Shown here: positions 1 through 64,000 of the stretch, piece by piece
Numbering within the stretch: position 1 is the stretch's first letter
Layout: every line of letters starts with the position of its first letter
Origin: Hexactinellida sp. DTS-2022
Lineage: Eukaryota > Porifera > Hexactinellida
Direction: 5' to 3'
Assembly: GCA_028753945.1 (NCBI GenBank)
Contig: JAPNXP010000001.1
Coordinates: 14,498,501 to 14,562,500 of the forward strand
DNA: 64,000 bases
Made by a program: the position numbers and the translations under genes
The notes under the pieces: model-generated
Database searches by the model: none
Seen by the model: only the letters and a program-made list of their open reading frames with translations
Told to the model about the DNA's origin: nothing

Positions 1-557
1 GACAAATCATTCTATCACAAAGGCAGCTTCGCGGCCTTTGTTTGTTCGTGTTAGACACCACGCAACGTATTATCGTCCGCTACGACTAATCTCAATATAA
101 GTAAGTTGAACTTGTTTACTTCCTATTCAGTATACATACTTTCCAAGTTAAGTTTATATGATTAATTAAGAAATTTACTAACCCAGGATTTTACTTCTGC
201 ATGATATATGGTTTGACGATGAGAATAATAAACTTAAGACAATAACTCATCGGAAAGAGAAATCATTTTAGATATGTGCACTTGTAGACTTACGTATATT
301 CATTCAGAGAGCATATTCTGAATAAACTTAAGAAATTTTGATCATAACTTAGAGCATTAAATACGCAACAAACAGCTACCTCCAGGGCCGGACGGAGAGA
401 TTATACTCAGAAATCGATCTCATATCAAGGTCAGTTCACCTTGTCTGGGACCTAAGAATTAATTGGGCCTAGGGCTTTAGCCCGAGAAGCCCTATTGTGA
501 ATCCGCCACTGGTTACCTCGTGGCTCTGCGTCCCTCACTCCGTCAGAGGTCCACAAC

Positions 558-689
558 CAGAGGCGTAGCCAGGGTGCGACACTTGTGTTACAGGCCGTAC
601 CCAAAAATTTGTACCCACAAAAACGGATAGTAGTATAATACCATAGTGCTGAAATTCCGTAACTTCATGCAGGGCTAGCTACGCCTCTG
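558..689. mobile_element. hAT-like MITE (CAGAGGCGTAG termini)
   Basis: Terminal inverted repeats CAGAGGCGTAGCCAGGG and its near complement ending CTACGCCTCTG. The flanking octamers TCCACAAC and TCTACAAC differ by one base, consistent with an aged 8-bp target duplication of the hAT type. The paralogous copy is at 52433-52547. It is non-coding. Confidence 0.6.
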
Positions 690-2123
690 TCTACAACGTC
701 TCCTTTGATCCGGACCCAGGCGTGGCCGATTGGATGCATAGTGTCTTCCTGTAGGAACTGAGGTTCCTGTTGGAGGGAGTATAAATGAGACAAATCATCT
801 CTACAGAGATAGCAGCAGAGATAGCAGCATCTAGCATTCCTATTCTTCAAGTGGTTGTCATTCTGAATGTATTCATTGCTCACTTGTAGGACAGATATGT
901 CGAGAAGGAAGCAAACCAATATACAATCAGTGCCGTAGCTAGGGTTTCAGGCCCCGGTTAAAGAGTAAGGGCTGGCCGTTTCAAACTTGCTGTGAGACCG
1001 CCTTTTAGGGGGGTGGGAATTGCCTCCTGGAAAGTTTCAACTTTGGCTCTCGAAAATGGAATTTCCCCAATTAGACAGCATGATTGAGCAAAATTTAACA
1101 GGTTTAACCCATCAATTTGTCTACATCTATATAATTAAACTCAAATTGTTGTTTGTTGTTTGTTTATCCATGTTGCATTAATGTGATGGAGGAATAGAAA
1201 ACGCATTTATAATTGAGATAGAGACTAACTTATAAATGTTTTAATAAGTAAACAAGGATGTTCATTTCGAATTTGTTGCTAATTGCAAACTTGTTTCAGC
1301 TCCACCGCATGCATCGTATTTCTTTTGAACTTTATTGTCGTTACAATGTATTAACACACTTTAAGTCTAAGATATCCATAAAATTACCTAGTATGTAGTA
1401 ACAAAAGAGAAATTATGACAAGCATTATTACAAACGATTTCATACTTTATCAAAAGCACTCATTAATTAGAATACTACTTGCAAAGTGCATCATTAACTA
1501 CGCCTTCATCAAATAAAGAGCCGCCAACCCGCATCCTCAGATAGACTTTGTGTGGAGCTGAAACAATATTATCCATTAACACTGACTTATTATACTGATT
1601 ATTCATACATCATACGGAAGGGTATAAGGTTGCATTAGGTTCCCCATAGTCCCAAATATGCTCTTAATTAAGAGTAGTTAGACATAATGCAGAGCTATGG
1701 TATAGTGGTTATTGTACTATTATTCTCGTATTACAGTGTAGTGACTAATATAGCGAACTGGAGTAATCTGATAGGAAATTATTCTAACAGACCCACAGTA
1801 GATACATTTTGTGCCAACTAACAGTATAATGTGATAGGATATTAATTTTAAACCAATTGAATAACGTATTATTACTACTATTATAACATCCAACAACTAA
1901 CAAGCAACAACAACAACAAATTCTAGTTAATTAATCTCTATCGCACGCATTACTGGTGAGTTTATGGAATTTTCATAATTTAAATATTAACTGCTATTAT
2001 ATTCTAATACGATCAAATATTTTTGTAAGGAATTTAATTTTTATATTTATTCTATGAAATTCATTTTTATTGTTGCCATAATGCATAAAACTGTTAGAAA
2101 GGTGTTAGCCGATATACGTGTTA

Positions 2124-2345
2124 CTGTGGAACTCGCTTAATATGTACTCTCGGATACTTTAATCTTTAATAACCGATTTTTCCTCCTATCTAATCCATCC
2201 TAAATGATTCGCTTACACGTACACGCATAAGACGTATCAATTTCTATCCCAAAGTAAATGAACTGTATATATTTTAATTCGGTTAGTACGAAATCTAGAA
2301 AACTATCATCATTAGTAATTGGTTTAAGTGAGTACTACTGTATTT
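2124..2345. mobile_element. pogo-like MITE, 5' part (GTGGAACTCGCTTAATA)
   Basis: This is the left end of the TA-flanked element that is complete in units 2-5. Its right end is not found here; the sequence runs instead into a short tandem array and unit-1-specific DNA. Confidence 0.45.
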
Positions 2346-2350
2346 CTCGG

Positions 2351-2436
2351 TCAATTATCCGATTCGGGCAACCAATTATCCGATTGGGTCAACCAATTAT
2401 CCGACTCGAGCAACCAATTATCCGATTATCCGAATT
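2351..2436. repeat. 21-bp tandem repeat, about 4 copies
   Basis: Four tandem variants of CAACCAATTATCCGATT with G/C-rich linkers. The array lies at the place where the MITE left end at 2124 loses similarity to the other units. Confidence 0.75.
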
Positions 2437-3871
2437 ATATGACAGTTAATTAATATAGGATAAAGTGATTTATTGGATACTACGCTTTACAACGCTTTGT
2501 AATTGGTGGTAAGTTTCATTTTCACGTTTTAATCGCTTTCTCGCTGTATCGGGCATTTGTTTACAATCATTACCTACACGCGAACGTTTTTTAAGTGGTA
2601 TACGTATAGTTGATAACAGGTTTGGATTTTGTATGTAAATTGTGACTGAAGGTGGAAAAATATGTCAACCCGATCACGGACTACTAGATACCCGGACGTG
2701 ACAAAGCCAAACCACAGTCAAAAATGCGTAGGCTGAACATTGTATGACTGAAAATATGGTCAATTCAGTATGTTTAGTCACTAAATTTGGTATCTAACAC
2801 AATCTTTTGGCGCTGAATTCAAAAATTACAATTTCAAGGTTCAAAAACTCACTCCCCGCCCTAATTTTGGCAAGAAGGCGTGGTCACACCCAAATATGGT
2901 CAAATCCATATTTTTGTTCTATTACTTCATCGTAACACTAAATTCGCAATATCCGCTTAACTAGGAACGATATTGATGAACATCTGATTAATAAATTGTT
3001 CAGCTAAATAATAAATATATATAATATTTACTACGTGACCTTCGGTATACAAGGCCTGACTTGCTAAGCGAAAATTTGTGTACCATGGATCACTTAAAGT
3101 GCATTGAAAAATGGAGAATTGAACTTTATTCCAATAATTAGCAAAGATAGAGCTGAAAAGTGTATTATAACTATATAGGAATATGGTATCCAGGTATACA
3201 TAGCACCCTCCAGAATTGTGATATGTCATCATCTGATGACGTTATGGTAATTTTGGTTGCGAATTATCTTGTTTTTCTAGCATACTTTTAACACAGTTAA
3301 ACGCGTTATAAATGTTCAAAATTGGAACATGGTTATACCCAGAAGTAGTTGAATAAAATATATCGAAATTATAAATGGAATGTTGACACATTCCTCGGTT
3401 GCCATGGAAAATGTATTTTTTCTAAAATGTGCCATAACTCAAAAACTATGAATGTTATGTAAATTAGGCTAGTAATGATCTATCCGCAATAGGTAACTTC
3501 CTATTCATTGATAATACATTTTCTATGCCTAACTTCAATAATCTTTGAGATAGTGAGTCATTACCTAATAATGAATTAAGTATTAATTATCTGGTTAAAG
3601 GTTTTGTCACCTTTGTCACATTTGAAATTGCTCTCCCACCTCGTGGAATAGCAACTGATGATGTGGCAGAGTGTTGTCCTGCATCGTTTTCCCAGGGTGG
3701 TACGTATTAACCGAGTTATAACCTTTCTATAGGCGCCAAATTCCTTTTTTCGGGTCGGACCCCCCAACCTTTAAGTTTGGGGTTCCGATCCCATTAGGAC
3801 GACCCCAATTTTCAATTAGGACCCCCCCAACGTTTGGTGTCCGGCCTCAAAAGTTGGCGCCCATGAATTTA

Positions 3872-3983
3872 TCTATATATTAAAAGCGAAATTGTTGTGT
3901 GATTGTTTGTGTGTTTGTCCAGGAGCGCCGCGGCGAACCGAAGCGGCGAACCGACGCAAAGCGACCGAGACGGAAGGGCTCGT
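3872..3983 (+). mobile_element. Minimal Helitron-like element (TCTATATATT...GGGCTCGT)
   Basis: It begins TCTATATATTAAAAGCG, passes a GTTTGTTTG tract and ends GACGGAAGGGCTCGT. The same termini bound longer elements at 55351-55896, 55897-56980 and, reversed, 62635-63032. The right flank GTAGTTAAAAC matches the empty site in other units. The 3' end has GC-rich hairpin potential but not a canonical CTRR, so Helitron is a working label only. Confidence 0.5.
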
Positions 3984-4020
3984 GTAGTTAAAACTGCACC
4001 CAGAGGCATGTATTCACACA

Positions 4021-4096
4021 GGCCAGTTCCTCAATCAATTCTGAACAAATAAACAAACAAACAAAGAAAAATAATTGTGATTAATCTATAAGATAG
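4021..4096 (-). mobile_element. 5' end of H1 Helitron-like element, reversed
   Basis: The reverse complement reads TCTATCTTATAGATTAATC, then a GTTTGTTTG tract, TTCAGAATTGATTGAGGAAC. This is the 5' end of the H1 family seen at 13972-15485, 27128, 46925 and 54470. It abuts the truncated promoter MITE of NHL copy 1. Confidence 0.6.
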
Positions 4097-4097
4097 A

Positions 4098-4118
4098 ATC
4101 GGATTACGCAGGTTTACT
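4098..4118. mobile_element. Right terminus of promoter-proximal pogo-like MITE
   Basis: Only CGGATTACGCAGGTTTACT remains of the 172-bp element found complete upstream of copies 2 and 5. The rest is replaced by an H1 end, yet the adjoining TATA box is retained. Confidence 0.6.
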
Positions 4119-4122
4119 ATAC

Positions 4123-4167
4123 TATAAAATAAAACGCGTACAGTATTGCATTCAGTTTATAGAAGAG
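4123..4167 (+). promoter_or_regulatory. Core promoter of NHL copy 1
   Basis: TATAAAAT at 4123-4130 lies about 31 bp before the A of a TCAGTTT initiator-like site (4152-4158), giving a predicted leader of about 14 nt before the ATG. The block is conserved in all eight copies. The transcription start is inferred from spacing only. Confidence 0.6.
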
Positions 4168-5379
4168 ATGGCTGCTGCTAGAGATGAACAGAATGTCGAT
4201 GCTAAGCTAGAAGCTCTGAAACTGGAAATAGAGCGGAGCTTTGATGAGCTGGATTTGATTCTGGCGGAGAAGAGACGGAATCTCCTGGGGAGACTAGCGA
4301 GAATGAAGGAGGGACACGATAGGAATGCAGAGCTGGATGCGGCAATGGAACAGCTGAGAATTGTGAGAGATACCGCAGTTAATGTGATGACTAGCAACAT
4401 TCTAGGCGGGAAATTGGATTCTGTTAGAAAATACTTTGATACGGAAATACGAGTGAAAGAGGATTTGAAGGTAGCAGTGGAAAATCTTTCGTTTGTTAAG
4501 TTTCGTTGTTTCTCTGGTAAGATCCGTAATGCGATCGAAGAGACTGATTTAATAGAACTGATGCCAGAGTATGTGGGGAGAGAAAGTCCTGTTCTTAAGA
4601 GGTGTAAGAAGGGCAGTGGAAATGGCGAGTTTATTAATCCTAGAGGAATATCAATTGATAGAATAAGGAATGAATTATTCATTGCTGATAAAAATAACAG
4701 TCGCATACAAGTATTGGATACAGAAGGAGAGTATCTAGGCTCATTCGGAACAGAGCACTTGATAGAGCCACGTGGTATTTGTGTCTCACAAGATGGTGTG
4801 TTTGTGACCGATGTTGTAAGAGAATGTTTGTTGAGGTTTAGTCTAGCCGGACAATACATAAACAAGACTGGATCCAGAGGCACTGCACCAGGGTACTTTA
4901 TGGGAATACGAGGATTATGTTATGAAGCTGGATTTGTTTATGTATGTGACTGTGGTATGCAGATAATCCAAGTGTTCAAATTAAATCTCCAATTTGTTAA
5001 GAATTTTGGAACTGGAGAAATCAAACAGCCCACTGACATCACTATCCACTCAGACACTCTCCATATTCTGTCTGCACAACATAATACAATCTACTGCTAC
5101 AACAGAGATTGTACTTTTCTTAAGAAGATAGAGTTAACTGGACAGGAGCAACCTATGACATCAGCTCTATTCTTTACAATGGACACGAAAGGTAACTACT
5201 TAATTACTGATAACTCTATAAACGAAATCCGTATCTTCTCGCATGATGGAGTACTCAAGCACATCCTAGGAAATGGTCACCTCAGATTCTCAGCTGGTAT
5301 TAGTATTACACTAGACAACGAAAATAATATTATTTGTTTGTGTCATAGCTACGCTAATGACTGCTTCCAGAAATACTAA
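4168..5379 (+). CDS. Coiled-coil/NHL-repeat protein, array copy 1 (403 aa)
   Basis: Single-exon gene. Residues about 1-110 are charged heptad-like coiled coil resembling the coiled coil of TRIM-NHL proteins. No RING or B-box precedes it, and there is no signal peptide or membrane segment. Residues about 149-403 form five clear NHL-type blades (for example FIADKNNSRIQVL, VFVTD, VYVCD, LITDNSINEIRIF) plus a C-terminal strand that could close a six-bladed propeller. The ATG has good context (GAAGAGATGG) just after the conserved TATA/initiator block. The blade loop pairs are VV, CG and AQ. The C-terminus carries the two-codon SI insert (AGISITLDNEN), shared only with copies 5 and 7. NHL propellers bind RNA or protein; the ligand is unknown. 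Confidence 0.9.
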   Translation: MAAARDEQNVDAKLEALKLEIERSFDELDLILAEKRRNLLGRLARMKEGHDRNAELDAAMEQLRIVRDTAVNVMTSNILGGKLDSVRKYFDTEIRVKEDLKVAVENLSFVKFRCFSGKIRNAIEETDLIELMPEYVGRESPVLKRCKKGSGNGEFINPRGISIDRIRNELFIADKNNSRIQVLDTEGEYLGSFGTEHLIEPRGICVSQDGVFVTDVVRECLLRFSLAGQYINKTGSRGTAPGYFMGIRGLCYEAGFVYVCDCGMQIIQVFKLNLQFVKNFGTGEIKQPTDITIHSDTLHILSAQHNTIYCYNRDCTFLKKIELTGQEQPMTSALFFTMDTKGNYLITDNSINEIRIFSHDGVLKHILGNGHLRFSAGISITLDNENNIICLCHSYANDCFQKY

Positions 5380-5750
5380 CCTAATTATACTCTAACTAGC
5401 TAATTAGTCCTTCCCTAACTTTTATTTGACATTATTTGCTGAACTAAATGTCCTATTATCCTTCTACCTTGTAATTGTTATTCGGTATTTAGATATTAAT
5501 TGTTTGCTCGAATTATGAAATTATTATATTGTCTATTAACTTCAAGGGTACTAATCAGCCTTTCATCCAGACTAAATTTTCATCCAAATTACGCGCCTCC
5601 AGGCGCGTTGCATACGCCTGAATGAAACCCTGGTACTAATGCACACAGTACAAGTAGATTATTGTAGTAGATATTGGGAATTTGGGACTGATTCTAATTA
5701 GAATGTGGGATTATGTATCTATACCAATTTGCAAGGTCGAAATAAATATA

Positions 5751-5935
5751 CAGTAGACTCCGCTTCATCGGGACACCGGTTAATCGGTTTCTCCGCTTAA
5801 TAGGGTCAAAGTTTCACCGGATATATGGGACGGAATTACAGTTTGGCTTAAAATATTTTCGGTTAATCGGTTTCTCCGCTTAATCGGGTCAAAATGACCT
5901 GGTCCCGATGTGACCCAATTAAGCGGAGTCGACTG
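5751..5935. mobile_element. pogo/Tc1-like MITE, 185 bp, TA duplication
   Basis: Ends CAGTAGACTCCGCTT and AAGCGGAGTCGACTG, flanked by TA on both sides. The other units read straight through as AATAAATATATTCAAC, an exact empty site. Internal copies of the terminal motif (CGGTTAATCGGTTTCTCCGC) are present. Partial relatives lie near 24820 and 39505. Confidence 0.85.
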
Positions 5936-6435
5936 TATTCAACAGGGCTAATCCAATAGTTCCATGGACGATATTAGACGGTCAGTAGATCTCAAATTTG
6001 TTTTACGGTCATTGGGAGGAATCAACAGAAATGGTAATTACTATAGGGGATCAATGGTGGAAAATGTTGGACATTGCTGGCATGATCCACCAGCTTTAAA
6101 CACTAATTATTGAATATAGTTTCAGTTCCATTTCCAGTAACCTGTTGTTCAGAAATGAGAAATGTACTCGTTTTCCAAAGAGATATTATTCAATTATACC
6201 CGATCGGATCCTGGTATAGCGGAATAATACTTGGTTATGTCCGGTCCCTAGAAGTCAAGGACGGTCGCAACTCTGTTGCCAACCCTCTAGGAATACAAGG
6301 ATCATCCAAGGGTTTGAGCTTTTAAATTGCCTCAGAGTATATTAATGAATCTCAAGGCTATGTTAGTAATGCAAACAGTATATACCCTCTACAGCGGGTA
6401 TACTGTTAAGTGGTAGGATGAACTTTTGAGTATTA

Positions 6436-6890
6436 CAGTAAACCTTCAGAAAAGGAACACCCTGGGAACAAAACAAAATGTTCACTTTTCATGATGTATC
6501 ATTATGTGTCCTGTCCAAATTATGCCTCCAATACTAACTTATCACATATTGTCTAATCAAGCCACATCATGAATTATTTGTGCATTCACACAAGTGCGAA
6601 AATATATCTGCTAGTTAGGCCCAGAAAGTCCATCTCAAGCAGATCAAATAACACCCTCTACAACATGGCTAAAATCCTCCAACAATCGTATGTTCACTTT
6701 TATGAGGGAATATCCTATACAATTGGGGCGATTGGGACCAAATTAGGTGTTCACATTTCACTTTTCAAAGGTGTTCATTAGTTGGAGAGTAAACACTGTG
6801 AAAACAATGGGAAAATTAGGGACCGAGAAAAAGTGTTCATATTTTGGAGTTGTTCATTTATTGAAGGTGTTCACTTTTTGCGGTTTACTG
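6436..6890. mobile_element. MITE with CAGTAAACC...GGTTTACTG ends, 455 bp
   Basis: Inverted termini CAGTAAACC and GGTTTACTG, TA on both sides, and repeated internal GGTGTTCACTTT motifs. It is non-coding. Paralogous copies are in units 2, 3 and 4, with a 3'-truncated one in unit 5. Short open frames inside it are shadows. Confidence 0.7.
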
Positions 6891-7067
6891 TATTTCTATC
6901 TTGGATTCTCTACATAAAATCATACTAAAAGTTCAAGTAACTCGGAATAAGATAAGAATTTCAGTCATCCATTATGTGCACCCTATAACTCATAGTCAAC
7001 CAAGCAGGCTTGGACCGGCTCAAGATTTCATGACCCGGTTAGTTCTGATCCGATGACCCGGTTTTAG

Positions 7068-7233
7068 GAAATTTTATTCCCATTCACGTGCAGCCAATGA
7101 ATCGAGTAGCTCAGGTCAGATTCTTAACCGGGAGGATATTGTGGCTTATTTCTGCATTCCTTGTTGGCAGGATGGTTGTCCTGTTCGCCCTCCTGCTTTG
7201 GAATTGCAACAGCTCATCGATAATCCTTGCTAG
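7068..7233 (+). pseudogene. Possible terminal exon of a second repeated gene, unit 1
   Basis: After a plausible acceptor (CGGTTTTAG) a frame reads KFYSHSRAANESSSSGQ, continues through YFCIPCWQDGCPV and stops with DNPC. It is open in units 1, 2 and 4; units 3 and 5 lack one base near the start. AATAAA follows at about 7320. I do not recognise the family. It could be the end of a decaying second gene carried in each repeat unit, or a chance frame. Confidence 0.25.
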
Positions 7234-7583
7234 ATAATAGATGCATCATATTAGCTATGGTAGACTTACGATTGGAATCGCCCCTTTTGGTCCCAAAAAT
7301 GTTTACTTCTGTTGATGTGAAATAAAGCTTTGAGAGCCAATCTGTCAAACTTAAATTGAGAATCATCAGCTGATTCTGTTAGTCATTTCTGGTGTCGATA
7401 AACAGACTAGTTAGCTCGGGTAAGCTGAACACACAAAGACTTTCTCTCATTTTTCTTCACCTTAGAGAGAGGAAACTCACTCCTAATTTCCTCACCTGAA
7501 TCTTTCTGTAAGTTCAAAGTGTGTTTGACAAGTTATACCTACCCACACTGCTAGGTTTGCTCCCATCACCTAGGCTACCTTGT

Positions 7584-7699
7584 CAGGGCCGGCGGAAGCG
7601 GTCAGGCTAGTTAGACCAATAGCCTGACCACTCCTACGTCACTAGTTAGGCCGGTCAAGTCATGGCCTGACCACTATATAACTGCTTCCGCCGGCCTTG
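7584..7699. mobile_element. hAT-like MITE (CAGGGCCGGCGG ends), unit 1
   Basis: Termini CAGGGCCGGCGGAAGC and GCTTCCGCCGGCCTTG, with flanking CTTGT on both sides (5-bp duplication, as in hAT5-type elements). The interior is rich in GGTCAGGC/GCCTGACC palindromes. Paralogs occur in every later unit. Confidence 0.7.
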
Positions 7700-8867
7700 C
7701 TTGTTCTGATACAGTTCTAACTCTGGGAAGTGGGGCGCGAGGGGGGGTCGGGAATCGCTTGTCTAATATATGAGTACTTAATGTTAATTCGGAAATGATA
7801 TACGCCCTGGACAGGTAGTCCATAATTAGCCGTTTTGCTGAGATACCCCACCGCATACTATTATAGGACAGATTATTTAACTAGTTTGTCATTAAAATTA
7901 TGAATTTGGTGTGAATGTGTATTTTTTGGAATGTTTACAACTATTGGGTTTGCCCCTCCAGTGCATTGGTCCGCAGCCCAAAGGGAGCTGTGCTGGCGCC
8001 GCCCTGACTCTGGGTAGCTACGTCACTAGTTACTAGTTTTAATACAGTTCTAACTCTGGGTAGCTCCTCCAATGTCAAACTAAGATCCACTCGGTATCCG
8101 TGGAGGTATGAATAAAATATAAACCCTTGGAGGGCGATGGTTCGCAAGTAATCAAATTGTAGTCTTCTTCGTGAAAAGAGATATAATAGTTGGAATTTAA
8201 ATATTTAAATAAATTTCCAGTTATATACTGTCTAAAAAATTCGGGGAAATTAATATTATGAGCAGATTTGTTCCAATAATTCTAGGAATGGCGGAAAATT
8301 CGTGGCTTGGAAAATTGGTCGCCGGAAAATTGGTCGCCAGAAAATTAGTCGCAGGGATAATATTACCATTAACACTCGCTTAATATACTGATTATTCATA
8401 CAATATACGAAAGGGTGTAAAGTTGTATTAGGTTCCCATTGTCCAAAGATTTTATAAGAGTAGTTAGACATAATGATAGCTATGATACTGTAGTTATTGT
8501 ACTATTATCGTATTACAGTGTGTAATCTGATAGGAAATTATTCTAACAGACCCACAGTAGATACATCTTGTGCCAACTAACAGTATAATGTGATAGGATA
8601 TTATGTTAAACCAATTGAATAACGTATTATAGACCAAACAACTAACAAACAACAACAACAATAAATTCTAGTTAATTATAACTCTATCGCATTATTGGTG
8701 AGTTTATGGATTTTTCATAATTATTAACTGCTATTATATTCTATTCTAATACGATCAAATATTTTTGTAAGGAATTTAATTTTGCATATTTATTCTATGA
8801 ATATTCATAACTATTGTTGCCATGATACATAAAACTGTTAGAAAGGTGTTAGCCGATATACGTAGTA

Positions 8868-9278
8868 CAGTGGAACTCGCTTAATACGTACTCTCGTATA
8901 CTACGTACCATTCTCTAATAACCGATTTTCCTCCTATCTGATACATTATAGATGATTCGGTTATTACGTAAACGGATAGGACGTGCCAATCTCCTAGTAA
9001 ATATAATGCATTGACTTTATTTCGGTTAGTACTACGTACTCTAGAAAACTATCAGCAGAACTCAGTTAGTGTTTGGTTTAAGTAAGTAGGTGACAACTGA
9101 AATACTTTAATCTTATCGTTAAGTATGTTAAAGATTTGAATACCCTACATCGTATTCATATCATTGAACAAGTCAGTATTTCGACTTGTGGATTATGCAT
9201 ACTGATAAGATGTACCTCGGTTAGTACATAGTACTTATTCTTGTTTCCCAGGGAGGTCCGTCATAACCGAGTCCACTG
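8868..9278. mobile_element. pogo-like MITE (CAGTGGAACTCG ends), unit 2
   Basis: Left end CAGTGGAACTCGCTTAATACG, right end ATAACCGAGTCCACTG, non-coding, about 410 bp. Complete relatives are at 18539, 26058 and 33097; the one at 45478 is interrupted by a hAT element. The interior carries further weak inverted repeats (CCTCGGTTAGTAC). Confidence 0.7.
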
Positions 9279-9375
9279 AATATTATTATACTGTAGTTGG
9301 AATCAGTCATGAATAGCTCTTTATTTTAATTGTTGTGTTTCACAACTATGTTAAAATTATTGTAATCATTTAGAT

Positions 9376-9779
9376 CATGGGTTTTCACCCTGGGGGTCGC
9401 GTAAAGTTCCGGAAATTTTATAAAAATCGTTAAAATCTACCGAGATATAAGTCTAAACTTATTTAAATTATCTACATTGAAATCCGTATATTGTGTGGAC
9501 ATTGTGCATGTACTTAATAGTGCAGTGCGCATGTGTAATGTACACGCAATATTTACGCAATCAACTTTCAGGGCATTCGCGATTATTTTTAATTAAATCG
9601 CATTGTAGTTATTTCATAATTGTCAGAATATGCTTGAAACTTGAGGTGCATCGTTTTAATTAAACAATAGGAATACTTATTACACATTAATAAAAACTAT
9701 CCCATTAACATATTGGGAGTCGCGAGCATTTCCACATCTGTAAAAGGGGTCGCATGGTACAAAAGGTTGAAAACCCCTG
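9376..9779. mobile_element. hAT MITE, 404 bp, 8-bp duplication ATTTAGAT
   Basis: Ends CATGGGTTTTCACC and GGTTGAAAACCCCTG, flanked by ATTTAGAT on both sides (9368-9375 and 9780-9787). Units 3, 4 and 7 have the uninterrupted site. The identical insertion at 33705-34108 in unit 5 marks the two as a recent segmental duplication. Confidence 0.9.
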
Positions 9780-10082
9780 ATTTAGATGGTACTATTACAA
9801 AATGACTGTAATAGACATTTGTCCTTTATTATACTAGGTTGTTTAGTATACTTACATTTTATCATTTGTTTGCATTGGAACGAACTTTTGTGGATATTTC
9901 TAGTGCAAACCTCGGAAACCAAAAACGGGAACCAAAAGTTATCCCTATACACAAAAATATAATTTGTAAACCGTCCAGTTTCTTCAATCAACTCGGAAAA
10001 TACAAACAAATACATCACACTGAAATGTATTAATAGTAGTACGTATATTGTAGATTCCCATGGACTTAATAAACTTCTAATA

Positions 10083-10221
10083 CAATCAACTTCCGTTATA
10101 ACGAAGTGCTCGGAGACCGTGGTTTCATTTCGTTATAAGCAAAATTCGTTATAACTGGAGTAAAGTAAATACCTTATAGGATATATGGCATATAATAAAA
10201 TGGTATAATGGGAATTGACTG
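10083..10221. mobile_element. MITE with CAATCAACTTCCGTTATAACG end, unit 2
   Basis: Left CAATCAACTTCCGTTATAACGA, right GGGAATTGACTG, next to TA; the internal repeat CGTTATAA is present several times. pogo/Tc1-like by ends and size. Relatives lie near 19445, 26976, 34412, 40743 and 46773. Confidence 0.65.
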
Positions 10222-11148
10222 TAAAAAGCCTGTATTAATTCAAAACTATAACACATTTCATGATGTGAATTTTGCATCACATTTGCTGTGTACGAAAAAA
10301 GTGGTTCAAATTTGCTAGAATAAAAAGTACCACGATTAATAAATAGATTTAAATCGCCCAGTAAGTCGTAACATAGCATTACTAAGTTTCAATGAGTTAA
10401 TACTGGTATAAGGTTCCATTTCTTTTTTGAGAGTCGGAAATTCATAGTGAGAGGGTTGGCAGCAGTGTATTATACAGCCATTTGTAAATACGCTCCTAAT
10501 CCTGGTCTGATCCAATTTTCATACGCCTAAATCACAAATTAATGTTGTGGTATAGGAGAAGATTCCAAGTTTTCGCGCTCCGAAATTCAAATTTTTCAAA
10601 AATCATACTCCAAAAGGAGCGTCTCGCGCACCTCGATAATTCCTTGGTCGGCAGAGATAGTAAAAACAATATTTTTAAGCAAATCTAAATCTAAATCAAT
10701 TGATTAAATGTAGATTTTACTATTTGAAAACTATACTACAAACTATATTCACTTGCGTAAATAGTATTGATTAGATCACATACACAAATATTTCCAGACA
10801 AAAAGCAAATAAATCATTAATTTTGAATCCTGAGGGGTCCTAACCGGAGTATTTGGGATAGTTTTGAGAGAAAACCGTTTTCGGGATCAAAGCTATAGCC
10901 TATAGTCATTGGCTCACTATCAGTAAATCATGAGATGGATAGTTCAGGGACTCAATGGGGTTCTAGGGGTACCGTATCACATCCCATTACTAAGTATAAT
11001 CCTTACTCCACCATTCGATAATTCTTTTAACTCGTCCTATTTCCGAGAACTGGAGGTAAGATCTGCTGAAAGAGCCATTAGTAAGTAAGCACCAGTACAC
11101 ACTATCCGATCATACAATAACCTCAAAACAGGTTGTTAGCTAACTAAA

Positions 11149-11320
11149 CAGTAGAACCTGCCTAATCCAAAATTCGTTGGGATAAGAAATTTCAGTCCGA
11201 TTATGGCGAATTCCGGATTATAGAGTGAATTTTCCATTATACGACTTTCATTGGGATATAAAATTTATGTTGGATTATGGCGAATCCCGGATAATAGAAT
11301 CGGATTACGCAGGTTTACTG
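11149..11320. mobile_element. Promoter-proximal pogo-like MITE, unit 2 (172 bp)
   Basis: Ends CAGTAGAACCTGCCTAATCC and GGATTACGCAGGTTTACTG. Its right end touches TACTATAAAAT, the TATA box of the NHL gene. The interior has repeated GGATTATGGCGAAT motifs. The same element lies in the same place in all units, so it was present before the array expanded. Confidence 0.8.
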
Positions 11321-11323
11321 TAC

Positions 11324-11368
11324 TATAAAATAAAACGTGTACAGTATTGCATTCAGTTTATAGAAGAG
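11324..11368 (+). promoter_or_regulatory. Core promoter of NHL copy 2
   Basis: TATAAAAT at 11324-11331 and initiator-like ATTCAGTTT, with spacing as in copy 1; the predicted leader is about 14 nt. It directly follows the terminal repeat of the MITE. Confidence 0.6.
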
Positions 11369-12574
11369 ATGGCTGCTGCTAGAGATGAACAGAATGTCGA
11401 TGCTAAGCTAGAAGCTCTGAAACTGGAAATAGAGCGGAGCTTTGATGAGCTGGATTTGCTTCTAGCGGAGAAGAGACGGAATCTCCTGGGGAGACTAGCG
11501 AGAATGAAGGAGGGACACGACAGGAATGCAGAGCTGGATGCGGCAATGGAACAGCTGAGAATTGTGAGGGATACCGCAGTTAATGTGATGACTAGCAACA
11601 TTCTAGGAGGGAAATTGGATTCTATTTGGAAAGGATTGGATACGGAAATAGGAGTGAAAGAGGATTTGAAGGTAGCAGTGAAAAATCTTTCGTTTGTTGA
11701 GTTTCGTTGTTTCTCTGGTAGAATTCGTAATGCGATCGAAGAGACTGATTTGATAGAACTGATGCCAGAGTATGTGGGGAGAGAAAGTCCTGTTCTTAAG
11801 AGGTGTAAGAAGGGCAGTGGAAATGGCGAGTTTATGACTCCAAGTGACATATCAATTGATAGAATAAGGAATGAAGTCTTGATTGCAGATAAAAATAACA
11901 GTCGCATACAAATACTGAATACAGAAGGAGAGTATCTACGTTCATTCGGAACAGAGCACTTGAAAGAGCCACGTGGTATTTGTGTGTCACAAGATGGTGT
12001 GTTTGTGACTGATAGGGCGAGAGATTGTTTGATGAGGTTTAGTCTAGCCGGACAATTCATAAACAAGACTGGATCCAGAGGCACTACACCAGGGTGCTTT
12101 AAGGGAATATCAGGATTGTGTTATGAAGCTGGATTTGTTTATGTATGTGATTTTAGTATGCAAAGAATCCAAGTATTCGACTTAAATCTCGAATTTGTTA
12201 AAGAGTTTGGTTCTGGAGAAATTAAATACCCCACTGACATCACTATCCACTCAGACACTCTCCATATTCTGTCTGCACAACACAATACAATCTACTGCTA
12301 CAACAGAGATGATACTTTTCTTAAGAAGATAGAGTTAACTGGACAAGAGCAACCTATGATAGCAGCTCTATTCTTCACAATGGACACGAAAGCTAACTTC
12401 TTAATTACTGATAACTCTATTTACGAAATTCGTATCTTCTCACCTGATGGAGTACTCAAGCACATCCTAGGAAAAGGCCACCTCAGATTCCTAGCTGGTA
12501 TTACACTAGACAACGCAAATAATATTATTTGTGTGAGTAATGGTAATGCTAATGACTGCTTTCAGAAGTACTAA
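11369..12574 (+). CDS. Coiled-coil/NHL-repeat protein, array copy 2 (401 aa)
   Basis: Same architecture as copy 1: coiled coil about 1-110, NHL propeller about 149-401. I chose the ATG at 11369 because it is the shared start; an in-frame upstream ATG at 11225 would translate MITE and promoter sequence. Distinctive features are SIWKGL at about residues 85-90, TPSDIS in blade 1, RA after VTD, FS after VCD and NRDD. It lacks the two-codon SI insert. The first about 740 bp of the gene, and 2 kb upstream, are essentially identical to copy 5; the remainder is not. Confidence 0.9.
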   Translation: MAAARDEQNVDAKLEALKLEIERSFDELDLLLAEKRRNLLGRLARMKEGHDRNAELDAAMEQLRIVRDTAVNVMTSNILGGKLDSIWKGLDTEIGVKEDLKVAVKNLSFVEFRCFSGRIRNAIEETDLIELMPEYVGRESPVLKRCKKGSGNGEFMTPSDISIDRIRNEVLIADKNNSRIQILNTEGEYLRSFGTEHLKEPRGICVSQDGVFVTDRARDCLMRFSLAGQFINKTGSRGTTPGCFKGISGLCYEAGFVYVCDFSMQRIQVFDLNLEFVKEFGSGEIKYPTDITIHSDTLHILSAQHNTIYCYNRDDTFLKKIELTGQEQPMIAALFFTMDTKANFLITDNSIYEIRIFSPDGVLKHILGKGHLRFLAGITLDNANNIICVSNGNANDCFQKY

Positions 12575-13371
12575 TTTAGATATATTCTAATAGTACTTTC
12601 CCTAATTTTATCTGACATTTTTTGTTAACCGTGAACTAATAATCCTAATTTCCTCCCATTAGGTAAATGTTATTCTCTAATTTGATATGTATTATATTGT
12701 TTGATGGAATTTATTAGATGATTATTTTGTCAATTAACTTTAAGGGTACAGATAGTATGAGTTGCTGGTAGAGCAAGGTTGAAACCGTATAAACTGAACA
12801 AGTTCTAATGAATATTGCTACAAATCAACCTATGAATGGCGTTCACGTCAGGCCCGTAGCCAGGGGAGGGCTGATCCCTCCTGAGAATTCTTACTTTCCA
12901 ATAAACACCGTTGAATATTCTTAGCTTTCCATAATGTATGAGGATCATCCAGGCTTTCATCCAAACAAAATTTACCGTGCGCCTAGAATTAAATCGATTC
13001 GTTCAGACGCGCCATGGCCTACTATATACGGCTATACATGCTACCGAATCATAAGAAAAAATAAGTGTCCAGTTTTGTAATTTTATTCTAAGCTAACGGC
13101 ATAATTTGTATTGTATATGGGACAATCAATCATTGCGAGTCCATTGTAATCACTTTTGACTTAGATTTGTGGTTAAGCTGTTTAATTAAAAATTTTCACA
13201 CCTAGTGAAAATTTTGTTGTAATCGCATCAAGCTGATGGGGACTATTTCAGGAACAAGTCCAAATATCTAAGAAAATATTCGCATCTTCCATCTCGAAAG
13301 GTGACAAAACCTTTAACCAATTAAATTCGAGGTCTTTTCCAATATGGATTATCAGCTTTCATTCAATGGTC
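12575..13371. other. 3' flank of copy 2 and unit-specific DNA
   Basis: About 12575-12760 is a diverged 3' flank. About 12850-12960 carries a degenerate hAT-like end (CAGGCCCGTAGCCAGGGG). About 13245-13370 is a plus-strand fragment of the H1 element (words such as AAGGTGACAAAACCTTTAACC). No gene seen. Confidence 0.5.
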
Positions 13372-13801
13372 ATATGTCCCCCGGACTTGTGGTCCTAGGA
13401 CCAGCTGTCCCCCCGGACTTGTGGTCCTAGGGTCAGATGTCCCCCCGGACCAGTGGTCCTAGGGTCAGATGTCCCCCGGACCAGTGGTCCTAGGACCAGC
13501 TGTCCCCCCGGACTTGTGGTCCTAGGACCAGCTGTCCCCCCGGACTTGTGGTCCTAGGGTCAGATGTCCCCCCGGACCAGTGGTCCTAGGGTCAGATGTC
13601 CCCCGGACCAGTGGTCCTAGGGTCAGATGTCCCCCGGACCAGTGGTCCTAGGGTCAGATGTCCCCCCGGACCTGTGGCCCTAGGGTCAGATGTCCCCCCG
13701 GACCAGTGGTCCTAGGGTCAGATGTCCCCCCGGACCAGTGGACTAGAGTCAGATGTCCCTCCCGGACCAGTAGATTAGGGTCAGATGTCCCTCCCGGACC
13801 A
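13372..13801. repeat. GC-rich 31-33-bp minisatellite, about 13 copies
   Basis: The tandem unit is GGTCCTAGGGTCAGATGTCC plus CCCCGGACCAGT, with variants GGACTTGT and GGTCCTAGGACC. Each unit contains self-complementary stretches (GTCC..GGAC and GGTCCTAGGACC), so the array can fold into hairpins. Composition contrasts sharply with the AT-rich surroundings. Confidence 0.9.
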
Positions 13802-13806
13802 TTGAC

Positions 13807-13965
13807 AACGCTATTGACTGCTTCCAGAAATACTAACCTAATTATACTCTAACTAGCTAATTAGTCCTCCGTATTTTGATTTGACACTATTTTCTGAACT
13901 AAATGTCCTATTCTACCTATAATGTTATTCGGTATTTAGATATGAATTGTTTTACTGAATTAAAT
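13807..13965 (+). pseudogene. NHL gene relic: C-terminal codons plus 3' flank (copy 9)
   Basis: AACGCTATTGACTGCTTCC and the following codons through the stop TAA (13834-13836) match the last about 9 codons of the NHL genes. The next about 130 bp match their 3' flank (TAATTATACTCTAACTAGC). The rest of the gene is absent and the minisatellite sits at the break. It shows that the array once held another copy, lost by deletion. Confidence 0.85.
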
Positions 13966-13971
13966 TAAACA

Positions 13972-15485
13972 GGCTGCTCGTCCGCGCTACGCGCTTCTTA
14001 CAACTTTCACTCGGTCCTGCGGCCCTCGTTAGTATTCAAACACATGCCTTTTCAAATTAAATGACGTTGTACTCCAATAGACGTAATGCAAATTGAGTAA
14101 TTTATGTGCATGATTGAGCTCAAACTGAATATAGGCACCTATAAAAAAACTGTCGGTTATTTAACGAAAAAATAGCAAAAGTTATTTACCCCCTCCTCTA
14201 CATCTCGCTTATGCCATTTTGTATAAAAAAGGGCGGGCTGTAACACTTACCCTTGAGCATTACTTAAAATTCAAAGGCCCTATGGCCTATGCACAGTTGA
14301 TTATATTACGGGGAATCATATGGATAATATTTATTTGACCGCTAGTGAACCACGTAACAGTAATGCTATTGTTTCAGAGTAGGGCTGTGTCCCCCTAAGC
14401 TGTCTATTTATATCCGTGAGCCATAGGTATATATGTACGTATAAGGACATAAAAAATAAAGTTTTCTAGATATTAACGCATGTCTGTGTATAACAGTGTT
14501 TCTCAAACATTTTTCGGACAGCGCCCTTGTCAACAATATACTCTCGATACCGCTCCTAGCACAAAGTCTCAATATTTGATTTTTTATTTGTTTAACAAAT
14601 CCGTATTTGATTTAATGAATCAGCACTATGGTCTACATTTCTTTTACTATTCATTTATTCTATCTAGATTCTAGTTCATCAATTCTATTCGGTTTAGATT
14701 TGTTTTATATTTAAATTAAAGAGATCACTGAGTTGTAAAGTTAATATCTGATTTAAGAACAGGATTCTGCTTTATTCGATTAGGAAAGCCAGTGACAGTG
14801 TAAAAATTGTATTGGTCATTCATTTTTAAAGGACTGGCTTTTGTTAATAATCACCAATGCAATAGTAATTACAACTGTTAATGGCTTTTTGACCCTTGAA
14901 GTTTTTGTTTGCACCCATTGCTAATTAATATTTAGGAATATTTTATCGCTGTTTTTACAGGAGGTTGTATTTCTGTTTCGCGTTCTGAACCCCCATAGCG
15001 CCCTCCCAGCGCCCCCTTGCTGTATGCCCCATATTTCCTTATCAATTGGGACGTGGAGAAGTTATTGAATTGATTGGTAATTATTGCATATCAATAGACA
15101 CAATGGAATGTTAGAAATGTATGGGTAGACAGACTGACACAAATAACTGATTGGATGAATGAACTTCCTCTCGACCAATAAAATCAGCCTCAGATAGGCA
15201 TTCTATAATGCACACTTAACAATTGATAGACACTAAAATCCTTTTATACGAATTGAATGCTAGCTGCTAATCCATACTGGAAAACCCTCGAATTTAATAG
15301 GCTAAAGGTTTGTCACCTTTAGGGAGGGAAGATGTGAATATTATCTTAGATATTAGAACTTGTTTCTAGATACACCATTCCCTACCCCCCTGCCAAATTT
15401 CAAGTATGTAGCTCTTACCAGTTCCTCAATCAATTCTGAACAAACAAAAACAAAACAAAAACCTTTGTGTTTAATATATAAGATA
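13972..15485 (-). mobile_element. H1 Helitron-like element, longest copy (1.5 kb, reversed)
   Basis: The 5' end (at 15485, minus) reads TCTTATATATTAAACAC; the 3' end reads GGACGAGCAGCCTGT after a GC-rich block rich in CGCG. Other units keep the empty site TTAAATTAAATTACTTATTG. Segments about 14160-14440 and 15020-15480 are the reverse complement of 27140-27880. It includes a core (14450-15010) absent from shorter copies. No replicase frame is visible, so it is non-autonomous. Helitron assignment rests on the TC start and A/T target. Confidence 0.6.
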
Positions 15486-16087
15486 TATTGTCTATTAACT
15501 TTAAGGTACTGATATAGTATTAGCTTCGTGTAGTAGGTAAGGGACTGATACTCATGAGAATGGGATTATGTATTTATACCTAATTGCAAGGTCGAAATAA
15601 ATATATTCAACAGGGCTAATCCTATAATTCCATGGACGGTATTAGACGGTTAGATCTCAAATTTGTTTTACGGTCATTGGGAGGGGTCAACAGAATTGTT
15701 AATTACTATAGAGGATCAATGGTGGAAATGTTGGAAATTGCTTCCATTATCCACCAACTTTATTGTAATATAGTTTCAGTTCCATTTCCAGTAACCTGTT
15801 GTTCAGAAATGAGAAATGTACTGGTTTGATAAAGGATATTATTCAAATATACCCGATCGGATCCTGGTATAGCGGAGTGATACTTGGTTCGTCCAGTCCC
15901 TAAAAGTCAAGGACGATGGCAACTCTGTTGGCAACCCTCTAGGAATACAAGGTTTATCCAAGGATTTGAGCTTTTAAATTTCCTCAGAGTAATATTAAAT
16001 GAATCTCAAGGCTGTGTTAGTAATGCAAAAGTATATACCCTCTCAGCGGGTATACTGTTAAGTGGTAGGGTGAACTTTTGAGTATTA

Positions 16088-16547
16088 CAGTAAACCTTCA
16101 GAAAAGGAACACCCTGGGAACCAAACATAATGTTCACTTTTCATGATGTATCATTATGTGTCCTGTCCAGATTATACCTCCAATACTAACTTATCACAAA
16201 TTGTCTAATGAAGCCACATCATGAATACTTTGTGCATTCTCAACAAGTGCGAAAACATAGCTCCCAGTTAGCTCCCAGAAAGTCCATCTCAAACAGGTCA
16301 AATAACACCCTCTCCAACATGGCTAAAATCCTCCAAAAATCGTATGTTCACTTTTATGAGGGCATATCCTATACAATTGGTACAATTGGGACCAAATTAT
16401 GTGTTCACATTTCACTTTTCAAAGGTGTTCAGAAGTTGGAGGGTAAACACTGTGAAAACAATGGAAAAATTAGGGACCGAGAAAAAGTGTTCATATTTTG
16501 GAATTGTTCATTTAAATTGAAGGTGTTCACTTTTTGCGGTTTTATTG
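16088..16547. mobile_element. CAGTAAACC MITE, unit 2/3 spacer
   Basis: Left end TACAGTAAACCTTCAGAAAAG; the right end is degenerate (GCGGTTTTATTG). Same internal GGTGTTCA repeats as at 6436-6890. Confidence 0.6.
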
Positions 16548-16722
16548 TATTTCTATCTTGGATCCTCTACATAAAATCATACTAAAAGTTCAAGTAACTC
16601 GGAATAAGATAAGAATTTCAGGTATCCATTATGGCACCCTATAACTCATAGTCAACCAAGCAGACTTGGACCGGGTCAAGATTTCATGACCCGGTTAGTT
16701 CTGATCCGATGACCCGGGTTAG

Positions 16723-16888
16723 GAAATTTTATTCCCATTCTCGTGCAACCAATGAATCGAGTAGCTCAGATCAGATTCTTAATCGGGAGGAGATTGTTGC
16801 TTATTTCTGCATTCCTTGTTGGCAGGATGGTTGTCCTGTTTGCCCTGCTGCTTTGGAATTGCAAGAGCTCATCGATAATCCTTGCTAG
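16723..16888 (+). pseudogene. Possible terminal exon of second family, spacer before copy 3
   Basis: Exactly the same length (166 bp) and frame as 7068-7233, from acceptor GGGTTAG to the stop after DNPC, reading HSRATNESSSSDQILNREE and CIPCWQDGCPVC. No indel relative to unit 1. Function unknown; coding status unproven. Confidence 0.25.
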
Positions 16889-17241
16889 ATAATTGATGCA
16901 TTATATTAGCTATGGTATACTTACGATTGGAATCGCCTCTTTTGGTCCCCAAATGTTCACTTCTGTTGATGTGAAATAAGGCTTTGAGAGCCAATCTGTT
17001 TACCTCAAACTTATATTAAGTATCATCAGTTGATTCTAATATTTATTTCTGATGTCGATAAACAGACTAGTTAGTTCGGGTAGGCTGAACACACATAGTC
17101 TCTCATTTTTCTTCACCTGTAGAGAGAGGAAACCCGCCCTTAATTTCCTCACCTGAATCTTTCTGCAAGTTCAAAGTGAGTTTGACAAGTTATGCCTACC
17201 AACACAGCTAGGTTTGCTCCCATCACCCTAGGCTACCTTGT

Positions 17242-17342
17242 CAGGGCCGGCGGACAGACCAATAGACTGACCACTCCTACGTCACTAGTTAGACCGGTCA
17301 AGTCATGGCCTGACCACTATATAACTGCTTCAGCCGGCCTTG
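17242..17342. mobile_element. CAGGGCCGGCGG MITE, spacer before copy 3
   Basis: Flanked by CTTGT on both sides, as in unit 1, with an internal deletion shortening the left arm. Confidence 0.65.
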
Positions 17343-18538
17343 CTTGTTCTGATAGTTCTAACTCTGGGAAGTGGCGGCGCGAGGGGGGGGCGGAATCGCT
17401 TGTCTGATATAGGAGTACTTAATATTAATTCGGAAATGATATACGCTCTGGACTCTGGACATGGTGTCCATAATTAGCCGTTTTGCTGAGATGCCCCACG
17501 CATACTATTATAGGACAGATTATTTAACTAGTTTGTCATTAAATTATCGATTTTGGTCTGAATGTGTATTTTGGAATGTTTACAACTATTGGGTTTGCCC
17601 CTCCAGTGCGTGGGGCCGCACCCCCAAGGGAGCAGTGCTGCCGCCGCCCTGACTCTGAGTAGCTACGTCACTAGTTACTAGTTTTAATACAGTTCTGACT
17701 CTGGGTAGCTCCTCCAATGTCAAACTAAGATCCACTCGGTATCCGTGGAGGTATGAATAAAATATAAACCCTTGGAGGGCGATGGTTCGCAAGTAATCAA
17801 ATTGTAGTCTTCTTCGTGAAAAGAGATATAATAGTTGGAATTTAAATATTTAATTAAATTTCCAGTTATATACTGTCTAAAAAATTCGGGGAAATTAATA
17901 TTATGAGCAGATTTGTTCCAATAATTCTAGGAATGGCGGAAAATTAGTCGCTTGGAAAATTGCTCGCCGGAAAATTGGTGGCCAGAAAATTAGTCGGAGG
18001 AATAATATTACCATTAACACTCGCTTAATATACTGATTATTCATACTATATACGAAAGGGTGTAAAGTTGTATTAGGTTCCCATTGTCCAAAGATTTTCT
18101 AACAGTAGTTAGACATAATGATAGCTATGGTACTGTAGTTATTGTACTATTATTCTGTATCACAGTGTAGTATCTAATTATAGCGAACTGGTGTAATCTG
18201 ATAGGAAATTATTCTAACAGACCCACAGTAGATACATCTTGTGCCAACTAACAGTATAATGCGATAGGATATTATGTTAAACCAATTGAATAACGTATTA
18301 TACATCAAACAACTAACAAACAACATCAACAATAAATTCTAGTTAATTATAACTCTATCGCATTATTGGTGAGTTTATGGATTTTTCATAATTATTCACT
18401 GCTATTATATTCTATTCTAATACGATCAAATATTTTTGTAAGGAATTTAATTTTGCATATTTATTCTATGAATATTCATAACTATTGTTGCCATGATACA
18501 TAAAACTGTTAGAAAGGTGTTAGCCGATATACGTAGTA

Positions 18539-18951
18539 CAGTGGAACTCGCTTAATACGTACTCTCAGATACTACGTACTGTTCTCTAATAGCCGATTCT
18601 TCCTCCTATCTGATACATTATAGATGATTCGGTTATTACGTAAACGGATAGGACGTGCCAATCTCCAAGTAAATATAATGCATTTATTTTAATTCGGTTA
18701 GTACTACGTACTCTAGAAAACTATCAGCAGAACTCAGTTAGTGTTTGGTTTAAGTGAGTAGGTGACAACTGAAATACTTTAATCTTATCATTAAGTATGT
18801 TAAAGACTTGAATACCCTACATCGTCTTCATATCATTGAACAAGTCAGTATTTCGACTTGTTGATTATGCATCCGGATAAGACGTACCTCGGTTAGTACG
18901 TAGTACTTATTCTTGTTTCCCAGGGAGGTCCGTCATAACCGAGTTCCACTG
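18539..18951. mobile_element. CAGTGGAACTCG pogo-like MITE, unit 3
   Basis: Ends CAGTGGAACTCGCTTAATACG and CATAACCGAGTTCCACTG. The right terminus is the best preserved in the window. Confidence 0.7.
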
Positions 18952-19444
18952 AATATGATTATACTGTAGTTAAAACAGTACCAGAGTCTTGTATTCACAC
19001 AGGATATCACCAATTAGCTCTGGAATCTGGATGCACCTAAATATTTAATTTCAGATCATTTTCTTGTTTGGAATCAGTCATGAATAGCTTTTTAATTCAA
19101 TTGTTGTGTTTCACAACTATGTTGAAATTATTGCAATCATTTAGATGGTACTATATTACAAAATGACTGTAATAGACATTTGTCCTATATTATACTATGT
19201 TGTTTAGTATACTTACATTTAATCATTTGTTTGTATCGGAACGAACTTTTGTGGATATTTCGAGTGCAAACCTCGGAAACCAAAAGTCGGGAACCAAAAG
19301 TTATCCCTATACCAAAAATAAATTTTGTAAACCGTCCAGTTTCTTCAATCAACTCGGAACATAAAAACAAATACATGCACACTGAAATGTATTATTAATA
19401 GTACGTATAATTTAGATTCCCATGCACTTAATAAACTACTAATA

Positions 19445-19581
19445 GAATCAAATTCCGTTATAACGAAGTGCTCAGAGACCGTGGTTTCATTTCGTTATAA
19501 GCAGAATTCGTTATAACCGGAGTAAAATCAATACCTTATAGGCTATGGTATATAATATAATGTTATAACGGAAGTTGATTG
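19445..19581. mobile_element. CGTTATAA MITE, unit 3
   Basis: AATTCCGTTATAACGAAGTG at left, ATAACGGAAGTTGATTG at right, same interior as at 10083-10221. Confidence 0.6.
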
Positions 19582-19695
19582 TAATTTGGGCGCACAAGAG
19601 TCTCTTTGTATATACTATATTGTAATAGTTTGTTTTGATATGTAAGCCAGTAAATCTGAGATGGATAGTTTAGGGACTCAATGGGGTTCAGAGCT

Positions 19696-19720
19696 GCAAA
19701 TGGGTCAGTGACCCATTTGC
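19696..19720. repeat. Perfect 12-bp-arm palindrome
   Basis: GCAAATGGGTCA, one base, then TGACCCATTTGC. It lies at the left edge of an insertion absent from other units. It could be a foldback remnant or a cruciform site. Confidence 0.8.
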
Positions 19721-20317
19721 TCTAGGGAGCGATGCGCACTAGTATATATAGATATACTGTAGAATCAATCTATATAGATACTAACGTGCTTTGCGGAAGA
19801 ACCCAACCACATACCAACCGTTTTGCGGTTTGTGTATGATCTATACACATAAAACATTGATTATAAAGCGTAAATAGGCCTAAATAGTCAAATTTAAAAA
19901 TGTTAAATTTTAGTGATTACGTCATCATGTGATAATGAGTAAGCATATTGGCAATCTGGTGTTACCAAAGTGTCCGCATCATTAATGTGCATGTTCTATT
20001 AAATTTTCAGATATTTATCTCTTAGAGTGCGCGAATTATATGGGATTAAGTGACTATTCAGGGTTCTCGAAATGTGACAATGACGTCATAACTTGTCGTG
20101 TTGTGGGAAATTTAGAGTGAAAACCTCAAATTATTGACGGGTGCCAAAAGTTACCCCAATATGCCAAAAATCACATTTGGAGACCGGAAACTTAATGCTT
20201 TATCAATTTTTATAATTGGAGCCTCTCAGACTCAAGTTAAAAACCCCGAGATCGCGACGTTCCAGTCCTTTACTTAAGGAGTCTATGAGGTCATACAATA
20301 ACCTCAACCTAGGTGTT

Positions 20318-20486
20318 AGTAGAACCTGACTAATCCGAAACTCGTTCGGATAAGAAATTTCAAACGGATTATGGCGAATTCCGGATTATAGAGTGAATTT
20401 TCCATAATACGACGTTCATTGGATATAAAATTTGTGTCTGATTAAGGTGAATTCATGATTATGAATCGGATTACGCAGGTTTACTG
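20318..20486. mobile_element. Promoter-proximal pogo-like MITE, unit 3
   Basis: AGTAGAACCTGACTAATCC at left (outermost bases lost), GGATTACGCAGGTTTACTG at right, abutting the TATA box. Confidence 0.7.
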
Positions 20487-20489
20487 TAC

Positions 20490-20534
20490 TATAAAATAAA
20501 ACGTGTACAGTATTGCATTCAGTTTATAGAAGAG
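20490..20534 (+). promoter_or_regulatory. Core promoter of NHL copy 3
   Basis: TATAAAAT at 20490-20497, initiator-like TTCAGTTT near 20518, leader about 14 nt. Confidence 0.6.
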
Positions 20535-21740
20535 ATGGCTGCTGCTAGAGATGAACAGAATGTCGATGCTAAGCTAGAAGCTCTGAAACTGGAAATAGAG
20601 CGGAGCTTTGATGAGCTGGATTTGCTTCTAGCGGAGAAGAGACGGAATCTCCTGGGGAGACTAGCGAGAATGAAGGAGGGACACGACAGGAATGCAGAGC
20701 TGGATGCGGCAATGGAACAGCTGAGAATTGTGAGAGATACCGCAGTTAATGTGATGACTAGCAACATTCTAGGAGGGAAATTGGATTCTGTTAGAGAATA
20801 CTTTGATACGGAAATAGGAGCGAAAGAGGATTTGAAGGTAGCAGTGGAAAAATTTTCGTTTGTTGAGTTTCGTTGTTTCTCTGGTAGAATTCGTAAAGCG
20901 ATCGAAGAAACCGATTTAATAGAACTGATGCCAGAGTATGTGGGGAGAGAAAGTCCTGTTCTTAAGAGGTGTAAGAAGGGCAGTGGAAATGGCGAGTTTA
21001 TTAATCCAAGTGGAATTTCGGTCGATAGAATAAGGAATGAAGTCTTGATTGCTGATAAAAATAACAGTCGCATACAAGTCTTGAATACAGAAGGAGAGTA
21101 TCTACGTTCATTCGGAACAGAGCACTTGAAAGAGCCACGTGGTATTTGTGTGTCACAAGATGGTGTGTTTGTTACCGATAGGGCAAGAGAATGTTTGATG
21201 ATGTTTAGTCTAGCCGGACAATTCATAAACAAGACTGGATCCAGAGGCACTACACCAGGGTGCTTTAAGGGAATACGAGGATTATGTTATGAAGCTGGAT
21301 TTGTTTATGTATGTGATAGTGGGATGCAAAGAATCCAAGTATTCGATTTAAATCTCGAATTCGTTAAAGAGTTCGGTTCTGGAGAGATCAAATACCCCAC
21401 TGACATCACTATCCACTCAGACACTCTCCATATTCTGTCTCTAAAACATAATACAATCTACTGCTTCAACAGAGATGGTACTTATCAGAAGAAGATAGAG
21501 TTAACTGGACAGGAGCAACCTATGAGAGTTGCTCTATTCTTCACAATGGACACGAAAGGCAACTTCTTAATAACTGATAACTCTATAAACGAAATCAGTA
21601 TCTTCTCACCTGATGGAGTACTCAAGCACATCCTAGGAAAAGGCCACCTCAGATCATTAACTGGTATTACACTAGACAACGCAAATAATATTATTTGTGT
21701 TTGTCATGGTAATGAAAATGACAACTTCCAGAAATACTAA
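20535..21740 (+). CDS. Coiled-coil/NHL-repeat protein, array copy 3 (401 aa)
   Basis: Full-length copy, coiled coil then NHL propeller. Distinctive residues: VREYFDTEIGAKE and EKFSF in the coiled-coil tail, NPSGISVD in blade 1, RA after VTD, SG after VCD, LK after HILS, FNRDGTYQ in blade 4 and PMRVAL in blade 5. The C-terminus is CVCHGNENDNFQKY, shared with copy 4 together with a nearly identical 3' flank to about 21900, so copies 3 and 4 are relatives at their 3' ends. No indels relative to copy 2, consistent with a maintained reading frame. Confidence 0.9.
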   Translation: MAAARDEQNVDAKLEALKLEIERSFDELDLLLAEKRRNLLGRLARMKEGHDRNAELDAAMEQLRIVRDTAVNVMTSNILGGKLDSVREYFDTEIGAKEDLKVAVEKFSFVEFRCFSGRIRKAIEETDLIELMPEYVGRESPVLKRCKKGSGNGEFINPSGISVDRIRNEVLIADKNNSRIQVLNTEGEYLRSFGTEHLKEPRGICVSQDGVFVTDRARECLMMFSLAGQFINKTGSRGTTPGCFKGIRGLCYEAGFVYVCDSGMQRIQVFDLNLEFVKEFGSGEIKYPTDITIHSDTLHILSLKHNTIYCFNRDGTYQKKIELTGQEQPMRVALFFTMDTKGNFLITDNSINEISIFSPDGVLKHILGKGHLRSLTGITLDNANNIICVCHGNENDNFQKY

Positions 21741-22526
21741 CCTAATTATACTCTAACTAGTTAATTAGTCCTTCCCTAACTTTGATTTGACCTTATTTGC
21801 TGAACTAAATGTCCAATTACTCTTCTACCTTGTAATTGTTATTCGCTATTCTGATATGAATTGTTGACTGAATTAAATTAAATTATTGTATTGTCAATTA
21901 TGGGTACTAAATTACTAATGCACACAGTATAAGTAGATTCTTGTTGTAGATATTGGGAATTTGGGACTGATGCTAATATGAATGTGGGATTATGTATTTA
22001 TACCTAATAGCAAGGTCGAAATAAATATATTCAACAGGGCTAATCCAATAGTTCCATGGGGTGTTAGACGATCAGAAGATCTCAAATTTGTTTTACGGTC
22101 ATTGGGAGGGGTCAACAGAATGTTTGGTATTTACTATAGGGCATCAATGGTGGAAAATGTTGGAAATTGCTGATCCACCAGCTTTAGACTCTAATTATTG
22201 TAATATAGTTTCAGTTCCATTTCCAGTAACCTGTTCAGAAATGAGAAATGTACTCGTTTTACAAAGAGATAATACTCAATTATACCCGATCGGATCCTGG
22301 TATAGCGGAATAATACTTGGTTATGTTCGGTCCATAGAAGTCAAGGACGATCGAAATTCTGTTGGCAACCCTCCCTCTAGGATTACAAGGATTATCCAAG
22401 GGTTTGAATTTTTAAATTGCTTCACAGTAATATTAATGAATCTCAAGGCTATGTTAGTAATGCAAACAGTATATACCCTCTACAGCGGGTATACTGTTAA
22501 GTGATAGGTTTAACTGTTGAGTATTA

Positions 22527-22982
22527 CAGTAAACCTTCAGAAAAGGAACACCATGGGAACCAAACAAAATGTTCACTTTTCATGATGTATCATTATGTGT
22601 CCTGTCCAGATTCTACCTCCAATACTAACTTATCACATATTGTCTAATGAAGCCACATCATGAATACTTTGTGCATTCACATAAGTGCGAAAACATAGCT
22701 GCCAGTTAGCCCCCAGAAAGTCCATCTCAAGCAGATCAAATAACACCCTCTCCAACATGGCTAAAAATCCTCCAAAATCGTATGTTCACTTTTATGAGGG
22801 AATCTCCTATACAATTGGGACAATTGGGACCAAATTATGTGTACACATTTCACTTTTCAAAGGTGTTCAGAAGTTGGAGGGTCTACACTGTGAAAACAAT
22901 GGGAAAATTTGGGACCGAGAAAAAGTGTCCATATTTTGGAGTTGTTCATTTATTGAAGGTGTTCACTTTTTGCGGTTCCCTG
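22527..22982. mobile_element. CAGTAAACC MITE, unit 3/4 spacer
   Basis: Left end CAGTAAACCTTCAG; right end degenerate (GCGGTTCCCTG). Confidence 0.6.
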
Positions 22983-23696
22983 TATTTTTTATATTGGATC
23001 CTCTACATAAAATCATACTAAAAGTTCAAGTAAATCGGGATAAGATAAGAACTTCAGGTATCCATTATGTGCACCCTATAACTCATAGTCAACCAAGCAG
23101 GCTTGGACCGGGTCAAGATTTCATGACTCGACTGACCCGGTAAGTTCTGATCCGATGACCCGGGTTAGGAAATTTTATTCCCATTTCGTGCAACCAATGA
23201 ATCGAGTAGCTCAGGTCAGACTCTTAACCGAGAGGAGATTGTGGCTCATTTCTGCATTCCTTGTTGGCAGGATGGCTGTCCTGCTCGCCCTCCTGCTTTG
23301 GAATTGCAAGAGCTCATCGATAAACCTTGCTAGATAATAGATGCATCATATTAGCTATGGTAGTCTTACGATTGGAATCGCCCCTTTTGACCCCAAAATG
23401 TTCACTTCTGTTGACGTGAAATAAGGCTGTGAGAGCCAATCTGTTTACCTCAAACTTATATTCAGTATCATCAGTTGATTCTAATATTTATTTCTGATGT
23501 CGATGAACAGACTAGTGAGTTCGGGTAGGCTGAACACACATAGTCTTTCTCTCATTTTTCTTCACCTGTAGAGAGAGGAAACCCGCCCTTAATTTCCTCA
23601 TCTCCTGAATCTTTCTGCAAAAAGTTCAAAATGAGTTTGACAAGTTATACCTACCAACACTGCTAGGTTTGCTCCCATCACCCTAGGCTCCCTTGT

Positions 23697-23798
23697 CAGG
23701 GCCGGCGGAAGCGGTCAGACCGGTATACTGGCCACTCCTACGTCACTAGTTAGTCAAGTCATGGCCTGACCACTATATAACTGCTTCAGCCGGCCTTG
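23697..23798. mobile_element. CAGGGCCGGCGG MITE, unit 3/4 spacer
   Basis: CAGGGCCGGCGGAAGCGGTC at left, CAGCCGGCCTTG at right, CTTGT on both flanks. Confidence 0.65.
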
Positions 23799-25303
23799 CT
23801 TGTTCTGATAGTTCTAACTCTGGGAAGTGGGGCGCGAGGGGGGAGGCGGAAATCGCTTGTCTGATATAGGAGTACTCAATGCGGAAATGCTATACGCCCT
23901 GGACAGGGAGTCCATAATTGGGCGTTTTGCTGAGATGCCCCACCGCATACTATTATAGGACAGATTCTTTAACTAAGTTTGTCATTAAAATTATCGAATT
24001 TGGTTTGAATGTGTATTTTTGGAATGTTTACAACTATTGGGTTTGCCCTCCAGTGCATTGGTCCGCACCCCCAAGGGAGCTGTGCTGGCGCCGCCCTGAC
24101 TCTGGGTAGCTACGTCACTAGTTACTAGTTTTAATACAGTTCTAACTCTGGGAGCTCCTCCAATGTTAAACTGAGCTCCACTCAGTATTCGTGGAAGTAA
24201 GAATAAAATCAAAACCCTTGGAGGGCGATGGTTCGAAAGTAATAAAATTGTAGTCTTCTTCGTTGAAAAGAGATATAATAGTTGGAATTTAAATAGAGAA
24301 TGTTTTTTAAAATCGGGGAAATGAATTTACGAGCTGATTTTGTCCCAATAATTTTAGAGCACCATGATATAAACTACCGAAAGATTCTGATAAGTATCAT
24401 AAAATGAAGATTTAAATGCAAAATAAGATTCCTAAGTGTCTTGCGAATACTCGCACAGTGTATAGAAAGGGAAACGAGTTAAATTTATTAAAGCAAACTA
24501 TAAACACATAATAAATGTATCGAGTGTTAATGATAATTACGAACAAAGAGATAAATAAATATAACAGTCAGTTCCCAACACTGATATCACTATGAGGACT
24601 GAGAGGAAACAGCAGAGTAGTTAAGCTGTGAGGTTAGTCTAGAGGAGACAGAGAAGGTATCAAATATATGAAGTGTTAGTAAAGTGGATTTATCGGAAGT
24701 TAATTTGAATATACAGGAGACTTTGGAGTATAAACATATTTAGCATTCAGCGTCAAATGGAAACAACAAGTGTGTACAGGTGTGCATATATAATAATTGT
24801 AAATTATACATACAATCGACTCCGCTTAATAGAGCCACCGGTTTATAAAATTATCCGCTTAATCGGGTCAAAATTTCGCAGGATTTAAGGAACGGTGTCA
24901 TAGTGCCAGCTGTCACCCAGGCCCCTCAGGATTAGATCGATGTATATTGGGATATGTAGCACTTAAATATAGAGTATGAAACTATAGTGCATTGTAAACA
25001 TGTTTCTGCTCAACGCCTGCATCATATTTACATTATATGCATCATATTTTATTGTCGTTACAATATCGTATGTTTTTGTTAACACACTTTAAGATATCCA
25101 TAAAATTAGCTAGTAACAAAGGAGAAATTATGAAAAGCATTATTACAAACGATTTCATACTTTATCAAAAAGCACTCATTAATTAGATTACTACTTGTAA
25201 AGTGCATTATTAAACTACGCCTTCATCAAATAAAGAGCCGCCAACCGGCATCCTCAGATAGACTTTGTTTGGAACTGAAACAATATTACCATTAACACTG
25301 ACT

Positions 25304-25533
25304 CAGAGATGGAAGCGGTCGGGATTTTCATGACCCGACCCGACCGGTGCAGTTGGAAATTTGACCCGACCCAACCGGCCGGTCGACTGGTCAATCATAG
25401 CTAGCAATAATTTATATATAATAGAAAACAAATTATGATATTATGATATCGAATAGATCATATAGAGATCTCGACCGGTACCCGACCCGACCGGTCGACC
25501 GGTGCCGGTCAGACCCGACCGGTTCCGTCTCTG
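25304..25533. mobile_element. hAT MITE, 230 bp, 8-bp duplication CACTGACT
   Basis: Ends CAGAGATGGAAGCGGTCGGG and CCCGACCGGTTCCGTCTCTG, flanked by CACTGACT on both sides. Unit 1 shows the empty site ACACTGACTTATTA. The interior is dense in CCCGACCGG palindromes around an AT-rich centre. Confidence 0.9.
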
Positions 25534-26057
25534 CACTGACTTAATATACTGATTATTCATACATCATACGGAGGGTATAGGGTTGCATTAGGTTTCCCAT
25601 AGTCCCAAATATTTTCATAAGAGTAATTAGAACAATACATAGCTATGGTACTGTAGTTATTGTACTATTATTCTGTATCTCAGTGTAGTATCTAATTATA
25701 GCAGAACTAGTGTAATCTGATAGGGAATTATTCTAACAGACCCACAGTAGATACATCTTGTGCCAACTAACAGTATAATGTGATAGGATATTATGTTAAA
25801 CCAATTGAATAACGTACTATACACCAAACAACTAACAAACAACAACAACAATAAATTCTAGTTAATTTTAACTCTATCGCATTATTGGTGAGTTTATGGA
25901 TTTTTCATAATTATTAACTGCTATTATATTATATTCTAATACGATCAAATATTTTTGTAAGGAATTTAATTTTGCATATTTATTCTATGAATATTCATAA
26001 CTATTGTTCCCATGATACATAAAACTGTTAGAAAGGTGTTAGCCGATATACGTAGTA

Positions 26058-26467
26058 CAGTGGAACTCGCTTGATACATACTCTCAGATACTACGTACTG
26101 TTCTCTAATAACCGATTTTTCGTCCTATCTGATACATTTTAAATGATTCGGTTATTACGTAAACGGATAGGAGTGCCAATCTCCAAGTAAATATAATGCA
26201 TTTATTTTAATTCGGTTAGTACTACGTACTCTAGAAAACTATCAGCAGAACTCAGTTAGTATTTGGTTTAAGTAAGTAGGTGACAACTAAAATACTTTAA
26301 TCTTATCGTTAAGTATGTTTAAAGACTTGAATGCCCTACATTGTATTCATATCATTGAACAAGTCAGTATTTCGACTTGTGGATTATGCATCCGGATAAG
26401 ACGTACCTCGGTTAGTACATACTTATTCTTGTTTCCCAGGGTGGTCCGTCATAACCGAGTTCCACTG
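26058..26467. mobile_element. CAGTGGAACTCG pogo-like MITE, unit 4
   Basis: Ends CAGTGGAACTCGCTTGATAC and ATAACCGAGTTCCACTG. Confidence 0.7.
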
Positions 26468-26975
26468 AATATGATTATACTGTAGTTAAAACAGTACCAG
26501 AGGATTGTATTCACACAGGGTATCATCAATGAGCTCTGGAATCATGGATGCACCTAAATATTTAATTTCAGATCATTTTCTTGTTTGGAATCAGTCATGA
26601 ATAGCTTTGTAAATTAATTCTTGTGTTTCACAACTATGTTAAAATTATTGCAATAATTTAGATGGTATTCATGGTACTATTACAAAATGACTGTAATAGA
26701 CTTTTGTCCTTTATTATACTACGTATGTTGTTTAGTATACTTACATTTTATCATTTGTTTGCATCGGAACGAACTTTTGTGGATATTTCGAGTGCAAACC
26801 TCGGAAACCAAAAGTCGGGAACCAAAAGATATCCCTATACACCAAAAATATAATTTGTAAACCGTCCAGTTTGTTCAATCAACTCGGAACATACAAACAA
26901 ATACATACACACTGAAAATGTATTAATAGTAGTACGTATACTGTAGATTCCCATGGACTTAATAAACTTCTAATA

Positions 26976-27110
26976 CAATGAACTTCCGTAATAACGAAGT
27001 GCTCGGGACGTGGTTTCATTTCGTTATAAGCAGAATTCGTTATAACCGGAGTAAAATCAATACTTTATAGGCCATGGTATATAATATAATGTCATAACGG
27101 GAGTTTACTG
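26976..27110. mobile_element. CGTTATAA MITE, unit 4
   Basis: CAATGAACTTCCGTAATAACG at left, ATAACGGGAGTTTACTG at right; TA adjoins the right end. Confidence 0.6.
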
Positions 27111-27127
27111 TAATTTGGGCGCACAAG

Positions 27128-27900
27128 ATTAAATCACAATGATTTTTTTGTTTTTGTTTTGTTTGTTTGTTCAGAATTGATAGAGGAATTGGTAAGAGCT
27201 ACAGGCTTTAAATTTTGCAGAGGGGTGGAAAATAATGTTTCTAGGAACAAGTTCTAATATCTAAGAAATATATTCACATCTTCCCTCCCTAAAGGTGACA
27301 AAACTTTTATCCTATTAAATTCGAGGGTTTTCCAGTATGGATTATCTGCTAGCATTCAATTAGTATAAAAGGATTTTAGTGTCTCTATCAATTGTTAAGT
27401 GTGCGTTATAGAATGCCTATCTGAGATGGTGATTTAATAGGTCGAGAAGAAGTTCATTCATCCAATCAGTTATTCGTGTTCCCTCTGTACCCATACATTT
27501 CTAACATTCCATTGTGTCTATTTGATTATTACCAATCAATTCAATAACCTCTCCACATCCCAAAGTCAGGGGTCCACAGAGTTGTTTCTGTCCTTATACG
27601 TATATACCTATGACTAGAGCTCACGGATTTAAATAGACAGCTTAGGGGGGCACAGCCCTACTCTGAAACAATAGCATTACTGTTACGTGGGTCACTAGCG
27701 GTCACCTAAATACTACCCATATGATTCCCCGTAATATAATGAACCTGTGTGTGTATAGGGCCTTATAATTTTAAGTAATGCCAAGGGGTAAGTATTACAG
27801 CCCGTCCATTTTTGCTAAAGAAATGGCAAAAGCGAGATGTAAGGAGGAGGTATATAAATTTTTGAAATTTTTCGTTTTTCGTTTTTAAGTTTTAGTTTTA
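27128..27900 (+). mobile_element. H1 Helitron-like element, unit 4
   Basis: It begins after GGGCGCACAAG, where units 3 and 6 read uninterrupted, and carries the TTCAGAATTGATAGAGGAA leader. It lacks the 3' terminal block and runs into the promoter-proximal MITE. It is colinear with unit 7 except for the 202-bp insert there. Confidence 0.55.
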
Positions 27901-27906
27901 ATTTTT

Positions 27907-28073
27907 CGTACCTGCCTAATCAGAAACTCGTTGGGATAGAAAATGTGTCGGATTATGGCGAATTCCGGATTATAGAGTGAAGTTTCCATTATACGACGTT
28001 CATTGGGATATAAAATTTATGTTGGATTATGGCGAATAGCGGACTATAGGGATCGGATTACGCAGGTTTACTG
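27907..28073. mobile_element. Promoter-proximal pogo-like MITE, unit 4
   Basis: Left end truncated (ACCTGCCTAATCAG), right end GGATTACGCAGGTTTACTG, abutting the TATA box. Confidence 0.7.
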
Positions 28074-28076
28074 TAC

Positions 28077-28121
28077 TATAAAATAAAACGTGTACAGTAT
28101 TGCATTCAGCTTATAGAAGAG
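28077..28121 (+). promoter_or_regulatory. Core promoter of NHL copy 4
   Basis: TATAAAAT at 28077-28084; the initiator-like site is TTCAGCTT (one substitution). Confidence 0.6.
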
Positions 28122-29327
28122 ATGGCCGCTGCTAGAGATGAACAGAATGTCGATGCTAAGCTAGAAGCTCTGAAACTGGAAATAGAGCGGAGCTTTGATG
28201 AGCTGGATTTGTTTCTAGCGGAGAAGAGACGGAATCTCCTGGGGAGACTAGCGAGAATGAAGGAGGGACACGATAGGAATGCAGAGCTGGATGCGGCAAT
28301 GGAACAGCTGAGAATTGTGAGAGATACCGCAGTTAATGTGATGACTAGCAACATTCTAGGAGGGAAATTGGATTCAGTTAGAAAATACTTTGATACGGAA
28401 ATAGGAGCGAAAGAGGATTTGAAGGTAGCGGTGGAAAATCTTTCGTTTGTTGAGTTTCGTTGTTTCTCTGGTAAGATCCGTAAGGCGATCGAAGAAACTG
28501 ATTTAATAGAACTGATGCCAGAGTATGTGGGGAGAGAAAATCCTGTTCTTAAGAGGTGTTGTATTGGCAGTGGAAATGGCGAGTTTATTAATCCGAGAGG
28601 AATTTCGGTCGAAAGGATAAGGAATGAAGTATTCATTGCAGATAAAAATAACAGTCGCATACAAGTCTTGAATACAGAAGGAGAGTATCTACGTTCATTC
28701 GGAACAGAGCACTTGAAAGAGCCACAGGGTATTTGTGTGTCACAAGATGGTGTGTTTGTGACCGATATTGCAAGAGAATGTTTGATGATGTTTAGTCTAG
28801 CCGGACAATTCATAAACAAGACTGGATCTAGAGGCACTACACCAGGGTGCTTTAAGGGAATACGAGGATTGTGTTATGAAGCTGGATTGGTTTATGTATG
28901 TGATAGTAGTATGCAAAGAATCCAAGTGTTCGACTTAACTCTCCAATTTGTTAAAGAGTTCGGTTCTGGAGAAATCAAATACCCCAGTGACATCACTATC
29001 CACTCAGACACTCTGCATATTCTTTCTCAACAACACAATACAATCTACTGCTTCAACAGAGATTGTATTTATCTGAAGAAGATAGAGTTAACAAGACAGG
29101 AGCAACCTATGATAGCAGCTCTCTTCTTCACAATGGACACGAAAGGTAACTTCTTAATAACTGATAACTCTATTTACGAAATCCGTATATTCTCACCTGA
29201 AGGAGTACTCAAGCACATCCTAGGAAAAGGCCACCTCAGATCATTAACTGGTATTACACTAGACAACGCAAATAATATTATTTGTGTTTGTCATGGTAAT
29301 GAAAATGACAACTTCCAGAAATACTAA
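28122..29327 (+). CDS. Coiled-coil/NHL-repeat protein, array copy 4 (401 aa)
   Basis: Full-length copy. It differs from its neighbours at KRCCIGSGNG (most copies have CKKG), EPQGIC, VTDIARE, VCDSSMQ, HILSQQHN and NRDCIYL; LTRQEQP replaces LTGQEQP. Most changes fall in the same loop positions of successive NHL blades. The coiled coil (about 1-110) is almost unchanged. The 3' end and flank match copy 3; upstream, about 1.5 kb match unit 7, so this unit is a mosaic. Confidence 0.9.
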   Translation: MAAARDEQNVDAKLEALKLEIERSFDELDLFLAEKRRNLLGRLARMKEGHDRNAELDAAMEQLRIVRDTAVNVMTSNILGGKLDSVRKYFDTEIGAKEDLKVAVENLSFVEFRCFSGKIRKAIEETDLIELMPEYVGRENPVLKRCCIGSGNGEFINPRGISVERIRNEVFIADKNNSRIQVLNTEGEYLRSFGTEHLKEPQGICVSQDGVFVTDIARECLMMFSLAGQFINKTGSRGTTPGCFKGIRGLCYEAGLVYVCDSSMQRIQVFDLTLQFVKEFGSGEIKYPSDITIHSDTLHILSQQHNTIYCFNRDCIYLKKIELTRQEQPMIAALFFTMDTKGNFLITDNSIYEIRIFSPEGVLKHILGKGHLRSLTGITLDNANNIICVCHGNENDNFQKY

Positions 29328-29714
29328 CCTGATTATACTCTAACTAGTTAATTAGTCCTTCCCTAACTTCGATTTGACCTTATTTGCTGAACTAAATGTC
29401 CAATTACTCTTCTACCTTGTAATTGTTATTCGCTATTCTGATATGAATTGTTGACTGAATTAAATAAATTATTGTATTGTCAATTATGGGTGAAACCCTG
29501 GTACTAATGCAAACAGTATAAGTAGATTCTTGTAGTAGATATTGGGAATTTGGGACAGATACTAATTAGAATGTGGGATTATGTATTTATACCAAATTGC
29601 AAGGTCGAAATAAATATATTCAACAGGGCTAACCCAATAGTTCCATGGACGGCATTAGACGGTCAGATCTCAAATTTGCTTTACACGGTCATCAGGAATC
29701 AACAGAATTGGTAA

Positions 29715-30245
29715 TCTATACTATTAATAGAGCAGTGTCTGTGTGTGTGTGTGTGTCCGCAACCGATCTCAAATCGCATTTGATTGGCCCAATTCAACCA
29801 CTAATATTTATCTTCTAATATGCATTGTTGACATTCATTTTTTGAATAAATACCACATACGGAAATTTTTTTATTTTGTTTAACATTCAATGGAACCTTC
29901 TACAAACCCGGGCAACTCATCGGAAATACCACATAGTCCTAAGGCAATGTGTGCGATAAAGCGTTTATGGTGCAATAAAATGTTCAAAAGAAAAACACGC
30001 CTTAATCCCGAAGTTCTCGCAGCTGAAAATGTCTCAGATAAGGTGCACTAAAGTAAAATACACCCGAAATGTAGTATACAAAGAAGTTTTGTAGGTGGGC
30101 TTGCTATAATGACTGATATATATAAATTATAAGTAATCTGTACATAGCCACCTCTTAGTATATATTCCGCTATATAAAATCAATTTCAAATGTATCATGA
30201 AAATATTTCCATATTACGTCAGCAAAGCGACGGGCAATTGACTAG
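29715..30245 (+). mobile_element. Canonical non-autonomous Helitron, 531 bp
   Basis: It starts TCTATACTATTAATAGAGC, ends GGGCAATTGACTAG, and is inserted exactly between A and T of GGTAA/TTACTATAG, which is uninterrupted in other units. CGTC-AGCAAAGC-GACG just before the CTAG end can form the short 3' hairpin typical of Helitrons. No target duplication, no Rep/helicase frame. Confidence 0.92.
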
Positions 30246-30644
30246 TTACTATAGAGGATCAATGGTGGAAAATGTTGGAAAATTCTGCCATGACCCACCA
30301 ACTTTAGACTCTAATTATTGTAATATAGTTTCTGTTCCATTTCCAGTAACCTGTTGTTTTCGAAATGAGAAATGTTCTCGTTTGATAAAGGATATTATTA
30401 AATTATCCCCGATCGGATCCTGGTATAGCGGAATAATACTTGGTTTTGTCCGGTCCATAGAAGTCAAGGACGGTCGCAACGCTGTTGCCAACCCTCTAGG
30501 ATTACAAGGATTATCCAAGGGTTTGAGCTTTTAAATTGCCTCAGAGTCATATTAATGAATCTCAAGGCTATGTTAGTAATGCAAACAGTATATACCGTCT
30601 ACAGCGGGTATACGTTGAGTGGTAGGATGAACTTTTGATTATTA

Positions 30645-31103
30645 CAGTAAACCTTCAGAAAAGGAACATCCTGGAAACCAAACAAAATGTTCACTTTTCA
30701 TGATGTATCATTATGTGTCCTGTCCAAATTATGCCTCCAATACTAACTTATCACATATTGTCTAATCAAGCCACATCATGAATTATTTGTGCATTCACAC
30801 AAGTGCGAAAATATATCTGCTAGTTAGCCCCCAGAAAGTCCATCTCAAGCAGATCAAATAACACCCTCTACAACATGGCTAAAATCCTCCAACAATCGTA
30901 TGTTCACTTTTATGAGGGAATATCCTATACAATTGGGGCGATTGGGACCAAATTAGGTGTTCACATTTCACTTTTAAAGGTGTTCAGATGTTGGAGGGTA
31001 AACACTGTGAAAACAATGGGAAAATTTGGGACCGAGAAAAAGTGTCCATATTTTGGAATTGTTCATTTAAATTGAATGTGTTCACTTTTTTTTTTTTTAA
31101 TTG
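30645..31103. mobile_element. CAGTAAACC MITE, unit 4/5 spacer
   Basis: Left end CAGTAAACCTTCAG; the right end is eroded into a poly-T run (about 31088-31098). Confidence 0.55.
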
Positions 31104-31288
31104 TATTTTTATCTTGGATCCTCTACATAAAATCATACTAAAAGTTCAAGTAAATCGGATAATAAGATAAGAACTTCAGGTATCCATTATGTTCACCCTA
31201 TGACTCATAGTCATAGTCAACCAAGCAGACTTGTACCGGGTCAAGATTTCATGACCCGGTAAGTTTTGATCCGATTACCCGGTTTTAG

Positions 31289-31454
31289 GAATTTTTATTC
31301 CCATTCTCGTGCAACCAATGAATCGAGTAGCTCAGGTCGGAATCTTAACCGGGAGGAGATTGTGGCTTATTTCTGCATTCCTTGTTGGCAGGATGGTTGT
31401 CCTGTTCGCCCTCCTGCTTTGGAATTGCAAGAGCTCATCGATAATCCTTGCTAG
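31289..31454 (+). pseudogene. Possible terminal exon of second family, spacer before copy 5
   Basis: FYSHSRATNESSSSGRNLNR through YFCIPCWQDGCPV to DNPC and stop, in the same frame as units 1 and 2. Unrecognised; tentative. Confidence 0.25.
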
Positions 31455-31807
31455 ATAATAGATGCATCATATTAGCTATGGTAGACTTACGATTGGAATC
31501 GCCCCTTTTGGTCCCTAAAAATGTTCACTTCTGTTGATGTGAAATAAGGCTTTGATCTTCTATTTACCTCAAACTTAAATTGAGAATCATCAGTTGATTC
31601 TATTATTTATTTCTGTTGTCGATAAACAGACTAGTTAGTTCGGGTAGGCTGATCACACATAGTCTTTCTCTCATTTTTCTTCACCTTAGAGAGAGGAAAC
31701 TCACTCCTAATTTCCTCACCTGAATCTTTCTGCAAGTTCAAGTGTGTTTGAGAAGTTATACCTACCAACACAGCTAGGTTTGAACCCATCACCCTAGGCT
31801 TCCTTGT

Positions 31808-31888
31808 CAGAGCCGGCGGAAGCGGTCAGGCTAGTTAGACCGGTCAAGTCATGGCCTGACCACTATATAACTGCTTCCGCCGGGCTTG
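31808..31888. mobile_element. CAGGGCCGGCGG MITE, unit 4/5 spacer (shortened)
   Basis: CAGAGCCGGCGGAAGCGGTC at left, GCTTCCGCCGGGCTTG at right; the central arm is deleted. Confidence 0.6.
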
Positions 31889-33096
31889 CTAGCCTTGCTT
31901 GTTCTGATAGTTCTAACTCTGGGAAGTGGCGGCGCGAGGGAGCGGGGCGGGAATCGCTTGTCAGATATAGGAGTACTTAAAGTTAATGCGGAAATGCTAT
32001 ACGCCCTGGTCTCTGGACAGAGAGTCCATAATTAGCCGTTTTGCTGAGATGCCCCAACGCATACTATTATAGGACAGATAATTTAACTAAGTTTGTCATT
32101 AAAATTATCGAATTTGGTGTGAATGTGTATTTTTTGGAATGTTTACAACTATTCGGTTTGCCCCTCCAGTGCATTGGTCCGCACCCCCAAGGGGGCAGCG
32201 CTGGCGCCGCCCTGACTCTGGGTAGCTACGTCACTAGTTACTAGTTTTAATACAGTTCTAACTCTGGGTAGCTCCTCCAATGTCAAACTAAGCTCCACTC
32301 GGTAACCGTGGAGGTAAGAATAAAATTTAAACCCTTGGAGGGCGATGGTTCGCAAGTAATCAAATTGTAGTCTTCTTCGTGAAAAGAGATATAATAGTTG
32401 GAATTTAAATATTTAAATAAATTTCCAGTTATATACTGTCTAAAAAATTCGGGGAAATTAATATTATGAGCAGATTTGTTCCAATAATTCTAGGAATGGC
32501 GGAAAATTCGTCGCTTGGAAAATTGCTCGCCGGAAAATTGGTGGCCAGAAAATTAGTCGCAGGAATATTTTTACCATTAACACTCGCTTAATATACTGAT
32601 TATTCATACTATATACGAAAGGGTGTAAAGTTGTATTAGGTTCCCATTGTCCAAAGATTTTATAAGAGTAGTTAGACATAATGATAGCTATGGTACTGTA
32701 GTTATTGTACTATTATTCTGTATTACAGTATAGTATCTAATTATAGCAGAACTGGTGTAATCTGATAGGAAATTATTCTAACAGACCCACAGTAGATACA
32801 TCTTGTGCCAACTAACAGTATAATGTGATAGGATATTAAGTTAAACCAATTGAATAACGTATTATACACAAAACAACTAACAAACAACAACAACAATAAA
32901 TTCTAGTTAATTATAACTCTATCGCATTATTGGTGAGTTTATGGATTTTTCATAATTATTAACTGCTATTATATTCTAATACGATCAATTATCTTGTAAG
33001 GAATTTAATTTTGCATATTTATTCTATGAATATTCATAACTATTGTTCCCATGATACATAAAACTGTTAGAAAGGTGTTAGCCGATATACGTAGTA

Positions 33097-33504
33097 CAGT
33101 GGAACTCGCTTGATACGCACTCTCGGATACTCCGTACTGTTCTTTATTAACCGATTTTCTTCCTATCTGATCCATTATAAATGATTCGGTTATTACGTAC
33201 TCGGATATAGGACGTGCCAATCTCCAAGTAAATATAGTGCATTTATTTTATTTCGGTTAGTACGTACTCTAGAAAACTAACAGCAGAACTCCGTTAGTAT
33301 TTGGTTTAAGTAAGTAGGTGACAACTGAAATACTTTAATCTTATCGTTAAGTATGTTAAAGATTTGAATACCCTACATCGTATTTACACAATTGAACAAG
33401 TCAGTATTTCGACTTGTGGATTATGCATACGGATAAGACGTACCTCGGTTAGTACATACTTATTCTTGTTTTCCAGGGCGGTACGTCTAAACCGAGTTCT
33501 ACTG
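33097..33504. mobile_element. CAGTGGAACTCG pogo-like MITE, unit 5
   Basis: Left CAGTGGAACTCGCTTGATACG, right AAACCGAGTTCTACTG. Confidence 0.65.
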
Positions 33505-33704
33505 AATATGATTCTACTGTAGTTAAATCCGTAGCAGAATCTTGTATCCACACAGGGTACTTATCATCAATGAACTCTGGAATCTGGATGCACCTAAATA
33601 TATCATTTCAGATCATTTTTTTGTTTGGAATCAGTCATGAATAGCTCTTTATTTTAATTGTTGTGTTTCACAACTATGTTAAAAATTATTGTAATCATTT
33701 AGAT

Positions 33705-34108
33705 CATGGGTTTTCACCCTGGGGGTCGCGTAAAGTTCCGGAAATTTTATAAAAATCGTTAAAATCTACCGAGATATAAGTCTAAACTTATTTAAATTAT
33801 CTACATTGAAATCCGTATATTGTGTGGACATTGTGCATGTACTTAATAGTGCAGTGCGCATGTGTAATGTACACGCAATATTTACGCAATCAACTTTCAG
33901 GGCATTCGCGATTATTTTTAATTAAATCGCATTGTAGTTATTTCATAATTGTCAGAATATGCTTGAAACTTGAGGTGCATCGTTTTAATTAAACAATAGG
34001 AATACTTATTACACATTAATAAAAACTATCCCATTAACATATTGGGAGTCGCGAGCATTTCCACATCTGTAAAAGGGGTCGCATGGTACAAAAGGTTGAA
34101 AACCCCTG
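33705..34108. mobile_element. hAT MITE, duplicate of 9376-9779
   Basis: Same 404-bp element in the same ATTTAGAT site as unit 2, with no difference seen. It was carried by the segmental duplication, not inserted twice. Confidence 0.9.
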
Positions 34109-34411
34109 ATTTAGATGGTACTATTACAAAATGACTGTAATAGACATTTGTCCTTTATTATACTAGGTTGTTTAGTATACTTACATTTTATCATTTGTTT
34201 GCATTGGAACGAACTTTTGTGGATATTTCTAGTGCAAACCTCGGAAACCAAAAACGGGAACCAAAAGTTATCCCTATACACAAAAATATAATTTGTAAAC
34301 CGTCCAGTTTCTTCAATCAACTCGGAAAATACAAACAAATACATCACACTGAAATGTATTAATAGTAGTACGTATATTGTAGATTCCCATGGACTTAATA
34401 AACTTCTAATA

Positions 34412-34550
34412 CAATCAACTTCCGTTATAACGAAGTGCTCGGAGACCGTGGTTTCATTTCGTTATAAGCAAAATTCGTTATAACTGGAGTAAAGTAAATA
34501 CCTTATAGGATATATGGCATATAATAAAATGGTATAATGGGAATTGACTG
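34412..34550. mobile_element. CGTTATAA MITE, unit 5
   Basis: Identical to 10083-10221, within the duplicated tract. Confidence 0.65.
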
Positions 34551-35477
34551 TAAAAAGCCTGTATTAATTCAAAACTATAACACATTTCATGATGTGAATT
34601 TTGCATCACATTTGCTGTGTACGAAAAAAGTGGTTCAAATTTGCTAGAATAAAAAGTACCACGATTAATAAATAGATTTAAATCGCCCAGTAAGTCGTAA
34701 CATAGCATTACTAAGTTTCAATGAGTTAATACTGGTATAAGGTTCCATTTCTTTTTTGAGAGTCGGAAATTCATAGTGAGAGGGTTGGCAGCAGTGTATT
34801 ATACAGCCATTTGTAAATACGCTCCTAATCCTGGTCTGATCCAATTTTCATACGCCTAAATCACAAATTAATGTTGTGGTATAGGAGAAGATTCCAAGTT
34901 TTCGCGCTCCGAAATTCAAATTTTTCAAAAATCATACTCCAAAAGGAGCGTCTCGCGCACCTCGATAATTCCTTGGTCGGCAGAGATAGTAAAAACAATA
35001 TTTTTAAGCAAATCTAAATCTAAATCAATTGATTAAATGTAGATTTTACTATTTGAAAACTATACTACAAACTATATTCACTTGCGTAAATAGTATTGAT
35101 TAGATCACATACACAAATATTTCCAGACAAAAAGCAAATAAATCATTAATTTTGAATCCTGAGGGGTCCTAACCGGAGTATTTGGGATAGTTTTGAGAGA
35201 AAACCGTTTTCGGGATCAAAGCTATAGCCTATAGTCATTGGCTCACTATCAGTAAATCATGAGATGGATAGTTCAGGGACTCAATGGGGTTCTAGGGGTA
35301 CCGTATCACATCCCATTACTAAGTATAATCCTTACTCCACCATTCGATAATTCTTTTAACTCGTCCTATTTCCGAGAACTGGAGGTAAGATCTGCTGAAA
35401 GAGCCATTAGTAAGTAAGCACCAGTACACACTATCCGATCATACAATAACCTCAAAACAGGTTGTTAGCTAACTAAA

Positions 35478-35649
35478 CAGTAGAACCTGCCTAATCCAAA
35501 ATTCGTTGGGATAAGAAATTTCAGTCCGATTATGGCGAATTCCGGATTATAGAGTGAATTTTCCATTATACGACTTTCATTGGGATATAAAATTTATGTT
35601 GGATTATGGCGAATCCCGGATAATAGAATCGGATTACGCAGGTTTACTG
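35478..35649. mobile_element. Promoter-proximal pogo-like MITE, unit 5
   Basis: Identical to 11149-11320, abutting the TATA box. Confidence 0.8.
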
Positions 35650-35652
35650 TAC

Positions 35653-35697
35653 TATAAAATAAAACGTGTACAGTATTGCATTCAGTTTATAGAAGAG
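35653..35697 (+). promoter_or_regulatory. Core promoter of NHL copy 5
   Basis: TATAAAAT at 35653-35660 and TTCAGTTT, as in copy 2. Confidence 0.6.
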
Positions 35698-36909
35698 ATG
35701 GCTGCTGCTAGAGATGAACAGAATGTCGATGCTAAGCTAGAAGCTCTGAAACTGGAAATAGAGCGGAGCTTTGATGAGCTGGATTTGCTTCTAGCGGAGA
35801 AGAGACGGAATCTCCTGGGGAGACTAGCGAGAATGAAGGAGGGACACGACAGGAATGCAGAGCTGGATGCGGCAATGGAACAGCTGAGAATTGTGAGGGA
35901 TACCGCAGTTAATGTGATGACTAGCAACATTCTAGGAGGGAAATTGGATTCTATTTGGAAAGGATTGGATACGGAAATAGGAGTGAAAGAGGATTTGAAG
36001 GTAGCAGTGAAAAATCTTTCGTTTGTTGAGTTTCGTTGTTTCTCTGGTAGAATTCGTAATGCGATCGAAGAGACTGATTTGATAGAACTGATGCCAGAGT
36101 ATGTGGGGAGAGAAAGTCCTGTTCTTAAGAGGTGTAAGAAGGGCAGTGGAAATGGCGAGTTTATGACTCCAAGTGACATATCAATTGATAGAATAAGGAA
36201 TGAAGTCTTGATTGCAGATAAAAATAACAGTCGCATACAAATACTGAATACAGAAGGAGAGTATCTACGTTCATTCGGAACAGAGCACTTGAAAGAGCCA
36301 CGTGGTATTTGTGTGTCACAAGATGGTGTGTTTGTGACTGATAGGGCGAGAGATTGTTTGATGAGGTTTAGTCTAGCCGGACAATTCATAAACAAGACTG
36401 GATCCAGAGGCACTACACCAGGGTGCTTTAAGGGAATACGAGGAGTGTGTTATGAAGCTGGATTGGTTTATGTATGTGACTGTGGTATGCAGATAATCCA
36501 AGTGTTCGACTTAAATCTCCAATTTATTAAGAAATTCGGTTCTGGAGAAATCAAATACCCCAGTGACATCACTATCCACTCAGACACTCTCCATATTCTG
36601 TCTCTAAAACATAATACAATCTACTGCTACAACAGAGATGGTACTTATCTTAAGAAGATAGAGTTAACTGGACAGGAGCAACCTATGACATCAGCTCTAT
36701 TCTTTACAGTAGACACGAAAGGTAACTTCTTAATTACTGATAACTCTATAAACGAAATCCGTATCTTCTCGCATTATGGAGTACTCAAGCACATTCTAGG
36801 AAATGGTCACCTCAGATTCTCAGCTGGTATTAGTATTACACTAGACAACGAAAATAATATTATTTGTTTGTGTCATAGCTACGCTAATGACTGCTTCCAG
36901 AAATACTAA
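35698..36909 (+). CDS. Coiled-coil/NHL-repeat protein, array copy 5 (403 aa), chimeric
   Basis: Complete gene with hybrid origin. From the start to the CFKGI motif (about residue 247) it equals copy 2, including SIWKGL and TPSDIS. Beyond about 36437 it equals copy 7 (CDCGMQIIQ, SLKHN, VDTKGNF, SHYGVL and the two-codon SI insert), and the copy-7 likeness continues to about 37127 in the 3' flank. The junction joins blades 1-2 of one paralog to blades 3-6 of another without breaking the frame. The upstream in-frame ATG at 35554 is rejected, as in copy 2. Confidence 0.9.
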   Translation: MAAARDEQNVDAKLEALKLEIERSFDELDLLLAEKRRNLLGRLARMKEGHDRNAELDAAMEQLRIVRDTAVNVMTSNILGGKLDSIWKGLDTEIGVKEDLKVAVKNLSFVEFRCFSGRIRNAIEETDLIELMPEYVGRESPVLKRCKKGSGNGEFMTPSDISIDRIRNEVLIADKNNSRIQILNTEGEYLRSFGTEHLKEPRGICVSQDGVFVTDRARDCLMRFSLAGQFINKTGSRGTTPGCFKGIRGVCYEAGLVYVCDCGMQIIQVFDLNLQFIKKFGSGEIKYPSDITIHSDTLHILSLKHNTIYCYNRDGTYLKKIELTGQEQPMTSALFFTVDTKGNFLITDNSINEIRIFSHYGVLKHILGNGHLRFSAGISITLDNENNIICLCHSYANDCFQKY

Positions 36910-38478
36910 CCTAAGTATACTCTAATATTACTCTCCCTAACTTTGATCTGACATGATTTGCTGAACTAAATGTCCTATTATCCTTCTACCTTGTAATTGT
37001 TATTCGGTATTTAGATATTAATTGTTTGCTCGAATTATGAAATTATTATATTGTCTACTAATTCAAGGGTACTAATGCACACAGTATAATTAGCTTCTTG
37101 TTGTAGATATTGGGAATTTGGGACTGATTCTAATTAGAATGTGGGATTATGTATCTATACCAAATTGCAAGGTCGAAATAAATATATTCAACTGGGCTAA
37201 TCCAATAGTTCCATGGGGTGTTAGACGATCAGAAGATCTCAAATTTGTTTTACGGTCATTGGGAGGAATCAACAGAAATGGTAATTACTATAGGGGATCA
37301 ATGGTGGAAAATGTTGGAAATTGCTTCCATTATCCACCAACTTTAGACTCTAATTATGTAATATAGTTTCAGTTCCATTTCCAGTAATCTGTTGTTCAGA
37401 AATGAGAAATGTACTCGTTTTTCAAAAGGATATTATTCAATTATACCCGATCGGATCCTGGTATAGCGGAATACACTTGGTTATGTTCGGTCCCTAGAAG
37501 TCAAGGACGATCGCAACTCTGTTGGCAACCCTCTAGGAATACAGGTTTATCCAAGGGTTTGAGCTTTTAATTTGCCTCAGAGTAATATTAATGAATCTCA
37601 AGGCTGTGTTAGTAATGCAAACAGTATATATCCTCTACAGCGGGCATACTGTTAAGTGGTAGGGTGAACTTTTGAGTATTATAGTAAACCTTCAGAAAAG
37701 GAACATCCTGGAAACAAAACAAAATGTTCACTTTTCATGATGTATCATTATGTGTCCTGTCCAGATTATACCTCCAATACTAACTTATCACATATTGTCT
37801 AATGAAGCCACATCATGAATTATTTGTGCATTCACACAAGTGCGAAAACATAGCTGCCAGTTAGCCTCCAGACAGTCCATCTCAAGCAGATCAAATAACA
37901 CCCTCTCCAACATAGCTAAAATCCTCCAAAAATTGTATGTTCACTTTTATGAGGACATATCCTATTCCCATTTCGTGCAACCAATGAATCGAGTAGATTA
38001 GGTCAGATTCTTAAACGGGTGGAGATTCTGGCTTATTTCTGCATTCCTTGTTCGCAGGATGGTTGTCCTGTTTGCCCTCCTGCTTTGGAATTGCAAGAGC
38101 TCATCGATAATCCTTGCTAGATAATAGATGCATCACATTAGCAATGGTAGACTTACGATTGGAATCGCCCCTTTTGGCCCCAAAATGTTCACTTCTGTTG
38201 ATGTGAAATAAGGCTTTGAGAGCCAATCTCCTATTTACCTCAAACTTAAATTGAGAATCATCAGTTGATTTTATTATTTATTTCTGGTGTCGATAAACAG
38301 ACTAGTTAGTTTGGGTAGGCTGACACACAAAGACTTTCTCTCATTTTCCTTCACCTTAGAGAGAGGAAATTCGCCCTTAATTTCCTCACCTGAATCTTTC
38401 TGTAAGTTCAAAGTGTGTTTGACAAGTTATACCTACCAACACTGCTAGGTTTGCTCCCATCACCCTAGACTCCCTTGT

Positions 38479-38594
38479 CAGGGCCAGCGGAAGCGATCAG
38501 GCCGGTCAGATCAATAGACTGGCAACTCTTACGTCACTAGTTAGACCTATAAAGCCATGGCCTGACCACTATATAACTGCTTCCGCCGGCCCTG
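38479..38594. mobile_element. CAGGGCCGGCGG MITE, unit 5/6 spacer
   Basis: CAGGGCCAGCGGAAGCG at left, GCTTCCGCCGGCCCTG at right, CTTGT on both flanks. Confidence 0.65.
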
Positions 38595-40742
38595 CTTGTT
38601 CTGATACAGTTCTAACTCTGGGAAGTGGCGGCGCGAGGGGGGGCGGGAATCGCTTGTCAGATATAGGAGTACTCAATGTCAATGCAGAAATGATATACGC
38701 TCTGGACCATGGGTCGATGGGTCATGGGTCATGGGTCACCAATGTTGACCCATGGTCCACTCTGGTCCGCACCCCCAAGGGGGGCTGTCTGGCGCCGCCC
38801 TGACTCTGGGTAGCTACGTCACTAGTTACTAGTTTTAATACAGTTCTAACTCTAGGTAGCTCCTCCAATGTCAAACTGAGCTCCACTCAGTATTCGTGGA
38901 AGCAAGAATAAAATTAAAACCCTTGGAGGGTTCGCAAGTAAAAAAATTGTAGTCTTCTTCGTTGAAAAGAGATATAATAGTTGGAATTTAAATATTGAAT
39001 GTTTTTTAAAATCGGGGAAATGAATTTACGAGCTGATTTTGTCCCAATAATTTAGAGCGCCATGATATAAACTACCGAAAGATTCTGATAAGTACCATAA
39101 AATGAAGATTTAAATGCAAAATAAGATTCCTAAGTGTCTAACGAACTCTCGCACAGTGTATGGAAAGGAAAACGAATTCAATTTATTAAAGCAAACAATA
39201 AACACATAATAAATGTATCGAGTGTTAATGATAAATACGAACAAAGAGATAAATAAATATAACAGTCAGTTCCTAACACTGATATACTATGAGGAATGAG
39301 AGGAGACAGCAGAGTAGTTAAGCTGTGAGGTTAGTCTAGAGGAGACAGAGAAGGTATCAAACAGAGGAAGTGTTAGTAAAGTGGATTTATTGGAAGTTAA
39401 TTTGAATATACAGGGGACTCTGGAGGATATACATATTTAGCGTTCAGTGTCAAATGGAAACAACAAGTGTGCACAGGTAATAATTGTAAATTATACATAC
39501 AATCGACTCCGCTTAATAGAGCCACCTGTTAATATAATTATCCGCTTAATCGGGTCAAAATTTCGCAGGATTTAAGGAACGGTGTCATAGTGCCAGCTGT
39601 CCCCCAGGCCCCTCAGGATTAGATCGATCTATATTGGGATATGTAGCACTTAAATATAGAGTATGAAACTATAGTGCATTGTAAACATGTTTCAGCTCAA
39701 CGCCTGCATCATATTTACATTATATGCATCATATTTTATTGTCGTTTACAATATCGTATTTTTTTGTTAACACACTTTAAGATATCCATAAAATTAGCTA
39801 GTAACAAATTAGAATTATGACAAGCATTATTACAAATAATTTCATACTTTATCAAAAAGCACTCATTAATTAGAATACTAGTTGTAAAGTGCATTATTAA
39901 ACTACTCAAATAATGAGAGTGAATACTAATACAATTTAGACATACATTCGTTCCGCTTAATTGGGTCACTTTAAACTTCATCAAATAATGAGCCGCCAAC
40001 CCGCATCCTCATATATACTTTGTGTGGAGCTGAAACAATATTACCATTAACACTGGCTTAATATACTGATTATCCATACATCATACGGAAGGGTATAGGG
40101 TTGCATTAGATTCCCCATAGTCCAAAGATTTTTATAAGAGTAGTTAGACACAATGCATAGCTATGGTACTGTAAGTATTGTACTATTATTCTCGTATTGC
40201 AGTGTAGTATCTAATTATTTCAGAACTGGTGTAATCTGATAGGTAATTCTTCTCACAGACCCACAGTAGATACATATTGTGCCAACTAACAGTATAATGT
40301 GATAGGATATTAAGTTAAACCAATTAAATTACGTATTATACACCCAACAACTATCAAACAACTATAACAACAATAAATTCTTGTTAATTAAAACTCTATC
40401 GCATTATTGGTGAGTTTATGGAATTTTCATAATTTAAATATTAACTACTATTATATTCTAATACGATCAAATATTTTTGTAGGGAATTTAACTTTGCATA
40501 TTTATTCTGTGAACATTCACTTTTATTGTTGCCATAATGCATAAAACTGTTAGAAAGGTGTTAGCCGATATACGTAGTACAGTGGAACACGCTTAATACG
40601 TACTACGTAGTACGTACTGTTCTCTAATAACCGATTTCTTCAATCAACTCGGAACATACAAATAAATACATACACACTGAAAATGTATTATTAGTAGTAC
40701 GTATACTTTAGATTCCCATGGACTTAATAAACTACTAAAATA

Positions 40743-40879
40743 CAATCAACTTCCGTTATAACGAAGTGCCCGGGACCGTGGTTTCATTTCGTTATAAGCA
40801 GAATTCGTTATAACCGGAGTAAATAATACCCTATAGGCTAGTATGGTATATAATAATATCTTATAACGGGAGTTGACTG
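40743..40879. mobile_element. CGTTATAA MITE, unit 6
   Basis: CAATCAACTTCCGTTATAACG and ATAACGGGAGTTGACTG; the best-matching terminal pair of this family. Confidence 0.7.
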
Positions 40880-40886
40880 TAATTTG

Positions 40887-41408
40887 CAGAGCATTAAGCG
40901 CTCCTAGTTTTTTGGAGCGCGCTCCCGCTCCGCGCTCCTAATCATAAAAAGGAGCGGCGCTCCTGTTTTCGCTCCTCCGAAAAAAAGGAGCGCACACCCG
41001 CTCCCGCTCCTGAAAATTGGAGCGCGCTCATTTTGCGCTCCTTTTTCACACCTTTCAAAATGAAAAAAATATGTAAATCGTCAGAATTACTACTTTTTAG
41101 GGCAAAAATATAAAATTTGGTGATTTCAGAATTTTTTTATCTCGTAACTCCCCAATTCACATTTTGCTTCAAATCTTGATGAATTATGGACATAATTAGG
41201 AAATTATCTGTGAATAAATGTACTAGATGTTTTGCAACAATCTAAGAAAAAAGGAGCGCGCTCCAGTGAGACGCTCCTCAATAATTGGAGCGGCGCTCCA
41301 CCTCCCGCTCCTCAATTTTACAAAGAGCGCGCTCCAGCCTGCGCTCCTGAAAAATGGAGCGCGCCACCAGGAGCGGCGCTCTTTGGAGCGCGCTCCTTTA
41401 ATGCTCTG
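40887..41408. mobile_element. hAT MITE made of GGAGCGCGCTCC palindromes, 522 bp
   Basis: Ends CAGAGCATTAAGCGCTCC and GGAGCGCGCTCCTTTAATGCTCTG-type, flanked by GTAATTTG on both sides (40879-40886 and 41409-41416). Units 3, 4 and 7 have the single GTAATTTGGGCGCAC site. Both arms are tandem runs of GGAGCGC/GCGCTCC separated by short AT spacers, with an AT-rich centre (41045-41240). The open frames of 61-77 codons across it are palindrome artefacts. Confidence 0.92.
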
Positions 41409-41773
41409 GTAATTTGGGCGCACAAGAGCGAGCTCAAAAGTCTAGACGCCCAATTTTTTACATAGATGAAACTTTGTTTTAAAAACGATGCTAGCAATGT
41501 CAGTAGTACATATGTACATATTAGGATGAGTAACCTCGAACTCACGCTAATTCGAACTCTGGGTATATACTATATAGAAACTGTTTGTTTTGATATGTAG
41601 CCTGTATTAATTCATACTATGTCATATTTCAAGATGCAAAATCTTGCATCACATTTATTGGGTACGAAAAAAGTGGTTCAAATTTTCCAGAAGAATTAAA
41701 AAATAGATTATAATCGTCCTTGAGTCGTAGCATAGCATAGTTATTAATATTCAATGGGTTAATAACACTGGTA

Positions 41774-41915
41774 CAGTAGATGTCGGATATAAGCACACAA
41801 TGTTGGAAAACGGTTGCCATAAACCCTGTATAATTTATGTCGGTTCTAAGAACATGCCGGTTATAAGCACCTTAAGTGCAGATCCCTACGATGTGCTAAT
41901 AACCGGCATCCACTG
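41774..41915. mobile_element. MITE, 142 bp, TA duplication (CAGTAGATGTCGG)
   Basis: Ends CAGTAGATGTCGGATATAAGC and GCTAATAACCGGCATCCACTG, TA on each side. A pogo-like small element not seen elsewhere in the window. Confidence 0.75.
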
Positions 41916-42324
41916 TACTGTATATGGTTCAATTTTGTTTGAGAATATAAAGTGGGGATTTCATAAAGAAAGGGGATCAGAATCGGATACTAAGTTTTGA
42001 TGGAAAAACCGTTTTGGGGATAAAAAACTATAGTCATTGGCTCACTACCAGTAATTCTGAGATGGATAGTTTAAGAACTCAATGGGGTTCTAAGGGTACC
42101 GTAGAATCGGAAACTATGCACCATATGAATCAAGTGGATTACTATCAGCACATCCCATTACTAAGTATGTATAACCTTACTCCACCGTTCGATAACTCTT
42201 TCAACTCGTACTATATCCGAGAACTGGAGTTAGGATCTCCTGAAAGAGCCATTAGTTAGTAAGCACCAGTATCCACTATCCGATCATACAATAACCTCAA
42301 CCTAGGTGTTAGCTAACTGTAATA

Positions 42325-42419
42325 GTAGACCTGCCTAATCCGAAACTAGTTGGAATAATAAATTTCAAACGGATTATGCGAATAGCGGAATATAGGGGTC
42401 GTATTACGCTGGTTTACTG
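42325..42419. mobile_element. Promoter-proximal pogo-like MITE, unit 6 (internally deleted)
   Basis: TAGTAGACCTGCCTAATCC at left, ACGCTGGTTTACTG at right; about 75 bp shorter than unit 2. Confidence 0.65.
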
Positions 42420-42422
42420 TAC

Positions 42423-42467
42423 TATAAAATAAAACGTGTACAGTATTGCATTCAGTTTATAGAAGAG
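42423..42467 (+). promoter_or_regulatory. Core promoter of NHL copy 6
   Basis: TATAAAAT at 42423-42430, TTCAGTTT initiator-like site, about 14-nt leader. Confidence 0.6.
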
Positions 42468-43673
42468 ATGGCTGCTGCTAGAGAAGAACAGAATATCGAT
42501 GCTAAGCTAGAAGCTCTGAAACTGGAAATAGAGCGGAGCTTTGATGAGCTGGATTTGTTTCTAGCGGAGAAGAGACGGAATCTCCTGGGGAGACTAGCGA
42601 GAATGAAGGAGGGACACGATAGGAATGCAGAGCTGGATGCGGCAATGGAACAGCTGAGAATTGTGAGAGATACCGCAGTTAATGTGATGACTAGCAACAT
42701 TCTAGGAGGGAAATTGGATTCAGTTAGAAAATACTTTGATACGGAAATACGAGCGAAAGAGGATTTGAAGGTAGCTGTGGAAAATATTTCGTTTGTTGAG
42801 TTTCGTTGTTTCTCTGATAAAATTCGTAAGGCGATCGAAGAGACTGATTTAATAGAACTGATACCAGAGTATGTGGGGAGAGAAAGTCCTGTTCTTAAGA
42901 GGTGTAAGAAGGGCAGTGGAAATGGCGAGTTTATGACTCCTAGAGGAATTTCGGTAGATAGAATAATGAATGAAGTCTTCATTAGTGATATAAATAACAG
43001 TCGCATTCAAGTCTTGAATACAGAAGGAGAGTATTTACGTTCATTCGGAACAGAGAACTTGAAAGAGCCACATGGTATTTGTGTGTCACAAGATGGTGTG
43101 TTTGTGACCGATAGGGCGAGAGAATGTTTGTTGAGGTTTAGTCTAGCCGGACAATTCATAAACAAGACTGGATCCAGAGGCACTACACCAGGGTGCTTTA
43201 AGGGAATACGAGGATTGTGTTATGAAGCTGGATTGGTTTATGTATGTGATAGTGATGTGCAAAGAATCCAAGTTTTCGACCTAAATCTCGAATTTGTTAA
43301 AAAGTTCGGTTCTGGAGAAATCAAATACCCCACTGACATCACTATCCACTCAGACACTCTGCATATTCTGTCTGCACAACACAATACAATCTACTGCTAC
43401 AACAGAGATGGTACTTTTCTTAAGAAGATAGAGTTAACTGGACTGGAGCAACCTATGACAACAGCTCTATTCTTCACAATGGACACGAAAGGTAACTACT
43501 TAATTACTGAGAACTCTATTAACGAAATCCGTATCTTCTCACCTGATGGAGTACTCAAGCACATTCTAGGCAAAGGCCACCTCAGATTCCTAGCTGGTAT
43601 TATACTAGACAACGCAAATAATATTATTTGTGTGAGTAATGGCAACACTAATGACTGCTTCCAGAAGTACTAA
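42468..43673 (+). CDS. Coiled-coil/NHL-repeat protein, array copy 6 (401 aa)
   Basis: Full-length copy. It has REEQNID near the start, where other copies read RDEQNVD, and differs at SDKIRKA, LIPEYV (shared with copy 8), TPRGISVD, FISDINNSRIQ, EPHGIC, VCDSDVQ, TGLEQPMTTAL and ENSINE. The C-terminus is CVSNGNTNDCFQKY, close to copies 2 and 8. The coiled coil is otherwise conserved. A minus-strand frame covering this gene in other copies is interrupted here, which supports the plus-strand reading. Confidence 0.9.
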   Translation: MAAAREEQNIDAKLEALKLEIERSFDELDLFLAEKRRNLLGRLARMKEGHDRNAELDAAMEQLRIVRDTAVNVMTSNILGGKLDSVRKYFDTEIRAKEDLKVAVENISFVEFRCFSDKIRKAIEETDLIELIPEYVGRESPVLKRCKKGSGNGEFMTPRGISVDRIMNEVFISDINNSRIQVLNTEGEYLRSFGTENLKEPHGICVSQDGVFVTDRARECLLRFSLAGQFINKTGSRGTTPGCFKGIRGLCYEAGLVYVCDSDVQRIQVFDLNLEFVKKFGSGEIKYPTDITIHSDTLHILSAQHNTIYCYNRDGTFLKKIELTGLEQPMTTALFFTMDTKGNYLITENSINEIRIFSPDGVLKHILGKGHLRFLAGIILDNANNIICVSNGNTNDCFQKY

Positions 43674-44168
43674 CCTATTATACTCTAACTAGCTAATTAG
43701 TCCTTCCCTAACTTTGATCTGAAATTATTTGCTGAACTAATGTCCTACTATCCTTCTACCTTGTAATTGTTGTTCTGTATTTAGATATGAATTGTTTGCT
43801 TGAATTAAATTAAATTACTTATTGTCTATTAACATTAAGGGACTAATGCACATAGTATAAGTACTATTAAATTGTGTAGTTGCGTAGTTGCGAAATATGG
43901 CTTTGAGAGTGGCAATCTGTTTACCTCAAACCTATTCCTAAATTGAGCAGCAACAGCTGATTATATGTCATTAATTAAACTAGTTAGTTTGGGTAGGCTA
44001 ATCGCACACATAGACTTTCTCTAATTTTATTCACCTTCTCGCGATGTAAGTGCAAACTCGCTCCTAATTTCCTCATGTCCTGAATCTTTCTGAAAGTTCA
44101 AAGTGTGTTTGAGAAGTCGTAGCTACCAACACAGCTAGGTTTGCTCCCATCACCCTAGGCTACCTTGT

Positions 44169-44284
44169 CAGGGCCGGCGGAAGCGGTCAGGCAGGTCAGA
44201 CCGGTAGACTGGCCACTCTTACGTCACTAGTTAGACCGGTCAAGCCATGGCCTGACTACTATATAACTGCTTCCGCCGGCCTTG
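44169..44284. mobile_element. CAGGGCCGGCGG MITE, unit 6/7 spacer
   Basis: Full-length, with CAGGGCCGGCGGAAGCGGTC and GCTTCCGCCGGCCTTG and CTTGT flanks. Confidence 0.7.
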
Positions 44285-45477
44285 CTTGTTCTGATAGTTC
44301 TAACTCTGGGAAGTGGGGCGCGAGGGGGCGGGCGGGAATCGCTTGTCTAATATAGGAGTACTCAATGTTAATGCGGAAATGATATACGCCCTGGACAGGT
44401 AGTCCATAATTAGCCGTTTTGCTGAGATGCCCCACCGCATACTATTATAGGACAGATTATTTAACTAGTTTGTCATTAAAATTATCGATTTTGGTTTGAA
44501 TGTGTATTTTGGAATGTTTACAACTATTGGGTTTGCCCGTCCAGTGCTTGGTCCGCACCCCAAAGGGGGCTGTGCTGGCGCCGCCCTGACTCTGACTAGC
44601 TACGTCACTAGTTACTAGTTTTAATACAGTTCTAACTCTGGGTAGCTCCTCCAATGTCAAACTAAGCTCCACTCGGTATCCGTGTAGGTATGAATAAAAT
44701 ATAAACCCTTGGAGGGCGATGGTTCGCAAGTAATCAAATTGTAGTCTTCTTCGTGAAAAGAGATATAATAGTTGGAATTTAAATATTTAAATAAATTTCC
44801 AGTTATATACTGTCTAAAAAATTCGGGGAAATTAATATTATTAGCAGATTTGTTCCAATAATTCTAGGAATGGCGGAAAATTGGTCGCTTGGAAAATTGG
44901 TCGCCGGAAAATTGGTCGCCAGAAAATTAGTCGGAGGGATAATATTACCATTAACACTCGCTTAATATACTGATTATTCATACTATATACGGAAGGGTGT
45001 AAAGTTGTATTAGGTTCCCATAGTCCAAAGATTTATAAGAGTAGTTAGACATAATGATAGCTATGGTACTGTAGTTATTGTATTATTATCCTTGTATTAC
45101 AGTGTAGTATCTAATTATAGCAGAACTGGTGTAATCTGATAGGAAATTATTCTAACAGACCCACAGTAGATACATCTTGTGCCAACTAACAGTATAATGT
45201 GATAGGATATTAAGTTAAACCAATTGAATAACGTATTATACATCAAACAACTAACAAACAACAACAACAAATTCTAGATAATTATAACTCTATCGCATTA
45301 TTGGTGAGTTTATGGATTTTCATAATTATTAACTGCTATTCTATTCTAATACTATCAAATATTTTTGTAAGGAATTTAATTTTGCATATTTATTCTATGA
45401 ATATTCACTTTTATTGTTGACATAATGCTTAAAACTGTTAGAAAGGTGTTAGCCGATATACGTAGTACAGTGGAACT

Positions 45478-46263
45478 CGCTTGATACGCACTCTCGGATA
45501 CTCCGTACTGTTCTTTAATAACCGATTTCCCTCCTATCTAATCCATTATAAATGATTCGCTTACACTTACACGCTTAAGACGTACGAATTTATATCCCAA
45601 AGTAAATGAACTGTATTTATTTTAATTCGTTTAGTACGTGCTCTATAAAACTATCATCAGAACTCAGTAATTGGTTTAAGTGAGTACGAGTAGGAGTAAA
45701 ATACTTTAATCTTATCATTAAGTATGTTAAAGACTTGAATTCCATACTTAGTATTCATATCATTGAACCAGGGTTGATAAAAATCATGATTTCTTTTAAA
45801 AAATCAAAAAAATCAGATTTTTTTTTATTTAAATCAGAATTTTGATTTTAATTGTTTTTTTTGCAATCTATGTCACACTGGCGTATATTATTTGGCTAAT
45901 AGATTAATTACATTGTTAATGACTCATTATCAATGTAATTTGACTCATTATCAATGTATTTCTTTTTTTTCCGCAAAAAACAATAGACATAAAAAATCTG
46001 ATTTAAATAAAAAAAGTCTGATTTAAATAAAAAAAGTCCGACTTTTTTGATTTAAATCAGACTTCTTCGATTAAAATTCGATTTTTGATTTAAATCATGA
46101 TTTAAATCAATGATTTAAATGACTTGATTTAAATCAAACAACCCTGCATTGAACAAGTCAGTATTTCGACTTGTGGATTATGCATACGGATAAGACGTAC
46201 CTCGGTTAGTACGTATACATTCACTTGTTTCCCAGGGTGGTACGTCTTATCCGAGTTATACTG
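45478..46263. mobile_element. CAGTGGAACTCG pogo-like MITE, unit 7, interrupted
   Basis: Ends CAGTGGAACTCGCTTGATACG and TATCCGAGTTATACTG. It is split by the nested hAT element at 45769-46146, giving a clear age order. Confidence 0.75.
45769..46146. mobile_element. hAT MITE, 378 bp, 8-bp duplication CATTGAAC
   Basis: Ends CAGGGTTGATAAAAATCATG and TGATTTAAATCAAACAACCCTG-type, flanked by CATTGAAC at 45761-45768 and 46147-46154. All other units read CATTGAACAAGTC uninterrupted. The interior is rich in GATTTAAATC palindromes. Confidence 0.93.
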
Positions 46264-46772
46264 AATATGATTCTACTGTAGTTAAAACCGCACCCAGAGG
46301 ATTGTATTCACACAGGGTATCATCAATGAGCTCTGGAATCATGGATGCACCTAAATATTTAATTTCAGATCATTTTCTTGTTTGGAATCAGTCATGAATA
46401 GCTTTGTAAATTAATTCTTGTGTTTCACAACTATGTTAAAATTATTGCAATAATTTAGATGGTATTCATGGTACTATTACAAAATGACTGTAATAGACTT
46501 TTGTCCTTTATTATACTACGTATGTTGTTTAGTATACTTACATTTTATCATTTGTTTGCATCGGAACGAACTTTTGTGGATATTTCGAGTGCAAACCTCG
46601 GAAACCAAAAGTCGGGAACCAAAAGATATCCCTATACACCAAAAATATAATTTGTAAACCGTCCAGTTTGTTCAATCAACTCGGAACATACAAACAAATA
46701 CATACACACTGAAAATGTATTAATAGTAGTACGTATACTGTAGATTCCCATGGACTTAATAAACTTCTAATA

Positions 46773-46907
46773 CAATGAACTTCCGTAATAACGAAGTGCT
46801 CGGGACGTGGTTTCATTTCGTTATAAGCAGAATTCGTTATAACCGGAGTAAAATCAATACTTTATAGGCCATGGTATATAATATAATGTCATAACGGGAG
46901 TTTACTG
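46773..46907. mobile_element. CGTTATAA MITE, unit 7
   Basis: Same as 26976-27110 of unit 4, within the duplicated tract. Confidence 0.6.
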
Positions 46908-46924
46908 TAATTTGGGCGCACAAG

Positions 46925-47900
46925 ATTAAATCACAATGATTTTTTTGTTTTTGTTTTGTTTGTTTGTTCAGAATTGATAGAGGAATTGGGTAGGATTTCT
47001 GAAAATTGAGTGGCATTTGTAGGAATCTTAGGTTGTTTCATTCTCCTTGAACGATACATCGCAGATTCACATTGACTAAATGATACACTAGATCCAGCTG
47101 CATTTTCTCTTGTAATATCATCAAAGATTTTTCGAAAACTTTCTTGAGAGCTTCGTGCCTTAGTTTTACATTTTGATTTGACTTCATATAGTAAGAGCTA
47201 CAGGCTTTAAATTTTGCAGAGGGGTGGAAAATAATGTTTCTAGGAACAAGTTCTAATATCTAAGAAATATATTCACATCTTCCCTCCCTAAAGGTGACAA
47301 AACTTTTATCCTATTAAATTCGAGGGTTTTCCAGTATGGATTATCTGCTAGCATTCAATTAGTATAAAAGGATTTTAGTGTCTCTATCAATTGTTAAGTG
47401 TGCGTTATAGAATGCCTATCTGAGATGGTGATTTAATAGGTCGAGAAGACTTCATTCATCCAATCAGTTATTCGTGTTCCCTCTGTACCCATCCATTTCT
47501 AACATTCCATTGTGTCTATTTGATTATTACCAATCAATTCAATAACTTCTCCACATCCCAAAGTCAGGGGTCCACAGAGTTGTTTCTGTCCTTATACGTA
47601 TATACCTATGACTAGAGCTCACGGATTTAAATAGACAGCTTAGGGGGGCACAGCCCTACTCTGAAACAATAGCATTACTGTTACGTGGGTCACTAGCGGT
47701 CACCTAAATATTACCCATATGATTCCCCGTAATATAATGAACCTGTGTGTGTATAGGGCCTTATAATTTTAAGTAATGCCAAGGGGTAAGTATTACAGCC
47801 CGTCCATTTTTGCTAAAGAAATGGCAAAAGCGAGATGTAGGGAGGAGGTATATAAATTTTTGAAATTTTTCGTTTTTCGTTTTTAAGTTTTCGTTTTAAT
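46925..47900 (+). mobile_element. H1 Helitron-like element, unit 7, with captured fragment
   Basis: Nearly identical to the unit-4 element (27128-27900; a handful of substitutions and a 3-nt indel seen) but holding an extra 202 bp at 46990-47191. Like unit 4 it ends against the promoter-proximal MITE. Confidence 0.55.
46990..47191 (-). pseudogene. Transposase-type exon fragment inside H1 (FLYWCH/MULE-like)
   Basis: On the minus strand a single frame is open across the whole 202-bp insert (about 66 codons), reading KTKARSSQESFRKIFDD, then FSQCESAMYRSRR and PKIPTNATQFSEIL. From memory this resembles the linker after the FLYWCH zinc finger in Mutator-like transposase genes (acidic helix, S..Y...R+, P.IPT). 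Four other H1 copies lack the insert, so it was gained. The family call is an inference. Confidence 0.5.
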
Positions 47901-47904
47901 TTTT

Positions 47905-48071
47905 CGTACCTGCCTAATCAGAAACTCGTTGGGATAGAAAATGTGTCGGATTATGGCGAATTCCGGATTATAGAGTGAAGTTTCCATTATACGACGTTCA
48001 TTGGGATATAAAATTTATGTTGGATTATGGCGAATAGCGGAATATAGGGGGCGGATTACGCAGGTTTACTG
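47905..48071. mobile_element. Promoter-proximal pogo-like MITE, unit 7
   Basis: Left end truncated exactly as in unit 4, right end GGATTACGCAGGTTTACTG. Confidence 0.7.
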
Positions 48072-48074
48072 TAC

Positions 48075-48119
48075 TATAAAATAAAACGTGTACAGTATTG
48101 CATTCAGTTTATAGAAGAG
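48075..48119 (+). promoter_or_regulatory. Core promoter of NHL copy 7
   Basis: TATAAAAT at 48075-48082, TTCAGTTT, about 14-nt leader. Confidence 0.6.
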
Positions 48120-49331
48120 ATGGCTGCTGCTAGAGATGAACTGAATGTCGATGCTAAGCTAGAAGCTCTGAAGCTGGAAATAGAGCGGAGCTTTGATGAG
48201 TTGGATTTGCTTCTAGCGGAGAAGAGACGGAATCTCCTGGGGAGACTAGCGAGAATGAAGGAGGGACACGATAGGAATGCAGAGCTGGATGCGGCAATGG
48301 AACAGCTGAGAATTGTGAGAGATAATGCAGTTAATGTGATGACTAGCAACATTCTAGGCGGGAAATTGGATTCTATTAGAGTAGGATTGGATACGGAAAT
48401 ACGAGCCAAAGAGGATTTGAAGGTAGCAGTGGAAAATCTTTCGTTTGTTGAGTTTCGTTGTTTCTCTGGTAAGATCCGTAATGCGATCGAAGAAACTGAT
48501 TTAATAGAACTGATGCCAGAGTATGTGGGGAGAGAAAGTCCTGTTCTTAAGAGGTGTAAGAAGGGCAGTGGAAATGGCGAGTTTAACAATCCTATAGGAA
48601 TTTCGGTAGATAGAATAAGGAATGAAGTATTCATTGCAGATAAAAATAACAGTCGCATACAAGTCTTGAATACAGAAGGAGAGTATCTACGTTCATTCGG
48701 AACAGAGCACTTGAAAGAGCCATATGGTATTTGTGTGTCACAAGATGGTGTGTTTGTGACCGATGTTACAAGAGAATGTTTGATGATGTTTAGTCTAGCC
48801 GGACAATTCATAAACAAGACTGGATCCAGAGGCACTACACCAGGGTGCTTTAAGGGAATACGAGGATTGTGTTATGAAGCTGCATTGGTTTATGTATGTG
48901 ACTGTGGTATGCAGATAATCCAAGTGTTCGACTTAAATCTCCAATTTATTAAGAAATTCGGTTCTGGAGAAATCAAATACCCCAGTGACATCACTATCCA
49001 CTCAGACACTCTCCATATTCTCTCTCTAAAACACAATACAATCTACTGCTACAACAGAGATGGTACTTATCTTAAGAAGATAGAGTTAACTGGACAGGAG
49101 CAACCTATGACATCAGCTCTATTCTTTACAGTAGACACGAAAGGTAACTTCTTAATTACTGATAACTCTATAAACGAAATCCGTATCTTCTCGCATTATG
49201 GAGTACTCAAGCACATTCTAGGAAATGGTCACCTCAGATTCTCAGCTGGTATTAGTATTACACTAGACAACGAAAATAATATTATTTGTTTGTGTCATAG
49301 CTACGCTAATGACTGCTTCCAGAAATACTAA
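48120..49331 (+). CDS. Coiled-coil/NHL-repeat protein, array copy 7 (403 aa)
   Basis: Full-length copy with DELNVD at the start and SIRVGLDTEIRAKE in the coiled-coil tail. Blade loops: NPIGIS, EPYGIC, VTDVTRE, YEAALVYVCDCGMQII, LSLKHN, FFTVDTKGNF, SHYGVL. It carries the SI insert. From about blade 3 onward and into the 3' flank it is nearly identical to copy 5; its promoter region matches unit 4. So one gene combines an upstream half shared with unit 4 and a downstream half shared with unit 5. Confidence 0.9.
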   Translation: MAAARDELNVDAKLEALKLEIERSFDELDLLLAEKRRNLLGRLARMKEGHDRNAELDAAMEQLRIVRDNAVNVMTSNILGGKLDSIRVGLDTEIRAKEDLKVAVENLSFVEFRCFSGKIRNAIEETDLIELMPEYVGRESPVLKRCKKGSGNGEFNNPIGISVDRIRNEVFIADKNNSRIQVLNTEGEYLRSFGTEHLKEPYGICVSQDGVFVTDVTRECLMMFSLAGQFINKTGSRGTTPGCFKGIRGLCYEAALVYVCDCGMQIIQVFDLNLQFIKKFGSGEIKYPSDITIHSDTLHILSLKHNTIYCYNRDGTYLKKIELTGQEQPMTSALFFTVDTKGNFLITDNSINEIRIFSHYGVLKHILGNGHLRFSAGISITLDNENNIICLCHSYANDCFQKY

Positions 49332-50190
49332 CCTAAGTATACTCTAATATTACTCTCCCTAACTTTGATCTGACATGATTTGCTGAACTAAATGTCCTAT
49401 TATCCTTCTACCTTGTAATTGTTATTCGGTATTTAGATATTAATTGTTTGCTCGAATTATGAAATTATTATATTGTCTACTAATTCAAGGGTACTAATAC
49501 ACACAGTATAATTAGCTTCTTGTTGTAGATATTGGGAATTTGGGACTGATGCTAGTAAGAATGTGGGATTATGTATTTATACCTAATAGCAAGGTCGAAA
49601 TAAATATATTCAACTGGGCTAATCCAATAGTTCCATGGGGTGTTAGACGATCAGAAGATCTCAAATTTGTTTTACGGTCATTGGGTGGAATCAAGAGAAG
49701 GTTTGGCATTTACTATAGGGAATCAATGGTGGAAATGTTGGAAATTGCTGGCATGATCCACCAGCTTTAGACTCTAATTATTGTAATATAGTGTCAGTTC
49801 CATTTCCAGTAACCTGTTGTTCAGAAATGAGAATGTACTCGTTTGACAAAAGATACAAATTATTCAATTATACCTGATCGGATCCTGGTACAGCGGAATA
49901 ATAATTGGTTCGTCCGGTCCCTAGAAGTCAAGGACGGTCGCAACTCTGTTGCCAACCCTCCAGGAATACAAGTATTATCCAAGGATTTGAGCTTTTAAAT
50001 TGCCTCAGAGTAATATAATGAATCTCAAGGCTGTGTTAGTAATGCAAACAGTATATGCCCTCAACAGCGGGTATACTGTTAACTAAAAGTGTTAAGTGAT
50101 AGGGTGAACTTATGAGTATGATTTCTATCTTTGATCCTCGATATAAATTATACTGAAATTTCAAGTTAATGGGATAAATAAAATGAGAAT

Positions 50191-50345
50191 ATCAGTACAC
50201 ACTGTTCTCTCTAATAGTCCACTAGTGGGAAATTGGCCCCAAAAGGACTATTAGAGAATATGGACTATTACAGATATATAAATAGTTGATTGGACAAGTA
50301 ATAAGTGGAATATTAGAAAAGTGGACAATTAGAGAGAACATACTG
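50191..50345. mobile_element. MITE with TTCTCTCTAATAGTCCAC arms
   Basis: CAGTACACACTGTTCTCTC at left and AATTAGAGAGAACATACTG at right, inverted to each other, with TA at the right flank; the interior repeats GGACTATTAGAGA. Probably pogo-like. Confidence 0.6.
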
Positions 50346-50687
50346 TACCCAATAAGTGTATCTCCAAAATTTTTGTCAGCCCAAGTACATATGTACTCTA
50401 TGCTTGATCCTATTTTACAATGATTGTTAATTGATTTCCATTTTTGACATGGGCACATGAAAATGGGCTTTCACACCCCAATTCCTGGACATTGCAAATT
50501 CTGGATAATCGGAGTTGTATCAGTGGCGGCGCTGGGAAATTCTTTTGGGGGATGCGATCGAAGTGGCTGCACACTGATCAGATTCAAAGCACAATACTAG
50601 CAATAATATAAAGCTTGGGAAAGTTTAGGGCGGGCGACCGCCAATTGTCCTATTTCACTAGACTCTATCCCAGCACACGATCTCGAA

Positions 50688-51178
50688 ATGACTGCGAAAA
50701 TAGAGAGCGATCTAACTGGATGCAATGTGAAGAAAAACGAAAATTATATCGTGGTTGATTCAAATTCAGTAGGTATGTTTCGCAATGTTAAGTTATTAAA
50801 TTCCGAACTTAAATTACTAACAAATTTTTCTATGGATAACTCAAATTTTGGGGTAAAGAAGATATGAAACCCATTTGGTGGCCAGATGACAAACCTTTCT
50901 CAAACGTTGCTCGAAAAACATTTAAGAGTACACACCTTATTCGGATCATAAAGGCATATAGATATTTCAATTCAATTACTGATTCGCTACGGAGTCCTAG
51001 CAAAGTTGTTTGTATACAGAACTGCCTTATGATGACGACTTCCAATTAGATAACCTTGTTGAAACGGGTCTGTTTTCAGTACAATCGGATCTGAAAAACA
51101 AAAATATTCTAAATAATACATATGACGATCATCAAATGATTTATTTTTACCTGGGCAACCTGCTTGTAAATCTTCCAC
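50688..51178 (+). pseudogene. Frameshifted coding relic, family unknown
   Basis: From ATG 50688 a frame reads MTAKIESDLTGCNVKKNENY to NFSMDNSNF, where a one-base shift lets it continue as WGKEDMKPIWWPDDKPFSN and RIIKAYRYFNS. After another shift, LPYDDDFQLDNLVETG follows. The WWPDD segment and the long coding-like stretches suggest the end of a gene, possibly transposon-derived. I cannot name the family. At least two frameshifts argue against function unless short introns are involved. Confidence 0.35.
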
Positions 51179-51686
51179 TGTGTTTATGACTAAAGATTGT
51201 AATCAGCAACCCGAGAACACTTAGCCACCAATGTCAGATTCTACACCTCCATTTCACACACGCTGCCTGAAGGCCCTGAACTAATAAATACGCTCCCAAT
51301 TTTCCCGTTAAGATAAAAGGTACAGTAGTGTCATTGTAAAAAGAGTTAAAGAAGAATTTATCAAATAGCTCTCCAATACTAATGTATTTTTATCTGGAGC
51401 TTCCATAAACTGTTTCATGGTAAGTGATTTCATAAATACCTGTCCTTCTTTCTTGTTTACAATCATCCATGTTATATTTAGGATCTTCTAAAAGTATCCT
51501 ATCCAAGTCTGTCTGGACTACAATACACTATTTATCTTAGGTAAATTAATATTCATCTAGGTAGCTTATTCTTCAGTAATTATAGACTAGATTAATTGAA
51601 ATGTTTGTGGAAATGAGATAAATCGATATTTTCTTGTAGAATCGTGAGTTTGTAAGCCTCCACAAATTGCTTACAGATCAATCACG

Positions 51687-51950
51687 ATGGAAACTTGCAC
51701 TGGATATGCTCCAGAAAAACTGCTAGCGGTGTCTACTTATATGATTCAGAGTAATCAGGACGTACTAGCGAGGAACTGGATGTTCAACTAGCACTGTTAT
51801 ATGCCACTAACGAACCCTCTCTACAGTTACTGTTATGCCAATACAACAACAACATGGTAGATCAGACTGTAGAGTTTTTTGCTGCAGCTGTCTGCCTCGC
51901 GATAGCGTCTGGGGATGATCCCGTTTATTTATTAACCACATTTCAATAAC
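51687..51950 (+). pseudogene. Second coding relic, family unknown
   Basis: METCTGYAPEKLLAVSTYM begins after an acceptor-like TTGCTTACAG. After a frame change, ELDVQLALLYATNEPSLQL, QTVEFFAAAVCLAIASGDD and YLLTTFQ lead to a stop. Amphipathic leucine/alanine-rich segments look protein-coding but match nothing I recognise. It may belong to the same decayed gene as 50688-51178. Confidence 0.25.
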
Positions 51951-52432
51951 TTTTAAACACCTACCAACTGCATCAAAAACATACGATGTCTTTGGCTACT
52001 CCGACCACTGTCGGAATATCCAACTGCATTTGTGTCCCTTCTCTCATTGATTCGATATAGCTAATTGTCAATATTTTTAACATCAATAAATAAAATAATT
52101 CATATAAGTACAGTGGAAGCCGATTAATCGGTACAGCTTGGGAGTAAGCGTTTTGTCCCTATTAACCGATATACGTATTCCAATCAAATCAGGGGGTTAT
52201 CTAGGATTTTCGTGGCTGGCACTTTACTATGGAGTATGGAGGTAGAAACATTCCGGCACCCTAGAGGTATTAGCCATAATTTATAATCAGTATAATTCAA
52301 TTTAAGGTCAAACTTGAAGAATTAATTGGGCCTAGGGCTTTAACCAGAGAAGCCCTATGGTGTGTCCGCCACTGGTTACCTCGTGGCTCTGCGTCCCTCA
52401 CTCCGCTCAGTGGTCCTGCAACCAGAGGCGTA

Positions 52433-52547
52433 GCACTTGTGTTACAGGCCGCACCCAAAATTATATTATACCATAGTAAAATTATACCATAGTATAATAC
52501 TATGGTGCGGAATTGCCGCACCTTCATGCAGGGCTAGCTATGCTCTG
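52433..52547. mobile_element. hAT-like MITE, duplicate of 558-689
   Basis: CAGAGGCGTAGC at left, GGGCTAGCTATGCTCTG at right, between GCAAC and TCTACAAC. Shorter than the unit-1 copy. Confidence 0.55.
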
Positions 52548-52993
52548 TCTACAACATATCCTTTGATCCGGACCCCAGGCGTGGCAGATTGGATGCATAG
52601 TGTCTTCCTGTAGGAACTGAGGGTCCAGTTGGAGGAAGTGTAATTCAGGCAAATTAGCTCTACAGAGATAGCAGCCATTATCTATCTAGCATTCCTATTC
52701 TTCAAAGTGGTTGTCATTCTGAATGTATTCATTGCTCAGTTGTAGGACAGGTATGTCGAGAAGGAAGCAAACCAATATACGATTCCTCCGTAGCTAGGGT
52801 TTCAGGCCCCGGTTAAAGAGTAAGGGATGGCCGTTTCAAACTTGCTGTGAGATCGCCTTTTAGGGGATGGGATATGCCTCCTGGAGAAATTTCAACTTTG
52901 GCCCTCGAAAATGGCCTTTCCCCAATTAGACAGCATGATTGAGCAAAATGTAACAGGTTTAACACATAAATTTGTTAACATCTATATCATTAA

Positions 52994-53075
52994 ACTCGAT
53001 TTTTGTTTGTATGTGTGTTTGTTTGTTTGTTTGTTTGTTTGTTTGTTGTTTGTTTGTTTGTTGTTTGTTTATCCA
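52994..53075. repeat. (GTTT)n microsatellite
   Basis: About 15 units of GTTT with two GTT slips. At the matching place in the left flank (about 1147-1165) only three or four units exist. Confidence 0.9.
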
Positions 53076-53516
53076 TGTTGCATTAAAGTGATGGGGAAAT
53101 AGAAAACGCATTTATAATTGAGATAGAGACTAACTTATATATGTTTTAATAGGTAAACAAGGATGTGCATTTCGAATTTGTTGCTAATTGTAAACTTGTT
53201 TCAGCTCCACCGCCTGCATGATATTTCTATGGAACTTTATTTTCGTTCCAATGTTTTAACACACTTTATTATTAGCACACTTTAAGATATCCATAAAATT
53301 AGCTAGTATGTAGTAACAAAAGAGAAATTATGACAAGCATTAATACAAACGATTTCATACTTTATCAAAAAGCACTCATTAATCAGAATACTACTTGCAA
53401 AGTGAATTATTAACTACGCCTTCATCAAATAAAGGCCCGCATCCTCAGATATACTTCCTGTGGAGCTGAAACAATATTACCATTAACACTGGCTTAATAT
53501 ACTGATTATTCATTAC

Positions 53517-53662
53517 CAGGGGCGGCGGAAGCGGTCAAGCCGGTCAGGCCATGGCCTGACCATTTTTAAAGTAGCCAGGGCAATAGCCTTACCACTCTTA
53601 CGCCACTAGTTGCCAGGTCAAGCCATGGCCTGACCACTTTATAACTGCTTTCGCCTGCCCTG
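53517..53662. mobile_element. CAGGGGCGGCGG MITE inserted in the conserved block
   Basis: CAGGGGCGGCGGAAGCGGTC and CTTTCGCCTGCCCTG, flanked by CATTAC and CATAC. Other units read TTCATACTATATACG uninterrupted, so the 5-bp duplication is CATAC. This is an independent insertion of the family found elsewhere at CTTGT. Confidence 0.75.
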
Positions 53663-54469
53663 CATACTATATACGGAGGATATAGGCTTGCATTAAGTTC
53701 CCCATAGTCCCAAATATTTTCACAATGCATAGCTATGGTACTGTAGTTATTGTACTATTATCGTATTACACAGAACAGGTGGAATCTGATAGGAAATTAT
53801 TCTAACAGACCCACAGTCTTGTGCCATTAAGTATAATGTGATATAATATTATGTTAAATCAATTGAATAAGTATTATACACCAAACAACTATCAAACAAC
53901 AACAACAACAACTACAAAACAACAACAAATCTTTGTTAATTACAACTATATCGCATTATTGGTAATTTATGGATTTCATAATTATTAATTGCTATTAAAT
54001 TTGCTAATGCAAACAAATTTTTTGTAAGGAAATTAATTTTACATATTATTCTATGAATATTCACTTTTATTGTTGCTATAATGCATAAACTGTGTTATAT
54101 TTAAGACAGCAACCAGAGTATTGACACAGGGTATCATCGATGAGCTTGGAATCTGGATGCATCTAAGTATTCCATTGCAGATTCTTTTCTTATTTGGAAT
54201 CAGTCATGAATATCTTTATTATTTTATTGGGAAAATTCCAAAAATACTCAATTTTTTTCAAATTTCCAAATATACTCAACTTTTTACTGACACTAAAATA
54301 TAAAACTAAATATTTCCGAATCTACTCAAGTTTTTCAAAATAATTCCAATTCTATTCAAGTTTTTCAAAATAATTCCAATTCTGCTCAAGTCTTTTCAAT
54401 AAATTCCAAATCTACTCAACTTTTCTGTAAATTCACAAATCTACTCAAGTTTAGAAAGGCTATATTTGG

Positions 54470-55250
54470 TCTATCTTATATATAAAATCACAATGTTTTT
54501 GTGTTTGTTTGTTTGTTTGTTTGTTTGTTCAGAATTGATTGAGGAACTGGTAAAAGTAACAGACTTGAAATTAAGTAGGGGGGTAGGGAATACTGTATGT
54601 ACAAACAAGTTCAATATCTAAAAATTTTTCACATCTTCCATCACAAAAGGTGTCAAAACCTTTAGCCAATTAAATTCGAGGGTTGTTCCAGTGTGGATTA
54701 ACAGAGCTAGCATTCAATTAGTATAATTGAATGCTTTAGTGTCTGTCAATTGTTAAGTTAAGTGTGCATTATAGAATACTGAAACAGTAATCTAATTGAT
54801 CAAGAGGAAGTTCAGTCATCTAATCAGTTATTTGTGTTATATCTGTCTACCATACATTTCTAACATTCCATTGTGTTATTTGATATCAAATTATTATCAA
54901 TCAATACAATAACTTCTCCACATCCCAAAGTTAGGGGTCCACTGGTACAGTTTCTTAGTGATATTTAATTTTATATTTGGAGTTGGTATATTATTATACA
55001 CGGACAAGCTTTAATATCTTAATATCTAGAAAATTATCTGTTCAAATTAGCATAAATATCTAAATTATTTACTCTATAAAACATGTAGCTAAGATCCACG
55101 GATATAAATAGACAGCTAGGGGCCACTCATCAAGAACGACATTTAATTTGAAAAGGAACATGTTTGAAATACAAGCGAGGGCCGCAGGCCCGAGGCCCCG
55201 AGTACAAGTTGTAAGGACGCGCGTAGAGCAGACGAGCAGCTTGTACTAAT
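54470..55250 (+). mobile_element. H1 Helitron-like element nested in the Mutator-like element
   Basis: Starts TCTATCTTATATATAAAATC, carries the TTCAGAATTGATTGAGGAAC leader and ends GACGAGCAGCTTGTAC. Near the 3' end GTACAAG and CTTGTAC form an inverted pair around a GC-rich stretch. About 780 bp, an internally deleted form of 13972-15485. Confidence 0.55.
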
Positions 55251-55350
55251 AAATATTTGTGTTTAGGATCTCCATACTAGTTTCAATAGTCCTATAAAAC
55301 TTGAGCATATTTGGAATATTTCAATAAAACTTGAGTATATTTGGAATCTA

Positions 55351-55896
55351 TCTATCTCTATATTAAAAGCGCAATTGTTGTTTGTTTGTTTGTGTGTTTG
55401 TCCAGAATTGATTGGAAAGACTACGAGTCCCAGAAAGCTGAAAATTTGTATACAGGGGTAATTTTGTACTGCGACAACGATCTATTGGTTTTTGAAGAGA
55501 AATATTCACATTTGAAGGTGACAAAATATGTTAGCCAATTAAATTCGAGGGTTTATAGTATGGATTAGCAGATTTCATCAATTAGTATAAATAGATTGTG
55601 CATAATAGAAATATTTTCTGAAGCTCCAATTTGATTGATTGAAAATTAATTCATTTGACCAATCAATTATTTGTCTATTCTATTGCCTGTTTTTCTTTTA
55701 GTATTATTTTGATTCGAGCTTTCTTATCGTGCAACTGAAATTTATTGAGCTATTAAAACTCATTATTAATGTGATTGCTTTTGGGGAGGGAAAGTTAATT
55801 GTATTGCGTAGTGCCTAACACGAACGAACAAAAGTCGCGAAGCGACTTTTGTGAGAGAATAATCCGTCGCGAAGCGACCGAGACCGAAGGGCTCGT
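55351..55896 (+). mobile_element. H2 Helitron-like element, first of a tandem pair
   Basis: Starts TCTATCTCTATATTAAAAGC, ends GACCGAAGGGCTCGT preceded by GTCGCGAAGCGAC (hairpin). The next H2 element begins immediately after. Confidence 0.5.
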
Positions 55897-56980
55897 ATTA
55901 TTAAATCTCGATTGTTGTGTGTTTGTTTGTGTGTGTGTGTGTGTGTTTGTTTGTCCGGATTGTATTAAAGTGATGGGGAATAGAAACCGCAATTAATATT
56001 GGGAATTTGGGATATAAACTAACTTTCAAATGTTATAATAGGTAAACAAGTATGCTGAACACGATTTTCGCGGTTATAATTTTCTAATATGAATATTTGT
56101 TGTTGTTGTTTACACAAAATAGGTAAACAAATTAATTAAAATTCAAAATCAACCTAGAAGTTAGCTTTCAACGGGTATTATAGGTAAACAAGTATGCTGA
56201 ACACGATTTTCGCGGTTATAATTTTCTAATATGAATATTTGTTGTTGTTGTTTACACAAAATAGGTAAACAAATTAATGGAAATTCAGAATTAACCTAGA
56301 AGTTAGCTTTCAACGGATTTTATAGGTAAACAAGTATGCTGAACACGAATTTCGCGTTTATAAATTTCTCATATTAATATTTGTTGTTGTTGTTGACACA
56401 AAATAGGTAAACTAATTATTGAAAATTCAAAAACGACCTAGAAGTTAGCTTTCAACGGGTATTATAGGTAAACTAGTATGCCGAACACGAATTTCGCGTT
56501 TAAAATTTTATAATATGAATATTTGTTGTTGTTGTTGACACAAATAGGTAAACAAATTAATGAAAATTAAAATCAAGCAAGAAGTTTGCTCTCAACGGGT
56601 ATTATAGGTAAACAAGTATGCTGAACACGAATTTCGCATTTATAAATTTATAATATGAATATTTGTTGTTGTTGCTGACACAAAATAGGTAAACAAATTA
56701 ATTAAATTCAAAATCAAGCAAGAAGTTCGCTCTCAACGGGTATTATAAGTAAACAAGTGTGCTGAACACGAATTTCGCATTTATAAAATTATAATATGAG
56801 TATTTGTTGTTGTTGTTGTTTACACAAATAGGTAAACAAATTAATGAAAATTCAAAATTATAACGTCCCTTTCTAACATTTTCCATGGTAAAAGTGTGAA
56901 GAGTAAGGCCGCACAGCGGCCGTTAACTTGAGGTGCGTAGCACCGATCTGTCGCAAAGCGACCGAGACCGAAGGGCTCGT
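55897..56980 (+). mobile_element. H2 Helitron-like element, second of a tandem pair
   Basis: Starts ATTATTAAATCTCGATTGTTG, contains six 141-bp tandem repeats and ends GTCGCAAAGCGACCGAGACC plus GAAGGGCTCGT. Same termini as 3872-3983 and 62635-63032. Confidence 0.5.
56041..56862. repeat. 141-142-bp tandem repeat, about 6 copies
   Basis: Units start GGTAAACAAGTATGCTGAAC at 56041, 56183, 56325, 56466, 56607 and about 56748 (AGTAAACAAG). Each has a (TTG)n core followed by ACACAAAATAGGTAAACAAA. The reversed H2 at 62635 carries about two units. Confidence 0.88.
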
Positions 56981-57156
56981 GTTCCAATAAAACTTGAGTA
57001 TATTTGGAATAATCCAATAAAACTTGAGTATATTTGGAATAATCCAATAAAACTGGAGTATATTTGGAAAAACTTGAGTATATTTACAAATTAGTTGAGT
57101 ATTGTTGAGTATATTTGGAAATTTTGAAAAAAGTTGAGTATTTTTGGAATTTTCCC

Positions 57157-58272
57157 TTATTTTATTTGTTGTGTTTCACAACTATGTTCAATGTGAATTA
57201 TTTAAATCATTTAGATGGTACTATAACAAAAATTACTGCAAGAGACACTTGTCCTTTATTAAACTATGTTGTTAGTATACTTACATTTATCATCTGTTTG
57301 CTTTGATAGTTAATTTGGAACGAATTTTGGAGATCAATTATAAATCCAAGTTATTAATCGATGAGCGTTCTGCTATTCATAACAGTCTTTGACCACTGGC
57401 AAAAATTGTTCGAAATAGTGAATTGCCTACTCAATGGAGTAGATTTGGATTTTGGTTTTAAGCAAGATTTCATTCAGGGGCGCCGCAAGCACTTGCATCC
57501 GTAAATTTCAAAGGAAACTTTATAGGCGCACGAAATCAAGAGATACTAGCGAGCTTCGCTTGTCAGGTCACTTCGCAGCAGAAATATAGCGTAAATACGC
57601 CTAAATTAGCCAAATTAATTAATGTTAAATTTTAATGATTACGCCATCATTTGCTAATTGACCAAGATGTCCGCATCATTAATTTCTAAGTGTTCTATTT
57701 AGTTTTCAGATTTTATCACTTAGAGGGTGCGAAGGGTTCTCAAAATGTGAGAATGACGTGATCAAATAAATCACTCAAATAGATGATTAATTTTCAATCC
57801 CTGAGGGGACCCAATCGGAGTATTTGGGATTATTTTGATGGAAACCGTTTTGGGGATAAAAACTATAGTCATTCGCTCATTACAAGTAAATCTAAGATGG
57901 ATAGTTTAGGAACTCAATGGGCTTCTAAGGATACCGTAGAATCGGAAACTATGCACCATATGAATGTAGGCACTCAAGTGGATTACTACCAGCACATCCC
58001 ATTACTAAATATTATCCTTATTTCACCTTTCGATAACTCTTTTAACTCGTACTGGTCGTACAACAACCGCTACCTACGGGTTAGTCAACTGAAATAGTAG
58101 AACGTGCCTTGGCTACCTAATCTAAAACTCGTTGGGATAAGAAATTTCAGTCGGATTATGGCGAATTCTGGATTAAAGAGTAAAATTTCCATTATACGAC
58201 GTTCATTGGGATAGAGAATTTGTGTCTGATTAACGGATTATAGGGTGTCGGATTACGTAGGTTCTACTGTAG
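57157..58272. other. Upstream region of NHL copy 8
   Basis: Resumes the unit sequence after the Mutator-like element. About 57590-57740 is related to the insertion at 19860-20040. A diverged promoter-proximal MITE (about 58095-58269) ends GGATTACGTAGGTTCTACTG. No gene. Confidence 0.5.
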
Positions 58273-58325
58273 TATAAATATAAAGCATAAAACGTGTACA
58301 GTATTGCATTCAGTTTATAGAAGAG
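58273..58325 (+). promoter_or_regulatory. Core promoter of NHL copy 8 (variant)
   Basis: TATAAATA at 58273-58280 followed by an extra ATAAAGC before AAAACGTGTACAG, so TATA-to-initiator spacing is longer than in the other copies. TTCAGTTT is retained. Confidence 0.5.
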
Positions 58326-59520
58326 ATGGCTGCTGCTAGAGATGAACAGAATGTCGATGCTAAGCTAGAAGCTCTGAAACTGGAAATAGAGCGGAGCTTT
58401 GATGAGCTGGATTTGTTTCTAGCGGAGAAGAGACGGAATCTCCTGGGGAGACTAGCGAGAATGAAGGAGGGACACGATAGGAATGCAGAGCTGGATGCGG
58501 CAATGGAACAGCTGAGAATTGTGAGAGATACCGCAGTTAATGTGATGACTAGCAACATTCTAGGAGTGAAATTGGATTCTATTAGAAAAGGATTGGATAC
58601 GGAAATACGAGCGAAAGAGAATTTGAAGGTAGCGGTGGAAAATCTTTCGTTTGTTGAGTTTCGTTGTTTCTCTGGTAAGATCCGTAAGGCGATCGAAGAG
58701 ACTGATTTAATAGAACTGATACCAGAGTATGTGGGGAGAGAAAGTCCTGTTCTTAAGAGGTGTTGTGTGGGCAGTGGAAATGGCGAGTTTATTACTCCTA
58801 GAGGAATATCAATTGATAGAATAAGGAATGAAGTATTCATTGCTGATCAAACTAACAGTCGCATACAAGTACTGAATACAGAAGGAGAGTATCTACGTTC
58901 ATTCGGAACAGAGCACTTGATAGAGCCATGTAGTATTTGTGTGTCACAAGATGGTGTGTTTGTTACAGATAGGGCGAGAGATTGTTTGATGAGGTTTAGT
59001 CTAGCCGGACAATTCATAAACAAGACTGGATCCAGAGGCACTGCACCAGGATGCTTTATGGGAATATCAGGATTGTGTTATGAAGCTGAATTGGTTTATG
59101 TATGTGATAGTAGTATGCAAAGAATCCAAGTGTTCGATTTAAATCTCGAATTTATTAAGAAATTCGGTTCTGGAGAAATTAAATACCCCACTGACATCAC
59201 TATCCACTCAGACACTCTCCATATTCTGTCTGCACAACACAATACAATCTACTGCTACAACAGAGATGGTACTTATCTTAAGAAGATAGAGTTAACTGGA
59301 CAGGAGCAACCTATGATAGCAGCTCTATTCTTCACAATGGACACGAAAGGCAACTTCTTAATTACTGATAGCGCAATAAACGCACTCACCTGATGGAGTC
59401 CTCAAGCACATTATAGGAAAAGGCCACCTCAGATCATTAGCTGGTATTACACTAGGCAACGCAAATAATATTATTTGTTTGAGTAATGGCAACGCTAATG
59501 ACTGCTTTCAGAAATACTAA
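58326..59520 (+). pseudogene. Coiled-coil/NHL-repeat gene, array copy 8, C-terminally frameshifted
   Basis: The frame is open from 58326 to 59393 (355 aa), covering the coiled coil and NHL blades 1-4. An 11-bp deletion in blade 5 (AACGCACTCACC, where others have AACGAAATCCGTATC...) then shifts the frame to INALT and a stop. Beyond it the old frame persists as PDGVLKHIIGKGHLR to NANDCFQKY, ending at 59520. Distinctive residues: KRCCVG, DQTNSRIQ, EPCSIC, GISGLC. The deletion removes blade 5 and the closing strand, so the propeller is probably not formed; the variant promoter also fits relaxed constraint. Confidence 0.85.
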
Positions 59521-60721
59521 CCTAAATATACTCTAACTGCTAATTAGTCCTTCCCTTTGATCTGACATTATTGCTGAACTAATGTCCTACTATCCTCTAC
59601 CTTGTAATTGTTGTTCTGTATTTAGATATGAATTGTTTGCTTTGAATTAAATTAAATTACTTATTGTCTATTAACATTAAGGGACTAATGCACATAGTAT
59701 AAGTACTATTAAATTGTGTAGTTGCGTAGTTGCGAAATATGGCTTTGAGTGGCAATCTGTTTACCTCAAACCTATTCCAAAATTGAGCAGCACAGCTGAT
59801 TATATGTCATTAATTAAACTAGTTAGTTTGGGTACGCTAATCACACACATAGACTTTCTCTAATTCTCGTGATGTTAGTGCAAACTCGCTCCTAATTTCC
59901 TCACGTTCTGAATCTTTCTGTAAGTTCAAAGTGTGTTTGACAAGTTATACCTACCAACACTGCTAGGTTTGCTCCCATCACCGTAGGCTACCTTGTCAGG
60001 GCCGGAGGATCGGAAGACTAGCAGGCCATGGCCTGACCACTCCTACGTCACTAGTTAGACCGGTCAAGTCATGGCCTGACCACTATATAACTGCTTCAGC
60101 TGGCCTTGCTTGTTCTGATAGTTCTGTTGCATAGATTTTTGACCCCCATAGAAATCTGACCCCCTTCAATTAAGTAACCATGGATGTTCAAAGGGGGTCA
60201 ATTTTCTATACTGCTTGCATAGAGATTTTACTCCATAGAAAAATGACCCCCCCCCAATGATAACTCATTCTGAAGCACAGATTAACTCATCTACTTATAT
60301 ACTTTAAATTCTTCATTAAACCACAAATACTTGTAATTACTTGAACTTTGTCGTCAATAATCACCTCTACATCTTTACTTTATTGAAACATGTTTGGCTT
60401 CAAATGATACGCACAACTAATAATCCACAAGATTACATAATTTTTAGGAGTACTGCCAACGTCCCAATTTAAAAATCGCATTAGAATTGTATTACATTGA
60501 GTTTGTTAAAAGTCTCTCTCTATTTTGAACACAATTCTCGACTCCTTGTAAGCGATCACTTTTGTTACGAACACACGCAAGGACGATCTGTAATAATCAT
60601 GGTGATCTTTGTGAAATGTTCTACAATTTCACTTATTAGAGATTGGATTGAAATTTGCCGATTTGAGAAATACGTAGTAAATTCGTGGACTGGCGTTAGT
60701 ACAGTCATGTACTGGTATAGT
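59521..60721. other. Right edge of the NHL array
   Basis: The 3' flank and the GTGTAGTTGCGTAGTTGCG deletion junction are shared with the spacer after copy 6. A CAGGGCCGGCGG-type MITE is at 59997-60108. Repeat-unit similarity ends near 60115. About 60120-60260 has short GACCCCC/GGGGGTC inverted words. No gene from 60260 to 60720. Confidence 0.55.
59997..60108. mobile_element. CAGGGCCGGCGG-type MITE, last copy
   Basis: CAGGGCCGGAGGATCGG at left, CAGCTGGCCTTG at right, CTTGT on both flanks; the most diverged copy. Confidence 0.6.
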
Positions 60722-61000
60722 CAGAGGCGGATCCAGGGCGGGGCCCAGGTGGCCCGGGCCCCCACCTCGAAACTGAAATTGACTGAAATTTGGGGTGAAA
60801 TTGCCAAAATAATTCAAAATTCAGCCTCAAGTTTGAATTAAAAGGCTCCATAAATAAATTAGCGTTTAAAATGACTTCTGAGGTGTATATAACTCAAAAG
60901 GAATCTGGAGATGACCCCCCCCCAGGCCCCTTATAAATTGCTCGCTACGCTCGCATTATTTCTAGGGCCCCCCTTTTCAACATGTCAGGATCCGCCACTG
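60722..61000. mobile_element. hAT5-like MITE, 279 bp, 5-bp duplication ATAGT
   Basis: Ends CAGAGGCGGATCCAGGGC and AGGATCCGCCACTG, flanked by ATAGT on both sides (60717-60721, 61001-61005). The CAGNGGCGGATC terminus with a short duplication is typical of widespread hAT MITEs. Confidence 0.8.
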
Positions 61001-61101
61001 ATAGTAGATCAATCTACTCTGCCAAACGAACGAACAGGCAAACATATAAGTAGGTTATTGATTGAATAATAACTACAAGGAACAAAACTAGTTTAATACT
61101 T

Positions 61102-61107
61102 TTTATT
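61102..61107 (-). terminator. AATAAA overlapping the stop codon of the USP-like gene
   Basis: On the minus strand GAATAATAAAAAG places AATAAA across the TAA stop (61106-61108), so the predicted 3' UTR would be very short. Confidence 0.45.
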
Positions 61108-62011
61108 ATTCCTGTAATATGTAGAATATTGAATTAATTTTTCCTAAAGAGCAACTTTTTCCCCATTCCACCAGTTTAGGGGACTTGATATCGTCATATT
61201 TATACCAAACATTATTAATGCTTATCATCAGAAAAAAGTGATTTCCAATGTATAGTGTATATCCCGCAAGCTTGTAACAAAGTGATCGGCTATCGTTAGT
61301 AATGGATATAATTTCATCGATATCATTTGTTTTTAATTTGCAATTAAGTTCTGAAAGATGGCCTAGTTCGACTACCAACAATGGCGGTAATGCTTGAAAG
61401 TGCCCCACGAGTAGTTCGAGATTGGAATTAGTTGACCGACATTTTCTGCATCTATTTGGAACAAGCTTGTTATCAATACACGATTGTAAAGAAGATGTAA
61501 CAAAGCGAATACTTCCAAGCTGAACTTTAGTAGAAAAAGAACTAGAACAGTTGTAGCATTGAAGCGTACAATAATACACGTCGTTGCAAACGTCCAATTT
61601 ACGAAGAGCCTTTATAATTCGCGATTCAGATCCGAAAAAGTCATATGTCTGTACGATGACATCATAAGTAATAGAAATTTCGGTCAATTTAGCAATGAAG
61701 TCACGAAGTTCGTCAAACCTTAGGCCTTGAAGTAATGAGAAAATTTGTTCTACATCAGAATTTTGCGTTATTTCTGTAAATTTGAGAGCCATCTGTATTT
61801 CTTTAATATATAAACTGAGTAATGAAATTACATTATCTAATGAGCATGTATTCTGATGCAAGATACCACCAAATTCTCCTTGCCAAACAGGACATAAACT
61901 TTCCAGTTTAAAACTATGAGTCTCAAAATTACCGACATTAGAGGGTTTGTGTAACTCTAGAGTGGGGTACGTAACTGCACTTTCAGGCTCAATTTGGACT
62001 TCTAAATTCAT
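61106..62011 (-). CDS. USP-like cysteine peptidase domain, C-terminal part of integrase-linked gene
   Basis: 301 codons open from an internal Met. The papain-like USP motifs are in order: Cys box QNTCSLDN (Cys56), zinc-ribbon CYNC (152/155) and CRKC (188/191), PPLLVVELG, His box GNHFFLMI (His258) and WYKYDD (Asp273/274). All catalytic positions are present, so it could cleave ubiquitin, SUMO or a related isopeptide. It most resembles compact USPL1/C98-like peptidases. The exon probably starts at 62040 (acceptor CCCTTAACAG), upstream of this Met. A 43-bp intron would join it to 62084, but the phases differ by one base: either a frameshift or an unusual junction. Confidence 0.75.
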   Translation of the reverse strand: MNLEVQIEPESAVTYPTLELHKPSNVGNFETHSFKLESLCPVWQGEFGGILHQNTCSLDNVISLLSLYIKEIQMALKFTEITQNSDVEQIFSLLQGLRFDELRDFIAKLTEISITYDVIVQTYDFFGSESRIIKALRKLDVCNDVYYCTLQCYNCSSSFSTKVQLGSIRFVTSSLQSCIDNKLVPNRCRKCRSTNSNLELLVGHFQALPPLLVVELGHLSELNCKLKTNDIDEIISITNDSRSLCYKLAGYTLYIGNHFFLMISINNVWYKYDDIKSPKLVEWGKSCSLGKINSIFYILQE

Positions 62012-62083
62012 AATGTATTCGAAGACGACAGGGAGTAGAACTGTTAAGGGATAGTTTTGTTTATGATATTCATTCTCTTCTAC

Positions 62084-62533
62084 CTGTCGAGGTACTCGTT
62101 ATACCACTGGGATATTAAGCATGCGACTTTTTCTTTAAATGTATAAGTAAAGGAGGTACTAGGATGATAAGAAATAATATCTGTAAAACGCATGTACTTA
62201 GATTTTTCGTCGAGCTCTCTATGTAATGGAGATAAATAAGATCCTTCTTCTAAGGTTTGCATCACTTTACATCTGATACCATCGAAAATATCCTGTGAAA
62301 TAGTTGGAGTGTATGAAGATTCGAAGATTTCAATCATTGCGCCAATATCACTATTTCCACCTGTTAAAAAATGTACTATATAATATTTGTAACAATTCGA
62401 AATTTATTTATAAGATACAGTAATTGTATTTTGCATTTGACTTACATTCATTATTAATAATGTAGTTTCCTAGGTCTTCTTCACCTGAATTAATGTAGTC
62501 CAGATTTGGGGAGCATGCTTTAGATTGTTGAAA
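62084..62533 (-). CDS. Linker exons between integrase and USP-like domains
   Basis: Two exons. 62446-62533 follows acceptor TTCATATAG and reads FQQSKACSPNLDYINSGEED to IINNE. A phase-1 intron (62361-62445; GTAAGT donor, TTTTTTAACAG acceptor) leads into 62084-62360, reading GNSDIGAMIEIFESSYTP to QWYNEYLD. The exon phases match the integrase exon upstream (phase 0) exactly. I see no known domain; acidic and low in conserved motifs. The fit of two independent junctions supports one transcript. Confidence 0.6.
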
Positions 62534-62634
62534 CTATATGAAGTGCATCATTAAAATAGTAAACTAAGTAAACTAACCAAAATTGGTTATCTATTTCTCT
62601 AAAATATACGTATAAAGCATCCCGTTTAAATATA

Positions 62635-63032
62635 ACGAGCCCTTCGGTCTCGGTCGCTTTGCGACAAATAACTCAACCACTACGCGGTCTCGCTTTTTTA
62701 AATATAAAATGAATATTTACATTTAAAATTTGAAAAAAAATATTTCGAAATCAGCATATTTGTTTACCTATAATACCCGTTGAAAGCTAATTTCTAGGTT
62801 CATTTGATTTTCGATACTTTGTTTACCTAATTTTGTAAACAACAAATATTTATATTAGAAATTTATAAATGAAATTCGAAATCAGCATACTTGTTTACCA
62901 ATTATAACATTTGGAAGCTAATTTCTATCTCATATATAAACGCGATTTCTATTCCCCATCACTTTAATACAATCCGGACAAACACACAAACACACACACA
63001 CACAAGCAACAATCGAGTTTTAATAAAATAGA
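62635..63032 (-). mobile_element. H2 Helitron-like element inside an intron
   Basis: The minus strand starts TCTATTTTATTAAAACTCG and ends GACCGAGACCGAAGGGCTCGT. It includes about two of the GGTAAACAAG units. It occupies most of the 533-bp intron 62534-63066 and leaves both splice sites intact. Confidence 0.6.
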
Positions 63033-63066
63033 TAATCGGTACTATTAAATTCAAATGATTAAATAC

Positions 63067-63952
63067 CTGTATGTTGCGTTGCAAATACTTTTTGGTTAGA
63101 TGGAATGGAACTTTTTTTCTTTTTTTTTCTTTCTCTGAAACAACAACATGACCTTTTGTTAATTGTTTGACTGTATATGGTCCAAAGTATTTGGGCTGAG
63201 TTTTGGTGCCGGGGAGTTTCTTATCCTTTTTAACATTTCGTATAAGTATCTCATCTGACACTTGAATTGTTGATCTGTGGATACAGATTATTAATCTATT
63301 ACTCATAGAATTAGAGTTATATCAGCAGTTTTAAATATGTCTAACATACACGATAAGTAGTATTACCTGCTTTGCTGAACTTTGAGATCAAATATTCTTT
63401 TCTGTCGAATTTGTTCCTGTTTGATATTGTCAGAGGCCATTTGAAGATCAGAATTTCTCTGCAAATCCATGTGCTCTACCCATTCGTTGCAATCATCAGC
63501 TGGTTCATAAATGGACTTCAAAAGCTCATTGCCTAAGGATTCATTCTCATCCTCAGAAGGAAAATAATCCTCATCAACTTCAAAATTTTGGTTAAACAGA
63601 TATGCCGGATTAAAGTTTCGTCCAAACATTAACTTGAACGGTGTCGCCTTAGTTGCTTTCTTCAAGTGTGTATTGGAAGCTAAACATGCCTCTTGCAGTC
63701 GGTCAGGCCATTCAATTTCTGAATTTAAGCGAAACTTTTCAATCTTCCTAAATGTGCGGTACTTGTATGCAATTTGTTTTGATTGACATTGCAACCTTTT
63801 CATGAAAAAGTACTCAAAACATATTGAATTAGATAACTAACTCACACTTTCAAAATCTTATTATGTGCTTCCACAAGGCCGTTGCTCTGTGGGTGGTAGG
63901 CAGCTGTCGATCTATTATCAACTTTTAGAGCTTCATGAAATAGTTTGAATTC
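63067..63952 (-). CDS. Gypsy/Ginger-type integrase, C-terminal exons (partial gene)
   Basis: Three exons on the minus strand. 63846-63952 reads KVDNRSTAAYHPQSNGLVEA, the end of the DDE integrase core with its catalytic Glu (GLVE). 63367-63795 contains KATPFKLMFGRNFNP and a charged helical region. 63067-63274 contains YFGPYTVKQL, the GPY/F module. Introns are 63796-63845 (50 bp, phase 2) and 63275-63366 (92 bp, phase 2), both GT-AG with frames preserved. The N-terminal part, with the first two catalytic Asp, lies beyond 64000. It could be a DNA transposon of the Ginger type or a domesticated integrase; no reverse transcriptase is visible here. Confidence 0.75.
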
Positions 63953-64000
63953 CTACAGGTAAAGCTATGAAGTTACAAGTGGTTATTTGAACGCAGTTTA

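Follow-up and report, generated by a model that had tools for sequence, protein, structure and literature searches.

Hypervariable positions on one face of the NHL propeller in a large sponge gene family suggest a germline recognition repertoire

The window analysed here is a 64,000-nucleotide stretch of Hexactinellida sp. DTS-2022 DNA. It carries eight tandem gene copies encoding a helical part and an NHL propeller, and variation between the paralogues falls mostly on a few positions that recur from blade to blade, those at which LIN41 contacts RNA. In the 11-copy cluster to which the window copies belong, and in another family from this genome (family 2), these positions outpace silent sites, whereas the remainder of the propeller is conserved. 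Judging from this pattern of change, these NHL genes are probably a recognition repertoire, encoded in the germline and subject to diversifying selection.

The array occupies positions 4168-59393 (Table 1). An earlier note on this DNA had given it as 4600-49200, which is too narrow in view of the gene starts and copy 8; its eight copies and its five lists of variable residues were recovered letter for letter. The array genes each consist of one unbroken reading frame; copy 8, with a frameshift close to its end, is probably a pseudogene. The TATAAA motif upstream of copy 3 is likewise placed in copies 1-7, whereas copy 8 has it at -53 and -47. The window edge cuts through the cluster, which holds 11 copies in all, the other three (L012, L015 and L017) lying immediately left of the window copies. 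Genome-wide, four seeds gave at least 363 matching places.

Table 1. Coordinates of the gene copies and of the copy 3 features in the window. Residues follow copy 3 numbering.
Feature	Position	Strand	Basis
Copy 1, intact helical + NHL gene, 403 aa	4168..5379	+	ORF, alignment
Copy 2, intact, 401 aa	11369..12574	+	ORF, alignment
Copy 3, intact, 401 aa, numbering reference	20535..21740	+	ORF, alignment; Pfam NHL 2e-19
Copy 4, intact, 401 aa	28122..29327	+	ORF, alignment
Copy 5, intact, 403 aa	35698..36909	+	ORF, alignment
Copy 6, intact, 401 aa	42468..43673	+	ORF, alignment
Copy 7, intact, 403 aa	48120..49331	+	ORF, alignment
Copy 8, frameshifted near residue 347	58326..59393	+	ORF, alignment
TATAAA, starting 45 bases upstream of copy 3 ATG	20490..20495	+	
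Residues 1-80, helical (probable coiled-coil) part	20535..20774	+	dN and dS both low between copies; predicted
Residues 140-401, six-bladed NHL propeller	20952..21737	+	Pfam, phmmer, Foldseek, structure model
Blade 1 D-A register, 156, 157, 159	21000..21011	+	
Blade 1 B-C register, 175, 176	21057..21062	+	
Blade 2 D-A register, 199, 200, 202 (202 is post-EP)	21129..21140	+	
Blade 2 B-C register, 216, 217 (post-VTD)	21180..21185	+	
Blade 3 D-A register, 245, 246, 248	21267..21278	+	
Blade 3 B-C register, 262, 263 (post-VCD)	21318..21323	+	
Blade 4 D-A register, 286, 287, 289	21390..21401	+	
Blade 4 B-C register, 303, 304 (post-HILS)	21441..21446	+	
Residue 315 (post-NRD), blade 4 C-D loop, opposite face	21477..21479	+	
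Blade 5 D-A register, 331, 332, 334 (no Pro)	21525..21536	+	Hand-placed
Blade 5 B-C register, 349, 350	21579..21584	+	
Blade 6 D-A register, 373, 374, 376 (no Pro)	21651..21662	+	Hand-placed
Blade 6 B-C register, 391, 392 (no Asp)	21705..21710	+	Hand-placed

Three of the eight window copies were scanned with Pfam. NHL was found at 1.2e-12 to 2e-19, only other propeller families being listed besides, with neither NACHT nor WD40, and neither RING nor B-box was found in these three copies with E values as high as 0.1 allowed. Across the whole genome one B-box model gave 20 matches and one RING model 62, none of either in the window. A phmmer match to Thin was obtained at 1.7e-35, and the best Foldseek matches, with a weak structure model (mean pLDDT 52.8) as query, were Thin, Mei-P26, Brat and TRIM2. 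This low-confidence model has long helices at residues 2-45 and 52-93, and the helical part is probably a coiled coil; the assignment of faces rests on strand order.

The positions compared, called here the register, are five per blade (30 sites), taken from LIN41-RNA contacts in excerpts of published work. Though derived from a paper, the register was fixed after the window and family 2 data had been seen. It was placed on the LIN41 chain, where four residues were verified by script, and by hand in blades without Pro or Asp; automatic alignment fails to match 4 of the 30 positions between the window family (family 1) and family 2.

Five variable sites had been named in the earlier note and assigned to one face. 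In copies 1-8, VTD is followed by VV, RA, RA, IA, RA, RA, VT and RA; VCD by CG, FS, SG, SS, CG, SD, CG and SS; HILS by AQ, AQ, LK, QQ, LK, AQ, LK and AQ; EP by R, R, R, Q, R, H, Y and C; and NRD by C, D, G, C, G, G, G and G. Four of the five sites lie on one face, but the residue after NRD sits in a C-D turn of the opposite face. In the 11-copy cluster, with copy 8 codons from residue 347 and the L017 stop codon masked, 45 of 83 residues vary in the B-C and D-A loops, against 12 of 38 in the A-B and C-D loops and 36 of 141 in the strands, with dN of 0.138, 0.057 and 0.046, respectively (top versus bottom face, permutation p=0.0035). Variable sites are thus concentrated on the B-C/D-A face, and scatter over both faces is seen to the extent of the 12 opposite-face residues. 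Register sites vary at 24 of 30 positions and other propeller residues at 69 of 232 (Fisher p=1.5e-7), and when the register is moved 1-8 residues in either direction, its dN in the same cluster falls from 0.296 to at most 0.128. Some register sites are invariant; residue 200 is Glu in all 25 sequences of the wider family 1.

The ratio of register dN to propeller dS is 1.84 in the 11-copy cluster (CI 1.24-2.64; the bootstrap was done over codons, and its intervals take no account of how sequence pairs are related). Maximum likelihood (ML) with two classes on one tree gave omega of 1.69 for the register and 0.29 for the rest, omega=1 being rejected (p=2e-4); with segment trees, register omega was 1.59 for the 11 copies (p=0.0033) and 1.47 for the 9 intact ones (p=0.027). 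The non-synonymous excess on which the earlier note had made its proposal depend is therefore present in the cluster, but omega=1 at the register was not rejected when the seven intact copies of the window were taken by themselves (ML 1.36, p=0.12). Nor was it rejected in the wider family 1 (25 sequences; 1.21, CI 0.90-1.57), a set with the frameshifted end of copy 8 unmasked, L033 and L035 left out, and two members with stop codons retained after omission of those codons. The 13 outer intact members of family 1 gave 1.31 (0.96-1.73). M1a/M2a comparisons of the 9 intact copies gave p=3e-5 with segment trees and 3e-8 with one tree; p was 4.5e-5 for the 11 copies and 1.5e-100 for family 2. All these values are rough, as they come from in-house code with a coarse scale grid and best values at the grid edge. 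Posterior lists for the window held 7, 5 and 1 sites for 11, 9 and 7 copies, of which 4, 4 and 1 were in the register. Because these lists differ by copy set, no single window site is named as selected.

Family 2 (30 sequences) gave a register dN/dS of 4.66 (CI 3.27-6.56), with variation at 28 of 30 register sites and 114 of 238 others. ML omega on one tree was 5.77 for the register and 0.49 for the rest, and segment trees gave 5.49 for the register (p=3e-78). Among 35 sites with posterior of at least 0.9, 31 are in B-C/D-A loops, 23 in the register and a single one on the opposite face. The third and fourth families are small sets, tested once the register was fixed and with the register carried over by automatic alignment to L001: L002, L003, L006 and L007 gave 2.75 (1.81-4.09), and the L004/L005 pair differs at 15 of 30 register and 5 of 238 other residues. 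Per-site change in families 1 and 2 is modestly correlated over all aligned propeller sites (Spearman 0.20, p=0.001).

If the ligand face were unneeded after duplication, it might simply drift while the fold stayed under selection. Such relaxed constraint would agree with the two sets in which omega=1 stands and with the top loops taken together, whose omega is 0.83-0.86 in the 11-copy cluster, not above 1. Drift never exceeds the silent rate, however, so the register excess rules out relaxed constraint for family 2; the ratio of 1.84 and the ML rejection of omega=1 argue against it in the 11-copy cluster, and we regard it as very unlikely. The earlier proposal of a diversified ligand face, as in recognition repertoires, is thus supported by the clustering of sites on the B-C/D-A face and by register dN above dS.

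The same changes might be produced by a mechanism aimed at particular codons, through a deaminase or by template copying, with selection playing a lesser part. In eight family 2 pairs with pS of 0.02-0.05, two or three bases are altered in 56% of the register codons that changed; in L004/L005, four propeller codons are changed at all three bases within otherwise near-identical DNA, and silent change is raised at the register (0.195 vs 0.032 elsewhere). On the other hand, in both main families the register has nearly the dS of other sites (0.156 vs 0.162; 0.130 vs 0.120), and in the 28 family 2 codons with at least five amino acids the minor frequency is 0.37, 0.36 and 0.14 by codon position (0.03, 0.02 and 0.06 elsewhere, these 28 having been chosen for variability). 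Since variation is much higher at codon positions 1 and 2 than at position 3 and register dS is about that elsewhere, selection on amino acids is indicated, and targeted mutation as the main cause appears extremely improbable. A mutational hot spot is unlikely in the two main families, even with a rank test of silent counts per site that separates the register from the rest in family 2 (p=0.023), and is possible in L004/L005. Register difference increases with the silent divergence of pairs (Spearman 0.36 for family 2 and 0.42 for nine cluster copies), so the two are not fully uncoupled.

Recombination between copies was also detected. The copy 5 protein is a mosaic, equal to copy 2 up to residue 247 and to copy 7 from residue 256. 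The coiled coil (residues 1-80), earlier described as almost constant, is indeed near-constant, but so are its silent sites, with dS among copies of 0.043 against 0.165 in the propeller. Its constancy is therefore partly DNA homogenisation and not protein constraint alone, which confounds the contrast between coiled coil and propeller.

Known relatives show the reverse pattern. TRIM2 and TRIM3 vary at 1 of 29 register positions and 48 of 234 others (p=0.023), and fish and mammalian LIN41 at 0 of 28 and 26 of 209 (p=0.051), zebrafish LIN41 and mammalian TRIM71 agreeing at 28 of 28. This control is valid for close relatives only, because the top opening is diverse among human TRIM-NHL members too, according to excerpts of one report (PMC9634614). 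As the hypervariable sites are the RNA contacts of LIN41, each paralogue might instead read its own RNA, like LIN41 and Brat, in gene regulation and not in defence. The Foldseek matches are consistent with such regulators, as is a register net charge of +1 to +9 in the 11-copy cluster. Yet family 2 registers have charges between -2 and +7 and contain 5-11 aromatic residues, which does not resemble a single conserved basic patch, and LIN41 orthologues and TRIM2/TRIM3 conserve that face. Diversified RNA-binding regulators are thus unlikely, and a recognition repertoire remains our preferred reading.

The genes resemble TRIM-NHL proteins (TRIM2/3/71, LIN41, Brat, Thin, Mei-P26) in their propeller, by sequence and fold, and in the LIN41 contact positions. 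As in TRIM class VII, the NHL propeller is C-terminal, but RING and B-box were not found in the three copies scanned; the RNA-contact residues conserved in proteins of the LIN41/Brat type, and the face conserved between TRIM2 and TRIM3 and among LIN41 orthologues, are hypervariable here. Many paralogues with omega above 1 at a binding face, as expected of a repertoire, are seen here, although the excess is not significant in the seven copies and the wider family 1.

The closest analogues are the fungal HNWD propellers of WD40 type and the B30.2 domain of finTRIMs. Excerpts on the HNWD/NWD genes of Podospora (het-d, het-e) describe diversifying selection on four codons of each WD40 repeat, located in the d-a loop and b-c turn of the interaction face, with concerted evolution reshuffling repeats and homogenising the rest (PMC1805685). 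Diversifying selection at d-a/b-c propeller loops and exchange between copies are found here too. However, HNWD, as described there, combines WD40 with NACHT in a family of ten and exchanges repeats within and between genes, whereas here a helical part is joined to NHL blades, the places number in the hundreds and variation is between paralogues. The finTRIMs of teleosts, in the excerpts consulted (PMC2657112), are likewise a TRIM-related family expanded by duplication, with positively selected loops in the ligand domain and a detected recombination point. They carry RING/B-box and B30.2; the three scanned window copies have NHL and none of these domains. Tachylectin-2, for its part, is a propeller lectin of a protein family other than NHL. 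In corals it is described, in an excerpt, as a putative immunity gene under positive selection (PMC2880987).

In a recognition repertoire of this kind, the propeller face would bind many ligands, one per gene. Duplication would supply new copies, gene conversion and unequal crossing-over would reshuffle the loops while keeping the scaffold and 5' end alike, and diversifying selection would retain new binding faces. The coiled coil probably dimerises the proteins, and the dimers may pass on a signal or bring in an effector. Germline-encoded intracellular recognition, for defence or for telling self from non-self, would be the likeliest use. More tentatively, the hundreds of coiled-coil NHL genes could be a repertoire with a binding face made up of roughly five codons per blade across the six blades. 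This face would diversify at a rate far above that of the scaffold, whether through selection acting on short-tract conversion or through a codon-targeted mutator, and the system would be a different-fold counterpart of fungal WD40 allorecognition propellers; we hold this fuller version to be plausible, at a little under even chances.

NHL propellers have mainly been studied as developmental RNA-binding or ubiquitin-ligase modules, judging from excerpts of two reports (PMC5908797, PMC9634614). No NHL repertoire of this kind was found described in the open-licence literature, among the matches listed, and the novelty of the finding rests on that survey. The RNA-contact surface of these propellers appears hypervariable here, in a family for which a single genome has at least 363 places. 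If this is a true recognition system, it would add a scaffold to the known ones and provide propeller faces as a natural library, and it would become testable by what means an organism of this kind may maintain a wide repertoire.

Eight tandem gene copies lie in the window, all on the plus strand and each of 401-403 codons in a single uninterrupted frame; the surrounding genome comprises 112.4 Mb in 18 contigs. Copy 8 is a probable pseudogene, judging from a frameshift downstream of which similarity to the 3' ends of the remaining copies persists. Three further close copies (L012, L015 and L017, one with a stop codon) adjoin the window on its left, on the opposite strand, giving a cluster of 11 copies. 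The spacers were duplicated along with the genes. TATAAA begins 45 bases upstream of the ATG in copies 1-7, and at -53 and -47 in copy 8. Antisense frames are open opposite all copies, over 243 codons in six cases and over 184 and 176 codons in the remaining pair, perhaps as an effect of codon use.

Features in and beside the gene array (window positions unless a contig is named)
Feature	Position	Strand	Remark
Copy 8	58326-59393	plus	frameshift near residue 347
L017	G000:C1:14470131-14471333	minus	in-frame TAG in linker; masked for main tests
Spacer match	5936-9298 vs 15604-18971		92.4% identity
Spacer match	15694-19146 vs 30236-33704		91.2% identity
Tandem repeat between genes	13368-13801		32-base unit, 13.7 copies
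Tandem repeat between genes	56023-56858		142-base unit, 5.9 copies
Antisense frame	4152-4883	minus	243 codons
Antisense frame	11353-12084	minus	243 codons
Antisense frame	20519-21250	minus	243 codons
Antisense frame	28106-28837	minus	243 codons
Antisense frame	35682-36413	minus	243 codons
Antisense frame	48104-48835	minus	243 codons
301-codon ORF	61106-62011	minus	weak, below-cut-off match to CxxC zinc-binding family (E=0.029)

Four seed proteins matched 105, 101, 107 and 99 places in the genome. Merging starts within 1250 bases left at least 363 places, pieces and broken copies included, with 124 on contig C1; this count of matches is a minimum, because about 100 candidates out of more than 1,000 were scored for each seed. 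Two pairs of equal score (G000:C5:1037359 and 1044286; G000:C12:5063726 and 5148533) are probably recent duplicates. Genome-wide, one B-box model gave 20 matches and one RING model 62.

In the protein, an N-terminal helical part precedes an NHL propeller. Through its NHL domain the protein is a relative of TRIM-NHL proteins, but neither RING nor B-box, their zinc-binding domains, was detected in the three copies scanned. Among solved structures, those matching best by sequence were Thin, TRIM71, TRIM2 and TRIM3; by fold they were Thin, Mei-P26, Brat and TRIM2, as judged from a weak structure model (mean pLDDT 52.8, built with 8 similar sequences). Strands in the model agreed with our hand assignment, except that blade 2 lacked its third strand and blade 6 the N-terminal strand expected to close it.

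Where propeller blades have four strands, one face carries the B-C and D-A connections and the opposite face the A-B and C-D turns. Since this topology is established, faces could be assigned from strand order. The earlier note had placed the variable residues of successive blades on one face, and alignment of the copies confirmed its five residue lists. Residues following VTD, VCD and HILS belong to B-C loops and the residue following EP to a D-A loop, which puts these four sites on a common face; the residue following NRD lies in a C-D turn, on the other face. Across the 11 copies, variable residues made up 45/83 of B-C/D-A, 12/38 of A-B/C-D and 36/141 of strand positions, with dN of 0.138, 0.057 and 0.046, respectively (top versus bottom loops, permutation p=0.0035). 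The data show one face to be diversified, at positions that correspond from blade to blade. With all top loops pooled, omega was 0.83-0.86.

The zebrafish LIN41-RNA structure provides 14 RNA-contact residues, as named in the excerpt of PMC5908797 consulted. All 14, of which four were put onto the chain with a script check and the remainder by hand, fall at five positions per blade: two before and one after the Pro of xxPxG, and two after the Asp ending strand B. Applied to six blades, by hand where Pro or Asp was replaced, these positions define a register of 30 sites. The register derives from published contacts and not from the present sequences, but it was fixed with the data for the window and for a second family (family 2, 30 sequences of the same genome) already known. 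Automatic alignment of family 2 with the family of the cluster (family 1) paired 26/30 register sites.

Protein fragments of better-known NHL proteins served as controls. Register differences numbered 1/29, versus 48/234 elsewhere, between TRIM2 and TRIM3 (p=0.023), and 0/28 versus 26/209 between zebrafish LIN41 and mammalian TRIM71 (p=0.051). Therefore, this face is conserved, not free, in close relatives. The control does not extend to distant paralogues, because the top opening is reported to be diverse across all human TRIM-NHL members (excerpt of PMC9634614).

In the 11-copy cluster, 24/30 register sites were variable versus 69/232 other propeller sites (Fisher p=1.5e-7). dN was 0.296 at the register and 0.052 elsewhere, with silent divergence of 0.156 and 0.162; sliding the register by 1-8 residues in either direction gave dN of at most 0.128. 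Register dN over propeller dS was 1.84 (95% codon bootstrap 1.24-2.64). Two-class maximum likelihood (ML) on one tree yielded omega of 1.69 at the register and 0.29 for the rest, and omega=1 was rejected (p=2e-4). With four segment trees, register omega was 1.59 for the 11 copies (p=0.0033) and 1.47 for the 9 intact copies (p=0.027), so a non-synonymous excess is present in both sets; however, when the set was restricted to the seven intact copies of the window it was 1.36, and omega=1 was not rejected (p=0.12). The register clearly outpaces the remaining propeller in each of these sets (p<=5e-14), but omega above 1 needs the neighbouring copies. Register dN/dS was not significantly above 1 in 25 sequences of the wider family 1 (1.21, 0.90-1.57) or in the 13 intact outer members of that family (1.31, 0.96-1.73).

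Family 2 comprises the best 30 of 57 top-scoring places with at least 79% identity to the locus L001; 20/30 lie at C1 13.67-13.80 Mb. Here 28/30 register sites were variable, 21 of them carrying at least 5 amino acids. Register dN/dS reached 4.66 (3.27-6.56), compared with 0.42 (dN 0.050, dS 0.120) in the rest of the propeller, and ML omega was 5.5-5.8 versus 0.49. A posterior scan retained 35 sites at >=0.9, 31 in B-C/D-A loops, 3 in strands and 1 in a C-D turn; the register accounts for 23. One position shows W, D, L, Y, C, S, K, R, H and E. Over the 28 codons with at least 5 amino acids, variation was 0.37, 0.36 and 0.14 at first, second and third positions. We conclude that diversifying selection acts on the register, both in family 2 and among the 11 cluster copies. 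Two further sets were tested only after the register was fixed. A third family (four sequences) gave 2.75 (1.81-4.09) at the register, the rest of its propeller being likewise fast (0.87), and two sequences of a fourth differed at 15/30 register versus 5/238 other residues.

Recombination between copies occurs in both families, where near pairs of informative sites were more compatible than far pairs (p=0.002, the minimum for 500 shuffles). The copy 5 protein is a mosaic, resembling copy 2 as far as residue 247 and, from residue 256 onwards, copy 7. Copies 1, 5 and 7 have in common a two-residue insertion around residue 377 and much of their C-terminal segment, which further supports exchange. 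The putative coiled coil (residues 1-80), described earlier as almost constant, is so among cluster copies, but its dS is low too (0.043, 0.018-0.077, versus 0.165, 0.127-0.209, in the propeller); part of its constancy therefore stems from recent homogenisation of the 5' end. In the wider family 1 the segment is not constant (dN 0.199, dS 0.640).

In eight family 2 pairs with 2-5% silent divergence, 44% of register residues already differ, and of the register codons that changed, 56% did so at more than one base. Pairs further apart at silent sites also differ more at the register (Spearman 0.36), and in one pair without silent differences the registers are identical. Fast register change is seen most clearly in L004 and L005, two paralogues separated by about 79 kb whose propellers are nearly identical outside the register: four propeller codons are replaced at every base, and in the helical part about 13 codons have been replaced as a block. 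Old diversity, reshuffled through short conversion tracts under selection, accounts for these patterns; a targeted mutator acting on the register is also a possible cause.

Register charge ranges from -2 to +7 in family 2, whose registers have 5 to 11 aromatics, and from +1 to +9 in the window cluster, where they have 1 to 3. The putative ligands may be RNA, proteins or sugars. According to the excerpt of PMC1805685, fungal HNWD genes combine concerted evolution with diversifying selection, the latter at four codons of each WD40 repeat that lie in the d-a loop and the b-c turn. The window genes match this pattern but are not HNWD members; likewise, they resemble finTRIM genes in evolutionary mode, on the excerpt of PMC2657112, but are not finTRIM members. 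No description of a comparable NHL repertoire was found in open-licence literature among the matches listed. In the likeliest mechanism, each propeller would bind a different ligand, the putative coiled coil would dimerise and relay the signal, and the gene family would constitute a germline recognition repertoire.
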